From Bolinopsis microptera (taxonomy: Eukaryota > Ctenophora > Tentaculata > Lobata > Bolinopsidae), in assembly GCF_026151205.1 (NCBI RefSeq), contig NC_087075.1, positions 1,233,911 through 1,297,910 of the forward strand: a stretch of 64,000 bases of DNA, read 5' to 3'. The translations under genes were made by a program, and so were the position numbers. Shown one piece after another: positions 1 to 64,000 of the stretch; position 1 is the stretch's first letter, and each line of letters begins with the position of its first letter. Below the pieces are notes generated by a model, which had not been told where the DNA came from, made no database searches, and saw nothing but the letters and a program-made list of their open reading frames with translations.

Positions 1-152
1 CTATTGACATTACCAGTTAACTACAATATTACCTATAACTATTGACATTACCAGTTAACTACAATATTACCTATAACTATTGACATTACCAGTTAACTAC
101 AATATTACCTATAACTATTGACATTACCAGTTAACTACAATATTACCTATAA
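1..152. repeat. 38-bp tandem repeat, 4 copies
   Basis: Four identical 38-bp units beginning ctattgacattacc fill the left edge; the array probably continues to the left of the window. No coding or splice signal is visible in the unit. Confidence 0.95.
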
Positions 153-2394
153 CTTGACTCTGATCAGTATACTTCCAGTTCCCTTCCTGGCAATGTGTTG
201 ATACGCTGTCAAGTGTCATACTACTACAGCTCTGTCATATATCTCTTTTTAACTCCCACTTTTTAAAGTCATACTTTACTTCAAACACAAGGTTTACAAG
301 GTTTACTCACGGAAACCTTGCTCAGTCGTATATCACACTCGAATCTCTTAATTTCAAAATTTTCTCCGCCGATATAGCTAAATTACGAATAATTAAGTAA
401 TTATGTTGTAAGTCATTCTAACCACATGTAACAGCACTACTGCTAACCACGACACTAGTATCTAGTAACACCAGACGTATCTTGTGTGTGGGGGTGTTGA
501 CATTTCCATTACAGCCGTCTGTTTTCTTTATCTGCAGAGGAGACCCCCGCGCTAATCTGTTTGTGTTGCGATCAATTATTTCTTCAGAGATAGATATAGT
601 CATCCGATATTCATATGTGCAGCTCCGTTTTTTTCATATTCATTGAGTGATTCTTGTGTTTACGATTAATATGATAGTTCCTGCTCTTACAACAGTCATA
701 TTCTAACTAAGAGATATATTACTACTTGCTACTCCTAGAGATATAGTCTTATGGGTCACGGAAAGTTTCTAGGGTTTCTGTTCATTGTTGTTCCTGAGTC
801 CTGCTTGGATGTTATAAGAACAGTTCTTTCAAGAACAGTTATTAAGAGCAGTACGGTGGCTCAGACCGTTTTCAAATTGATTTGATTAAAAACCGATGTC
901 AAATCGCTTTCTATTTTAATATTGAATCGAAAGTTCATAAGTGTTAACTTAAATCATGCAACTTAAGTAAAAATGTATTAAGCCATTTTTAACACACCAT
1001 AAACTGTTCGTGGAAGACACCCACTACCCGTGATACTACGTCTAAGCTCTGGCATAAAGCCACAGACCCTCCTGCAACTTGTGGAGTTAACATTCGGTTG
1101 GGATTCATCAAAATCGAAATTAATTTTTTTTTTCAAATCAATTTTAAAACGGCATGGCGGGTTTCAGTCATGAAATTCCAATTCAATATCAAAATAGAAG
1201 AACGCCTTAAGAACGCCACTGAACACATACTATGATGAGTTACTCCCCCCCCCCCCCCCCCCTATTGCAGAACCCCCCCCCCCCCCCCCTATTTTAGACC
1301 CCCCCCCCCCTTATACCGGCTAATTATTCCGGCTAATTACTCTGAGCCATGTATGTGGAAATGCAGCATGTAACGTTTTACTCATGACTCCTTCACAACG
1401 ATTAGACATTGTCAAGGCTAATACGCTAATACACTAGTACGCTAATACAGGACCGCAATGAGCCGCTCCAGAAGAGGCCCCTGATATACTCCAGCAATTA
1501 TACATCACATATTTAGTTACCTACTCAGTTACATTAGTTACTCAGTTAACCGTCTGTTTTTGAATCTGAAACCACTTTGCCGCGACATAGTTAGTTCTCA
1601 TACTACGTAAGGGAGAGGGAGTAGGAGGATCACCCCTTACCCCCTCCATTACCCCCTCCCTTACCCCTCCCTTACTCCTCCCTTGCCCCTCCCTTACTCC
1701 CTCCCTTACCCCCTCCCTTACCCCTTCCTTACCCCCTCCCTTTTACTGCCACACTCAGGCTTATCTTACCTATACATTTCTTTAAACGAAATTCCTTGCG
1801 CACCGCGTATTAAAAATACTTGGATTTCTACCGCTTTGATAGTATGAGAATATTGTTATTACGACTTTTTATCTAATAAACATGACAAGAATTTAGTGGG
1901 GAGATAATATAGTTGATTTATATAATATAGATTATTTATTCTCTAGTGTAGATTAACTTTATTTTTATATTTACTAAGTGTGAACGATCAACCATAAGTT
2001 ATTGATATTGTTGAATTATTTAATGATAAATTGATATAATAAATGTTTGTAATATCCTATTGAGGCACATGCCACCCCATCGCGGGTTTACTACTACTAC
2101 TCCTCCTTACTCCACCCTCCCCCAACCCCTTACTCCACCCTCCCCCATATTCCCCCTTACCCCCTTACTCCCCCTCCCCCTTAATTAGTTAATTTCCCCT
2201 TACCCCCCCTCTCCCCTTACTCTCTCCTACCCCCTTACTCCCCTTACCCCCTTACTCAGGCTTGGATAATGATATGTGAAGATCTCTGACATGGTTTCAG
2301 CTGTGATCAAGTTAACCCTGTGGGTTTACATGTTCATATAATACTAATACCCACATAGACACAGGCCAGATGAAACTCGAATAAAGGGGGTAAC
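153..2394. other. Non-coding stretch left of the gap, with poly-C and CT-rich tracts
   Basis: No exon is supportable here. Visible content is AT-rich sequence, poly-C runs at about 1246-1312, and C/T-rich short repeats at about 1614-1743 and 2094-2262 built from cccctta-type words. The only ORF, 61 aa on the minus strand at 418-603, has no recognisable motif. It is probably intronic or intergenic sequence upstream of the CFAP74-like exons, but the gap prevents linking it. Confidence 0.6.
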
Positions 2395-2494
2395 NNNNNN
2401 NNNNNNNNNNNNNNNNNNNNNNNNNNNNNNNNNNNNNNNNNNNNNNNNNNNNNNNNNNNNNNNNNNNNNNNNNNNNNNNNNNNNNNNNNNNNNN
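2395..2494. other. Assembly gap of 100 N
   Basis: Exactly 100 unknown bases, the usual placeholder for a gap of unknown size. It truncates the first visible exon of the CFAP74-like gene, so earlier exons may be lost in the gap or lie to the left of the window. Confidence 0.99.
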
Positions 2495-5400
2495 GCCCAA
2501 GAAAGGGTCCAGCAAACCCCACACCCCCAAGTCCCCGCAAGAAGACAAGACGCCTAATCCCTTGGAAACTGCCGTTATCACTGACGAAGCTCGTATTGCT
2601 GCAATGATCAAACTCAAAACAAACTTTGAGCAGCGCTTCGAGAAAATTCTGATCCCATGTTTCACGGGTATAGGAGATTGTTCCCACGATAAAACACTAG
2701 ACTACCGGCTCTATGATACAGTCTACTTACAAGTCCATCTCCCTGCAGTTAAACCAGAGCTAGTCCTTCTTTCCCAAAATGGCAGCTCCATAGTAGACTT
2801 CAGCAACGTGTGTATCGGCCAAACAAAGAAACTGGAGCTCACTCTAAAGAGTATCAGTGAGGACGAGGTCAGCTTATCAACCAGCGCATTCCCTCACGAC
2901 GGAACATTCCAGAAAGTTAACGCTACAAGAGATCTGGCCCCACTGGGATTACACCAGATGATATTAGAGTTTACCCCGCGGGCCAAGGCTAAGTACTACG
3001 AGGTGGTGGAGGTCAGAACGCAGAAGTCTACCTTGCACTTACATTTACACGGGTGTGGGGTGGAACCTAACCTGGTGGTGTCCCCGGATTCAGGTCAGTA
3101 CACGTCACAGTTACACTGTTTTAATCATTACCCACATTGTCGTAACTACATAATAAAAGTGGATCTGTGTTTCGTATAAAACATTACCTTGTGTTCAGGA
3201 ACGCTGGACCTGTGTTTCGTATAGAACATTACCTTGTGTTCAGGAACGCTGGACCTGTGTTTCGTATAGAACATTACCTTGTGTTCAGGAACGCTGGACC
3301 TGTGTTTCGTATAAAACATTACCTTGTGTTCAGGCACGCTGGACCTGTGTTTCGTATAAAACATTACCTTGTGTTCAGGAACGCTGGACCTGTGTTTCGT
3401 ATAAAACATTACCTTGTGTTCAGGAACGCTGGACCTGTGTTTCGTATAGAACATTACCTTGTGTTCAGGAACGCTGGACCTGTGTTTCGTATAGAACATT
3501 ACCTTGTGTTCAGGAACGCTGGACCTGTGTTTCGTATAAAACATTACCTTGTGTTCAGGCACGCTGGACCTGTGTTTCGTATAGAACATTACCTTGTGTT
3601 CAGGAACGCTGGACCTGTGTTTCGTATAGAACATTACCTTGTGTTCAGGAACGCTGGACCTGTGTTTCGTATAAAACATTACCTTGTGTTCAGGCACGCT
3701 GGACCTGTGTTTCGTATAAAACATTACCTTGTGTTCAGGAACGCTGGACCTGTGTTTCGTATAGAACATTACCTTGTGTTCAGGAACGCTGGACCTGTGT
3801 TTCGTATAAAACATTACCTTGTGTTCAGGAACGCTGGACCTGTGTTTCGTATAGAACATTACCTTGTGTTCAGGAACGCTGGACCTGTGTTTCGTATAGA
3901 ACATTACCTTGTGTTCAGGAACGCTGGACCTGTGTTTCGTATAGAACATTACCTTGTGTTCAGGAACGCTGGACCTGTGTTTCGTATAAAACATTACCTT
4001 GTGTTCAGGCACGCTGGACCTGTGTTTCGTATAAAACATTACCTTGTGTTCAGGAACGCTGGACCTGTGTTTCGTATAGAACATTACCTTGTGTTCAGGA
4101 ACGCTGGACCTGTGTTTCGTATAGAACATTACCTTGTGTTCAGGAACGCTGGACCTGTGTTTCGTATAGAACATTACCTTGTGTTCAGGAACGCTGGACC
4201 TGTGTTTCGTATAAAACATTACCTTGTGTTCAGGAACGCTGGACCTGTGTTTCGTATAAAACATTACCTTGTGTTCAGGCACGCTGGACCTGGGTCACGT
4301 GATGGTGGGCGAGATACTGCACGGAACATTTACTCTCAAGAACAACTCCGAAATAGATCTGCAGTACGGTATCTCCATGCTCAGCGAGAAGTCGGAAGTG
4401 GTCCAAGCTTTTAGTGGCCCCAGCCAAATTGGTACTTTAAATCTTGAACCTCTGTCATTTTACCTTTATAATCCAGATTTACCTTGCTGGCATAATTGTG
4501 AATTGTAAACGTATATCTTTCTACCCAATGACATTTCCGAGTGTCTGAATATAGTACTCTAGTTATAGTAGGATATATAGTATAGTACTCTAGTTATAGT
4601 AGGATATATAGTATAGTACTCTAGTTATAGTAGGATATATAGTATAGTACTCTAGTTATAGTAGGATATATAGTATAGTACTCTAGTTATAGTAGGATAT
4701 ATAGTATAGTACTCTAGTTATAGTAGGATATATAGTATAGTACTCTAGTTATAGTAGGATATATAGTATAGTACTCTAGTTATAGTAGGATATATAGTAT
4801 AGTACTCTAGTTATAGTAGGATATATAGTATAGTACTCTAGTTATAGTAGGATATATAGTATAGTACTCTAGTTATAGTAGGATATATAGTATAGTACTC
4901 TAGTTATAGTAGGATATATAGTATAGTACTCTAGTTATAGTAGGATATATAGTATAGTACTCTAGTTATAGTAGGATATATAGTATAGTACTCTAGTTAT
5001 AGTAGGATATATAGTATAGTACTCTAGTTATAGTAGGATATATAGTATAGTACTCTAGTTATAGTAGGATATATAGTATAGTACTCTAGTTATAGTAGGA
5101 TATATAGTATAGTACTCTAGTTATAGTAGGATATATAGTATAGTACTCTAGTTATAGTAGGATATATAGTATAGTACTCTAGTTATAGTAGGATATATAG
5201 TATAGTACTCTAGTTATAGTAGGATATATAGTACTCTAGTTATAGTAGGATATATAGTATAGTACTCTAGTTATAGTAGTATAATAAATATAGTACTCTA
5301 GTTATAGTAGTTATAGTAGGATATATAGTATAGTACTCTAGTTATAGTAGTTATAGTAGGATATATAGTATAGTACTCTAGTTATAGTAGTTATAGTAGG

Positions 5401-8400
5401 ATATATAGTATAGTACTCTAGTTATAGTAGTTATAGTAGGATATATAGTATAGTAGGGTTCCTGCTAATTTATCACAACATACCTACATGTTGAGATGAT
5501 AACTGTAGTATATATAGTACTCACAACAGGGAACAGTAACAAGTCGGGCATATTACCGTTCCAGTGCACCCCACACAGCGGTAATATACCACTATATCAC
5601 AACAGGGAACAGTAACAAGTCGGGCATATTGCCGTTCCAGTGCACCCCACACAGCGGTAATATACCACTATATCACAACAGGGAACAGTAACAAGTCGGG
5701 CATATTACCGTTCCAGTGCACCCCACACAGCGGTAATATACCACTATATCACAACAGGGAACAGTAACAAGTCGGGCATATTGCCGTTCCAGTGCACCCC
5801 ACACAGCGGTAATATACCACTATATCACAACAGGGAACAGTAACAAGTCGGGCATATTGCCGTTCCAGTGCACCCCACACAGCGGTAATATACCACTATA
5901 TCACAACAGGGAACAGTAACAAGTCGGGCATATTACCGTTCCAGTGCACCCCACACAGCGGTAATATACCACTATATCACAACAGGGAACAGTAACAAGT
6001 CGGGTATATTACCGTTCCAGTGCACCCCACACAGCGGTAATATACCACTATATCACAACAGGGAACAGTAACAAGTCGGGAATATTGCCGTTCCAGTGCA
6101 CCCCACACAGCGGTAATATACCACTATATCACAACAGGGAACAGTAACAAGTCGGGCATATTACCGTTCCAGTGCACCCCACACAGCGGTAATATACCAC
6201 TATATCACAACAGGGAACAGCAACAAGTCGGGCATATTACCGTTCCAGTGCACCCCACACAGCGGTAATATACCACTATATCACAACAGGGAACAGTAAC
6301 AAGTCGGGCATATTACCGTTCCAGTGCACCCCACACAGCGGTAATATACCACTATATCACAACAGGGAACAGCAACAAGTCGGGCATATTACCGTTCCAG
6401 TGCACCCCACACAGCGGTAATATACCACTATATCACAACAGGGAACAGTAACAAGTCGGGCATATTACCGTTCCAGTGCACCCCACACAGCGGTAATATA
6501 CCACTATATCACAACAGGGAACAGCAACAAGTCGGGCATATTGCCGTTCCAGTGCACCCCACACAGCGGTAATATACCACTATATCACAACAGGGAACAG
6601 TAACAAGTCGGGCATATTGCCGTTCCAGTGCACCCCACACAGCGGTAATATACCACTATATCACAACAGGGAACAGTAACAAGTCGGGCATATTACCGTT
6701 CCAGTGCACCCCACACAGCGGTAATATACCACTATATCACAACAGGGAACAGTAACAAGTCGGGCATATTACCGTTCCAGTGCACCCCACACAGCGGTAA
6801 TATACCACTATATCACAACAGGGAACAGTAACAAGTCGGGCATATTGCCGTTCCAGTGCACCCCACACAGCGGTAATATACCACTATATCACAACAGGGA
6901 ACAGTAACAAGTCGGGCATATTACCGTTCCAGTGCACCCCACACAGCGGTAATATACCACTATATCACAACAGGGAACAGTAACAAGTCGGGCATATTAC
7001 CGTTCCAGTGCACCCCACACAGCGGTAATATACCACTATATCACAACAGGGAACAGTAACAAGTCGGGCATATTACCGTTCCAGTGCACCCCACACAGCG
7101 GTAATATACCACTATATCACAACAGGGAACAGTAACAAGTCGGGCATATTACCGTTCCAGTGCACCCCACACAGCGGTAATATACCACTATATCACAACA
7201 GGGAACAGTAACAAGTCGGGCATATTACCGTTCCAGTGCACCCCACACAGCGGTAATATACCACTATATCACAACAGGGAACAGTAACAAGTCGGGCATA
7301 TTACCGTTCCAGTGCACCCCACACAGCGGTAATATACCACTATATCACAACAGGGAACAGTAACAAGTCGGGCATATTACCGTTCCAGTGCACCCCACAC
7401 AGCGGTAATATACCACTATATCACAACAGGGAACAGTAACAAGTCGGGCATATTACCGTTCCAGTGCACCCCACACAGCGGTAATATACCACTATATCAC
7501 AACAGGGAACAGTAACAAGTCGGGCATATTACCGTTCCAGTGCACCCCACACAGCGGTAATATACCACTATATCACAACAGGGAACAGTAACAAGTCGGG
7601 TATATTACCGTTCCAGTGCACCCCACACAGCGGTAATATACCACTATATCACAACAGGGAACAGTAACAAGTCGGGTATATTACCGTTCCAGTGCACCCC
7701 ACACAGCGGTAATATACCACTATATCACAACAGGGAACAGTAACAAGTCGGGCATATTACCGTTCCAGTGCACCCCACACAGCGGTAATATACCACTATA
7801 TCACAACAGGGAACAGTAACAAGTCGGGAATATTACCGTTCCAGTGCACCCCACACAGCGGTAATATACCACTATATCACAACAGGGAACAGTAACAAGT
7901 CGGGCATATTACCGTTCCAGTGCACCCCACACAGCGGTAATATACCACTATATCACAACAGGGAACAGTAACAAGTCGGGCATATTACCGTTCCAGTGCA
8001 CCCCACACAGCGGTAATATACCACTATATCACAACAGGGAACAGTAACAAGTCGGGCATATTACCGTTCCAGTGCACCCCACACAGCGGTAATATACCAC
8101 TATATCACAACAGGGAACAGTAACAAGTCGGGCATATTACCGTTCCAGTGCACCCCACACAGCGGTAATATACCACTATATCACAACAGGGAACAGCAAC
8201 AAGTCGGGCATATTACCGTTCCAGTGCACCCCACACAGCGGTAATATACCACTATATCACAACAGGGAACAGTAACAAGTCGGGCATATTACCGTTCCAG
8301 TGCACCCCACACAGCGGTAATATACCACTATATCACAACAGGGAACAGTAACAAGTCGGGCATATTACCGTTCCAGTGCACCCCACACAGCGGTAATATA

Positions 8401-11400
8401 CCACTATATCACAACAGGGAACAGTAACAAGTCGGGCATATTACCGTTCCAGTGCACCCCACACAGCGGTAATATACCACTATATCACAACAGGGAACAG
8501 TAACAAGTCGGGTATATTACCGTTCCAGTGCACCCCACACAGCGGTAATATACCACTATATCACAACAGGGAACAGTAACAAGTCGGGTATATTACCGTT
8601 CCAGTGCACCCCACACAGCGGTAATATACCACTATATCACAACAGGGAACAGTAACAAGTCGGGTATATTACCGTTCCAGTGCACCCCACACAGCGGTAA
8701 TATACCACTATATCACAACAGGGAACAGTAACAAGTCGGGCATATTACCGTTCCAGTGCACCCCACACAGCGGTAATATACCACTATATCACAACAGGGA
8801 ACAGTAACAAGTCGGGCATATTACCGTTCCAGTGCACCCCACACAGCGGTAATATACCACTATATCACAACAGGGAACAGTAACAAGTCGGGCATATTAC
8901 CGTTCCAGTGCACCCCACACAGCGGTAATATACCACTATATCACAACAGGGAACAGTAACAAGTCGGGCATATTACCGTTCCAGTGCACCCCACACAGCG
9001 GTAATATACCACTATATCACAACAGGGAACAGTAACAAGTCGGGCATATTACCGTTCCAGTGCACCCCACACAGCGGTAATATACCACTATATCACAACA
9101 GGGAACAGTAACAAGTCGGGTATATTACCGTTCCAGTGCACCCCACACAGCGGTAATATACCACTATATCACAACAGGGAACAGTAACAAGTCGGGCATA
9201 TTACCGTTCCAGTGCACCCCACACAGCGGTAATATACCACTATATCACAACAGGGAACAGTAACAAGTCGGGTATATTACCGTTCCAGTGCACCCCACAC
9301 AGCGGTAATATACCACTATATCACAACAGGGAACAGTAACAAGTCGGGCATATTACCGTTCCAGTGCACCCCACACAGCGGTAATATACCACTATATCAC
9401 AACAGGGAACAGTAACAAGTCGGGTATATTACCGTTCCAGTGCACCCCACACAGCGGTAATATACCACTATATCACAACAGGGAACAGTAACAAGTCGGG
9501 CATATTACCGTTCCAGTGCACCCCACACAGCGGTAATATACCACTATATCACAACAGGGAACAGTAACAAGTCGGGCATATTACCGTTCCAGTGCACCCC
9601 ACACAGCGGTAATATACCACTATATCACAACAGGGAACAGTAACAAGTCGGGCATATTACCGTTCCAGTGCACCCCACACAGCGGTAATATACCACTATA
9701 TCACAACAGGGAACAGTAACAAGTCGGGTATATTACCGTTCCAGTGCACCCCACACAGCGGTAATATACCACTATATCACAACAGGGAACAGTAACAAGT
9801 CGGGCATATTACCGTTCCAGTGCACCCCACACAGCGGTAATATACCACTATATCACAACAGGGAACAGTAACAAGTCGGGTATATTACCGTTCCAGTGCA
9901 CCCCACACAGCGGTAATATACCACTATATCACAACAGGGAACAGTAACAAGTCGGGTATATTACCGTTCCAGTGCACCCCACACAGCGGTAATATACCAC
10001 TATATCACAACAGGGAACAGTAACAAGTCGGGTATATTACCGTTCCAGTGCACCCCACACAGCGGTAATATACCACTATATCACAACAGGGAACAGTAAC
10101 AAGTCGGGTATATTACCGTTCCAGTGCACCCCACACAGCGGTAATATACCACTATATCACAACAGGGAACAGTAACAAGTCGGGTATATTACCGTTCCAG
10201 TGCACCCCACACAGCGGTAATATACCACTATATCACAACAGGGAACAGTAACAAGTCGGGTATATTACCGTTCCAGTGCACCCCACACAGCGGTAATATA
10301 CCACTATATCACAACAGGGAACAGTAACAAGTCGGGCATATTACCGTTCCAGTGCACCCCACACAGCGGTAATATACCACTATATCACAACAGGGAACAG
10401 TAACAAGTCGGGTATATTACCGTTCCAGTGCACCCCACACAGCGGTAATATACCACTATATCACAACAGGGAACAGTAACAAGTCGGGCATATTGCCGTT
10501 CCAGTGCACCCCACACAGTGGTAATATACCACTATATCACAACAGGGAACAGTAACAAGTCGGGCATATTACCGTTCCAGTGCACCCCACACAGCGGTAA
10601 TATACCACTATATCACAACAGGGAACAGTAACAAGTCGGGCATATTACCGTTCCAGTGCACCCCACACAGCGGTAATATACCACTATATCACAACAGGGA
10701 ACAGTAACAAGTCGGGTATATTACCGTTCCAGTGCACCCCACACAGCGGTAATATACCACTATATCACAACAGGGAACAGTAACAAGTCGGGTATATTAC
10801 CGTTCCAGTGCACCCCACACAGCGGTAATATACCACTATATCACAACAGGGAACAGTAACAAGTCGGGTATATTACCGTTCCAGTGCACCCCACACAGCG
10901 GTAATATACCACTATATCACAACAGGGAACAGTAACAAGTCGGGTATATTACCGTTCCAGTGCACCCCACACAGCGGTAATATACCACTATATCACAACA
11001 GGGAACAGTAACAAGTCGGGTATATTACCGTTCCAGTGCACCCCACACAGCGGTAATATACCACTATATCACAACAGGGAACAGTAACAAGTCGGGCATA
11101 TTACCGTTCCAGTGCACCCCACACAGCGGTAATATACCACTATATCACAACAGGGAACAGTAACAAGTCGGGCATATTACCGTTCCAGTGCACCCCACAC
11201 AGCGGTAATATACCACTATATCACAACAGGGAACAGTAACAAGTCGGGCATATTACCGTTCCAGTGCACCCCACACAGCGGTAATATACCACTATATCAC
11301 AACAGGGAACAGTAACAAGTCGGGTATATTACCGTTCCAGTGCACCCCACACAGCGGTAATATACCACTATATCACAACAGGGAACAGTAACAAGTCGGG

Positions 11401-14400
11401 TATATTACCGTTCCAGTGCACCCCACACAGCGGTAATATACCACTATATCACAACAGGGAACAGTAACAAGTCGGGTATATTACCGTTCCAGTGCACCCC
11501 ACACAGCGGTAATATACCACTATATCACAACAGGGAACAGTAACAAGTCGGGTATATTACCGTTCCAGTGCACCCCACACAGCGGTAATATACCACTATA
11601 TCACAACAGGGAACAGTAACAAGTCGGGTATATTACCGTTCCAGTGCACCCCACACAGCGGTAATATACCACTATATCACAACAGGGAACAGTAACAAGT
11701 CGGGTATATTACCGTTCCAGTGCACCCCACACAGCGGTAATATACCACTATATCACAACAGGGAACAGTAACAAGTCGGGTATATTACCGTTCCAGTGCA
11801 CCCCACACAGCGGTAATATACCACTATATCACAACAGGGAACAGTAACAAGTCGGGCATATTACCGTTCCAGTGCACCCCACACAGCGGTAATATACCAC
11901 TATATCACAACAGGGAACAGCAACAAGTCGGGTATATTACCGTTCCAGTGCACCCCACACAGCGGTAATATACCACTATATCACAACAGGGAACAGTAAC
12001 AAGTCGGGTATATTACCGTTCCAGTGCACCCCACACAGCGGTAATATACCACTATATCACAACAGGGAACAGTAACAAGTCGGGTATATTACCGTTCCAG
12101 TGCACCCCACACAGCGGTAATATACCACTATATCACAACAGGGAACAGTAACAAGTCGGGTATATTACCGTTCCAGTGCACCCCACACAGCGGTAATATA
12201 CCACTATATCACAACAGGGAACAGTAACAAGTCGGGTATATTACCGTTCCAGTGCACCCCACACAGCGGTAATATACCACTATATCACAACAGGGAACAG
12301 TAACAAGTCGGGTATATTACCGTTCCAGTGCACCCCACACAGCGGTAATATACCACTATATCACAACAGGGAACAGTAACAAGTCGGGTATATTACCGTT
12401 CCAGTGCACCCCACACAGCGGTAATATACCACTATATCACAACAGGGAACAGTAACAAGTCGGGTATATTACCGTTCCAGTGCACCCCACACAGCGGTAA
12501 TATACCACTATATCACAACAGGGAACAGTAACAAGTCGGGTATATTACCGTTCCAGTGCACCCCACACAGCGGTAATATACCACTATATCACAACAGGGA
12601 ACAGTAACAAGTCGGGCATATTACCGTTCCAGTGCACCCCACACAGCGGTAATATACCACTATATCACAACAGGGAACAGCAACAAGTCGGGCATATTAC
12701 CGTTCCAGTGCACCCCACACAGCGGTAATATACCACTATATATCACAACAGGGAACAGTAACAAGTCGGGCATATTACCGTTCCAGTGCACCCCACACAG
12801 CGGTAATATACCACTATATCACAACAGGGAACAGTAACAAGTCGGGTATATTACCGTTCCAGTGCACCCCACACAGCGGTAATATACCACTATATCACAA
12901 CAGGGAACAGTAACAAGTCGGGTATATTACCGTTCCAGTGCACCCCACACAGCGGTAATATACCACTATATCACAACAGGGAACAGTAACAAGTCGGGTA
13001 TATTACCGTTCCAGTGCACCCCACACAGCGGTAATATACCACTATATCACAACAGGGAACAGTAACAAGTCGGGTATATTACCGTTCCAGTGCACCCCAC
13101 ACAGCGGTAATATACCACTATATCACAACAGGGAACAGTAACAAGTCGGGTATATTACCGTTCCAGTGCACCCCACACAGCGGTAATATACCACTATATC
13201 ACAACAGGGAACAGTAACAAGTCGGGTATATTACCGTTCCAGTGCACCCCACACAGCGGTAATATACCACGCGGTGAGACGCAGGAGGTCACTGTAAAGT
13301 TTAATCCTGATCACAAGGACTCCTACAGGGACGTTGTTATTGTTAACCTCCTTAATCAGGTACACTCAGCTAATCTCTTTCTGAACATTCCACTATTGTA
13401 CTGCATTTGTGAGGTATACCTGACTATTTATTGTAATATCTTTTCCCTATTTATAAAGTATAATCTTTACAACCATTAAATTATAATATTTTCCAGCCCC
13501 AAGAGACGAGAATAGAAGTAAAGGGACAGTCCTGGACCGGGTCAATGTTCGTGTTGGGAGCACGTGATCCAGAACCATCTGTCACATTACACACACGTTA
13601 GTTTTTAGCAGAACCCTCTGTCACATTACACACACGTTAGTTTTTAGCAGAACCCTCTGTCACATTACACACACGTTAGTTTTTAGCAGGACCCTCTGTC
13701 ACATTACACACACGTTAGTTTTTAGCAGGATCCTCTGTCACATTACACACACGTTAGTTTTTAGCAGGACCCTCTGTCACATTACACACACGTTAGTTTT
13801 TAGCAGGATCCTCTGTCACATTACACACACGTTAGTTTTTAGCAGAACCCTCTGTCACATTACACACACGTTAGTTTTTAGCAGGACCCTCTGTCACATT
13901 ACACACACGTTAGTTTTTAGGGCATTCATTAAGGATTTTAGAGGTTGTCTGTTCAACTTTGGTTTAAATTAGTATCCTGAGTTCAAAAGCTGTCGTAAAT
14001 AAACTAAAATGTAGTTTATGAATATAGATATGAAGCGGCTTTTCACTTTATTAATTTGGAAGATAAACATAGTTAGTTATTCAGTTAAATTCATGAAATT
14101 TAAAGATTTAGAAATCACTTTATCAATTTGTAATTTGATCAGTTAACTCCATGAAATTTAAAAACATTTTTCCTTCTTCCAGTGGTACCACATATAGAAG
14201 ATCTGGCAGCCGAACCTGAACCAGAAGAGTTTAGAGGGGAGTTGTGGGTAGTCTTTATCTGCTCTCTGAGTGCTCCTAAACAGGTACCTTACCTTTATCT
14301 GCTCTCTGAGTGCTCCTAAACAGGTACCTTACCTTTATCTGCTCTCTGAGTGCTCCTAAACAGGTACCTTACCTTTATCTGCTCTCTGAGTGCTCCTAAA

Positions 14401-15376
14401 CAGGTACCTTACTTTTATCTGCTCTCTGAGTGCTCCTAAACAGGTACCTTACCTTTATCTGCTCTCTGAGTGCTCCTAAACAGGTACCTTACCTTTATCT
14501 GCTCTCTGAGTGCTCCTAAACAGGTACCTTACCTTTATCTGCTCTCTGAGTGCTCCTAAACAGGTACCTTACCTTTATCTGCTCTCTGAGTGCTCCTAAA
14601 CAGGTACCTTTCTGCAATTTCTTACTGGTACAGTGCAAACGAGATGTTGATAAGATTCCTGTCCATGAAGCTAGAAAATGTGGTTTTAACAAATTGTAAT
14701 AATCAATTGTTCAGTAATTGCTATTTCCATGTTTTAGTGAATCTAACCTCCCTACCAGACGTTTAGTGAAACCGTCAGTATTGGAAACTGTCGTGGGGCT
14801 GGTGTGAAGGCTGACGCTATCAACTCTAAGGACAAGGCCCCCAAGGTACCTTAAACATTTCTAGGCCTTTTTCTGGATCATCAATGTAGTGTTTTTCGAA
14901 TATGGGTTATAAATTATTTTAAGTTAAGATTAACTGAATTCGAAATTAACTGCGATAACATTATCTATCTCAGCCGAGTGGAGACTTCGCGTTTGATCCT
15001 CTGAAGGCAGATTATGGGCCACTGGTTAAGGCTTTGGTTATCAACCCTCCAAAGGTAGTATAAACTTACTAAAAATCATTACCACAAGAAATATAGAAAC
15101 AATTTTAAATGTTTATAAACATTAAAAATTCTTTTTATAAATAAAAAGAATTGAGCAATCATTTTTTCGCAATTTCATTTACAATGTTCAATTAACATTT
15201 TACTTCGACAGGGCTCCGTAGAATCGTGCACAAATGTTCCGGTGACGTTTCAATTCAGTCCTCCTAAGGAGTTGGCTGAAGTTGGTTCAAGACTTCAGTT
15301 CAATACCATGTTAACACTCAAAGGAGAGACAATCGAGCAGTTTAGGGTTAACTTTGTGGCAGAAATTGTCAAATGA
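2495..15376 (+). CDS. CFAP74: CFAP74-like cilia and flagella associated protein, 3' part (8 exons)
   Basis: Exons in consistent phase: 2495(gap)-3093, 4279-4431, 13208-13359, 13497-13596, 14183-14283, 14759-14845, 14974-15054, 15212-15376 (TGA at 15374), about 478 codons. The protein is a string of ASH/MSP-type immunoglobulin-like modules. Visible signatures are VDFSNVCIGQTKKLEL and LDLGHVMVGE (the 'DFG.V.vG' strand), FQCTPHSGNIPRGETQEV and VTVKFNPDH ('P..G.i..g....v.F.P'), and a C-terminal VTFQFSPPKE strand followed by LKGETIEQFRVNFVAEIVK. CFAP74 is an axonemal central-apparatus protein in this superfamily. The order of modules and the C-terminus match my recollection of CFAP74 better than HYDIN, CFAP65 or CFAP47, but the paralogue is not proven. 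The N-terminal part is missing at the gap. Exons 2 and 3 start inside the last copy of tandem arrays, and exons 4 and 5 end in the first copy of such arrays. Confidence 0.75.
3160..4292 (+). repeat. 45-bp acceptor-type array (about 25 units) before CFAP74-like exon 4279-4431
   Basis: Units of 45 bp, each ending with the acceptor ttgtgttcag and followed by g(a/c)acgctggacctg, the first 14 nt or so of the exon that starts at 4279. Two sites vary between units (a/g in gtataRaac, a/c after ttcagg). In the exon's frame the unit has an early TAA, so use of an upstream acceptor copy would truncate the protein. The long ORFs on both strands across this array are repeat artefacts. Confidence 0.95.
4546..5455. 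repeat. 31-bp tandem array (about 28 units), 40-bp variants at its right end
   Basis: AT-rich 31-bp unit containing agtactctagttatagtagg. The last four or so units are 40 bp, with an internal duplication of ttatagtag. It lies about 110 bp inside the intron after 4431. No exon edge is recognisable in the unit, so it is not clearly junction-anchored, unlike most other arrays here. Confidence 0.9.
5516..13269 (+). repeat. 76-bp acceptor-type array, about 102 units, before CFAP74-like exon 13208-13359
   Basis: Largest array in the window, about 7.7 kb. Each 76-bp unit has the acceptor tatatcacaacag followed by about 60 nt identical or nearly so to the start of the exon at 13208, which encodes NSNKSGILPFQCTPHSGNIP. 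The exon reads out of the final unit in phase (GG completes the split Gly codon). Polymorphic sites include gggCatatt/gggTatatt/gggAatatt, attAccg/attGccg and acagTaac/acagCaac. The attGccg form occurs mainly in the left third and gggTatatt mainly in the right half. One unit near 12730 carries a 2-bp insertion. Confidence 0.97.
13570..13920 (+). repeat. 39-bp donor-type array (about 9 units) after CFAP74-like exon 13497-13596
   Basis: The unit comprises gttagtttttag plus about 26 nt matching the exon's 3' end (cagaaccctctgtcac to acacac), so each copy ends in a potential donor acacac|gttagt. The first copy is the real exon edge (cagaaccatctg). In the exon frame the donor itself gives CGT TAG, so read-through stops at once. 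Confidence 0.93.
14246..14615 (+). repeat. 40-bp donor-type array (9 units) after CFAP74-like exon 14183-14283
   Basis: Each 40-bp unit is about 30 nt of exon 3' end (tttatctgctctctgagtgc through cctaaacag) plus gtaccttac of the intron. Each unit has a potential donor acag|gtacct. The first copy is coding (VFICSLSAPKQ). Confidence 0.94.
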
Positions 15377-15735
15377 TAGTCCTTGATTTGGTTTAAGAAT
15401 ATAATGCTTTGGACCATGATAAAATTTTGATTGTAAATACAATGTTTAACTGTAAATAATTTTAGATTTCCGAGACAGATCAAATGATTTTCTTTCTCAT
15501 CGTTTTTCTGGGACGTAAAATGTACAGTTTTGCTTGAAATTGTAACGCGCGTAATACTTATTGTATAGATTTGGGCGCCGTTTCTATGACAACAACGCGC
15601 ACACATTCTTCATTTGGATCAAAAGCAAGGCCGATGTCAAACAGTTGCAAAAGCAGACTCGCCTTGGACGATCGCCAATTTGCATCTTTCTTAACTTCCT
15701 CCCAACATTAGAGGTATGGATAAACGAAATGAACA
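15377..15735 (+). promoter_or_regulatory. Intergenic spacer between CFAP74-like and dynein genes, with a splice-acceptor-like site before the dynein start
   Basis: Only 359 bp separate the CFAP74-like stop from the dynein ATG. I see no canonical AATAAA in it. About 19 bp upstream of the ATG is a strong acceptor-like tract, tttcttaacttcctcccaac followed by attag. This suggests either a 5' UTR intron or trans-splicing of a downstream cistron. Promoter elements were not recognised. Confidence 0.45.
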
Positions 15736-18107
15736 ATGACAGAATCGCAGTCATTGGTAGCGCCTTATAACATCGGCTTGAACGAAAGAAATGAACTAGG
15801 TGTTGTAAGCGAAGCAGCTAGACGAATAGCAGCAGCCTCTGTACCTGTACTTTGCGGGTGAGTTGATTTAATGTGACATTTTCCAAATATCGTGTGCTAT
15901 GAAACACGAAAGCTAAATTGGTCTCTTGGGAGTATCTTATTTATGGTACACATTTAATGATCATTTTTCCAGAACTACTAGCTCGGATCACTTGATTACA
16001 CTTCTAGACTCAATTTCTCTACTATCTTCAGACCTTCAAGACCACTCTCAGGTACAATCAAAAGTTCTCATTGCCTTTAAAAACATTGAGTTCATTGGCG
16101 AAGTTTTGCCCATAACCAAATCTTTAACATTTACCCTTAGAATTAAATGTGTGGGTTTGATATTTCGAATTTAAAATGTCCGTTACTGCAGGTTAAACAC
16201 TACGTGGAGAGGATATGTTTTTATCTGGAAAGAAACCCCAACACAAAGCTACAGAGTAAAATAAAGCAGATATTCCCTAAGGTAATGAAGACGATCAGCC
16301 GTTCGTTTTGAATCTAAACATTGATAAATCATGAGTCATAAACTTATTCCATCTTAAGTCAGGACTAAAAACTCTTACCTCAGCTCGCTGCAGCATACAA
16401 ACGGCAGGTATGGCAGACGGGGACTCCACGTGCAACTCCTGCGCAGCAGCGCACGCAACATGCGGAGAAGCGCAGTCGTGCTCATCATGTGCCAGGCCCG
16501 GAGGTGTTTCTTCTTAGGGACGCTGAGGTTAGTCATAACCAAGCGGCAAGAAGTGTGTCAGTTGTTAGAAAGTTCTGCATTACCAGGACTCTTGTTATCC
16601 AAAAACTCCCAAAAGTCAATAACTAATATTAATCTAACTTTGTCCCAGGTCGAGAAAGTGGCACTGCTCACGACTAATATTAATCTAATTTTCTCCCAGG
16701 TCGAGAAAGTGGCACTGCTCACCATGGCAGACCTGCGGGACTCCCTCCCAAATGTGGCGTGCGAGATGGCGAGCTATGAGGCAGCTTGGCGGGGTGCTTT
16801 AGGGAGCACCGCCGCCGCCCTTAAACTTAGACTTGCAGACAACATTTCCAGTGATACTGTCCATTTGAGGGTTTGATTTTTAAGTATATAAACTTTGGTA
16901 AACGTTAATTGTACGAGTAAGTCGCGGTTAAATAAACGTTGGTAATTAAATTCTTAAACAACTTTATGAGTGTACTAGTGTACTAGTGTAACCTATTAAA
17001 CTAGTGTATTTCAAATGTTCGCAGGCAGAGGAAGTTGTGGAGCCACAAACAGTTGTAGAAGCAACTCGCAAATCATTCGTATTCCCCAAATCTAAACCCC
17101 CCAGAACTGGTCGAGAGGTTAGTTAGAGATTTAATTGTTATCAATTAGTTTAACTTATTGTAGATTATTTGATTGCAGTAAGGCTGAATACTGATATACT
17201 ATATTAGGAGAGGGGTGATCAATACTTGTCACGCGATCACCGCTTTCTTGTCACGTGATCACCGCTCTCTTGTCACGTGATATACCGCTCTCTCAGGTTG
17301 TGGACCACATCTTGTCTGGGATGCTGACCACGCAGACCTACATCGCCTACCTCAACAAACCCAACCCTACCAGGCCCTACCACCTCATCGTGGTACCCAA
17401 ATCCAAACTCCAGCCAGAACACTTTATCATGTCTTCTTTCGGTGTGATGCATGTGCTGCCCAACGGGGATAATGGTATTATTATAATAAATATAATGGTA
17501 TTATTATAATAAATATAATGGTATTATTATAATAAATATAATGGTATTATTATTATAAATATAATGGTATTATTATAATAAATAAATGGTATTATTATAA
17601 TAAATATAATGGTATTTGGTTTCTTGGTGTGTTTTGAGGGATGTTGCTCAAATTTAATACAAGTTACGGCAACAAATATTGATATTGCAGAATCATGCAA
17701 ACTCCTCTCGAGAACATTTGTTCAGTAATTAAATAGTAATATTAAATATTATTCGATCTGCAGAAGTGTACAGTTTATCAAAATGGCTGAGGAATGCACA
17801 GATCTATGATCATATCATCGATATACGTTTCTTCAAACATTTCAACCTTCTTCGTCACTTTCTACGGTATGGTTCTGAAAACTATCCTCGTGCAATTTTA
17901 CTTTAACTTAGTTATATTGTTAATTTTCATAGTACTTAAGCAAGTTTAAATAACGTAAAAAGTTGATGTAAATTAATTCCCAGATGGAGAATTAACGCAG
18001 TTCTTGAGAGGTTTGAAAGACACAGGAACATTATTCAGAACGATCTGCTAATTACTGTTCCTACCTTCGGTAAAAACCTCCTACAGATACATGCTCTTAT
18101 TTTCGAG
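15736..18107 (+). CDS. Dynein heavy chain exons 1-9 (N-terminal tail, residues about 1-368)
   Basis: Exons 15736-15857, 15973-16051, 16192-16281, 16384-16527, 16700-16870, 17025-17117, 17297-17474, 17764-17866, 17984-18107. The start ATG at 15736 is the only one that opens the frame of [20 protein letters not shown]. Exon 4 is unusually rich in R/H/Q/A ([19 protein letters not shown]). Exons 7-9 carry the conserved tail block from [11 protein letters not shown] to [19 protein letters not shown]. Exon 5 has a second, upstream acceptor copy (see the 51-bp duplication). Introns are short (about 100-300 bp), in contrast to the rest of the gene. Confidence 0.88.
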
Positions 18108-21100
18108 GTTTGGAGATAATATTAGTTTAAATTAATGAATAATTATTTTATAGACATAGTTTATAAACACACTAAAAATACACTGTGACATCGTTTCGAT
18201 TAGTTGATGGTGGAGCTGTAATTTTTTCATCAATGTTTGCAAGCAGATATTTGAATGAACTCGATTTTTACTGGTAAACGATTCGACAAATTATGGGCCG
18301 GCATAGTGCCGGAGCGGGTATGATCCGCTAACCTCCTCGTAACATGCGGTGCTCTACCAAAAAACTAATGATATACTTATGTCAGTATAGAACATACCCG
18401 GTACACTGATAATGTACTCTTCTAGTTGATGACGGTACCTAAGACCAGTATAGAACACATCATACCCGGTACACTGATAATGTACTCTTCTAGTTGATGA
18501 CGGTACCTAAGACCAGTATAGAACACATCATACCCGGTACACTGATAATGTACTCTTCTAGTTGATGACGGTACCTAAGACCAGTATAGAACACATCATA
18601 CCCGGTACACTGATAATGTACTCTTCTAGTTGATGACGGTACCTAAGACCAGTATAGAACACATCATACCCGGTACACTGATAATGTACTCTTCTAGTTG
18701 ATGACGGTACCTAAGACCAGTATAGAACACATCATACCCGGTACACTGATAATGTACTCTTCTAGTTGATGACGGTACCTAAGACCAGTATAGAACACAT
18801 CATACCCGGTACACTGATAATGTACTCTTCTAGTTGATGACGGTACCTAAGACCAGTATAGAACACATCATACCCGGTACACTGATAATGTACTCTTCTA
18901 GTTGATGACGGTACCTAAGACCAGTATAGAACACATCATACCCGGTACACTGATAATGTACTCTTCTAGTTGATGACGGTACCTAAGACCAGTATAGAAC
19001 ACATCATACCCGGTACACTGATAATGTACTCTTCTAGTTGATGACGGTACCTAAGACCAGTATAGAACACATCATACCCGGTACACTGATAATGTACTCT
19101 TCTAGTTGATGACGGTACCTAAGACCAGTATAGAACACATCATACCCGGTACACTGATAATGTACTCTTCTAGTTGATGACGGTACCTAAGACCAGTATA
19201 GAACACATCATACCCGGTACACTGATAATGTACTCTTCTAGTTGATGACGGTACCTAAGACCAGTATAGAACACATCATACCCGGTACACTGATAATGTA
19301 CTCTTCTAGTTGATGACGGTACCTAAGACCAGTATAGAACACATCATACCCGGTACACTGATAATGTACTCTTCTAGTTGATGACGGTACCTAAGACCAG
19401 TATAGAACACATCATACCCGGTACACTGATAATGTACTCTTCTAGTTGATGACGGTACCTAAGACCAGTATAGAACACATCATACCCGGTACACTGATAA
19501 TGTACTCTTCTAGTTGATGACGGTACCTAAGACCAGTATAGAACACATCATACCCGGTACACTGATAATGTACTCTTCTAGTTGATGACGGTACCTAAGA
19601 CCAGTATAGAACACATCATACCCGGTACACTGATAATGTACTCTTCTAGTTGATGACGGTACCTAAGACCAGTATAGAACACATCATACCCGGTACACTG
19701 ATAATGTACTCTTCTAGTTGATGACGGTACCTAAGACCAGTATAGAACACATCATACCCGGTACACTGATAATGTACTCTTCTAGTTGATGACGGTACCT
19801 AAGACCAGTATAGAACACATCATACCCGGTACACTGATAATGTACTCTTCTAGTTGATGACGGTACCTAAGACCAGTATAGAACACATCATACCCGGTAC
19901 ACTGATAATGTACTCTTCTAGTTGATGACGGTACCTAAGACCAGTATAGAACACATCATACCCGGTACACTGATAATGTACTCTTCTAGTTGATGACGGT
20001 ACCTAAGACCAGTATAGAACACATCATACCCGGTACACTGATAATGTACTCTTCTAGTTGATGACGGTACCTAAGACCAGTATAGAACACATCATACCCG
20101 GTACACTGATAATGTACTCTTCTAGTTGATGACGGTACCTAAGACCAGTATAGAACACATCATACCCGGTACACTGATAATGTACTCTTCTAGTTGATGA
20201 CGGTACCTAAGACCAGTATAGAACACATCATACCCGGTACACTGATAATGTACTCTTCTAGTTGATGACGGTACCTAAGACCAGTATAGAACACATCATA
20301 CCCGGTACACTGATAATGTACTCTTCTAGTTGATGACGGTACCTAAGACCAGTATAGAACACATCATACCCGGTACACTGATAATGTACTCTTCTAGTTG
20401 ATGACGGTACCTAAGACCAGTATAGAACACATCATACCCGGTACACTGATAATGTACTCTTCTAGTTGATGACGGTACCTAAGACCAGTATAGAACACAT
20501 CATACCCGGTACACTGATAATGTACTCTTCTAGTTGATGACGGTACCTAAGACCAGTATAGAACACATCATACCCGGTACACTGATAATGTACTCTTCTA
20601 GTTGATGACGGTACCTAAGACCAGTATAGAACACATCATACCCGGTACACTGATAATGTACTCTTCTAGTTGATGACGGTACCTAAGACCAGTATAGAAC
20701 ACATCATACCCGGTACACTGATAATGTACTCTTCTAGTTGATGACGGTACCTAAGACCAGTATAGAACACATCATACCCGGTACACTGATAATGTACTCT
20801 TCTAGTTGATGACGGTACCTAAGACCAGTATAGAACACATCATACCCGGTACACTGATAATGTACTCTTCTAGTTGATGACGGTACCTAAGACCAGTATA
20901 GAACACATCATACCCGGTACACTGATAATGTACTCTTCTAGTTGATGACGGTACCTAAGACCAGTATAGAACACATCATACCCGGTACACTGATAATGTA
21001 CTCTTCTAGTTGATGACGGTACCTAAGACCAGTATAGAACACATCATACCCGGTACACTGATAATGTACTCTTCTAGTTGATGACGGTACCTAAGACCAG

Positions 21101-24100
21101 TATAGAACACATCATACCCGGTACACTGATAATGTACTCTTCTAGTTGATGACGGTACCTAAGACCAGTATAGAACACATCATACCCGGTACACTGATAA
21201 TGTACTCTTCTAGTTGATGACGGTACCTAAGACCAGTATAGAACACATCATACCCGGTACACTGATAATGTACTCTTCTAGTTGATGACGGTACCTAAGA
21301 CCAGTATAGAACACATCATACCCGGTACACTGATAATGTACTCTTCTAGTTGATGACGGTACCTAAGACCAGTATAGAACACATCATACCCGGTACACTG
21401 ATAATGTACTCTTCTAGTTGATGACGGTACCTAAGACCAGTATAGAACACATCATACCCGGTACACTGATAATGTACTCTTCTAGTTGATGACGGTACCT
21501 AAGACCAGTATAGAACACATCATACCGGTACACTGATAATGTAACTCTTCTAGTTGATGACGGTACCTAAGACCAGTATAGAACACATCATACCCGGTAC
21601 ACTGATAATGTACTCTTCTAGTTGATGACGGTACCTAAGACCAGTTATATAACACATCATACCCGGTACACTGATAATGTACTCTTTCTAGTTGATGACG
21701 GTACCTAAGACCAGTATAGAACACATCATACCCGGTACACTGATAATGTACTCTTCTAGTAGATGACGGTACCTAAGACCAGTATAGAACACATCATACC
21801 CGGTACACTGATAATGTACTCTTCTAGTTGATGATGGTACCTAAGACCCGTATAGAACACATCATACCCGGTACACTGATAATGTACTCTTCTAGTTGAT
21901 GACGGTACCTAAGACCAGTATAGAACACATCATACCCGGTACACTGATAATGTACTCTTCTAGTTGATGACGGTACCTAAGACCAGTATAGAACACATCA
22001 TACCCGGTACACTGATAATGTACTCTTCTAGTTGATGACGGTACCTAAGACCAGTATAGAACACATCATACCCGGTACACTGATAATGTACTCTTCTAGT
22101 TGATGACGGTACCTAAGACCAGTATAGAACACATCATACCCGGTACACTGATAATGTACTCTTCTAGCTGATGACGGTACCTAAGGCCAGTATAGAACAC
22201 ATCATACCCGGTACACTGATAATGTACTCTTCTAGTTGATGACGGTACCTAAGACCAGTATAGAACACATCATACCCGGTACACTGATAATGTACTCTTC
22301 TAGTTGATGACGGTACCTAAGACCAGTATAGAACACATCATACCCGGTACACTGATAATGTACTCTTCTAGTTGATGACGGTACCTAAGACCAGTATAGA
22401 ACACATCATACCCGGTACACTGATAATGTACTCTTCTAGTTGATGACGGTACCTAAGACCAGTATAGAACACATCATACCCGGTACACTGATAATGTACT
22501 CTTCTAGTTGATGACGGTACCTAAGACCAGTATAGAACACATCATACCCGGTACACTGATAATGTACTCTTCTAGCTGATGACGGTACCTAAGGCCAGTA
22601 TAGAACACATCATACCCGGTACACTGATAATGTACTCTTCTAGTTGATGACGGTACCTAAGACCAGTATAGAACACATCATACCCGGTACACTGATAATG
22701 TACTCTTCTAGTTGATGACGGTACCTAAGACCAGTATAGAACACATCATACCCGGTACACTGATAATGTACTCTTCTAGTTGATGACGGTACCTAAGACC
22801 AGTATAGAACACATCATACCCGGTACACTGATAATGTACTCTTCTAGTTGATGACGGTACCTAAGACCAGTATAGAACACATCATACCCGGTACACTGAT
22901 AATGTAATCTTCTAGTTGATGACGGTACCTAAGACCAGTATAGAACACATCATACCCGGTACACTGATAATGTACTCTTCTAGTTGATGACGGTACCTAA
23001 GACCAGTATAGAACACATCATACCCGGTACACTGATAATGTACTCTTCTAGTTGATGACGGTACCTAAGACCAGTATAGAACACATCATACCTGGTACAC
23101 TGATAATGTACTCTTCTAGTTGATGACGGTACCTAAGACCAGTATAGAACACATCATACCCGGTACACTGATAATGTACTCTTCTAGTTGATGAAGGTAC
23201 CTAAGACCAGTATAGAACACATCATACCCGGTACACTGATAATGTACTCTTCTAGTTGATGACGGTACCTAAGACCAGTATAGAACACATCATACCCGGT
23301 ACACTGATAATGTACTCTTCTAGTTGATGACGGTACCTAAGACCAGTATAGAACACATCATACCCGGTACACTGATAATGTACTCTTCTAGTTGATGACG
23401 GTACCTAAGACCAGTATAGAACACATCATACCCGGTACACTGATAATGTACTCTTCTAGTTGATGACGGTACCTAATACCAGTATAGAACACATCATACC
23501 CGGTACACTGATAATGTACTCTTCTAGTTGATGACGGTACCTAAGACCAGTATAGAACACATCATACCCGGTACACTGATAATGTACTCTTCTAGTTGAT
23601 GACGGTACCTAAGACCAGTATAGAACACATCATACCCGGTACACTGATAATGTACTCTTCTAGTTGATGACGGTACCTAAGACCAGTATAGAACACATCA
23701 TACCTGGTACACTGATAATGTACTCTTCTAGTTGATGACGGTACCTAAGACCAGTATAGAACACATCATACCCGGTACACTGATAATGTACTCTTCTAGT
23801 TGATGACGGTACCTAAGACCAGTATAGAACACATCATACCCGGTACACTGATAATGTACTCTTCTAGTTGATGACGGTACCTAAGACCAGTATAGAACAC
23901 ATCATACCCGGTACACTGATAATGTACTCTTCTAGTTGATGACGGTACCTAAGACCAGTATAGAACACATCATACCCGGTACACTGATAATGTACTCTTC
24001 TAGTTGATGACGGTACCTAATACCAGTATAGAACACATCATACCCGGTACACTGATAATGTACTCTTCTAGTTGATGACGGTACCTAAGACCAGTATAGA

Positions 24101-27100
24101 ACACATCATACCCGGTACACTGATAATGTACTCTTCTAGTTGATGACGGTACCTAAGACCAGTATAGAACACATCATACCCGGTACACTGAAGAACTTCT
24201 CCGATACCGCTAAGAAGCAGCTGCAGTTTCTGATAAAGTACATCACCAGATTCCTTCATTACACCAAACAACTAGACGCCACCGCTGACCAGGTAACAAG
24301 TTGTAGGTAACCAGGTAACCAGGTAACCAGCTAACCAGGTAACCAGGTAATCAGGTAACCAGGTAACCAGGTAACCAGGTAAACAGGTAACCAGGTAACC
24401 AGGTAACCAGGTAACCAGGTAACCAGGTAACCAGGTAACCAGGTAACCAGGTAACCAGGTAACCAGGTAACCAGTTGTAGGTATTTTATAGGAACACACA
24501 AAACGTCTGATCTGTGTCATGTGTGTCCACTCGAACGTGGACGCGAAAATAGGTAGGTTTCTGAGCAAGAGTTTAATTAAATTACATACTACATACTACA
24601 TACTACATACTACATACTACATACTACATACTACATACTACATACTACATACTACATGCTACATACTACATACTACATACTACATACTACATACTACATA
24701 CTACATACTACATACTACATACTACATACTACATACTACATACTACATACTACATACTACATACTACATACTACATACTACATACTACATACTACATACT
24801 ACATACTACATACTACATACTACATACTACATACTACATACTACATACTACATACTACATACTACATACTAAGATACTACATACTACATACTACATACTA
24901 CATACTACATACTACATACTACATACTACATACTACATACTACATACTACATACTACATACTACATACTACATACTACATACTACATACTACATACTAAG
25001 ATACTACATACTACATACTACATACTACATACTACATACTACATACTACATACTACATACTACATACTACATACTACATACTACATACTACATACTACAT
25101 ACTAAGATACTACATACTACATACTACATACTACATACTACATACTACATACTACATACTACATAATACATTACACTTGTCCATTACACCTCTCCCCCAG
25201 TATCTAACTAGTCGGCTGCAAGACGCTACAGTGAACAACAGACCTTCACCTGATTACCTGACAAACCCTATCTCGGTACAGAAAGAAAAGAAGCACATGA
25301 GACTGCAGTACCTGCAACTGTGTCGCAGTCAGCACTCCTGCCTTCCTAATTACAGGTTAATTTATTCAAGCTTCAAACCATTCTTAGCTGAACAGACAAT
25401 TGAATACGAAACTCTCTGCCTTTTAAAATAAAAGTTGTTTTGTACGATCTTAATCAACGAACTATTTTATCATCCGGCAGGAGATCAGTACAGTTTATGG
25501 TTCAGAATCTGGTGGTTAACTTCGTTGCAGACTCGACTATTCACCTGGTGAGATTATAATATTCTACTTGTTTAAAGATAAGAGAACCCTAATGTGGTAT
25601 GTATGTAGCGTGTGTACTATCGGGAACATTAATTTTTTTATAATAAATATCATTGCAGATCGGAAAGATAGAGAATTTCATCGGTGAAGGTTCGGGCTCG
25701 TTGGTAACAATAAACCTGGTGTACGGATTAAGCAGTGAGTCTGAGGATGTAATCATCAGTTACCCTCCTATAGACAATATAGAGTCTACTCTCTTCTCAC
25801 TGCTCCCCAACATTGCATCAGCAGGTACTTACAATTACTATTTCTCTTTCTCCTTCCCTTTCTCTTTCTCTTACCCTCCTATAGACAATATAGAGTCTAC
25901 TCTCTTCTCACTCCTCCCCAACATCGCATCAGCAGGTACTTACAATTAATCATTCCTTCTCAATAGTAAAAAACATATCACACGTTGTTGTTCCGTTGTA
26001 GACAAAGAAAAATAATCATTTTAATTAAACACCGAAAATACAGAATAAAAAACTCTTGAAAGCTGAAACAAATCGTATATAAAATTAAGAACAACAATAA
26101 ATCAACTGGAACTCAATTATCAGTACTTGCGATTCCAATTATGTACACAAATGTCTTACTCTTAGTTTGAAACAACAAATATTTCCACATCGTACCCAGC
26201 AATATAATACCCATTATCAGTGCGGAACTCCACTGTATCCCCCATCTTGCAACTAGTGTCCGGTGCAGTGTCCGGTGCAGTGTCCGGTGCAGTGTCCAGT
26301 GCAGTGTCCGATGCAGTATCCGGTGCAGCATTTTCCGCGTACACTGAAAGTTTGAACTCCCTACAAGTGTAGCCCTTACAAACCCCACACTCCCTCTGTG
26401 TACACATGTGAGTGTGATTGTTCCTTCTCTTCAAGCTCCGGTACCTCACCACTCTGCTTACACAGTACACCCCGTCTAGTGTTATCTTTAGCCAGGCTAT
26501 ACCAGTGTCATCGGGCATGGTGATAGATTTGGTTAACAGGTCACAATCTACCGCGTACTCTGCAACGTACGTGCGAAATGTTCGAGAATGTTCCGCCGAA
26601 ATTGGTCTTATACTAATCTCGCCCTCCTCTGTGGGCTCCTCGAATCCTGGATATTCCTCAAATCCTGATAATGTATAGTGCAGTGTAGTTTTTAGGAAAT
26701 TTCCAACTTCGAATACACGGTTATCATTTATGATTTAAGTATTTAATTCAGAACTTGTTAGTTTTCCACGGTTAATGCTTGTGTAACGATCACCTAAAAC
26801 ACTTTAAATCAATACATTTAAGAGAAAGCCTGTCATGTAACCTCAACATGTGCCTTACTAAATACAAGGTATGTATTAGATAACGTACCATGACAGAGAA
26901 GGAGAGATAAGATTAAGATAAAGATACGGAGAGAGCTCATTGTAGATAAGAGTTGACAAGAGTCGAGTCTTCCTTCCACTGTAGCAGCACTCTGCAAGCC
27001 TACATAAAACTACACAGTTGGGAGTTATTGTGACGATACCACGTGACGTGACGTCATACCACGTGACGTGACGTCATACCACATGACGTGACGTCATACC

Positions 27101-30100
27101 ACGTGACGTGACGTCATACCACTGTAGCAGCACTCTGCAAGCCTACATAAAACTACTTAGTTGGGAGTTATTGTGGTACGATAACAGATGATGAATTGTA
27201 GAATTACAAAATGTGCAGCAATTTTAGGACCCATACAGAAATACTAATTAAATATGTGTTCTCAAAAACAATTTTGTGGCGTGAAAATGGTGTCACTGAA
27301 CTTCATGTGAAGTCATTTGGGCTGGACCGATTTGGTGAATGGGCACTTAACTTGATTAGTATCATTTCCGAAATGTTAGAGGAACTTTATCGCCTAAATC
27401 CTAATAATTTGGTTCAGACTCTAGTAATAAACTCAGACAAAAAACCTCATCTCGAATTATTAAAATAAAAAACCTCATCTCGAATTATAAATTAATTAAG
27501 GTCTTCTTATCACATTGCAATCTACTAATCTATAAGATTTCAGGATTATTTAAAATGGGGTCTTAATGAGTTGCAGCTCATAATTATTATCTCCAAAGTC
27601 AAAATGTGCCTGATGCAGACACGCTCCAAATTATTAGCAGAAGTTATCATTTCTCAAAATATCTAATAAGAATTTTAAATCAAAGGTTTACTCTTGATTA
27701 CTTCCTTGGTATTTTCGAAAGATAAGTTTTATTCATGTAAAGAGATACGATTTATCTAAATTTCCTAATAGTTTTATTACATTTTTATCTATGTATTTCC
27801 AAATTGATTGTAATTACAAATTTTAAGTTGTTAGTGCCGGGTGCTGCCTCCGGGTAGTGCTCCTCAATCAATCAATCAATCAGTTCATAAGTTATTTCAT
27901 TTGTCAAAAACACCATATTTTAGAATGAATAAGGCTCTAAAAATAATTCACCGTCCCACCTTTCGGTTTCAGTAGGGCTGCATAAATATTCTTAAAAGAT
28001 CTTGGATATTATTGTCAAATAATATCCATATTAAAGATAATTTAATAAAGTTTCCTGTGTTATCAGTTGAAATATCTCGGATGTCTTACTCCTCTGAAAA
28101 TAGTATTGGTTAGTAATAATGCAAGAGAATAAAACCCAAACAGTTTAAAATCAATTCAATCTTTGTTCTGCCTAAAATTGAACGGCTCAAGTCAGACACT
28201 ACATTTGTAAAAGTGTTTTTCTCACCAACTCTAACGAAGACCTTGAGCTCGTACATAGTAAGTATGTGCGCGTGCATATTGTGGAACTTGACACTGTCTC
28301 CTCTAGTGCAGCCGTTATCAGGCGGAGGAGCCGAGGGAGAGCCTGTGTAGTCCTCTGTGTAGACGGATATCAGAAGAGGGGCCTTCTTAGCACAGTACCC
28401 TTCACAGGAGTGACACCAGATCTCATCGTTAGTGCAGGTGAACGTGCTCTTGTACCTGTGATATCAGGGATTACATTTGGGCTCATTTCTATCAAACCTT
28501 CCTCAAAAGGTTCCAACTTACCTGGCAAGGTTCCAACTTACCTGGCAAGGTTCCAACTTACCTGGCAAGGTTCCAACTTACCTGGCAAGGTTCCAACTTA
28601 CCTGGCAAGGTTCCAACTTACCTGGCAAGGTTCCAACTTACCTGGCAAGGTTCCAACTTACTTGGGGAGGTCGAGGAAGTACCAGATCTCCACAGTCTCC
28701 ACACAGAACTCAGCCCCCAGATGAACTGTCACCCAGGTACCAGCTTCCCAGTCACTAGCTAGGTACTCCGTGATTGTCTGCGTCTTGAAGTTGTTGTCTA
28801 TCACCTTGTGGGCACCGTATTTTTTTGGCATGTTTCGGAAAGGTCTGGACTGAGCAGCAGATACGGGTTGTATCTCTACAGTCTCTGCCGTGCAACCTGA
28901 ATATTTAGGTGTTGTTGGTGTTGTTGGTGTTGTTGGTGTTGTTGGTGTTGTTGGTGTTGTTGGTGTTGTTGGTGTTGTTGGTGTTGTTGGTGTTGTTGGT
29001 GTTGTTGGTGTTGTTGGTGTTGTTGGTGTTGTTGGTGTTGTTGGTGTTGTTGGTGTTGTTGGTGTTGAATCTGGTGAGAGTCGTTGACTATGAGTTATGC
29101 ACTTACCGCAAAACATCTGAGAGGCTAGCGCCACGATTAAGAGATATGTGAACATGACTGTCACCAGGCTGTCTTTATCCTAAACTAAAATTGAGAACAT
29201 AGTAAATTTAACAATCCTCTAAATTTCATGTTTAAAAATAGAGGACTGACTGTAGACAGGCCAAAGCAAGTTAGTTTTTTAAGAGTTCATTATTTGCTTC
29301 CATCATATCACGTTATTTTATCGCCCTCTTGTTGGAGTTCCTTGTTCACAACAAAATGACTTAATAAAACATGACATATTGCCTATGATCAATGATATGG
29401 ATTATGGATGGAATGTTCTTGCTTTTTCGGTTATTTGTAATCTTCGAGGGTGGAAGATATGGACGTTTTTGACCCGCCGAACAGATTTTTGGCTAATTTA
29501 AGTGATGATACTGATATCTCCAAGAAGGAGCAGAAACAATTAAACGATGAAAATAAAGTACATTGTCACGGGGAGCCACAAAATTAATGGTTACTGAGAA
29601 TGAAAAGATGGTTTTTATCGATTTAGATTTAGAAATTTGTAATTACATTTGGATGGTTCAGCATATTCATTTTAATTTGCGCATGGTTATAAAGTTATAA
29701 GGATTCGGACTCAGTTTAAAAAGTTATCTTAATTCTAGATGGACTGATTAGTCTGATTAAATTACCTGCAAAATTGTGGAAGGTTCAAATTTGAACTGCG
29801 ACCTTTCTGAGCGGGAAATACTGAACTGATGATGAAGTATCCACGGCCCACGCTGTAGCCATTTGCGATCAAATTTTATAGTTTAGACTTTAGATTATCG
29901 TCAATAAAATGATTCGTAAGAAAATGAAAAGCGAGTGGTTACAGCATTAGGTAGTAATATTTTATCCACTTCAGAACCCCTTGCACGAGTGGCAGAGTCT
30001 CTGATCTTGGGTGCAAGTAAATGTGCTCCTGTACCTAGAGTGTTACTTATTAGAACCATTACTGATAAGAATAATGCAATATAGAGATAAGAGGGCAATG

Positions 30101-33100
30101 TTGGAAGTACCAGATCTCACCATTATTAAAATAATAAAATTGTATTATCTCAATTTTACCGATAATATTTTACTGATATATAAATTAAGTCTTAAAACAA
30201 GTCTATTCGCTATATATAGCCATTTTACATCGTAAAGTCATTCATCTTAGATGATTTTGAAGAGTGAGATAATGAAATATATACAAGAGGATATATAGGA
30301 TCACATTTATCATTTAGTGTGGGTAGAGAGAATGAAACTAAAATGAACTAAAATGAACTAAAATGAACTAAAATGAACTAAAATGAACTAAAATGTGACA
30401 CAAATTAAGGATATATATTTTGTAAGTTAACAATTTGTGGTTTATATTATTATATTAGTGCTATATTTTCCCAGTTAAAACAAGTCAACAGTAAATAGTG
30501 AAATTCTAATTATTATTATTTCAATTATCACAAAAAATCATTTACGTAATTATGTATGTTTCAGTGCTGAGTTGCGCCAGAGAGTGGTTACCAGATAACG
30601 CACTGTTAAAACCTGATAAAGTTAACCAAATTCTCAGCTACAAGTTAGTAAAACAGAGGTCACCGTGTAACGCACCTATCAAGCTCATAACTGATATATA
30701 TAATTGCAAAGTGTTATCTCCTCTACTTCAGGAGGAGAAGTTACCACCCTGATTACCCCTGATTACCCCTAATTACCCCTGATTACCCCATTACCCTTTT
30801 CAGCAAGGAGTATTCAGAGTCCTTATCTCGATACCAAGAGGTGTTAGAAACAGCGCTGAACGAAGTCCAGGAGTATTGTCGAGAAAAGGAGTGGCTCTGT
30901 GAGATTAGAGCCTTTGTTAGGACCTGGAAAAGTGTGGACCGGTATAAGGGGTCTCAAGCTACTTACATACAGGTATAAGGGGTCTCAAACTACTTACATA
31001 CAGGTATAAGGGGTCGCAAGCTACTTACATACAGGTATAAGGGGTCTCAAACTACTTACATACAGGTATAAGGGGTCTCAAACTACTTACATACAGGTAT
31101 AAGGGGTCTCAAACTACTTACATACAGGTATAAGGGGTCTCAAACTACTTACATACATGTATAAGTAGCAGATATTTATAAACTGAAATCTATAAATATG
31201 AGGTACTGATTACTCACGTAACATACACCTTAACTTGCCTTTTTCTAAAACTAGATAACAATTTCCTGTAATTTACTGTTAACAACAGGAAGTGCTGGAG
31301 AAGTTGAAGTTCTGGAGTCAGCATGTGGAGAGTTTGACGACAGAGTTTGATACAACAAACAACTTGTTCCACATCAGCTGCTCTGCCCTGTACAGCGCTT
31401 TACAAGTAACCAGATTTAGTTATTATAAAAACTAGCACTGTACAGCGCTTTACAAGTAACCAGATTTAATGGTGTCAAGACTCAAGAGACTAAAATAATT
31501 ATTACCTATTTAATTCGCGAATTTGGTCCAAATTTTGGGCACTAATATTCTTATTCCTTGGCCAATTTTGTATTTTTTCATGCTGATTTCAGTATTATAT
31601 CTTTTACGGTTTTTGCGGAACGTCGTGTTAAACTTAAAGTTGATGCAGTGGTGTCAGTAAAATGGTACGGATATATATATACCTATATTAGTAAGATGGT
31701 TTTCTGTATATTATGTAATAATCAGTGGCGGCGTCTTTTCAGCTATCCTTGTCTGCTGTGAACAGTTCATCTTCTGATGTCTTGATAAGGTTCCTTAGTA
31801 CAGTACCTATGTAGGTACCTATAAGTTACAGGTAACTAACGTAATACCTCAACACTTTCACAGCCGGCCCTGGGAGAGATATACGAGTCCCTGATAACAA
31901 TGGTTCAGAGCGAATTTGACGAGCGAGGTGCTCGGCTGATTGAGGAAACTCAGAATAAACACCAGGTCCTTATTGCTAAGTGTCTGTCACGTGTCTGTCG
32001 CGTGTCTGTCACGTGTCTGTCACGTGTCTGTCGCGTGTCTGTCACGTGTCTGTCACGTGTCTGTCACGTGTCTGTCACATGTCTGTCATATATCTGTCAC
32101 GTGTCTGTCACGTGTCTATCACGTGTCTGTCACAACCTCAAATACTTGATTATGAAAATTGAAGCTCTTGTACATCACATTAAATTTTTGTAAATTTGTT
32201 TTAATTATGATATTTTGCATGATGATTTCGTATAGCATTTAACTTAAACACACCCCCCCCCCCCCCGGCCCTATCCCCACTCGATGCTAATGCTCACCCG
32301 CTAGTATTTGTCACAGATGCTGAAAGCACAAAAAGCTGAGGTGTCAAGTTTTGCTGAGTACGCTAAGACGCTGAGTAACGTGAAGCTGAACACTGAGGAA
32401 CTGTTAGCGGAGAAGGAGTACATCAAGTCTCTCTACGGGATCTTGCAGAAACTTAAGATAGATAACCCACTCATGGCTGAGATAGGTCCGTCAAAACGAT
32501 TCGCAAATTTAAACGTTTTCAAATAAACTACGAATGTCAAGATATTTTATACATGCTTTATTAATAACTCCTCCCTGACTATATCAGACAAGAGACTGCA
32601 GCTACAATGGGAGTTGTATCTCATGGTGCTCCATGATGGAGAGACCTTCATCACCAAGGAGGCTCCGGCTATGTTACAGGGCCTCGACGAGCAAATAAAG
32701 GTTATTATGGTACCTGTATTAGTTATTAAAGTGAGATCGAGCAGGACCCTCAGCTCCAACATTTGCTCGTCCAGCTTCTATTACTGTTCTATAAATGAAT
32801 GTGAAAACCTTGAATAATTTGATCCTAAGTTTCCATTTATTTTCAGACCCTAGAAATAGAAGCAGAGATGATCCTGCGTAAGATATCACAAGTGGACTCC
32901 CCGTACTGTAACCCTAACACTGATCACGCAGTAATAATGCCTCTAGTGAGTACTGTAACCCTAACACTGATCACGCAGTAATAATGCCTCTAGTGAGTAC
33001 TGTAACCCTAACACTGATCACGCAGTAATAATGCCTCTAGTGAGTACTGTAACCCTAACACTGATCACGCAGTAATAATGCCTCTAGTGAGTACTGTAAC

Positions 33101-36100
33101 CCTAACACTGATCACGCAGTAATAATGCCTCTAGTGAGTACTGTAACCCTAACACTGATCACGCAGTAATAATGCCTCTTGTGAGTACTGTAACCCTAAC
33201 ACTGATCACGCAGTAATAATGCCTCTAGTGAGTACTGTAACCCTAACACTGATCACGCAGTAATAATGCCTCTAGTGAGTACTGTAACCCTAACACTGAT
33301 CACGCAGTAATAATGCCTCTTGTGAGTACTGTAACCCTAACACTGATCACGCAGTAATAATGCCTCTTGTGAGTACTGTAACCCTAACACTGATCACGCA
33401 GTAATAATGCCTCTAGTGAGTACTGTAACCCTAACACTGATCACGCAGTAATAATGCCTCTTGTGAGTACTGTAACCCTAACACTGATCACGCAGTAATA
33501 ATGCCTCTAGTGAGTACTGTAACCCTAACACTGATCACGCAGTAATAATGCCTCTCGTGAGTACTGTAACCCTAACACTGATCACGCAGTAATAATGCCT
33601 CTAGTGAGTACTGTAACCCTAACACTGATCACGCAGTAATAATGCCTCTAGTGAGTACTGTAACCCTAACACTGATCACGCAGTAATAATGCCTCTAGTG
33701 AGTACTGTAACCCTAACACTGATCACGCAGTAATAATGCCTCTAGTGAGTACTGTAACCCTAACACTGATCACGCAGTAATAATGCCTCTAGTGAGTACT
33801 GTAACCCTAACACTGATCACGCAGTAATAATGCCTCTAGTGAGTACTGTAACCCTAACACTGATCACGCAGTAATAATGCCTCTAGTGAGTACTGTAACC
33901 CTAACACTGATCACGCAGTAATAATGCCTCTAGTGAGTACTGTAACCCTAACACTGATCACGCAGTAATAATGCCTCTAGTGAGTACTGTAACCCTAACA
34001 CTGATCACGCAGTAATAATGCCTCTAGTGAGTACTGTAACCCTAACACTGATCACGCAGTAATAATGCCTCTAGTGAGTACTGTAACCCTAACACTGATC
34101 ACGCAGTAATAATGCCTCTAGTGAGTACTGTAACCCTAACACTGATCACGCAGTAATAATGCCTCTTGTGAGTACTGTAACCCTAACACTGATCACGCAG
34201 TAATAATGCCTCTCGTGATTACTGTATCCCTAACACTGATCACGCAGTAATAATGCCTCTCGTGAGTACTGTAACCCTAACACTGATCACGCAGTAATAA
34301 TGCCTCTAGTGAGTACTGTAACCCTAACACTGATCACGCAGTAATAATGCCTCTCGTGAGTTCGCTCATTATCACTATTAGTTCAAATTGAGCTGTTTTT
34401 TTAAATGCAATGATTTGTCCATATTATATTTATGGATCTTGCACTGATTTGCAGTTTGCTATTTGCCGAATATTCACGCCGGTGGGACGCCAGTAAGTTT
34501 AATGAGTTTTTATTAAAGTTACATATTTTAGTAGGGTTAAATGAAGTTTACAGACAGGAACTGTAAAATATCCATCATTTGATCGGGAATGAAAAAGTAT
34601 ATCAATTCGTGACTTAATTTTAGATTAGATAAAGAATAAAGACGAAACTACGGATAAAATGAGTAATAAATAGAATAACAGGCCGGGTTACCCTAGTAAT
34701 TACATAATATCTTATTTAATTGGTCATTTAATCAGTACAAACACGTCGTATTGAAAACCAATTAACGTAGTATTGAAAACCAATTAACGTAGTATTGAAA
34801 ACCAATTAATAAATTTCACTCGGTGAAATAAAAATTATGGAAAGAGGATGGTCCTGGATGGACCTAAAGAGGATAGCATAAAATTGCTTTGCTTTGGGAG
34901 TTTGGGGTTTGACAACCCTCCAGTGCTCTGGAAGTGGAAGGATATGATGACAGGGAAATCTAACGCAATAACAAGTTTTTGATGTGTATTCCAGGCTCCG
35001 ACAGTCCTTGTCAACCCATCTAGATCCTTCTTTTAAAACTTCTTAGCCCGTCATGAGTCTTTACATTTTAATGAACCTGGTTAATGGCGATTTTATTGTT
35101 TAGCCCATTCCAGTTTAAATCACTTAATAATCGTAGTGTATTACTTTGCTATTCGTTCCTAGCGTTTATATCAACGCATTGTAGTTGTAGTGGCGTAACG
35201 TTACCACTGCATTGTAGTTGTAGTGGCGTAACGTTAACACTGCATTTCTGTAGTAATGGCGTAACGTTACCACTGCATTGTAGTTGTAGTGGCGTAACGT
35301 TACCACTGCATTGTAGTTGTAGTGGCGTAACGTTACCACTGCATTTCTGTAGTAATGGCGTAACGTTACCACTGCATTGTTGTTGTAGTGGCGTAACTTT
35401 ACCACTGCATTGTAGTTGTAGTGGCGTAACGTTACCACTGCATTTCTGTAGTAATGGCGTAACGTTACCACTGCATTGTAGTTGTAGTGGCGTAACGTTA
35501 CCACTGCATTGTAGTAGTAATGGCGTAACGTTACCACTGCATTTCTGTAGTAATGGCGTAACGTTACCACTGCATTGTTGTTGTAGTGGCGTAACGTTAC
35601 CACTGCATTGTAGTTGTAGTGGCGTAACGTTACCACTGCATTGTAGTTGTAGTGGCGTAACGTTACCACTGCATTGTAGTTGTAGTGGCGTAACGTTACC
35701 ACTGCATTTCTGTAGTAATGGCGTAACGTTACCACTGCATTGTAGTTGTAATGGCGTAACGTTACCACTGCATTGTAGTTGTAGTGGCGTAACGTTACCA
35801 CTGCATTGTAGTTGTAGTGGCGTAACTTTACCACTGCATTGTAGTTGTAATGGCGTAACGTTACCACTGCATTGCTGGTTTAAATCGTCGGTTTTGTCTG
35901 CTGTCTTACTTAGCTTTTTAAATAAAAAAGGGAAATCTTCTGTTTCACTTTTATAAAAGTATACCGGATTTTTGGTTATTTGTTGTTCTTTATAGCTTTA
36001 TAGGAAGCCTTCAATACTAATACTAATAAATTTCACAATATCGGAATTAATTAGTGCGCACTGCGCATCCACTGTTGAGCCCGGAAATAACACGTGAACT

Positions 36101-39100
36101 GATTTAACAGCTACTAAGTACTCACGTGTTCCAATCAAGCAACATGTCAACTCGGAAGTAAGACATATCGTGAATCCAGCAAACTAATTTTGGGCTTCGG
36201 CAAATTGTAGAAAATGGAGTATAAGTAGTGTGGTGACGTCACGTGATAATGTGATGACGTCACGTGATAATGTGGTGAGTGTTCTATTGGTCCAGGCATC
36301 CTACGAAGTGAAACCACCTTTTCCGCATATCTCGCCACTGTGTTAACGAGATTTACTGTTGCCACTCACTTTCACTATCACTTTCTCTTTGTATTTCTCA
36401 TTTGTCCGATCAGAGAAAACTTGCTATGTGATAGTTGTGTGATCGCAATTTGTTTTGTTTATAAAATACTGATATCATCCATTTCTCATGTTAGAGATTC
36501 AAGATTGCTGGGGAGGGCTTAACAAAGCGGACATGAGAATATTAAAATTAAACTGACTTAGACTACATTAATTGTTGACACTATCAGTACGTATTTTACC
36601 CGATAAAACTTCTCTTTTACCCCACTCCACATTATAGGATCTGTACGCTATGTTGCGGTGTCTACTCCTAACTCTGGCTGTGGTCTCTGCCACCTCTGCA
36701 GTGAAATGTTACTCCGGATGTGTAGCCGGTACCATTGAGATGGCCGGACAGAGCCAGGGCTACCCCGGCGGAGAGTGTACTGACGACACCACCGCCATGT
36801 GTGAGGCCGGATGTGTAACTGTGTCCCTCAAGTTCGACTATGAGATGGAAGTAGGAGAAACTAAAATGGAAGGATCGGCTGATGCTACGACTGCTATGTG
36901 CAGCATGGGTAACGCTAACGATAATCTCTGTGACACAATGAAATCCTCTATGGAGTCAACCATGGGAGCTGTTTCCAATTTGAAGTGCGGTGTTTCGGCC
37001 CCATGTGAAACTGAGAAGTGCAACGACCCCGCCAAATCCGGAGGTAACAGTGAAAGTGATGGTGGTGAGGGCGAGGGCGAGGGTGAGGGTGAGGGTAAGG
37101 GTGAGGGTAAGGGTGAGGGTGAGAGTAGCAGTTTCGCTGTTCATGGTGTTTCTTTCGTCCTTTTCTCTGCTGTCCTTGGACTCCTCTACTAATGAACAAG
37201 GAGTGAAAGTAAGAAACGTTAATCGAGAACCGAAGCTCCAGCTCGTAGACTGCGATTGCTCAAAGAAGAATAAAAACACTGAGTAGATTAAATTTTCATT
37301 TTTGTATCACGGGTTTTTGTTTAATTTCCCCTCCATACTCATGTTCAATCTTGTTTTCCTTGTCACTGCTGCAGTTGCTCATGCTAATTTGTTAGAAAAT
37401 ATTGCCTTAAAATTGTAATTTGATTATCTTGTTTTGTTTTCAACTAATTCTCATTTCATTCTGACCAAAACATGGTTGATTATTTCTTACCCTTAGGAAA
37501 GTTGTATAAATCATGTTGAGGTGTCTACTTGTGACTTGTGCAGTACTTTCTGCCACCAATGCTGTTAAATGCTATTCTGGATGTGTGGCCGGTACCATGA
37601 CAATGGCCGGACAAGAACAACAATACCCTGGCGGGGCCTGCACTAAGGCAACTGTGGCTGTCTGTGAGGTCGGATGTGCTACAGCGTATCTAGCCTTTGA
37701 CTATGAGATGGAAGTAGCAGAAACTAAAATGGAAGGATCGGCTGATGCTACGACTGCCATGTGCAGCATGGGTAACGCTAACGATAATCTCTGTGACACA
37801 ATGAAGTCCTCTCTAGAGTCGACAATGGGAGCTGTTTCCAACATGAAGTGCAAGATTTCAACCTGCGATACATTTAAGTGCAACGACCCCGCCAAATTCG
37901 GAGGTAACGGTGAAAGTGATGGTACTGAGAGTGAGGGTAAAAGTAATGGTGCCGAGGCCGAGGGTGACGCCGAGGGTGAGGGTGAGAGTGAGGGTGAGGA
38001 TGACAGCAGTTTTACTGTTCACGGCGTCTCCTTCGTCCTTTTCCCTGCTTTACTTGGACTACTCTGTTGATTTATATTACAACAAATAAAACAAATCTAT
38101 TAGAGGTTCTTGTATTTTCTTGTTGTTAAAATGCGATTTTAAATAGACCTGCGCAAAAAAATATTGCGTTAAAATGAAACAAAATGTACTTAATGGATTT
38201 GGTTTCTTCAAGTTATTGTACTATGTTAAAATTTAGCTAAATTTTAAAGACGTGCTTATCTTCTTGTTTTATCAGTTAGTAAACAATTTTACTGACGAAG
38301 TCGCAGTGAAACTGTAATATAGTTTAACTTCCCAGTCCCCACCAATATAGTATTACTATGATGTTAAAATGTATCTAAATTTAAACTTTCAAAGCAAGAT
38401 TACATTTTCCAATAGAAATCACACATCCTACATTTCCGCCGAAAGTCTTATTTCTGACCGTGTGCTCTATTCCTCTAAACTCTACAAATAGTTTCATTCC
38501 TCAGTCTCGTTTCCACTGTCTCCACCCTTGTTTCTATACTGATCAGTTCTGCTATCGCTCACTGCCAGCTCCAAATATCCAGGATATCTCTGCAGGTTGG
38601 TCCAGGCCCACGTGCTTGGTATTGAGCTGTGACAATAACCATCCTTCTCTGTGAACACCTGGTTATAAATCACTCTTCCCAGCTTCTTCATGGTGATCCT
38701 ATCAGACGTCTTCTCAATAATAAGGATCACATTATTGTCTCCAGGTCTGCACTCCAAATTGTTATGGAGGTTAAAGGATGTGGTCTCTCCGTTGAACCAG
38801 TTAACGTTATCTGCTCTGTCACAATAGATAATCCCTCTTTGTCCCTTTATTTCAACATGTCCGTTTAATCCACCGTATCTTCTGAGACCCAATTTAAACC
38901 ACATGTTTACGTCACATGGAAGTCTAAGGAAATAGAGTTCCATAGTGTTTTGCTCGAAGTAGGGTTTGATGACAGCTTGTTTTGTTTCGGAGAACTGGAC
39001 CCAGTTGAGACTGTTAGAGTCCGAGTACCAGGGTAGAGCTAGATCAGTCCACTGCATGCCAGCACTGCCTCCACCGAGGAGGATATACTTTACCTCGCTC

Positions 39101-42100
39101 AGAACGAAGCCAGCTCTGTAGGGAAAGTTCATTTCTAGCACTTTGCCGTTAACCGAGATTTGGAATTCCTCCCTCAAGCATTTTATCTCTACTTTGAAAG
39201 GCTCGCCGTTAGCAAATTCCGGAAGATTGGTCTTTTCTTCTGATCCCCAGCCACTGTGATCCTTAGAGTTGAGAAGTGCTCTGTTTCCGTTTAGTGGAGG
39301 ATTGAAGGTGGCACTAAGCATATAGTGCTCCTCATTCTGCATTAAGAAACCGAAAGTGAATCCTACTGACCCGTCAGCGTATATTCCCCATGCGTTGATC
39401 ACATTATACTGTGCTAAAGGCTCTTTAATGATATTCCTTTTGCCATATGTTGTTTCAAATGGAATTCCTGGTCCTAGATTTTGTCCATTAGGCAAATGAA
39501 GAGCTGTCCACTGGAAACCATGACTACCTCCATTCAGCACAACATGGTGTCCCCCCTTAATATCCTCACGGTGAGCAAATCTTTGATTAAGTTCTTTTCC
39601 GTTGAAGAATATTAGGTACTCCACAACCTCAACTTGAATCTTTATTTCAAACACAGTGTCTTTTTCAAAATTGTTTTTGCTGAACTCTAGCCTAATCTCC
39701 TTCTGCCATTCCATACTGTCAAAGCTGTTCAAGACGACTAAATCATCCCAAGGTCTGAAGTCAGCAACGAATACTACTGCATTGTTTCTGCTTTCAATGC
39801 TAACACTAAATCTGGATGTAGTGTCGTCTTGAAACACGCCCCATGCCCTGACCATATCACCAACCTCCAGTGGCTTTTTAAGACCATACTCCACGTTCTT
39901 GTCCGCACTGAAGATGTGTCGAAATGACTCATACTTTGGCAGCTGGGCATCTGTCCAAATCATGCCCTGGCTGCCGCCTAGAAGCCAGAGGAACTTTATT
40001 TCACGCAGGGCAAAACCTTCTCTGTACGGGAACGTCGTTCCAAGATCTTTTCCATCGACAAAGACTTGAAATGCATCCTCCAAGCATTTTACCGCTACTT
40101 TGAACGGCTTGCCATTTACGAAGATTGGAATTTCTGTCCGTATCTCTGTCTGCCAACCGTTCATGTTCTTAGAGTTCATCACCACTTTGTTCTCACTGGG
40201 CGGAGGACGGAAGTCAACGTTTATCATATGATAAAGTCCGTTCTCCATCATGAGGTTGAAACTGAATTTAGTGGACCCAGTAGCGTAGATCCCCCAAGCT
40301 GTGAGGACATCACCAGCAGCCAGAGGTCTCTCCAGAAGGCTCAGGGAGTTCATCTGGCCTGTTGTTGTAGCAAATGGAATACCTGGTCCTGGTGCCACGT
40401 TTTTATTTGACACGGTGCCCCTATCCGGGGTTGGGAGATGAAGAGCAGTCCATTGGAAGCCATTGCTGCCTCCTTCTAGTTCAACATGTTCTCCTCTATT
40501 TAACTCTAACCGATGTGGCAACATTCTCTCCAGCTCATTACCGTTCACGAACACTCTATACCCTTCATTGTGAACTTCAATCTTTACCTCAAACATTGTA
40601 TCTGCATCAAAGTTGTGTCTACCCAGCCTGGGTCGGATTTCCTCTTGCCATTTCTTTCCTCGAAGCTGTTCAGGATGACTAGATCGCTCCAAGGTCGGAA
40701 GTCTGCAACGAATAAAACTGGACCTTTTGAGCTACTTTGGCCAATTCTCACACTAAATTTGGAGGTCGAGTAATCTTTGAAGACCCCCCAAGCTCTAATT
40801 ACGTCACCAACTTCAAGTGGCTTCTTTAGTTCGTAGAGAATGTTTTTATCTGCACTGAAAATGTGTGCTTCTGTGTGAAGAGTAAGGAGCCCGAGGCTGA
40901 TCAATAAAGGCACCAACACTCTCATAATGTCAGGACAACAAGTGTAGCCACAGAAAATGCAGAGAAATATTGTTAAAATGAGGACCTGAATTAGTGCGAC
41001 ACGTTGCTGAACCTACCTACCAAATACCTTTCCTCTCAAGTCAAAACAAAAATAACCTAACTAACGCTAGAGTAAACAATCGTGTGCGCAACTGCGAAAT
41101 AATTACTGAGATTGTTAAATGTTTATGTACATGCCATCGACCTCTAAATTAAATGCCTTAAATCCTTATCTGTATGATAATGAAGATTTATTGGAAAATA
41201 AGATTGGGGTTATTTTCCATGATGGCAGAATTTCATGACGAAATGTTGTGTCAAAAATAAAAGGAAGGTGGATTCACGAATCATTTTGAAACTTCCTGAA
41301 TGGATTTCACAATATCAACACAACACATGTGTTTAACTAGGCTATCAAATGGAAGGTGCGGTTATTAAAGTTTTAAATTGTATTATATATATATTATTGT
41401 GTATGTCTACGATGGATGTTAAGTTGAACGCGGTCGTGTAGATTATCTGTTTACTTATTTGTTGAACCTCTTTTTAACTATTATATCTTCAGGTTGAAGA
41501 TGCCAAGAAAAAAATCTTGGAACTAAAGGAGACGATGACAATGTATAGCGATTGGAAATTCAGTATTTCCAACAATTATCACAATCTACAGAAAATTCAG
41601 GTTTTCTAAAAATTTTACAGTAGTTATTATTTTATTTGCAAATAGATCTTTGTTGCTTAGTTGTTCTAAGTAGTGTAGTTCTACTGTTCTAGATTTTGCA
41701 TGGTTGTACCGGCTCAAAGTCTGTAGAATTTTAAAAATACTGCAATATTTCCATTCTGTGTGAAATATTCTGTGTGAAATATTCTGTGTGAAATATGAGT
41801 GTGATATCGTGATATTCTTTTACATCGTATGTGCCTATTATAGGTGGTTCAAACGAAAGTTGACGCACGCCACGACGTTTGGGCAACTCTGCAAACAGTG
41901 TGCCAGACTGTACAAACTTGGCAAGAAACCAAGTTTAGCGAGGTAATGTACAAACTTGGCAAGGTTTAAAAAAATATCACACTTTATTTTACTTCGGACA
42001 TTCCAACAGCCACATTGTTACACAAGTGTTACCAGCCAATTACAGGAAGGCGAAGGATTTAATTATACATATGCCAGTGACGGTAAAGGTAGTGTGTACC

Positions 42101-45100
42101 ATACTTTCTTCGCCCGAGACTTTGCTGCATTGGGCAGCTCCTCATTTAACCCTCACACCCGATTTCTCGGGTATTCGGCTGAGTGGACCGGCGGGCTGCA
42201 TATAAGATCACTCGGAATCCTTAGCTGAACGACGCTCACCCCATGGCTGGTAGCTCAGCTGGGAATCGAGCCTGTTACCTCGCGATTAACAAGCAGGAAG
42301 ATTTACCAACTGAGCCACGCAGCCATAAAATTCTGAGTTCAATAACTCCTTCATTGACAGTTTTATTAATATTTCCACTCTTTAACCGAGCTATGCTCCT
42401 ACACTCTCTATACCACATGTCTGTTTCAGTTTGATACGATCTCCGCCTCAGCTCAGATCCAAACTTGGCTCCAAACAGCTGACTATCTCCGGAGTGTGCT
42501 GCCAGAACGGGACCGTATCCTCACTAACCTTGACATTAAGATTGATAACGTTTCTAAATTTGTGCCATTGTTAGTGCAGCTGAGCTCGGAAAGTGTCAAA
42601 GTTAGTCTAAACTTTCAGGTTTTATTGATTCTCGTCAACGCGTAGATAATAATATTGTCAGCGTCAAATTCTTAATTTATGGGGTATTTTCTTGAGCTGA
42701 TATAATTACATCACAGACTCATCACTGGCAAGAGATACACATTTGTATGTCTGAGATGTACGATTCTAAACAAGAGCTATACGTGAGCCACCTTATGACC
42801 AGCAAACTACTTCAAAACAAAGGTATTTGTCACGTACAACCCTAACCCCTAACCCCGAAGCTAACCCTAAACCCTAACCCCGAAGCTAACCCTAAACCCT
42901 AACCCTGAAGCTAACCCTAAACCTTAACCCTGAACTTGAAGAACCGAATTTGCATTTAACTGGGATATCAAGTGACCAAAACAGTTTTTTTGAATAACTC
43001 TTCGAGGAGAGCATTTTAAATCAGAGTCCTCCGGAAACCACTATAACTGCTTTGATCTCCACTAACAAAGTTATTTTTCAGACGTTATATCTAGAATCTG
43101 TGGACAAGCCCTGACAGAGCACACGCTGGAGCAAAGTATGGTGGAGCTGGAGCAGTACTGGGAGTGCAGGGAGTTCACTCTTAGGAAGATATCTATCCCT
43201 AAACGTAAGTACTGGGAGTGCAGGGAGTTCACTCTTAGGAAGATATCTATCCCTAAACGTATTACGTAAGTACTGGGAGTGCAGGGAGTTCACTCTTAGG
43301 AAGATATCTATCCCTATACGTAAGTGCTGGGAGTGCAGGGAGTTCACTCTTAGGAAGATATCTATCCCTATACGTAAGTACTGGGAGTGCAGGGAGTTCA
43401 CTCTTAGGAAGATATCTATCCCTAAACGTAAGTACTGGGAGTGCAGGGAGTTCACTCTTAGGAAGATATCTATCCCTAAACGTAAGTACTTGGAGTGCAG
43501 GGAGTTCACTCTTAGGAAGATGTCTATGCCTAAACGTAAGTACTGGGAGTGCAGGGAGTTCACTCTTATGAACTTAGGAAGATATCTATCCCTAAACGTA
43601 ATTTAAGTACTGGAGTGCAGGGAGTTCACTCTTAGAAAGATATCTATTCCTAAACGTAAGTTGGACTTGTAGAAAACGTTTAAATAACTCATATTTAATA
43701 TTCATTAAACTGTAGATTTCCTAATTTACCTTTTCAGAGAATCCCAACAAGAACAGAAAACCAGCCTCTGAAAGTGTCTTTATTCTGGACAGTGAAGATA
43801 ACATCATTGGGCAAATAGACGTGAGTCGGATTTTCAGCTTATTTGAAGCTCTAAAAAGCGATTTGTGGCGTTATTTTCAGTACAGTTTATAGAAATGCAG
43901 TTCCTCTCTCATCTAGATTACTGAATAGACACGGTTAAAATAATCTGTGATCGGTAAAACTGGTTGTTTACACATAGATAATATGATGAGAACAGTTGCA
44001 GTGTCGAGAAATTAGCTTAATTTATGGAAGTATACAATTTTTGAAAGCAATAAGTAAACTTTTTAACTATAATAGCATGGAAATAAACATGATATTGATC
44101 ATAGCTATAAGTATTGGAATTACTGAAAAATAAGATTCAAGAAGTCTCTTAAATATTTTGCAATTCATCTCATCCAAGCGTATAATAATAATCACATTAT
44201 ATAGCGATTAGTGAATATCTCCTTGAATCTGATCTTCAGGGAGGAGGTCCATGATGTGGGGTGTAGGAGGTCGGATGTACTCTCCGCTCTTAGATTCGTT
44301 GGTCTTGAACCATCTTCGGATAGGGCTGGGATAGTGCAAGAACTTATCCATGAAGACACTCAGTTTATCAAACTTGTCGTAGGCTCCGGGGCAGAATACG
44401 TTGATGTCGTAGAGACAAGCGTAGAGAAGGTAGTCAGCATGGACTGGTAGAGTGTCTCCCATGATGAAGGGTCCGGTGATGAGCTCTTCAAGGGCTGCAG
44501 CTTTGGGTGCAAACTTGGTCAAGAATCTGGTCCTGGCGTATTCAACATCAAAGTCGTTACACTCGGTGCTGTTGGGAGCAAAGCAGATCTTGTTGATGAG
44601 GTAGACCATGGTGTTCATGATGGAGAAAAGGATCTTCTCAATCTCCTCACACTTCTTGAACTGTTCAGGATCGTCAGGGATGAGGAACCATGCAGCTCCA
44701 ATAGCTCGAACTACTGCGATGGATTCAGTCATCTTGTTGTCGAGATCCATCCAGTTCTTAGAGGTGTCGTCCTTAGCTTTGAGCCATTCTGGGCAGTGGT
44801 CCATGTAGTTAGCGAGCTTAGTATCACAGGCGATCTTCTGGTTTGCTTCTCCGATCTGCATCCTTGAGGTGAGCATCATCTTGACAACTTTGGACTTGAT
44901 AGGTTCAAGAGGACCGGTTTCCACCTTTTCTGGGTTCGTGAGAGTCATGATTTCGACTTTGTTAACTATAATGTTTGGCGTGTTAGAAAATGTTTGTGTC
45001 ATTAACTTATTATCATCGCTTTTAAATAAATAATTTTACTTCATAAGATTGTAATTGTAAATTTCAATTCATGTTAAAAACATTGAAGAGACATGATTCA

Positions 45101-48100
45101 ATAAATATATTATATATATATATATAGTATTTTGGGAGGAAAGTATTGTTACACATATCATGATTCTATTACGCAGAAAGGTTAAATTGCAGAACAACGA
45201 AAACCAAAAAGTGTGCGATAAATAGACTTCCAAGAGTCCCTCTTATTTCTTTAGCTCTCATTTCATTCAAACATTTAGTGAATATCTCCTTGAATCTGAT
45301 CTTCAGGGAGGAGGTCCATGATGTGGGGTGTAGGAGGTCGGATGTACTCTCCGCTCTTAGATTCGTTGGTCTTGAACCATCTTCGGATAGGGCTGGGATA
45401 GTGCAAGAACTTATCCATGAAGACACTCAGTTTATCAAACTTGTCGTAGGCTCCGGGGCAGAATACGTTGATGTCGTAGAGACAAGCGTAGAGAAGGTAG
45501 TCAGCATGGACTGGTAGAGTGTCTCCCATGATGAAGGGTCCGGTGATGAGCTCTTCAAGGGCTGCAGCTTTGGGTGCAAACTTGGTCAAGAATCTGGTCC
45601 TGGCGTATTCAACATCAAAGTCGTTACACTCGGTGCTGTTGGGAGCAAAGCAGATCTTGTTGATGAGGTAGACCATGGTGTTCATGATGGAGAAAAGGAT
45701 CTTCTCAATCTCTTCACACTTAGCTTGGTTGGCAGCATCATCAGGGATAAGGAACCATTCGGCTCCAATAGCTCGAACTACTGCGATGGTTTCAGTCATC
45801 TTGTTGTCGAGATCCATCCAGTTCTTAGAGCTGTTGTCTTTAGATTTGAGCCATTCTGGGCAGTGGTCCATGTAGTTAGCAAGTTTAGTATCACAGGCGA
45901 TTTTCTGGTTTGCTTCTCCGATCTGCATCCTTGAGGTGAGGATCATCTTGACAACTTTGGACTTGATAGGTTCAAGAGGACCGGTTTCCACCTTTTCTGG
46001 GTTCGTGAGAGTCATGATTTCGACTTTGTTAGCTATAATGTTTGGCGTGTTAGAAAATGTTTGTGTCATTAACTTATTATTATCGCTTTTAAATAAATCA
46101 TTTTAATTCATAAGATTGTAATTGTAAATTTCAATTCCTATTAAAAACATCGAAGAGACATGATTCAATAAATATATTATATAGATATATATAGTATTTT
46201 GGGAGGAAAGTATTGTTACACATATCATGATTCTATTGAGGAGAAAAGTTAAATTGCAGAACAACGAAAACCAAAAAGTGTGCGATAAATAGAGTCCCTC
46301 TTATTTCTCTAGCTCTCATTTCATTCAAACATTTAGTGAATATCTCCTTGAATCTGATCTTCAGGGAGGAGGTCCATGATGTGGGGTGTAGGAGGTCGGA
46401 TGTACTCTCCGCTCTTAGATTCGTTGGTTTTGAACCATCTTCGGATAGGGCTGGGATAATGTAAGAACTTATCCATGAAGACACTCAGCTTGGCATGTTT
46501 CTCCAAAGCTCCGGGGCAGAATACGTTGATGTCGTAGAGACTAGCGTAGAGAAGGTAGTCAGCATGGACTGGTAGAGTGTCTCCCATGATGAAGGGTCCG
46601 GTGATGAGCTCTTCAAGGGCTGCAGCTTTGGGTGCAAACTTGGTCAAGAATCTGGTCCTGGCGTATTCAACATCAAAGTCGTTACACTCGGTGCTGTTGG
46701 GAGCAAAGCAGATCTTGTTGATGAGGTAGACCATGGTGTTCATGATGGAGAAAAGGATCTTCTCAATCTCCTCACACTTCTTGAACTGTTCAGGATCGTC
46801 AGGGATGAGGAACCATGCAGCTCCAATAGCTCGAACTACTGCGATGGATTCAGTCATCTTGTTGTCGAGATCCATCCAGTTCTTAGAGGTGTCGTCCTTA
46901 GCTTTGAGCCATTCTGGGCAGTGGTCCATGTAGTTAGCGAGCTTAGTATCACAGGCGATCTTCTGGTTTGCTTCTCCAATCTGCATCCTTGAGGTGAGCA
47001 TCATCTTGACAACTTTGGACTTGATGGGTTCAAGAGGACCGGTTTCCACCTTTTCTGGGTTCGTAAGAGTCATGATTTCGACTTTGCTACCTTGAAAAGT
47101 AAGATTAGTTAAAACTGTAAAACCAAATCAATTTTCGAGCAATCGTAAAACATCTTGCATAGAATAAAGTCCTTGTAAAATGCGACGCTCAAAACTATTG
47201 GATGTTGTTAGTTTAGTTATTGGAACATTGCAATCCTTGAATTTCTGTTGCCTTTAAAACATAATTTAAGTCTCAAATCTTTAATATTTATTGAAGCAAT
47301 GACACATACAGTTTTTTTTTCTTCATAAACATACATATAATCTTATGGAACCTTCTGAGAGGAAATTATTCATAAACATCATAATTTTAACATAAAGCTC
47401 ACTAAGTGCTTAAAGTTTTTCAGAATTTCGTGGTGTCGACTTAAAAAAAAGGTATTTGATTGAACTATGTGTAACAAAAATGAAAATAATCATATGTGCG
47501 TAAACAGTTAAGTTAGTTTATGCGATATCTCCTTGTCCCATGTCTTCAGGGAGGAGGTCCATTATGTGAGGTACAGGGGGTCGGATGTATTCTCCAGTCT
47601 TGGCGTCGTTGGTCCTGAACCACCTTCGGATAGGGCTAGGATAATGTAGGAACTTGTCCATGAATTCGACCAGTTTGGGAGACTTGTCGTAAGCTCCGAG
47701 GCAGAACACGTTAATGTCGTAGAGACAAGCGTAGAGAAGGTAGTCAGCGTAGACGGGAAGAGTGTCTCCCATGATGAAGGGTCCGTCAAGAAGATCTTCA
47801 ATAGCCTTGGCTTTGGGTGCAAACTTGGTCAAGAACCTGGTCCTGGCGTATTCAACATCGAAGCTGTTACACTCGGTGCTGTTGGGAGCAAAGCAGATCT
47901 TGTTGATGAGGTAGACCATGGTGTTCATGATGGAGAAAAGGATCTTCTCAATCTCTTCACACTTGGCTTGGTTGGCAGCATCATCTGGGATGAGGAACCA
48001 TTCGGCTCCAATAGCTCGAACTACTGCGATGGTTTCAGTCATCTTGTTGTCGAGATCCATCCAGTTCTTAGAGCTGTTGTCTTTAGATTTGAGCCATTCT

Positions 48101-51100
48101 GGGCAGTGGTCCATGTAGTTAGCAAGTTTAGTATCACAGGCGATCTTCTGGTTTGCTTCTCCGATCTGCATCCTTGAGGTGAGGATCATCTTGACAACTT
48201 TGGACTTGATAGGTTCAAGAGGACCGGTTTCCACCTTTTCTGGGTTCGCGAGAGTCATGATTTCGACCTTGTTATCTAAATGAATATAAATATTAGTTAT
48301 TAATGTAACAGTAATAGTATTTTAGCTGTTATAATATAGCATACTGAGTATTAAATCGTGGAGAAAACAATTTTGTTCTTTAATTTTATTTCGCATATCA
48401 ATCGAAGTAGTGAAAACAAAAATTTCTTAGTACATATAAATATTATCTTCAAGGATTAATCATAATATATACAGTAAACATATTAACTATAGACTAAATT
48501 ACAAAGGAAAAGTTTGAATATAAACAATGTAACTTAATAATCATATGTGCGTAAACAGTTAAGTTAGTTTATGCGATATCTCCTTGTCCCATCTCTTCAG
48601 GGAGGAGGTCCATGATGTGGGGTGTAGGAGGTCGGATGTACTCTCCGCTCTTAGATTCGTTGGTTTTGAACCATCTTCGGATAGGGCTGGGATAATGTAA
48701 GAACTTATCCATGAAGACACTCAGCTTGGCATGTTTCTCCAAAGCTCCGGGGCAGAATACGTTGATGTCGTAGAGACTAGCGTAGAGAAGGTAGTCAGCA
48801 TGGACTGGTAGAGTGTCTCCCATGATGAAGGGTCCGGTGATGAGCTCTTCAAGGGCTGCAGCTTTGGGTGCAAACTTGGTCAAGAATCTGGTCCTGGCGT
48901 ATTCAACATCAAAGTCGTTACACTCGGTGCTGTTGGGAGCAAAACAGATCTTGTTGATGAGGTAGACCATGGTGTTCATGATGGAGAAAAGGATCTTCTC
49001 AATCTCCTCACACTTCTTGAACTGTTCAGGATCGTCAGGGATGAGGAACCATGCAGCTCCAATAGCTCGAACTACTGCGATGGATTCAGTCATCTTGTTG
49101 TCGAGATCCATCCAGTTCTTAGAGGTGTCGTCCTTAGCTTTGAGCCATTCTGGGCAGTGGTCCATGTAGTTAGCGAGTTTAGTATCACAGGCGATCTTCT
49201 GGTTTGCTTCTCCGATCTGCATCCTTGAGGTGAGCATCATCTTGACAACTTTGGACTTGATAGGTTCAAGAGGACCGGTTTCCACCTTTTCTGGGTTCGT
49301 GAGAGTCATGATTTCGACCTTGATATCTAAATGAATATAAATATTAGTTATTAATGTAACAGTAATAGTTATAATAGTTATAATATAGCATACTGAGTAT
49401 TAAATCGTGGAGAAAACAATTTTGTTCTTTAATTTTATTTCGCATATCAATCGAAGTAGTGAAAACAAAAATTTCTTAGTACATATAAATATTATCTTCA
49501 AGGATTAATCATAATATATACAGTAAACATATTAACTATAAACTAAATTACAAAGGAAAAGTTTGGAATATAAACAATGAAACTTAATAATCATATGTGC
49601 GTAAACAATATAGTTAGTTTATGCGATATCTCCTTGTCCCATGTCTTCAGGGAGGAGGTCCATGATGTGGGGTGTAGGAGGTCGGATGTACTCTCCGCTC
49701 TTAGATTCGTTGGTTTTGAACCACCTTCGGATAGGGCTGGGATAGTGCAAGAACTTATCCATGAAGACACTCAGCTTGGCATGTTTCTCCAAAGCTCCGG
49801 GGCAGAATACGTTGATGTCGTAGAGACTAGCGTAGAGAAGGTAGTCAGCATGGACTGGTAGAGTGTCTCCCATGATGAAGGGTCCGGTGATGAGCTCTTC
49901 AAGGGCTGCAGCTTTGGGTGCAAACTTGGTCAAGAATCTGGTCCTGGCGTATTCAACATCAAAGTCGTTACACTCGGTGCTGTTGGGAGCAAAACAGATC
50001 TTGTTGATGAGGTAGACCATGGTGTTCATGATGGAGAAAAGGATCTTCTCAATCTCCTCACACTTCTTGAACTGTTCAGGATCGTCAGGGATGAGGAACC
50101 ATGCAGCTCCAATAGCTCGAACTACTGCGATGGATTCAGTCATCTTGTTGTCGAGATCCATCCAGTTCTTAGAGGTGTCGTCCTTAGCTTTGAGCCATTC
50201 TGGGCAGTGGTCCATGTAGTTAGCGAGCTTAGTATCACAGGCGATCTTCTGGTTTGCTTCTCCAATCTGCATCCTTGAGGTGAGCATCATCTTGACAACT
50301 TTGGACTTGATGGGTTCAAGAGGACCGGTTTCCACCTTTTCTGGGTTCGTGAGAGTCATGATTTCGACTTTGCTACCTTGAAAAGTTAGATAAGTTAAAA
50401 TTGAAAAAAATATCAATTTCGAGCAGGAAAATTAAATTATGATTCGTTTTCAAACCTGGTTATCAAGGATATGAGTCACAATCAAAAGTTATATCAAGAA
50501 ACGTAAAAAACAACAATTAAAAAAAACAACTAAGTTTTACTTTAGCCAAAGAGCTATTGTATTGAAGCACTATGGAAAGGATAATATGAATAACTGAGGG
50601 CTCTTAATGGCTTTTATAGTTAAAATCTTGATTGATACAATTAATTAACGTACTTGATAACATTAGCGATATTTCACTATCGGGATTATTCTAATGAGAT
50701 TATTATTGCTTAGATTGAATCGTTAATGAATTTGTCTCTCGCAATTGTTATGGTCGTTCTCAAATGTCAGCTTATCTCAAACTCTCTTTAATGGTCCAGT
50801 GTTGTAATATATAAAGGTGTATAATGGTGTTATTATATACCCTTCCTCTTCTAATGGGCTTATAAATGAGCTTATCTCATTTAACCAATAATTGATCGAG
50901 GAATCATTCAATTAAATTGAATTTCCGTCTTGTTAAATTGAGGGGTAATATTGCATGATATTCATTACTTGCCCCTAATCTAGTGGTTTGAGAGGTAATA
51001 GTCTCTCTGTCTAAAGCTGTGAAGCAAAATGAAACGAGCTAAATCTAATCTGTTATCAATTACTCAAGCAGATAAGCTTGTAATTCTATTTACTAATACT

Positions 51101-54100
51101 ATTTACTATACGTTATTTTAGTGTCAGATATTAATGAACTAATTTAAAAAGATCTTGCTTCATTTTATCAATCCCCATTAATCCTGATTGCATAGAAATA
51201 ATAAACTTGCTTACTTGACAGCTGCGGGAGGATAATATGTAATATTTGTTTTGACACGTGACATAGACTCTGGCATTTCATCGGTCACTGCTGAAAGCTG
51301 ATTGGTTAATCGCTGTCACATGTCATGGGGCCAGGGGGTCACATGTTATATAAATGTGCCCCCTTACTGGTAGCTTCATGTATGGAAGTGTGTTTCATAA
51401 TTAATTATCCTCAATTTATTCAGCAAATTAAGTAGGAGGGTGAAGGCACGTAGTCAGGGGGGGGGGGTGCTTTACAAATGTGCCGCTTCCCACTGTACTG
51501 GTTCTCCATTTGTTTTAATGAATAACGATCGCTGGGATAGAAATAATTAGAAATAAATACAACTTGACAATTATTGTAAAAGTCAATTTAAGGTCAATAT
51601 ATCAGCATATTTTATAACTGAAAATGAATAATTCGAGAACTAAAAATATAAGTTCATAAACTCCTACATTCCAAACACAAGGAAATGTTTTACCCACCCC
51701 TCCTCTCAGGATCACCAAGTGTTGCTACAGTCGATGCTGGCTTCGCCCTACATACAGGAACTCCATGTCAGAGCTGAGACCTGGCTTGTTCTGCTACAAC
51801 AACTACACGTTATCATGCACCTCTGGCCTGTTTGCCATACCAACGTTAGTACAGTCACCAACGTTAGTCACTATTAGTCACATACCAACGTTAGTCACTA
51901 TTAGTCACATACCAACGTTAGTCACTATTAGTCACATACCAACGTTAGTTACAATTAGTCACATACCAACGTTAGTCACTATTAGTCACATACCAACGTT
52001 AGTCACTATTAGTCACATACCAACGTTAGTCACTATTAGTCACATACCAACGTTAGTCACTATTAGTCACATACCAACGTTAGTCACTATTAGTCACATA
52101 CCAACGTTAGTCACTATTAGTCACATACCAACGTTAGTCACTATTAGTCACATACCAACGTTAGTCACTATTAGTAACATACCAACGTTAGTCACTATTA
52201 GTCACATACCAACGTTAGTCACTATTAGTCACATACCAACGTTAGTCACTATTAGTCACATACCAACGTTAGTCACTATTAGTCACATACCAACGTTAGT
52301 CACTATTAGTCACATACCAACGTTAGTCACTATTAGTCACATACCAACGTTAGTCACTATTAGTCACATACCAACGTTAGTCACTATTAGTCACATACCA
52401 ACGTTAGTCACTATTAGTCACATACCAACGTTAGTCACTATCAGTCACATACCAACGTTAGTCACTATTAGTCACATACTAACGTTAGTCACTATCAGTC
52501 ACATACCAACGTTAGTCACTATTAATCACATACCAACGTTAGTTACTATTAGTCACATACCAACGTTAGTCACTATTAGTCACATACCAACGTTAGTCAC
52601 TATTAGTCGCATACCAACGTTAGTCACTATTAGTCACATACCAACGTTAGTTACTATTAGTCGCATACCAACGTTAGTCACTATTAGTCACATACCAACG
52701 TTAGTCACTATTAGTCACATACCAACGTTAGTCACTATTAGTCACATACCAACGTTAGTTACTATTAGTCACATACGAACGTTAGTTACTATTAGTAACA
52801 TACCAACGTTAGTCACTATTAGTCACATACCAACGTTAGTCACTATTAGTCACATACCAACGTTAGTCACTATTAGTCACATACCAACGTTAGTCACTAT
52901 TAGTCACATACCAACGTTAGTCACTATTAGTCACATACCAACGTTAGTCACTATTAGTCACATACCAACGTTAGTTACAATTAGTCACATACCAACGTTA
53001 GTCACTATTAGTCACATACCAACGTTAGTCACTATTAGTCACATACCAACGTTAGTCACTATTAGTCACATACCAACGTTAGTCACTATTAGTCACATAC
53101 CAACGTTAGTCACTATTAGTCACATACCAACGTTAGTTACTATTAGTAACATACCAACGTTAGTCACTATTAGTCACATACCAACGTTAGTCACTATTAG
53201 TCACATACCAACGTTAGTCACTATTAGTCACATACCAACGTTAGTCACTATTAGTCACATACCAACGTTAGTCACTATTAGTCACATACCAACGTTAGTC
53301 ACTATTAGTCACATACCAACGTTAGTCACTATTAGTCACATACCAACGTTAGTTACTATCAGTCACATACCAACGTTAGTCACTATTAGTCACATACTAA
53401 CGTTAGTCACTATTAGTCACATACCAACGTTAGTCACTATTAATCACATACCAACGTTAGTTACTATTAGTCACATACCAACGTTAGTCACTATTAGTCA
53501 CATACCAACGTTAGTCACTATTAGTCACATACCAACGTTAGTCACTATTAGTCACATACCAACGTTAGTCACTATTAGTCACATACCAACGTTAGTCACT
53601 ATTAGTCACATACCAACGTTAGTCACTATTAGTCACATACCAACGTTAGTCACTATTAGTCACATACCAACGTTAGTTACTATCAGTCACATACCAACGT
53701 TAGTCACTATTAGTCACATACTAACGTTAGTCACTATTAGTCACATACCAACGTTAGTCACTATTAATCACATACCAACGTTAGTTACTATTAGTCACAT
53801 ACCAACGTTAGTCACTATTAGTCACATACTAACGTTAGTCACTATTAGTCCCATACCAACGTTAGTCACTATTAGTCACATACCAACGTTAGTTACTATT
53901 AGTCGCATACCAACGTTAGTCACTATTAGTCACATACCAACGTTAGTCACTATTAGTCACATACCAACGTTAGTTACTATTAGTCACATACGAACGTTAG
54001 TTACTATTAGTAACATACCAACGTTAGTCACTATTAGTCACATACCAACGTTAGTCACTATTAGTCACATACCAACGTTAGTTACTATTAGTCACATACC

Positions 54101-57100
54101 AACGTTAGTCACTATTAGGGGTGGGCACCCCTATCACTATGTTACTTTTACTTTTACAGTGGCTGTACTCCCTGTATACCTTGTATTGTTTACAGTGGCT
54201 GTACTCCCTGTATACCTTGTATTGTTTACAGTGGCTGTACTCCCTGTATACCTTGTATTGTTTACAGTGGCTGTACTCCCTGTATACCTTGTATTGTTTA
54301 CAGTGGCTGTACTCCCTGTATACCTTGTATTGTTTACAGTGGCTGTACTCCCTGTAAACCTTGTATTGTTTACAGTGGCTGGACTCCCTGTATACCTTGT
54401 ATTGTTTACAGTGGCTGTACTCCCTGTATACCTTGTATTATTTACAGTGGCTGTACTCCCTGTATACCTTGTACTGTTTACAGTGGCTGTACTCCCTGTA
54501 TACCTTGTATTGTTTACAGTGGCTGTACTCCCTGTATACCTTGTATTGTTTACAGTGGCTGTACTCCCTGTATACCTTGTATTGTTTACAGTGGCTGTAC
54601 TCCCTGTATACCTTGTATTGTTTACAGTGGCTGTACTCCCTGTAAACCTTGTATTGTTTACAGTGGCTGGACTCCCTGTATACCTTGTATTGTTTACAGT
54701 GGCTGTACTCCCTGTATACCTTGTATTGTTTACAGTGGCTGTACTCCCTGTATACCTTGTATTGTTTACAGTGACTGTACTCCCTGTATACCTTGTATTG
54801 TTTACAGTGACTGTACTCCCTGTATACCTTGTATTGTTTACAGTGGCTGTACTCCCTGTATACCTTGTATTGTTTACAGTGGCTGTACTCCATGTATACC
54901 TTGTATTGTTTACAGTGGCTGTACTCCTTGTATACCTTGTATTATTTACAGTGGCTGTACTCCCTGTATACCTTGTATTGTTTACAGTGGCTGTACTCCC
55001 TGTATACCTTGTATTGTTTACAGTGGCTGTACTCCCTGTATACCTTGTATTGTTTACAGTGGCTGTACTCCCTGTATACCTTGTATTGTTTACAGTGACT
55101 GTACTCCCTGTATACCTTGTATTGTTTACAGTGGCTGTACTCCCTGTATACCTTGTATTGTTTACAGTGGCTGTACTCCCTGTATACCTTGTATTGTTTA
55201 CAGTGGCTGTACTCCCTGTATACCTTGTATTGTTTACAGTGGCTGTACTCCCTGTATACCTTGTATTGTTTACAGTGGCTGTACTCCCTGTATACCTTGT
55301 ATTGTTTACAGTGGCTGTACTCCATGTATACCTTGTATTGTTTACAGTGGCTGTACTCCCTGTATACCTTGTATTGTTTACAGTGACTGTACTCCCTGTA
55401 TACCTTGTATTGTTTACAGTGGCTGTACTCCATGTATACCTTGTATTGTTTACAGTGACTGTACTCCATGTATACCTTGTATTGTTTACAGTGGCTGTAC
55501 TCCCTGTATACCTTGTATTGTTTACAGTGGCTGTACTCCCTGTATACCTTGTATTGTTTACAGTGACTGTACTCCCTGTATACCTTGTATTGTTTACAGT
55601 GGCTGTACTCCCTGTATACCTTGTATTGTTTACAGTGGCTGTACTCCCTGTATACCTTGTATTGTTTACAGTGACTGTACTCCCTGTATACCTTGTATTG
55701 TTTACAGTGACTGTACTCCCTGTATACCTTGTATTGTTTACAGTGGCTGTACTCCCTGTATACCTTGTATTGTTTACAGTGGCTGTACTCCCTGTATACC
55801 TTGTATTGTTTACAGTGGCTGTACCTGACTGATGCCCACGTGGAAGGCAAGACAGAAGCACTGGACGAGGAGGATATACACGTGTTACTGGAGGCCGACA
55901 GAGACTTTAGGGTGAGATAACTTCTTTTTATTTATACAACAAATTATAGAAACTGGGGACACTTGACCCTAAATTGTAATTAACAGCACCTTCTCTACAG
56001 TTGTAGTAGTTATACGGAGAGTGTTCTTCAATAATGAATATCTTAGGTTCGTGCTTTTTGGTACGAAGACGTCATAAATGATATCACATAATATCATTTA
56101 AAGTTATTGGTGGATTTATTTAAAGTTATTGGTGGATTGCTAATTAACGATAATGACGTCATTAAATTAGTTTAGAATTTTGGACGAATCGCATAATTGA
56201 AATTTCTGATAACATGCCAAATCTTTCTGCTATATCTGCTAGCGAATATTATTATAATCAATTCAAATATAGTATAAAGTTTACATCTCTTTATTTCTAT
56301 AGCTAGCAAGAACTGCCTTGCTGTCAATTATAACTATTGCTTCAACATACCAAACCGGTGTTAAATGAGCAGAAAATTATAAGCATGGAGAATCTGCACA
56401 GGTATCATGGAATTATTCAAAATCCTTAAAATTGATGTCCCTCAGTCCATTTAAGATCTGTCCAGGTTCTGCTCAAGCCTCCACTGATCTATTAACCATG
56501 TGTCTATTTTTAAGCAGCAGCTGCACTGAATGATTGGTACCTTGATATCGTATGATTGTACCATAAAACTAATGAATTGCAGAAATCAGATTCTGTCAAG
56601 ATATCCGTTACTCAAACAATCGCGTTTTTAAGTTTGGTAATGTTGACTAATTTGTAGTTTGGTAACTAATTGCAATAGAACTGATACGACGTGGTGGTAT
56701 CTGTTTTAAGGCAGATATCTCTGCTACAGTTCTTACTTTCAATTCTTTACTGTTATATACACCTGAATGTTCATCCCATGACTTGAATAATGAATGAAAA
56801 CCCCCTGCCCAGCAACTACTGATAGTGACATGGGAGGACCCGCTAGTGATGTCGTTATTCGGTAAGAAGAGTCTGAGTAACGTGCGGGAACTACAGGGAG
56901 ACAAGCTGATCTTGAGGCTGGAGACCCTGCAGAGACACCAGGAGGGGCTGATGAAGCAGCTAGGGCTGGTCGTGCTCAGTGCTAGAGGTTAGTGAGGGGA
57001 GGGGCTGGTTAGTGAGGGGAGGGGCTGGTTAGTGATGGGACTGGAGACCCTGCAGAGACATCAGGAGGGGCTGATGAAGCAGCTGGGGCTGGTCGTGCTC

Positions 57101-60100
57101 AGTGCTAGAGGTAACTAGTGAGGGGAGGGGCTGGTTAGTGAGGGGAGGGGCTGGTTAGTGATGGGACTGGAGACCCTGCAGAGACATCAGGAGGGGCTGA
57201 TGAAGCAGCTGGGGCTGGTCGTGCTCAGTGCTAGAGGTAACTAGTGAGGGGAGGGGCTGGTTAGTGAGGGGAGGGGCTGGTTAGTGAGGGGACTGGAGAC
57301 CCTGCAGAGACATCAGGAGGGGCTGATGAAGCAGCTGGGGCTGGTCGTGCTCAGTGCTAGAGGTAACTAGTGAGGGGAGGGGCTGGTTAGTGAGGGGAGG
57401 GGCTGGTTAGTGATGGGACTGGAGACCCTGCAGAGACATCAGGAGGGGCTGATGAAGCAGCTGGGGCTGGTCGTGCTCAGTGCTAGAGGTAACTAGTGAG
57501 GGGAGGGGCTGGTTAGTGAGGGGAGGGGCTGGTTAGTGATGGGACTGGAGACCCTGCAGAGACATCAGGAGGGGCTGATGAAGCAGCTGGGGCTGGTCGT
57601 GCTCAGTGCTAGAGGTAACTAGTGAGGGGAGGGGCTGGTTAGTGAGGGGAGGGGCTGGTTAGTGAGGGGACTGGAGACCCTGCAGAGACATCAGGAGGGG
57701 CTGGTGAAGCAGCTGGGGCTGGTCGTGCTCAGTGCTAGAGGTAACTAGTGAGGGGAGGGGCTGGTTAGTGAGGGGAGGGGCTGGTTAGTGAGGGGACTGG
57801 AGACCCTGCAGAGACATCAGGAGGGGCTGATAAGGCAGCTGGGGCTGGTCGTGCTCAGTGCTAGAGGTAACTAGTGAGGGGAGGGGCTGGTTAGTGAGGG
57901 GAGGGGCTGGTTAGTGATGGGACTGGAGACCCTGCAGAGACATCAGGAGGGGCTGATAAGGCAGCTGGGGCTGGTCGTGCTCAGTGCTAGAGGTAACTAG
58001 TGAGGGGAGGGGCTGGTTAGTGAGGGGAGGGGCTGGTTAGTGATGGGACTGGAGACCCTGCAGAGACATCAGGAGGGGCTGATAAGGCAGCTGGGGCTGG
58101 TCGTGCTCAGTGCTAGAGGTAACTAGTGAGGGGAGGGGCTGGTTAGTGAGGGGAGGGGCTGGTTAGTGATGGGACTGGAGACCCTGCAGAGACATCAGGA
58201 GGGGCTGATGAAGCAGCTGGGGCTGGTCGTGCTCAGTGCTAGAGGTAACTAGTGAGGGGAGGGGCTGGTTAGTGAGGGGAGGGGCTGGTTAGTGATGGGA
58301 CTGGAGACCCTGCAGAGACATCAGGAGGGGCTGATAAGGCAGCTGGGGCTGGTCGTGCTCAGTGCTAGAGGTAACTAGTGAGGGGAGGGGCTGGTTAGTG
58401 AGGGGAGGGGCTGGTTAGTGAGGGGACTGGAGACCCTGCAGAGACATCAGGAGGGGCTGATGAAGCAGCTGGGGCTGGTCGTGCTCAGTGCTAGAGGTAA
58501 CTAGTGAGGGGAGGGGCTGGTTAGTGAGGGGAGGGGCTGGTTAGTGAGGGGAGGGGCTGGTTAGTGATGGGACTGGAGACCCTGCAGAGACATCAGGAGG
58601 GGCTGGTGAAGCAGCTGGGGCTGGTCGTGCTCAGTGCTAGAGGTAACTAGTGAGGGGAGGGGCTGGTTAGTGAGGGGAGGGGCTGGTTAGTGATGGGACT
58701 GGAGACCCTGCAGAGACATCAGGAGGGGCTGATGAAGCAGCTGGGGCTGGTCGTGCTCAGTGCTAGAGGTAACTAGTGAGGGGAGGGGCTGGTTAGTGAG
58801 GGGAGGGGCTGGTTAGTGAGGGGACTGGAGACCCTGCAGAGACATCAGGAGGGGCTGATAAGGCAGCTGGGGCTGGTCGTGCTCAGTGCTAGAGGTAACT
58901 AGTGAGGGGAGGGGCTGGTTAGTGAGGGGAGGGGCTGGTTAGTGATGGGACTGGAGACCCTGCAGAGACATCAGGAGGGGCTGGTGAAGCAGCTGGGGCT
59001 GGTCGTGCTCAGTGCTAGAGGTAACTAGTGAGGGGAGGGGCTGGTTAGTGAGGGGAGGGGCTGGTTAGTGATGGGACTGGAGACCCTGCAGAGACATCAG
59101 GAGGGGCTGATGAAGCAGCTGGGGCTGGTCGTGCTCAGTGCTAGAGGTAACTAGTGAGGGGAGGGGCTGGTTAGTGAGGGGAGGGGCTGGTTAGTGATGG
59201 GACTGGAGACCCTGCAGAGACATCAGGAGGGGCTGATAAGGCAGCTGGGGCTGGTCGTGCTCAGTGCTAGAGGTAACTAGTGAGGGGAGGGGCTGGTTAG
59301 TGAGGGGAGGGGCTGGTTAGTGATGGGACTGGAGACCCTGCAGAGACATCAGGAGGGGCTGATAAGGCAGCTGGGGCTGGTCGTGCTCAGTGCTAGAGGT
59401 AACTAGTGAGGGGAGGGGCTGGTTAGTGAGGGGAGGGGCTGGTTAGTGATGGGACTGGAGACCCTGCAGAGACATCAGGAGGGGCTGATAAGGCAGCTGG
59501 GGCTGGTCGTGCTCAGTGCTAGAGGTAACTTCAGGCTTCATGTTGGTGACTGTTCGTAGTACTGGCTTACCTTGATCTTCAACAATAAAGGTCGTTCGTC
59601 TTTTAGAAAAAGAATTTATGTTATATGAGATCCTTAATATCATCTCGAAACCACCCTAATCTCACTAAACATTGTCTCCCCAGAGAAAGTACCACGTCTC
59701 CACTTCCTATCTGAGGACGATCTGTTATCAGTGCTGACTAACGCTGACTCTCTAGCTACTGCTAAGCACGTCACCACTGCCTGCTTCCCTCATATCCTGG
59801 ACATTACTGTGGAACCTCGTATGGACGAGAAAGATCGTTAGTTTTATTTATTTGTGTTACACACACTATTTAAATATACATAATATACTAATTTAGTATA
59901 TATTATATACTAACTTAGTATATATTATATACTAACTAATTAAGTATATATTATATTATACTAGTTAATGAAGTATATATTATATACTAATTAATTAAGT
60001 ATACATTATATACTAATTAATTAAGTATGTATTATATACTAATTAATTAAGTATATATTATATACTAATTAAGTATATATTATATACTAATTAAGTATAT

Positions 60101-63100
60101 ATTATATGTACTAATTTATTAAGTATATATTATATACTAATTTTAAAGTATATATTATGTAATAATTACTAATCCTGATTGGTTTTTCATCTGCTTTAAT
60201 TCATGAGTGCAATGTTAGCATCTTAACCTTACTGAGTCGGGAAAAGATCAGAAATGTTTTAACGCTTCATAAAACGCATGGTAGAGGCAACAAATACAGG
60301 CACAATGGAAGAGATTAGCATTTAACAATAAGCAATAACACTCCTGATCAAGAAATCCTACTTTACTTGATCCTGTTTTACTTGATCCTGTTTTACTTGA
60401 TCCTGTTTTACTTGATCCTGTTTTACTTGATCCTGTTTTACTTGATCCTGTTTTACTTGATCCTGTTTTACTTGATCCTGTTTTACTTGATCCTGCTTTA
60501 CTTGATCCTGTTTTACTTGATCCTGCTTTACTTGATCCTGTTTTACTTGATCATGTTTTACTTGATCCTGTTTTACTTGATCCTGTTTTACTTGATCCTG
60601 CTTTACAAAAAACGTCCTGCTTTTTACTAAAGCTTACCTTGTAGTTTTTCCAGCACCAAAGATTACACACATCCACGGTATTGGTGGGGAAGTAGTTCCG
60701 TTGATACAGCCTGTTATTCTATCCGCTAAACTTCTTGAATGGTTCGTACTCCTCGTTATCGGGATTTTACTACTATTTGTTTAAAAAACTGAGTGGAGAC
60801 TCTCATTTTGTCCCAAAACATCAACTATAGTTTTTAATTTAATTTATTTGAATTTTAAAATTATAATTAAATACATTTACAGAGTTTGTAGTCTAGTTAG
60901 ACTAAACCCTGACTAAATATCATACAACGTTTCGTCTCATTTGTCTTCATGTAGACAGTACTGTGTTCATTTACAGTTAAAAATTAATCGGTTGCCGTAT
61001 TCCAGGTTACCCCAGCTCCAGGCTATGATAGTATCCACCCTAACAAGCTGATGTATTCCAGGTTACCCCAGCTCCAGGCTATGATAGTATCCACCCTAAC
61101 AAGCTGATGTATTCCAGGTTACCCCAGCTCCAGGCTATGATGGTATCCACCCTAACAAGCTGATGTATTCCAGGTTACCCCAGCTCCAGGCTATGATAGT
61201 ATCCACCCTAACAAGCTGATGTATTCCAGGTTACCCCAGCTCCAGGCTATGATAGTATCCACCCTAACAAGCTGATGTATTCCAGGTTACCCCAGCTCCA
61301 GGCTATGATAGTATCCACTCTAACAAGCTGATGTATTCCAGGTTACCCCAGCTCCAGGCTATGATAGTATCCACTCTAACAAGCTGATGTATTCCAGGTT
61401 ACCCCAGCTCCAGGCTATGATAGTATCCACCCTAACAAGCTGATGTATTCCAGGTTACCCCAGCTCCAGGCTATGATAGTATCCACTCTAACAAGCTGAT
61501 GTATTCCAGGTTACCCCAGCTCCAGGCTATGATAGTATCCACTCTAACAAGCTGATGTATTCCAGGTTACCCCAGCTCCAGGCTATGATAGTATCCACCC
61601 TAACAAGCTGATGTATTCCAGGTTACCCCAGCTCAAGGCTATGATAGTATCCACCCTAACAAGCTGATGTATTCCAGGTTACCCCAGCTCCAGGCTATGA
61701 TAGTATCCACTCAAACAAGCTGATGTATTCCAGGTTACCCCAGCTCCAGGCTATGATAGTATCCACTCTAACAAGCTGATGTATTCCAGGTTACCCCAGC
61801 TCCAGGCTATGATAGTATCCACCCTAACAAGCTGATGTATTCCAGGTTACCCCAGCTCCAGGCTATGATAGTATCCACACTCCACAACATGATGCACTAC
61901 TCTTTGCTTAATGTGGAGAAAACTGAGCTGAAGTGTGGACTCCTGGAATCTTTACTTGGGGACCTGAACGTTCAGGTTCTTGTTAAATGTTAATCACTTG
62001 TACTCTAGTAGTACACTCAACTCCACTCTAGTATTGACATTATAGTTATACTATCTCTCACCTTCTGGACTAGTATTTGTACTTTTCAATTGTAAGGATG
62101 TTAGTGCTCCAAGTAACTTTTTGCCTCAACTGTGCCCAGGAATTTCAATTTTGTGCCCAAGGTGTGCCCCAGGAATTGCAATTTTGTGCCCCAGGTGTGC
62201 CCCAAGTGGTCCTAGCTAGATTACCAACTGGCCTACTTACGTACACAATAGTTATCACTATCTAGTGCTGTGTGTCTCCGATTATTTGCACTTTTGTAAA
62301 GTTACCCTTTACACAACACTAACTTATTATTAACTGATTAATATGCCTCCTACCCTCAGAGTGATCCCTACTCAGAGAGCGGCTCTCACAAGAAATACAT
62401 ACAAACGGAGGGAAATATCCAAACCTGGCTCGCTGATTACCCCTTCCAGGTCAGTTACCCTTTTTCAGTTACCCTTTATTACCCGATTCATGTTCAAAAC
62501 ACCTTTAATTTGGTTATGCTTTTTTAACTTCATTAATGTTTTCAATTCAAATGTTTATTATCGGAAAGATTAATAATTATACTGAGTACGCGCATTAAAC
62601 AACAGTAATTTTACTGTTAATGTCTTAATTAATAAATTAGTTTCCAGCGCAACCTCCCAACAAGGCTGTGTTGGTGAAGCTGGGTATTTTAAGGGTAGAA
62701 CCAGAAGATAACACATATAACCCCTCTAGTGTATCCTGACTACACATAACGTGGTTTTCACCATCAATCTGAGTCAGTGGATTAGCAAGAGAATTAGCTA
62801 CGCAGATATCAAGTGAGTGCCACCCCCTCTTTTTAGAAGTGCCACTCCCTCTTTTTAAGTACCACTCCCTCTTTTTTAGTGCCACTCCCTCTTTTTAAGT
62901 GCCACTCCCTCTTTTTAAGTGCCACCCCCTCTTTTTAAGTGCCACTCCCTCTTTTTAAGTGCCACTCCCTCTTTTAAAGTGCCACCCCTCTTTTTAAGTG
63001 CCACCCCCTCTTTTTAAGTGCCACCCCCTCTTTTTAAGTGCCCCTCTCTCTTTTTAAGTGCCACTCCCTCTTTTTAGAAGTGCCACTCCCTCTTTTTAAG

Positions 63101-64000
63101 TTCCACCCCCTCTTTTTAAGTACCACTCCCTCTTTTTAAGTGCCACCCCCTCTTTTTAAGTACCACCCCCTCTTTTTAAGTGCCACTCCCTCTTTTTAAG
63201 TGCCACCCCCTCTTTTTAAGTGCCACTCCCTCTTTTTAAGTGCCACCCCCTCTTTTTAAGTGCCACCCCCTCTTTTTAAGTGCCACCCCCTCTTTTTAAG
63301 TGCCCCTCTCTCTTTTTAAGTGCCACCCCCTCTTTTTAAGTTCCACCCCCTCTTTTTAAGTGCCACCCCCTCTTTTTAAGTGCCACTCCCTCTTTTTAAG
63401 TGCCACCCCCTCTTTTTAAGTGCCACCCCCTCTTTTTAAGTACCACCCCCTCTTTTTAAGTGCCACTCCCTCTTTTTAAGTGCCACCCCCTCTTTTTAAG
63501 TGCCACTCCCTCTTTTTAAGTGCCACCCCCTCTTTTTAAGTGCCACCCCCTCTTTTTAAGTGCCCCTCTCTCTTTTTAAGTGCCACTCCCTCTTTTTAGA
63601 AGTGCCACCCCCTCTTTTTAAGTGCCACTCCCTCTTTTTAAGTGCCACTCCCTCTTTTTAAGTGCCACTCCCTCTTTTTAAGTGCCACTCCCTCTTTTTA
63701 AGTGCCACTCCCTCTTTTTAAGTGCCACTCCCTCTTTTTACGTGCCACCCCCTCCAGTGATGGTAGTAAGTCATACCAGAAAGAATTATTTCAATTGGGC
63801 ACTCAGTGACTGAGCTATAAAGGCCAACGTATGGGTACTGACTTTTGCCCCCCCCCCCCCCCCCTGTTTAAATATACTTGTTTTCAGTTTTGACAAGCCC
63901 CTTTCTCAATATTTTCACGTCTTGTCAATTAGTAAAGAGACATAATTAACACTATAATGCATCTTGAATAATAACGGGTCAAACATAATAGAAGATTTTT
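15736..64000 (+). CDS. Axonemal dynein heavy chain, tail and linker (34 exons, continues beyond the window)
   Basis: Thirty-four exons join without a phase break: 4229 nt, about 1409 codons, starting [12 protein letters not shown]. Tail signatures: [19 protein letters not shown], then SLSKWLRN and [16 protein letters not shown] (the 'QW.RE..FRKFR.WK.F..W' block of axonemal tails). DHC_N2/linker signatures: [15 protein letters not shown], then [12 protein letters not shown] (canonical TWLYLEPIF), [13 protein letters not shown] (canonical FFLSNDELLEIL), [11 protein letters not shown] (canonical GEWVPL) and finally [18 protein letters not shown], which in the family lies just before AAA1. Family members are about 4000-4600 aa, so the AAA+ motor and stalk (roughly 3000 aa) should follow to the right. 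The tail block resembles the single-headed inner-arm group (DNAH6/DNAH14-like); the orthologue is not assigned. All introns are GT-AG. Several contain nested genes, and most long ones contain junction-anchored arrays. Confidence 0.93.
16621..16722 (+). repeat. 51-bp two-copy duplication spanning the acceptor of dynein exon 5
   Basis: Two copies (16621-16671 and 16672-16722) each carry actaatattaatctaa, a pyrimidine tract, the acceptor cccag and the first 22 nt or so of exon 5 (VEKVALLT). Use of the upstream acceptor (exon start 16649) would add 17 in-frame codons without a stop, so both could be functional alternative acceptors. Confidence 0.85.
17205..17296 (+). repeat. Three-copy 22-bp repeat just before the acceptor of dynein exon 7
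   Basis: Near-identical units of cttgtcacgtgatcaccgct type, the last running into the acceptor ctctctcag at 17296. The pyrimidine-rich acceptor tract is itself part of the unit (gctctc), so this is a small acceptor-side duplication. Confidence 0.7.
17470..17617 (+). repeat. 23-bp donor-type array (about 6 units) after dynein exon 7
   Basis: Units of gtattattataataaatataatg type begin exactly at the donor (aatg|gtatt) of exon 7, and every unit recreates ataatg|gtatt. One unit is shortened. Confidence 0.85.
18300..18358 (-). repeat. tRNA-derived sequence (SINE head or tRNA relic)
   Basis: On the minus strand the sequence reads TGGTAGAGCACCGC (A-box-like D arm), then GTTACGAGG, then a hairpin AGCGG-ATCATAC-CCGCT: a perfect 5-bp stem and 7-nt loop in T-arm position, followed by CCGGCAC. 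The loop deviates from TTCRANY and no complete acceptor stem can be drawn, so it is not called a functional tRNA. Confidence 0.4.
18370..24190 (+). repeat. 68-bp acceptor-type array, about 85 units, before dynein exon 10
   Basis: Each 68-bp unit has the acceptor gtactcttctag plus about 50 nt matching the start of exon 10 ([17 protein letters not shown]). The final unit runs into the exon at 24140. Units from about 18426 to 21520 (some 45 copies) are identical. Substitutions and small indels appear only to the right of that (for example near 21525, 21645, 21770, 22168, 23086). In the exon frame the unit reaches tga after PGTL. Confidence 0.97.
24140..25824 (+). CDS. Dynein heavy chain exons 10-13 (tail, residues about 369-548)
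   Basis: Exons 24140-24292, 25201-25355, 25481-25547, 25659-25824. Exon 10 begins inside the last unit of the 68-bp array ([11 protein letters not shown]) and continues [18 protein letters not shown]. Exon 11 encodes [20 protein letters not shown], exon 12 [21 protein letters not shown] and exon 13 [20 protein letters not shown] to LLPNIASAG. All phases agree. The function of this tail stretch is inferred from position only; it is weakly conserved in the family. Confidence 0.85.
24288..24476 (+). repeat. 8-bp donor-type microsatellite (CCAGGTAA)n after dynein exon 10
   Basis: Exon 10 ends gctgaccag|gtaac, and the intron continues as about 20 copies of the octamer CCAGGTAA, which is the exon end plus donor itself. 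Every unit is therefore a consensus CAG|GTAA donor. Confidence 0.93.
24580..25168. repeat. 7-bp microsatellite (CTACATA)n
   Basis: About 80 copies of the heptamer in the intron between dynein exons 10 and 11, interrupted three times by an 'ag' variant (ctaagata). The ORFs of LHTTYYI repeats are artefacts. It ends about 30 bp before the acceptor of exon 11 and does not contain exon sequence. Confidence 0.95.
25761..25948 (+). repeat. Two-copy duplication spanning the donor of dynein exon 13
   Basis: The last 64 nt of exon 13 ([20 protein letters not shown]) plus the donor and about 12 intronic nt (25761-25838) recur at 25872-25948, separated by a ctttct-rich spacer. The second copy retains an intact donor, cagcag|gtactt, and differs by only a few substitutions. 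Confidence 0.9.
26162..29164 (-). CDS. Secreted protein with two F5/8C-like plus cysteine-rich modules, nested in a dynein intron
   Basis: Three exons on the minus strand join in phase: 29164-28662, 28455-28226, 26664-26162 (1236 nt, 411 aa). The N-terminus is signal-peptide-like ([16 protein letters not shown], hydrophobic), followed by a PTT low-complexity stretch of about 17 units. Two homologous modules follow. Module 1: [44 protein letters not shown], then a Cys-rich part with [15 protein letters not shown] and [13 protein letters not shown]. Module 2: [38 protein letters not shown], then [14 protein letters not shown] and [13 protein letters not shown]. The 'W..v.L...fCV..V.I' pattern is like F5/8 type C (discoidin) or fucolectin folds, which bind glycans or lipids; that is inference. 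An APDT repeat sits in module 2. The minus-strand placement inside a + strand intron implies its own promoter. Confidence 0.72.
27041..27120. promoter_or_regulatory. Four 20-bp units, each with E-box-like CACGTG/ACGTGACGTG and CRE (TGACGTCA)
   Basis: Four tandem units of acgtgacgtgacgtcatacc type (the third has acatgacgtg). Each holds a full TGACGTCA palindrome, the CREB/ATF consensus. The block is flanked by a two-copy 55-bp segment (26975-27031, 27119-27175). It lies inside intron 2 of the nested gene; enhancer activity is inference. Confidence 0.5.
27205..27890 (+). mobile_element. Possible degenerate non-LTR retrotransposon 3' end
   Basis: AT-rich sequence with a broken ORF (27211-27468, 85 aa, no decisive RT motif) is followed by further frame-shifted coding-like pieces. 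It ends with a GC-richer tail, gtgccgggtgctgcctccgg, then a short (aatc)n run at about 27866-27882. A microsatellite 3' terminus of this kind is typical of CR1/L2-type elements. No reverse transcriptase catalytic motif is visible, so this is tentative. Confidence 0.3.
28497..28667 (-). repeat. 20-bp donor-type array (8 units) after exon 1 of the nested gene
   Basis: On the minus strand each unit reads gccag|gtaagttggaacctt, so every copy has a near-perfect CAG|GTAAGT donor. The first copy is the true exon 1 edge, cccaa|gtaagttgg. It shows that junction-anchored arrays are not limited to the + strand genes. Confidence 0.92.
28905..29068 (-). repeat. 9-bp coding repeat encoding a PTT low-complexity stretch
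   Basis: About 18 copies of a 9-bp unit (ggtgttgtt on the + strand) inside exon 1 of the nested gene, encoding repeated Thr-Pro-Thr triplets directly after the signal peptide region: an extended, probably O-glycosylated linker. The frame is maintained because 9 is a multiple of 3. The repeat ORFs in other frames are shadows. Confidence 0.85.
29165..30564. other. Dynein intron sequence right of the nested gene
   Basis: AT-rich. Acceptor-like sites (caattttag and ataaagacag on the minus strand) lie 15-35 bp upstream of the nested gene's ATG. A 42-codon ORF at 29459-29587 (+, [17 protein letters not shown]) has coding-like composition but no context. An 11-bp aaaatgaacta repeat (about 6 copies) lies at 30330-30395. 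Nothing else is supported. Confidence 0.5.
30565..32945 (+). CDS. Dynein heavy chain exons 14-20 (tail, residues about 549-863)
   Basis: Exons 30565-30739, 30804-30972, 31289-31405, 31864-31965, 32317-32485, 32588-32700, 32847-32945. Exon 14 carries [19 protein letters not shown], and exons 15-19 are charged helical segments ([26 protein letters not shown]-type), as expected of the helical-bundle tail. The 3' edge of exon 14 (gagaa|gttacc) is inferred from phase and is the weakest junction. Exon 20 ends [17 protein letters not shown] at the 47-bp array. Confidence 0.87.
30942..31165 (+). repeat. 31-bp donor-type array built purely from exon sequence (dynein exon 15)
   Basis: The last 31 nt of exon 15 (30942-30972, encoding [10 protein letters not shown]) are repeated about 7 times downstream with g/a changes. 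The donor gtataagg used after exon 15 is the start of the second copy, so the 5' splice site is derived from coding sequence. The last unit is degenerate (catgtataagtag). Confidence 0.93.
31388..31470 (+). repeat. Two-copy duplication spanning the donor of dynein exon 16
   Basis: The segment ctgtacagcgctttacaa|gtaaccagattta (exon end, donor, intron start) recurs with a 50-bp offset (tacagcgctt at 31391 and 31441), giving a second intact donor. Confidence 0.85.
31977..32140. repeat. 11-bp tandem repeat (about 15 units)
   Basis: Units of cgtgtctgtca begin about 12 bp after the donor of dynein exon 17. The unit length makes all three frames open ([10 protein letters not shown] peptides), which are artefacts. 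No exon edge is included. Confidence 0.9.
32903..34360 (+). repeat. 47-bp donor-type array (about 31 units) after dynein exon 20
   Basis: The unit is gtgag plus 42 nt of exon 20's 3' end (tactgtaaccctaacactga through cctcta). Each copy has a potential donor cctcta|gtgagt. Variants at the last exon base (ctAgtg, ctTgtg, ctCgtg) are scattered through the array. The gtaaccctaac part resembles telomeric DNA by chance; it is coding in copy 1 (CNPNTD). Confidence 0.96.
34361..35160. other. Dynein intron 20, stretch between two arrays
   Basis: AT-rich with a 20-bp triplicate (gtattgaaaaccaattaacg) at about 34750-34810. A 44-codon coding-like ORF at about 34848-34981 ([16 protein letters not shown]) has no partner signals. 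No gene is supported. Confidence 0.5.
35172..35872. repeat. 33-bp tandem array (about 21 units)
   Basis: Unit tggcgtaacgttaccactgc plus 13 nt of attgtagttgtag or atttctgtagtaa type. The length is a multiple of 3, so long ORFs (290 aa +, 233 aa -) arise on both strands; these are rejected as genes. The array lies mid-intron, and no flanking exon edge is recognised. Confidence 0.93.
36233..36268. promoter_or_regulatory. Paired CRE sites upstream of the Ly6-like genes
   Basis: Two TGACGTCA palindromes (36234-36241 and 36255-36262) in 21-bp repeats of gtgacgtcacgtgataat type, about 390 bp upstream of the first Ly6-like ATG. CREB/ATF binding and promoter function are inference. Confidence 0.45.
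36650..37192 (+). CDS. Ly6/uPAR-like GPI-anchored surface protein, copy 1
   Basis: Single coding exon of 180 aa. Signal peptide [17 protein letters not shown], cleavage before VKCYSGC. Ten cysteines in the mature domain end with CETEKCN, matching the Cys-Asn end of Ly6/three-finger domains. Next comes a Gly/Glu/Lys-rich linker ([14 protein letters not shown]) and a hydrophobic tail, [19 protein letters not shown], typical of a GPI signal. An acceptor-like cacattatag lies 11 bp upstream of the ATG, so a 5' UTR intron or trans-splice site is likely. AATAAA at 37269 is a plausible polyadenylation signal. It is nested in the intron between dynein exons 20 and 21, same strand, and paired with a paralogue 320 bp downstream. 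The ligand is unknown. Confidence 0.65.
   Translation: MLRCLLLTLAVVSATSAVKCYSGCVAGTIEMAGQSQGYPGGECTDDTTAMCEAGCVTVSLKFDYEMEVGETKMEGSADATTAMCSMGNANDNLCDTMKSSMESTMGAVSNLKCGVSAPCETEKCNDPAKSGGNSESDGGEGEGEGEGEGKGEGKGEGESSSFAVHGVSFVLFSAVLGLLY
37513..38070 (+). CDS. Ly6/uPAR-like GPI-anchored surface protein, copy 2
   Basis: Single coding exon of 185 aa, a clear paralogue of the gene at 36650: signal peptide [17 protein letters not shown], mature start [12 protein letters not shown], ten Cys ending CDTFKCN. The central block [20 protein letters not shown] is almost identical to copy 1. The acidic linker (EGESEGEDD) has lost the Lys seen in copy 1, and the tail [19 protein letters not shown] is GPI-signal-like. 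An acceptor-like ttacccttag lies 16 bp upstream of the ATG. AATAAA is at 38085-38090. The conserved middle against diverged ends suggests recent duplication with selection or partial conversion. Confidence 0.65.
   Translation: MLRCLLVTCAVLSATNAVKCYSGCVAGTMTMAGQEQQYPGGACTKATVAVCEVGCATAYLAFDYEMEVAETKMEGSADATTAMCSMGNANDNLCDTMKSSLESTMGAVSNMKCKISTCDTFKCNDPAKFGGNGESDGTESEGKSNGAEAEGDAEGEGESEGEDDSSFTVHGVSFVLFPALLGLLC
38494..40925 (-). CDS. Galectin-like secreted protein with four CRD-like domains, one-base frameshift
   Basis: Reading 40925 to 38494 on the minus strand gives 810 aa if one missing base is allowed. Signal peptide [20 protein letters not shown], then four galectin-type domains in an A-B-A-B order. 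A domains start HIFSADKN...LKKPLEVGD and contain [18 protein letters not shown] and [10 protein letters not shown] domains start GPGIPF.TT and contain AWGIYA.GS, MNSK/LNSK, GW.(T/S)E and WTD..LP. They keep the NS...W..E core but have replaced the His and Asn of the H-N-R sugar-binding triad (VADFRP), so galactoside binding is doubtful. A C-terminal domain of about 150 aa ([20 protein letters not shown] onward) is unrecognised. The frameshift lies in 40651-40661: 11 nt where the paralogous domain has 12. It may be an assembly error or a real lesion. The coding part is intronless. Confidence 0.78.
40926..41492. other. Dynein intron 20, right end, containing the galectin-like gene's upstream region
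   Basis: AT-rich. No TATA box or repeat array was recognised. No acceptor AG lies in the 50 bp upstream of the galectin-like ATG, unlike the other nested genes, so this gene probably has its own transcription start nearby. Confidence 0.4.
41493..43820 (+). CDS. Dynein heavy chain exons 21-26 (tail to start of linker, residues about 864-1093)
   Basis: Exons 41493-41600, 41844-41942, 42430-42600, 42717-42822, 43082-43204, 43738-43820. The encoded series [79 protein letters not shown] and [18 protein letters not shown] follows the DHC_N2 order (R.RHW..I, then W....F.L..Y, then L.. D.I...LDDH). All phases agree. Exon 25 ends at a 54-bp donor-type array. Confidence 0.9.
42243..42326 (-). repeat. 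tRNA-derived element, SINE-like
   Basis: On the minus strand GGCTGCGTGGCTCAGTTGG gives an acceptor-like start and A box. TGCTTGTTAATCGCG is an anticodon arm with a GTT (Asn-like) triplet, and GGCTCGATTCC is B-box-like. GGCTG can pair with a 3' CAGCC, but the spacing after the T arm is too long for a real tRNA. The unique-looking flank continues to about 42050 (minus-strand downstream) and may be the SINE body. It lies in dynein intron 22. Confidence 0.5.
42838..42935. repeat. Telomere-like interstitial repeat (CCCTAA-type)
   Basis: Irregular units of ctaaccctaaaccctaacc with cccgaag interruptions, in dynein intron 24 just after the donor. Flanked by coding exons on both sides, it is an interstitial patch, not a chromosome end. 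Confidence 0.8.
43146..43656 (+). repeat. 54-bp donor-type array (about 9 units) after dynein exon 25
   Basis: The unit is gtaa plus 50 nt of exon 25's 3' end (gtactgggagtgcagggagt through ccctaaac). Each unit recreates aaac|gtaagt. The unit is a multiple of 3 and open in the exon frame, so use of the second donor would insert 18 residues ([18 protein letters not shown]). The second copy has an extra attac that introduces TAA. Confidence 0.94.
44208..44948 (-). CDS. GST-like protein, copy A of six
   Basis: 246 aa starting [12 protein letters not shown]. The C-terminal half is a GST C-terminal helical domain ([20 protein letters not shown] is the conserved 'l.Gd..t.AD' N-cap motif, then [16 protein letters not shown]). 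The N-terminal half follows a thioredoxin-fold layout ([23 protein letters not shown] equivalent to 'QS.AI.RYLG'), but the usual Tyr near residue 25-30 is not visible (KMMLTSRMQ), so glutathione chemistry is uncertain. A conserved acceptor (aacattatag) lies 17 nt upstream of the ATG, so the longer ORF start [10 protein letters not shown] is rejected. The C-terminus is EDQIQGDIH. It is one of six tandem genes in dynein intron 26. Confidence 0.85.
   Translation of the reverse strand: MTLTNPEKVETGPLEPIKSKVVKMMLTSRMQIGEANQKIACDTKLANYMDHCPEWLKAKDDTSKNWMDLDNKMTESIAVVRAIGAAWFLIPDDPEQFKKCEEIEKILFSIMNTMVYLINKICFAPNSTECNDFDVEYARTRFLTKFAPKAAALEELITGPFIMGDTLPVHADYLLYACLYDINVFCPGAYDKFDKLSVFMDKFLHYPSPIRRWFKTNESKSGEYIRPPTPHIMDLLPEDQIQGDIH
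45275..46015 (-). CDS. GST-like protein, copy B (mosaic)
   Basis: 246 aa. Its N-terminal half matches copy D ([19 protein letters not shown] and [15 protein letters not shown]), while its C-terminal half is identical to copy A ([26 protein letters not shown]). That is the pattern of a gene-conversion or crossover product. The flanking DNA on both sides also matches copy A. Same acceptor 17 nt before the ATG. Confidence 0.86.
   Translation of the reverse strand: MTLTNPEKVETGPLEPIKSKVVKMILTSRMQIGEANQKIACDTKLANYMDHCPEWLKSKDNSSKNWMDLDNKMTETIAVVRAIGAEWFLIPDDAANQAKCEEIEKILFSIMNTMVYLINKICFAPNSTECNDFDVEYARTRFLTKFAPKAAALEELITGPFIMGDTLPVHADYLLYACLYDINVFCPGAYDKFDKLSVFMDKFLHYPSPIRRWFKTNESKSGEYIRPPTPHIMDLLPEDQIQGDIH
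46333..47073 (-). CDS. GST-like protein, copy C
   Basis: 246 aa, N-terminal half as copy A ([31 protein letters not shown]) but with [20 protein letters not shown] in the C-terminal domain and the A/B-type end DQIQGDIH. Upstream sequence (ttttcaaggtag acceptor, 14 nt before the ATG) matches copy F, not A or B. Same predicted fold as copy A. Confidence 0.86.
   Translation of the reverse strand: MTLTNPEKVETGPLEPIKSKVVKMMLTSRMQIGEANQKIACDTKLANYMDHCPEWLKAKDDTSKNWMDLDNKMTESIAVVRAIGAAWFLIPDDPEQFKKCEEIEKILFSIMNTMVYLINKICFAPNSTECNDFDVEYARTRFLTKFAPKAAALEELITGPFIMGDTLPVHADYLLYASLYDINVFCPGALEKHAKLSVFMDKFLHYPSPIRRWFKTNESKSGEYIRPPTPHIMDLLPEDQIQGDIH
47518..48258 (-). CDS. GST-like protein, copy D (most diverged)
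   Basis: 246 aa starting MTLANPEK. Distinct in the C-terminal domain: [66 protein letters not shown], end EDMGQGDIA. The N-terminal half is of the type also seen in copy B. The acceptor ttcatttag precedes the ATG by about 20 nt and the upstream DNA matches copy E. It is separated from copy C by 444 bp. Confidence 0.86.
   Translation of the reverse strand: MTLANPEKVETGPLEPIKSKVVKMILTSRMQIGEANQKIACDTKLANYMDHCPEWLKSKDNSSKNWMDLDNKMTETIAVVRAIGAEWFLIPDDAANQAKCEEIEKILFSIMNTMVYLINKICFAPNSTECNSFDVEYARTRFLTKFAPKAKAIEDLLDGPFIMGDTLPVYADYLLYACLYDINVFCLGAYDKSPKLVEFMDKFLHYPSPIRRWFRTNDAKTGEYIRPPVPHIMDLLPEDMGQGDIA
48569..49309 (-). CDS. GST-like protein, copy E
   Basis: 246 aa, almost identical to copies C and F ([31 protein letters not shown]) with the end EEMGQGDIA. 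Upstream sequence and the acceptor before the ATG match copy D, another exchange of flanks between copies. It lies 310 bp upstream of copy D. Confidence 0.86.
   Translation of the reverse strand: MTLTNPEKVETGPLEPIKSKVVKMMLTSRMQIGEANQKIACDTKLANYMDHCPEWLKAKDDTSKNWMDLDNKMTESIAVVRAIGAAWFLIPDDPEQFKKCEEIEKILFSIMNTMVYLINKICFAPNSTECNDFDVEYARTRFLTKFAPKAAALEELITGPFIMGDTLPVHADYLLYASLYDINVFCPGALEKHAKLSVFMDKFLHYPSPIRRWFKTNESKSGEYIRPPTPHIMDLLPEEMGQGDIA
49619..50359 (-). CDS. GST-like protein, copy F (first of the array in transcription order)
   Basis: 246 aa starting MTLTNPEK; the upstream-extended start ([19 protein letters not shown]) is rejected because it runs through the acceptor ttttcaaggtag. The protein is like C and E, with the end EDMGQGDIA. 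As the most upstream gene on the minus strand it may carry the array's main promoter, in the 1.3 kb between here and dynein exon 27. Confidence 0.86.
   Translation of the reverse strand: MTLTNPEKVETGPLEPIKSKVVKMMLTSRMQIGEANQKIACDTKLANYMDHCPEWLKAKDDTSKNWMDLDNKMTESIAVVRAIGAAWFLIPDDPEQFKKCEEIEKILFSIMNTMVYLINKICFAPNSTECNDFDVEYARTRFLTKFAPKAAALEELITGPFIMGDTLPVHADYLLYASLYDINVFCPGALEKHAKLSVFMDKFLHYPSPIRRWFKTNESKSGEYIRPPTPHIMDLLPEDMGQGDIA
50360..51709. promoter_or_regulatory. 1.35-kb spacer with CCAAT, E-box and TATA-like signals
   Basis: No exon is seen. At 51255-51354 there is a compact cluster: cacgtgac, a CCAAT box (gattggtt), two cacatg E-box-like words and TATATAAA (51347-51354, + orientation). 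A second AT-rich TATA-like block lies at about 50808-50830. No + strand ORF follows, so the cluster could drive the minus-strand GST-like array or an unseen transcript. This is inference. Confidence 0.3.
51710..62812 (+). CDS. Dynein heavy chain exons 27-34 (linker, residues about 1094-1409)
   Basis: Exons 51710-51844, 55816-55911, 56813-56987, 59684-59836, 60654-60741, 61846-61975, 62360-62449, 62730-62812. Joined, [21 protein letters not shown] reproduces the spacing of the family's EWL..Q..WLYLEPIF, which fixes the splice across two arrays totalling 3.9 kb. Then come [60 protein letters not shown] and [20 protein letters not shown]. Exon 34 begins after cccctctag at 62729; an earlier AG (62645) gives stops. 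The frame is open at the last donor (atcaa|gtgagt), so the AAA1 exon must lie beyond the window. Confidence 0.92.
51835..54118 (+). repeat. 27-bp donor-type array (about 84 units) after dynein exon 27
   Basis: The unit gttagtcactattagtcaca plus taccaac contains the exon 27 end cataccaac and its donor gttagt, so each unit is a potential 5' splice site. In the exon frame the next unit stops (TAT TAG). The long [12 protein letters not shown] is in another frame and is an artefact. Blocks of rare variants (for example cacatacGaac, ccAatTaat-type) recur at about 1.2-kb distance, suggesting higher-order duplication. Confidence 0.96.
54146..55824 (+). repeat. 36-bp acceptor-type array (about 46 units) before dynein exon 28
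   Basis: The unit is tggctgtac (first 9 nt of exon 28, WLY) plus tccctgtataccttgtattg and tttacag, ending in a good acceptor. It is 12 codons long and in the exon's frame ([12 protein letters not shown]), closed only where tggctg is tgactg. After the last such TGA (about 55708) three units remain open, so upstream acceptors could add 12, 24 or 36 residues. Confidence 0.96.
55912..56812. other. Dynein intron 28, without a large array
   Basis: About 900 bp of AT-rich unique sequence with only a two-copy aaagttattggtggattt at about 56099-56139. No gene is supported; the 85-aa minus ORF at 56647-56904 overlaps exon 29 and is a shadow. Confidence 0.6.
56925..59528 (+). repeat. 126-bp donor-type array (about 20 units) after dynein exon 29
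   Basis: Each unit contains about 68 nt matching the end of exon 29 ([19 protein letters not shown] region through gctagag), the donor, and two copies of a 20-bp gaggggaggggctggttagt block. One unit near 58500 has three of these. Variants gatgaagcag / gataaggcag / ggtgaagcag and gtgaTggg / gtgaGggg alternate between units. The donor changes from gttagt (copy 1) to gtaact (later copies). Confidence 0.96.
59837..60653. repeat. Dynein intron 30: about 28-bp AT-rich repeat and a 15-bp repeat
   Basis: About 59878-60160 holds some 10 irregular units of tatatactaattaattaag. About 60358-60607 holds some 16 units of a 15-bp ttttacttgatcctg repeat, giving LILFY ORFs that are artefacts. Neither unit includes an exon edge. 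Confidence 0.88.
60995..61879 (+). repeat. 56-bp acceptor-type array (about 15 units) before dynein exon 32
   Basis: Each unit has the acceptor gctgatgtattccag followed by about 32 nt matching exon 32's start (gttaccccagctccaggcta, encoding [11 protein letters not shown]). The final copy continues into the exon at 61846. Variants: ccacCcta / ccacTcta, one catgatGgta and one ctcAagg. Confidence 0.96.
62812..63755 (+). repeat. 20-bp array (about 46 units) starting at the donor of dynein exon 34
   Basis: Units of aagtgccaccccctcttttt begin at the exon 34 donor, atcaa|gtgagtgcc. Each unit keeps aa|gtgc, a weak donor-like site, so this is a degenerate donor-type array with two nt or so of exon. 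Variants: cacTccc/cacCccc, taccacc, and occasional tttttagaagtg units. Confidence 0.9.
63756..64000. other. Right edge, intronic, with a poly-C run
   Basis: Intron after dynein exon 34. It contains poly-C at about 63847-63864 and otherwise unique AT-rich sequence; no exon was recognised before the window ends. Confidence 0.6.

Follow-up and report, generated by a model that had tools for sequence, protein, structure and literature searches.

The window analysed here, a stretch of 64,000 nucleotides from the genome of the ctenophore Bolinopsis microptera, raises the question of why the introns of its genes are filled with tandem copies of their own exon edges and splice sites. The initial annotation of this DNA proposed that random intronic arrays should rarely include an exon edge, and hence that either the mutational process or selection favours duplications across splice sites. 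Our analysis indicates that the underlying observation is sound, although it was over-interpreted.

Host genes of the arrays

The arrays are hosted by the genes for CFAP74 and for an axonemal dynein heavy chain, which are neighbours on the plus strand (Table 1). The G+C content of the window is 41.3%; the published table for the B. microptera assembly gives 38.5% (PMC11797021). Assignment of the first gene comes from a phmmer comparison of eight exons joined by hand, which matched the PDB sequence 9ijj_C with an E-value of 4e-34 (residues 8–356 aligned). The open frame at 2496–3176 resembles CFAP74. The alignment runs through the array borders at 3160 and 5521 and, where it weakens towards its end, through that at 13570; it does not reach the border of the array at 14253. 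The first CFAP74 exon of the window has one match in the genome, the window itself.

The dynein product matched 17 PDB sequences in all, most of them named dynein heavy chains (best match 9e5c_6c, E-value 1.2e-12), mainly over the linker region, and the border 51845/55816, which carries the arrays at 51857 and 54153, falls inside the alignment. The 5' start of this gene was left undefined and its span was counted from ∼ 16.7 kb. The gene may continue past the window, as a dynein stalk domain is found on the same strand 51 kb beyond the window end; no reliable dynein exon was found in the next 10 kb (C4:1297911–1307910). That segment has on its minus strand a cysteine-rich open frame with an acidic repeat tail, which we take to be Ly6-like. 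The introns of the dynein gene contain other genes. Between dynein exons, the minus strand carries a long open frame with four galectin-domain stretches (38494–40731) and six closely similar single-frame genes in tandem (44208–50431), which are weakly GST-C-like, the one tested scoring below the Pfam cut-off.

Table 1. Junction-associated arrays and host genes in the window (positions in nucleotides from the window start).
Feature	Position	Strand	Unit (bp)	Copies	Exonic nt	Evidence
Acceptor-spanning array	3160..4292	+	45	25.2	13	TRF and strict test
Acceptor-spanning array	5521..13270	+	76	101.9	63	TRF and strict test
Donor-spanning array	13570..13920	+	39	9.0	27	TRF and strict test
Donor-spanning array	14253..14610	+	40	8.9	31	TRF and strict test
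Acceptor-spanning two-copy duplication	16622..16722	+	51	2	23	TRF and strict test
Donor-spanning array	17469..17616	+	23	6.5	5	TRF and strict test
Array before dynein exon, acceptor in unit inferred	18393..24191	+	68	85.2	35	
Donor-derived array AGGTAACC, loose case	24305..24474	+	8	21		TRF and reading; strict test failed
Donor-spanning two-copy duplication	25774..25946	+		2	51	TRF and strict test
Array at donor of nested minus-strand gene	28507..28665	-			≤3	TRF
Array abutting donor, not spanning	30941..31165	+			1	Strict test
Donor-spanning duplication, loose case	31388..31470	+		1.6	18	Direct reading, absent from TRF list
Donor-spanning array	32903..34361	+	47	31.0	43	TRF and strict test
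Donor-spanning array	43154..43661	+	54	9.1	52	TRF and strict test
Donor-derived array, loose case	51857..54118	+	27	83.8	9 (in unit)	TRF and reading; strict test failed
Acceptor-spanning array	54153..55824	+	36	46.4	9	TRF and strict test
Donor-spanning array	56918..59530	+	126	20.6	72	TRF and strict test
Acceptor-spanning array	60997..61878	+	56	15.8	33	TRF and strict test
Array just inside donor, not spanning	62816..63754	+			0	Strict test
CFAP74, 3' part, exons broken up by arrays	2495..15373	+				phmmer of hand-spliced exons; end from open frame
Divergent axonemal dynein heavy chain, N-terminal part, nested genes in introns	16700..62811	+				phmmer

Arrays at exon–intron junctions

Arrays were called with TRF over the whole window, which yielded periods of 8–126 bp and 2–102 copies. 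The repeats are arranged head to tail, with units of minisatellite length, and the largest array comprises 102 copies over 7.75 kb. TRF recovered all the large arrays of the initial annotation with the periods given there, at the same starts or within ∼ 25 nt of them. At arrays of the donor type, the exon continues into the first unit, and at those of the acceptor type the last unit continues into the exon. Exon edges were placed by homology and by reading, with curation by hand, because an ab initio gene finder missed many CFAP74 and dynein exons and was dropped for the window junctions; on the myosin and CCT genes, which had formed part of its training, it recovered 92 of 103 profile exons (90 at another penalty).

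The strict test for spanning was that an array cover the junction and extend 4 nt or more to either side of it. Fifty-five junctions were defined in CFAP74 and the dynein gene, some dynein introns having only one end defined or none, and 13 of these lie strictly inside an array, including that at 18393, for which the acceptor within the unit is inferred (if the AG just 3' of the array were the acceptor, the array would be intronic). For the array at 60997, the acceptor is placed inside the unit because there is no AG between the array end and the coding sequence. Units that pass the strict test contain between 5 and 72 exonic nt. Three loose cases fail the strict test (24288 and 51857, with test values of -12 each, and 31388, with no array), and their overlap with the exon comes from reading: the 8-bp array of case 24288 has 4–5 exonic nt and is interrupted after the true donor, and the first copy of the array at 51857 has diverged. 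The array at 28507 has a mismatch at the last exonic base. The intron 51845–55815 carries both a donor array (51857) and an acceptor array (54153), whose units are unrelated. Adjoining the nested minus-strand gene is a 9-bp array of 17.8 copies (28908–29067) that stays open as a TPT repeat and could be either coding or an upstream intron.

Of the 19 arrays reported to hold an exon edge together with the splice site, 16 do so with at least 4 exonic nt, whereas those at 30942, 62812 and 28497 do not. The rarity of arrays lacking an edge, which the initial annotation singled out for explanation, is not borne out by number and fares better by length: 12 of the 27 arrays with scores of at least 100 in the CFAP74/DNAH span lack an edge, as do 18 of 33 when six arrays at 26.2–30.4 kb around the nested gene (one of them the 28497 case) are added, but arrays with an edge total 25.4 kb vs 4.2 kb for those without. 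Together, arrays take up 48% of the window, compared with 8.6% of 290 kb elsewhere in the genome; intron sequence persists outside them.

Splice signals in the copies

Ten arrays yielded 332 junction copies, counting the authentic copy of each, and all but one of these (331) keep the GT or AG dinucleotide; an eleventh array (126 bp) gave a single copy by this count and was omitted. By our own count, one of 20 columns in the splice core is variable vs 27 of 233 other columns, which is not a significant difference, and selection on the copied splice dinucleotides was rejected on this comparison. Read-through of the arrays meets an in-frame stop within 1.9 units in nine donor cases (one of them the abutting array at 30941) and within 2.9 units in five acceptor cases. 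Production of the proteins would thus require removal of the arrays by splicing, with the spliceosome picking a copy at the exon or adjacent to it from up to ∼ 100 near-identical ones. If so, these introns would be natural tests of splice-site choice, one of them offering ∼ 100 near-identical acceptors, with use of a copy near the exon imposed by the stops within three units in all 14 cases. Host-gene conservation was considered as a cause of the arrays, and bit scores compared by eye gave no clear trend.

Chance expectation within the window

Two null models were used for the number of spanned junctions. In the first, each array was collapsed to one unit, and the interior rate was taken as the chance that a point drawn at random inside the collapsed introns hits a unit. 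This rate is 1.0–2.1%, depending on the score threshold, which corresponds to about one of the 55 junctions, compared with the 13 seen (P = 1e-11 at scores of at least 100; like all P values for the window, it is uncorrected for the choice of this window by the initial annotation). In the second, stricter model, each unit was placed at random in its own collapsed intron. This null covers 22 arrays and omits four spanning arrays whose introns have one undefined end; 4.3 of the 22 are expected to span a junction and nine do so strictly (P = 0.0075), a number that rises to 11 when the loose cases 24288 and 51857 are counted (P = 0.0002). The expected fraction is high because the collapsed introns are short: of the 15 array-bearing introns for which both ends could be set, 14 collapse to 110–397 nt and one to 3.6 kb. 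The premise that random arrays should rarely include an edge left out this effect of intron length, although an excess is still seen once it is allowed for. Short ancestral introns account for a good part of the pattern in the window and may not explain all of it; a residual local excess is left on these numbers.

Exon edges elsewhere in the genome

The comparison sample was taken from myosin, CCT, dynein and kinesin genes in the same genome and consisted of 290 kb surrounding conserved exons, with 415 exon edges. These fall into 49 gene blocks, and a single gene can contribute several blocks (an earlier, smaller pass had covered 193 edges of myosin and CCT genes). Regions were picked by match clusters before their sequence was seen, using, among the matches listed, 30 of 35 for CCT, 71 of 73 for myosin, 70 of 72 for DHC_N2 and 59 of 109 for kinesin; for kinesin the longest clusters were left out, which may bias against array-rich introns and lower the array count. 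Forty-five of 460 edges had no acceptable splice site and were dropped, and for 18 of the 146 pairs of consecutive exons no intron was called. Two of the uncalled introns hold a large array (19 bp and 11 bp) that starts just inside the donor.

Six of the 415 sample edges are spanned, in five of the 49 blocks: five donors, with arrays of 40, 32, 30, 49 and 26 bp (∼ 2 copies each for the 49- and 26-bp units), and one acceptor, with a 49-bp array that is cut off by the end of the stretch. The interior rate of the sample is 0.29–1.3%, depending on threshold and method, and the excess of spanned edges over it ranges from 1.1- to 4.2-fold (P from 0.47 to 0.008 over six threshold and method versions); at scores of at least 100 it is 2.0 to 3.2 times the interior rate. 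All six spanned edges are at edges whose partner exon went uncalled, and no spanned edge was seen among the 256 that belong to the 128 fully called introns, against an expectation of 0.9 to 2.9. Founder units do show an excess in the 12 nt next to an intron end, both at scores of at least 50 (11 seen vs 3.9 expected, P = 0.002) and at scores of at least 100 (5 vs 1.1, P = 0.006); a Kolmogorov–Smirnov test of array position within the sample introns was not significant (P = 0.14 and 0.06, respectively). These end-leaning arrays touch the junction or come near it but do not cross it, and splice-site regeneration is therefore not the whole story. In other dynein genes, a 26-bp array of 86 copies (L033:5302–7534) and a 4.4-kb array with a 19-bp unit (L038) stop 1 nt before an acceptor or begin just inside a donor.

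The spanned fraction in the window is ∼ 16 times that in the sample (13/55 vs 6/415, Fisher's exact test, P = 3e-9), for two sets that were called differently, the sample junctions by script and with a preference for conserved exons, those of the window by hand; the interior array rate of the window is 1.6 to 3.9 times that of the sample. The window is a strong local outlier relative to the genome sample, and a general bias of arrays to junctions is weakly supported. A process or selection favouring junctions in general is not supported in the form that had been postulated. The initial annotation named as evidence against its view that arrays elsewhere overlap junctions no more often than permuted ones; our gene sample comes near that outcome without being a clean case.

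Origin of the arrays

We consider it probable that the arrays are mirage-type minisatellites (see below) that arose from ordinary duplications across junctions, are spliced out and expanded, without being strongly aimed at junctions, under an unusually high local load. The founding event would be a tandem duplication, some tens of bases long, across an exon–intron border, each copy carrying the exon edge and the splice site; the outermost, exon-proximal copy would keep the frame and the rest would become intron. Such a duplication would be close to neutral because each copy regenerates the edge and the splice site. Our results bear out duplication across a junction, its regeneration and the subsequent growth into arrays. 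Growth to as many as 102 copies would proceed by unequal exchange or slippage, with splicing presumably using the exon-proximal site. As the ancestral introns appear to have been short, a duplication of 30–80 bp touching an intron would often reach its edge, and the wide range of the exonic part in strictly spanning units is what loose placement predicts. Most of the pattern needs no attraction of duplications to junctions. The region, or its weakly conserved genes, would in addition bear an unusually high array load.

A rival reading is a regional hot spot, in which this part of C4 gathers arrays and its genes show them at junctions simply by exposure. The share of the window occupied by arrays fits this, as do the junction or donor-abutting arrays in three genes on both strands; however, with an interior rate only 1.6 to 3.9 times that of the sample, exposure alone falls short of 24% of junctions spanned, and we regard a hot spot as possible but somewhat doubtful. 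Targeting of junctions by a mutational process in some genes, for example through breaks from co-transcriptional splicing or R-loops, would account for the excess that short introns leave over in the window, and the clustering of founder units near intron ends in other genes and the raised rate of spanned edges at scores of at least 100 both point the same way. It is unlikely nonetheless, given that fully called introns have no spanned edge, that the end-leaning arrays do not cross the junction and that the position tests are not significant. In its boldest form, which we consider equally unlikely, a local process would seed duplications at junctions, or a few nucleotides from them, at more than 10 times the intron background in some genes, with introns growing outward from their junctions; the link could be co-transcriptional splicing or relaxed splicing fidelity in weakly conserved genes.

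The remaining explanations are much less probable. Birth of the introns themselves by tandem duplication of exonic AGGT segments follows a known model (PMC4974935), and the 8-bp unit AGGTAACC does contain AG|GT, but none of the 15 array-bearing introns defined at both ends collapses to less than 110 nt, they are longer than their units except at the shortest margins, and the donor and acceptor units in the intron 51845–55815 are unrelated; this origin is very improbable. We give about as little credence to selection for the arrays as redundant splice sites or for recursive splicing or control of intron length: nearly every copy retains its splice dinucleotide, but the other columns vary little too, units differ between introns, and both donor and acceptor types are present. 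An assembly artefact is the least probable of all. The B. microptera assembly was gap-filled and polished (PMC10232365), and copy numbers may be wrong; against an artefact, variants are present among the copies and, in the translation of the array at 51857, some can be seen by eye to recur in blocks, the unit sequence differs at every locus, and similar arrays occur on other contigs.

Relation to known systems

Minisatellite-like copies of exon–intron boundaries, termed mirages, are described in two papers on amphioxus, where they occur in Adh3, BflGb6, BflGb9, TnC and PGBD5, are of donor and acceptor types with many copies bearing splice signals, have units of 10–160 bp and are supported by RT-PCR (PMC3087553; PMC3902484). 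The ctenophore arrays, known here from DNA sequence alone, share with them the tandem minisatellite units that span boundaries and keep the splice signals. They differ in that the host is a ctenophore rather than a chordate, in their size, in the density of spanned junctions in two neighbouring genes and in the occupation of both ends of one intron. Judging from these structural features, they are probably new members of the mirage kind, in another phylum and at an unusual scale. Mirages were reportedly first described by Canestro in 2002, in NAR. If the assignment is correct, they are not restricted to lancelets, and their density can far exceed that of the described cases considered here; they would also offer a route by which short introns grow to kilobases without touching the protein. 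In the passages of ctenophore papers that we examined, junction arrays are not described.

In the Rogers model, a tandem duplication across an intron–exon boundary likewise inherits the splice signals (PMC4974935); there one duplication gives a new intron, whereas the window shows growth of introns already present and no new one. Tandem arrays also enlarge the introns of axonemal dynein genes in Drosophila. The giant introns of the Y-linked genes in that case are filled with simple satellites, which are not known to include exon edges, whereas arrays in the window do include them.

Other observations

Dynein heavy chain matches elsewhere in the genome include several in open frames of up to 3,703 amino acids, which suggests intron-poor, perhaps retroposed, copies beside the intron-rich ones. 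The stretches L018 and L019 (on C11, on opposite strands and ∼ 150 kb apart) contain two myosin-like copies whose matched pieces are 91–98% identical. A 72-bp unit is present in about three copies in L019 and in one copy in L018, at a site with no established exon.
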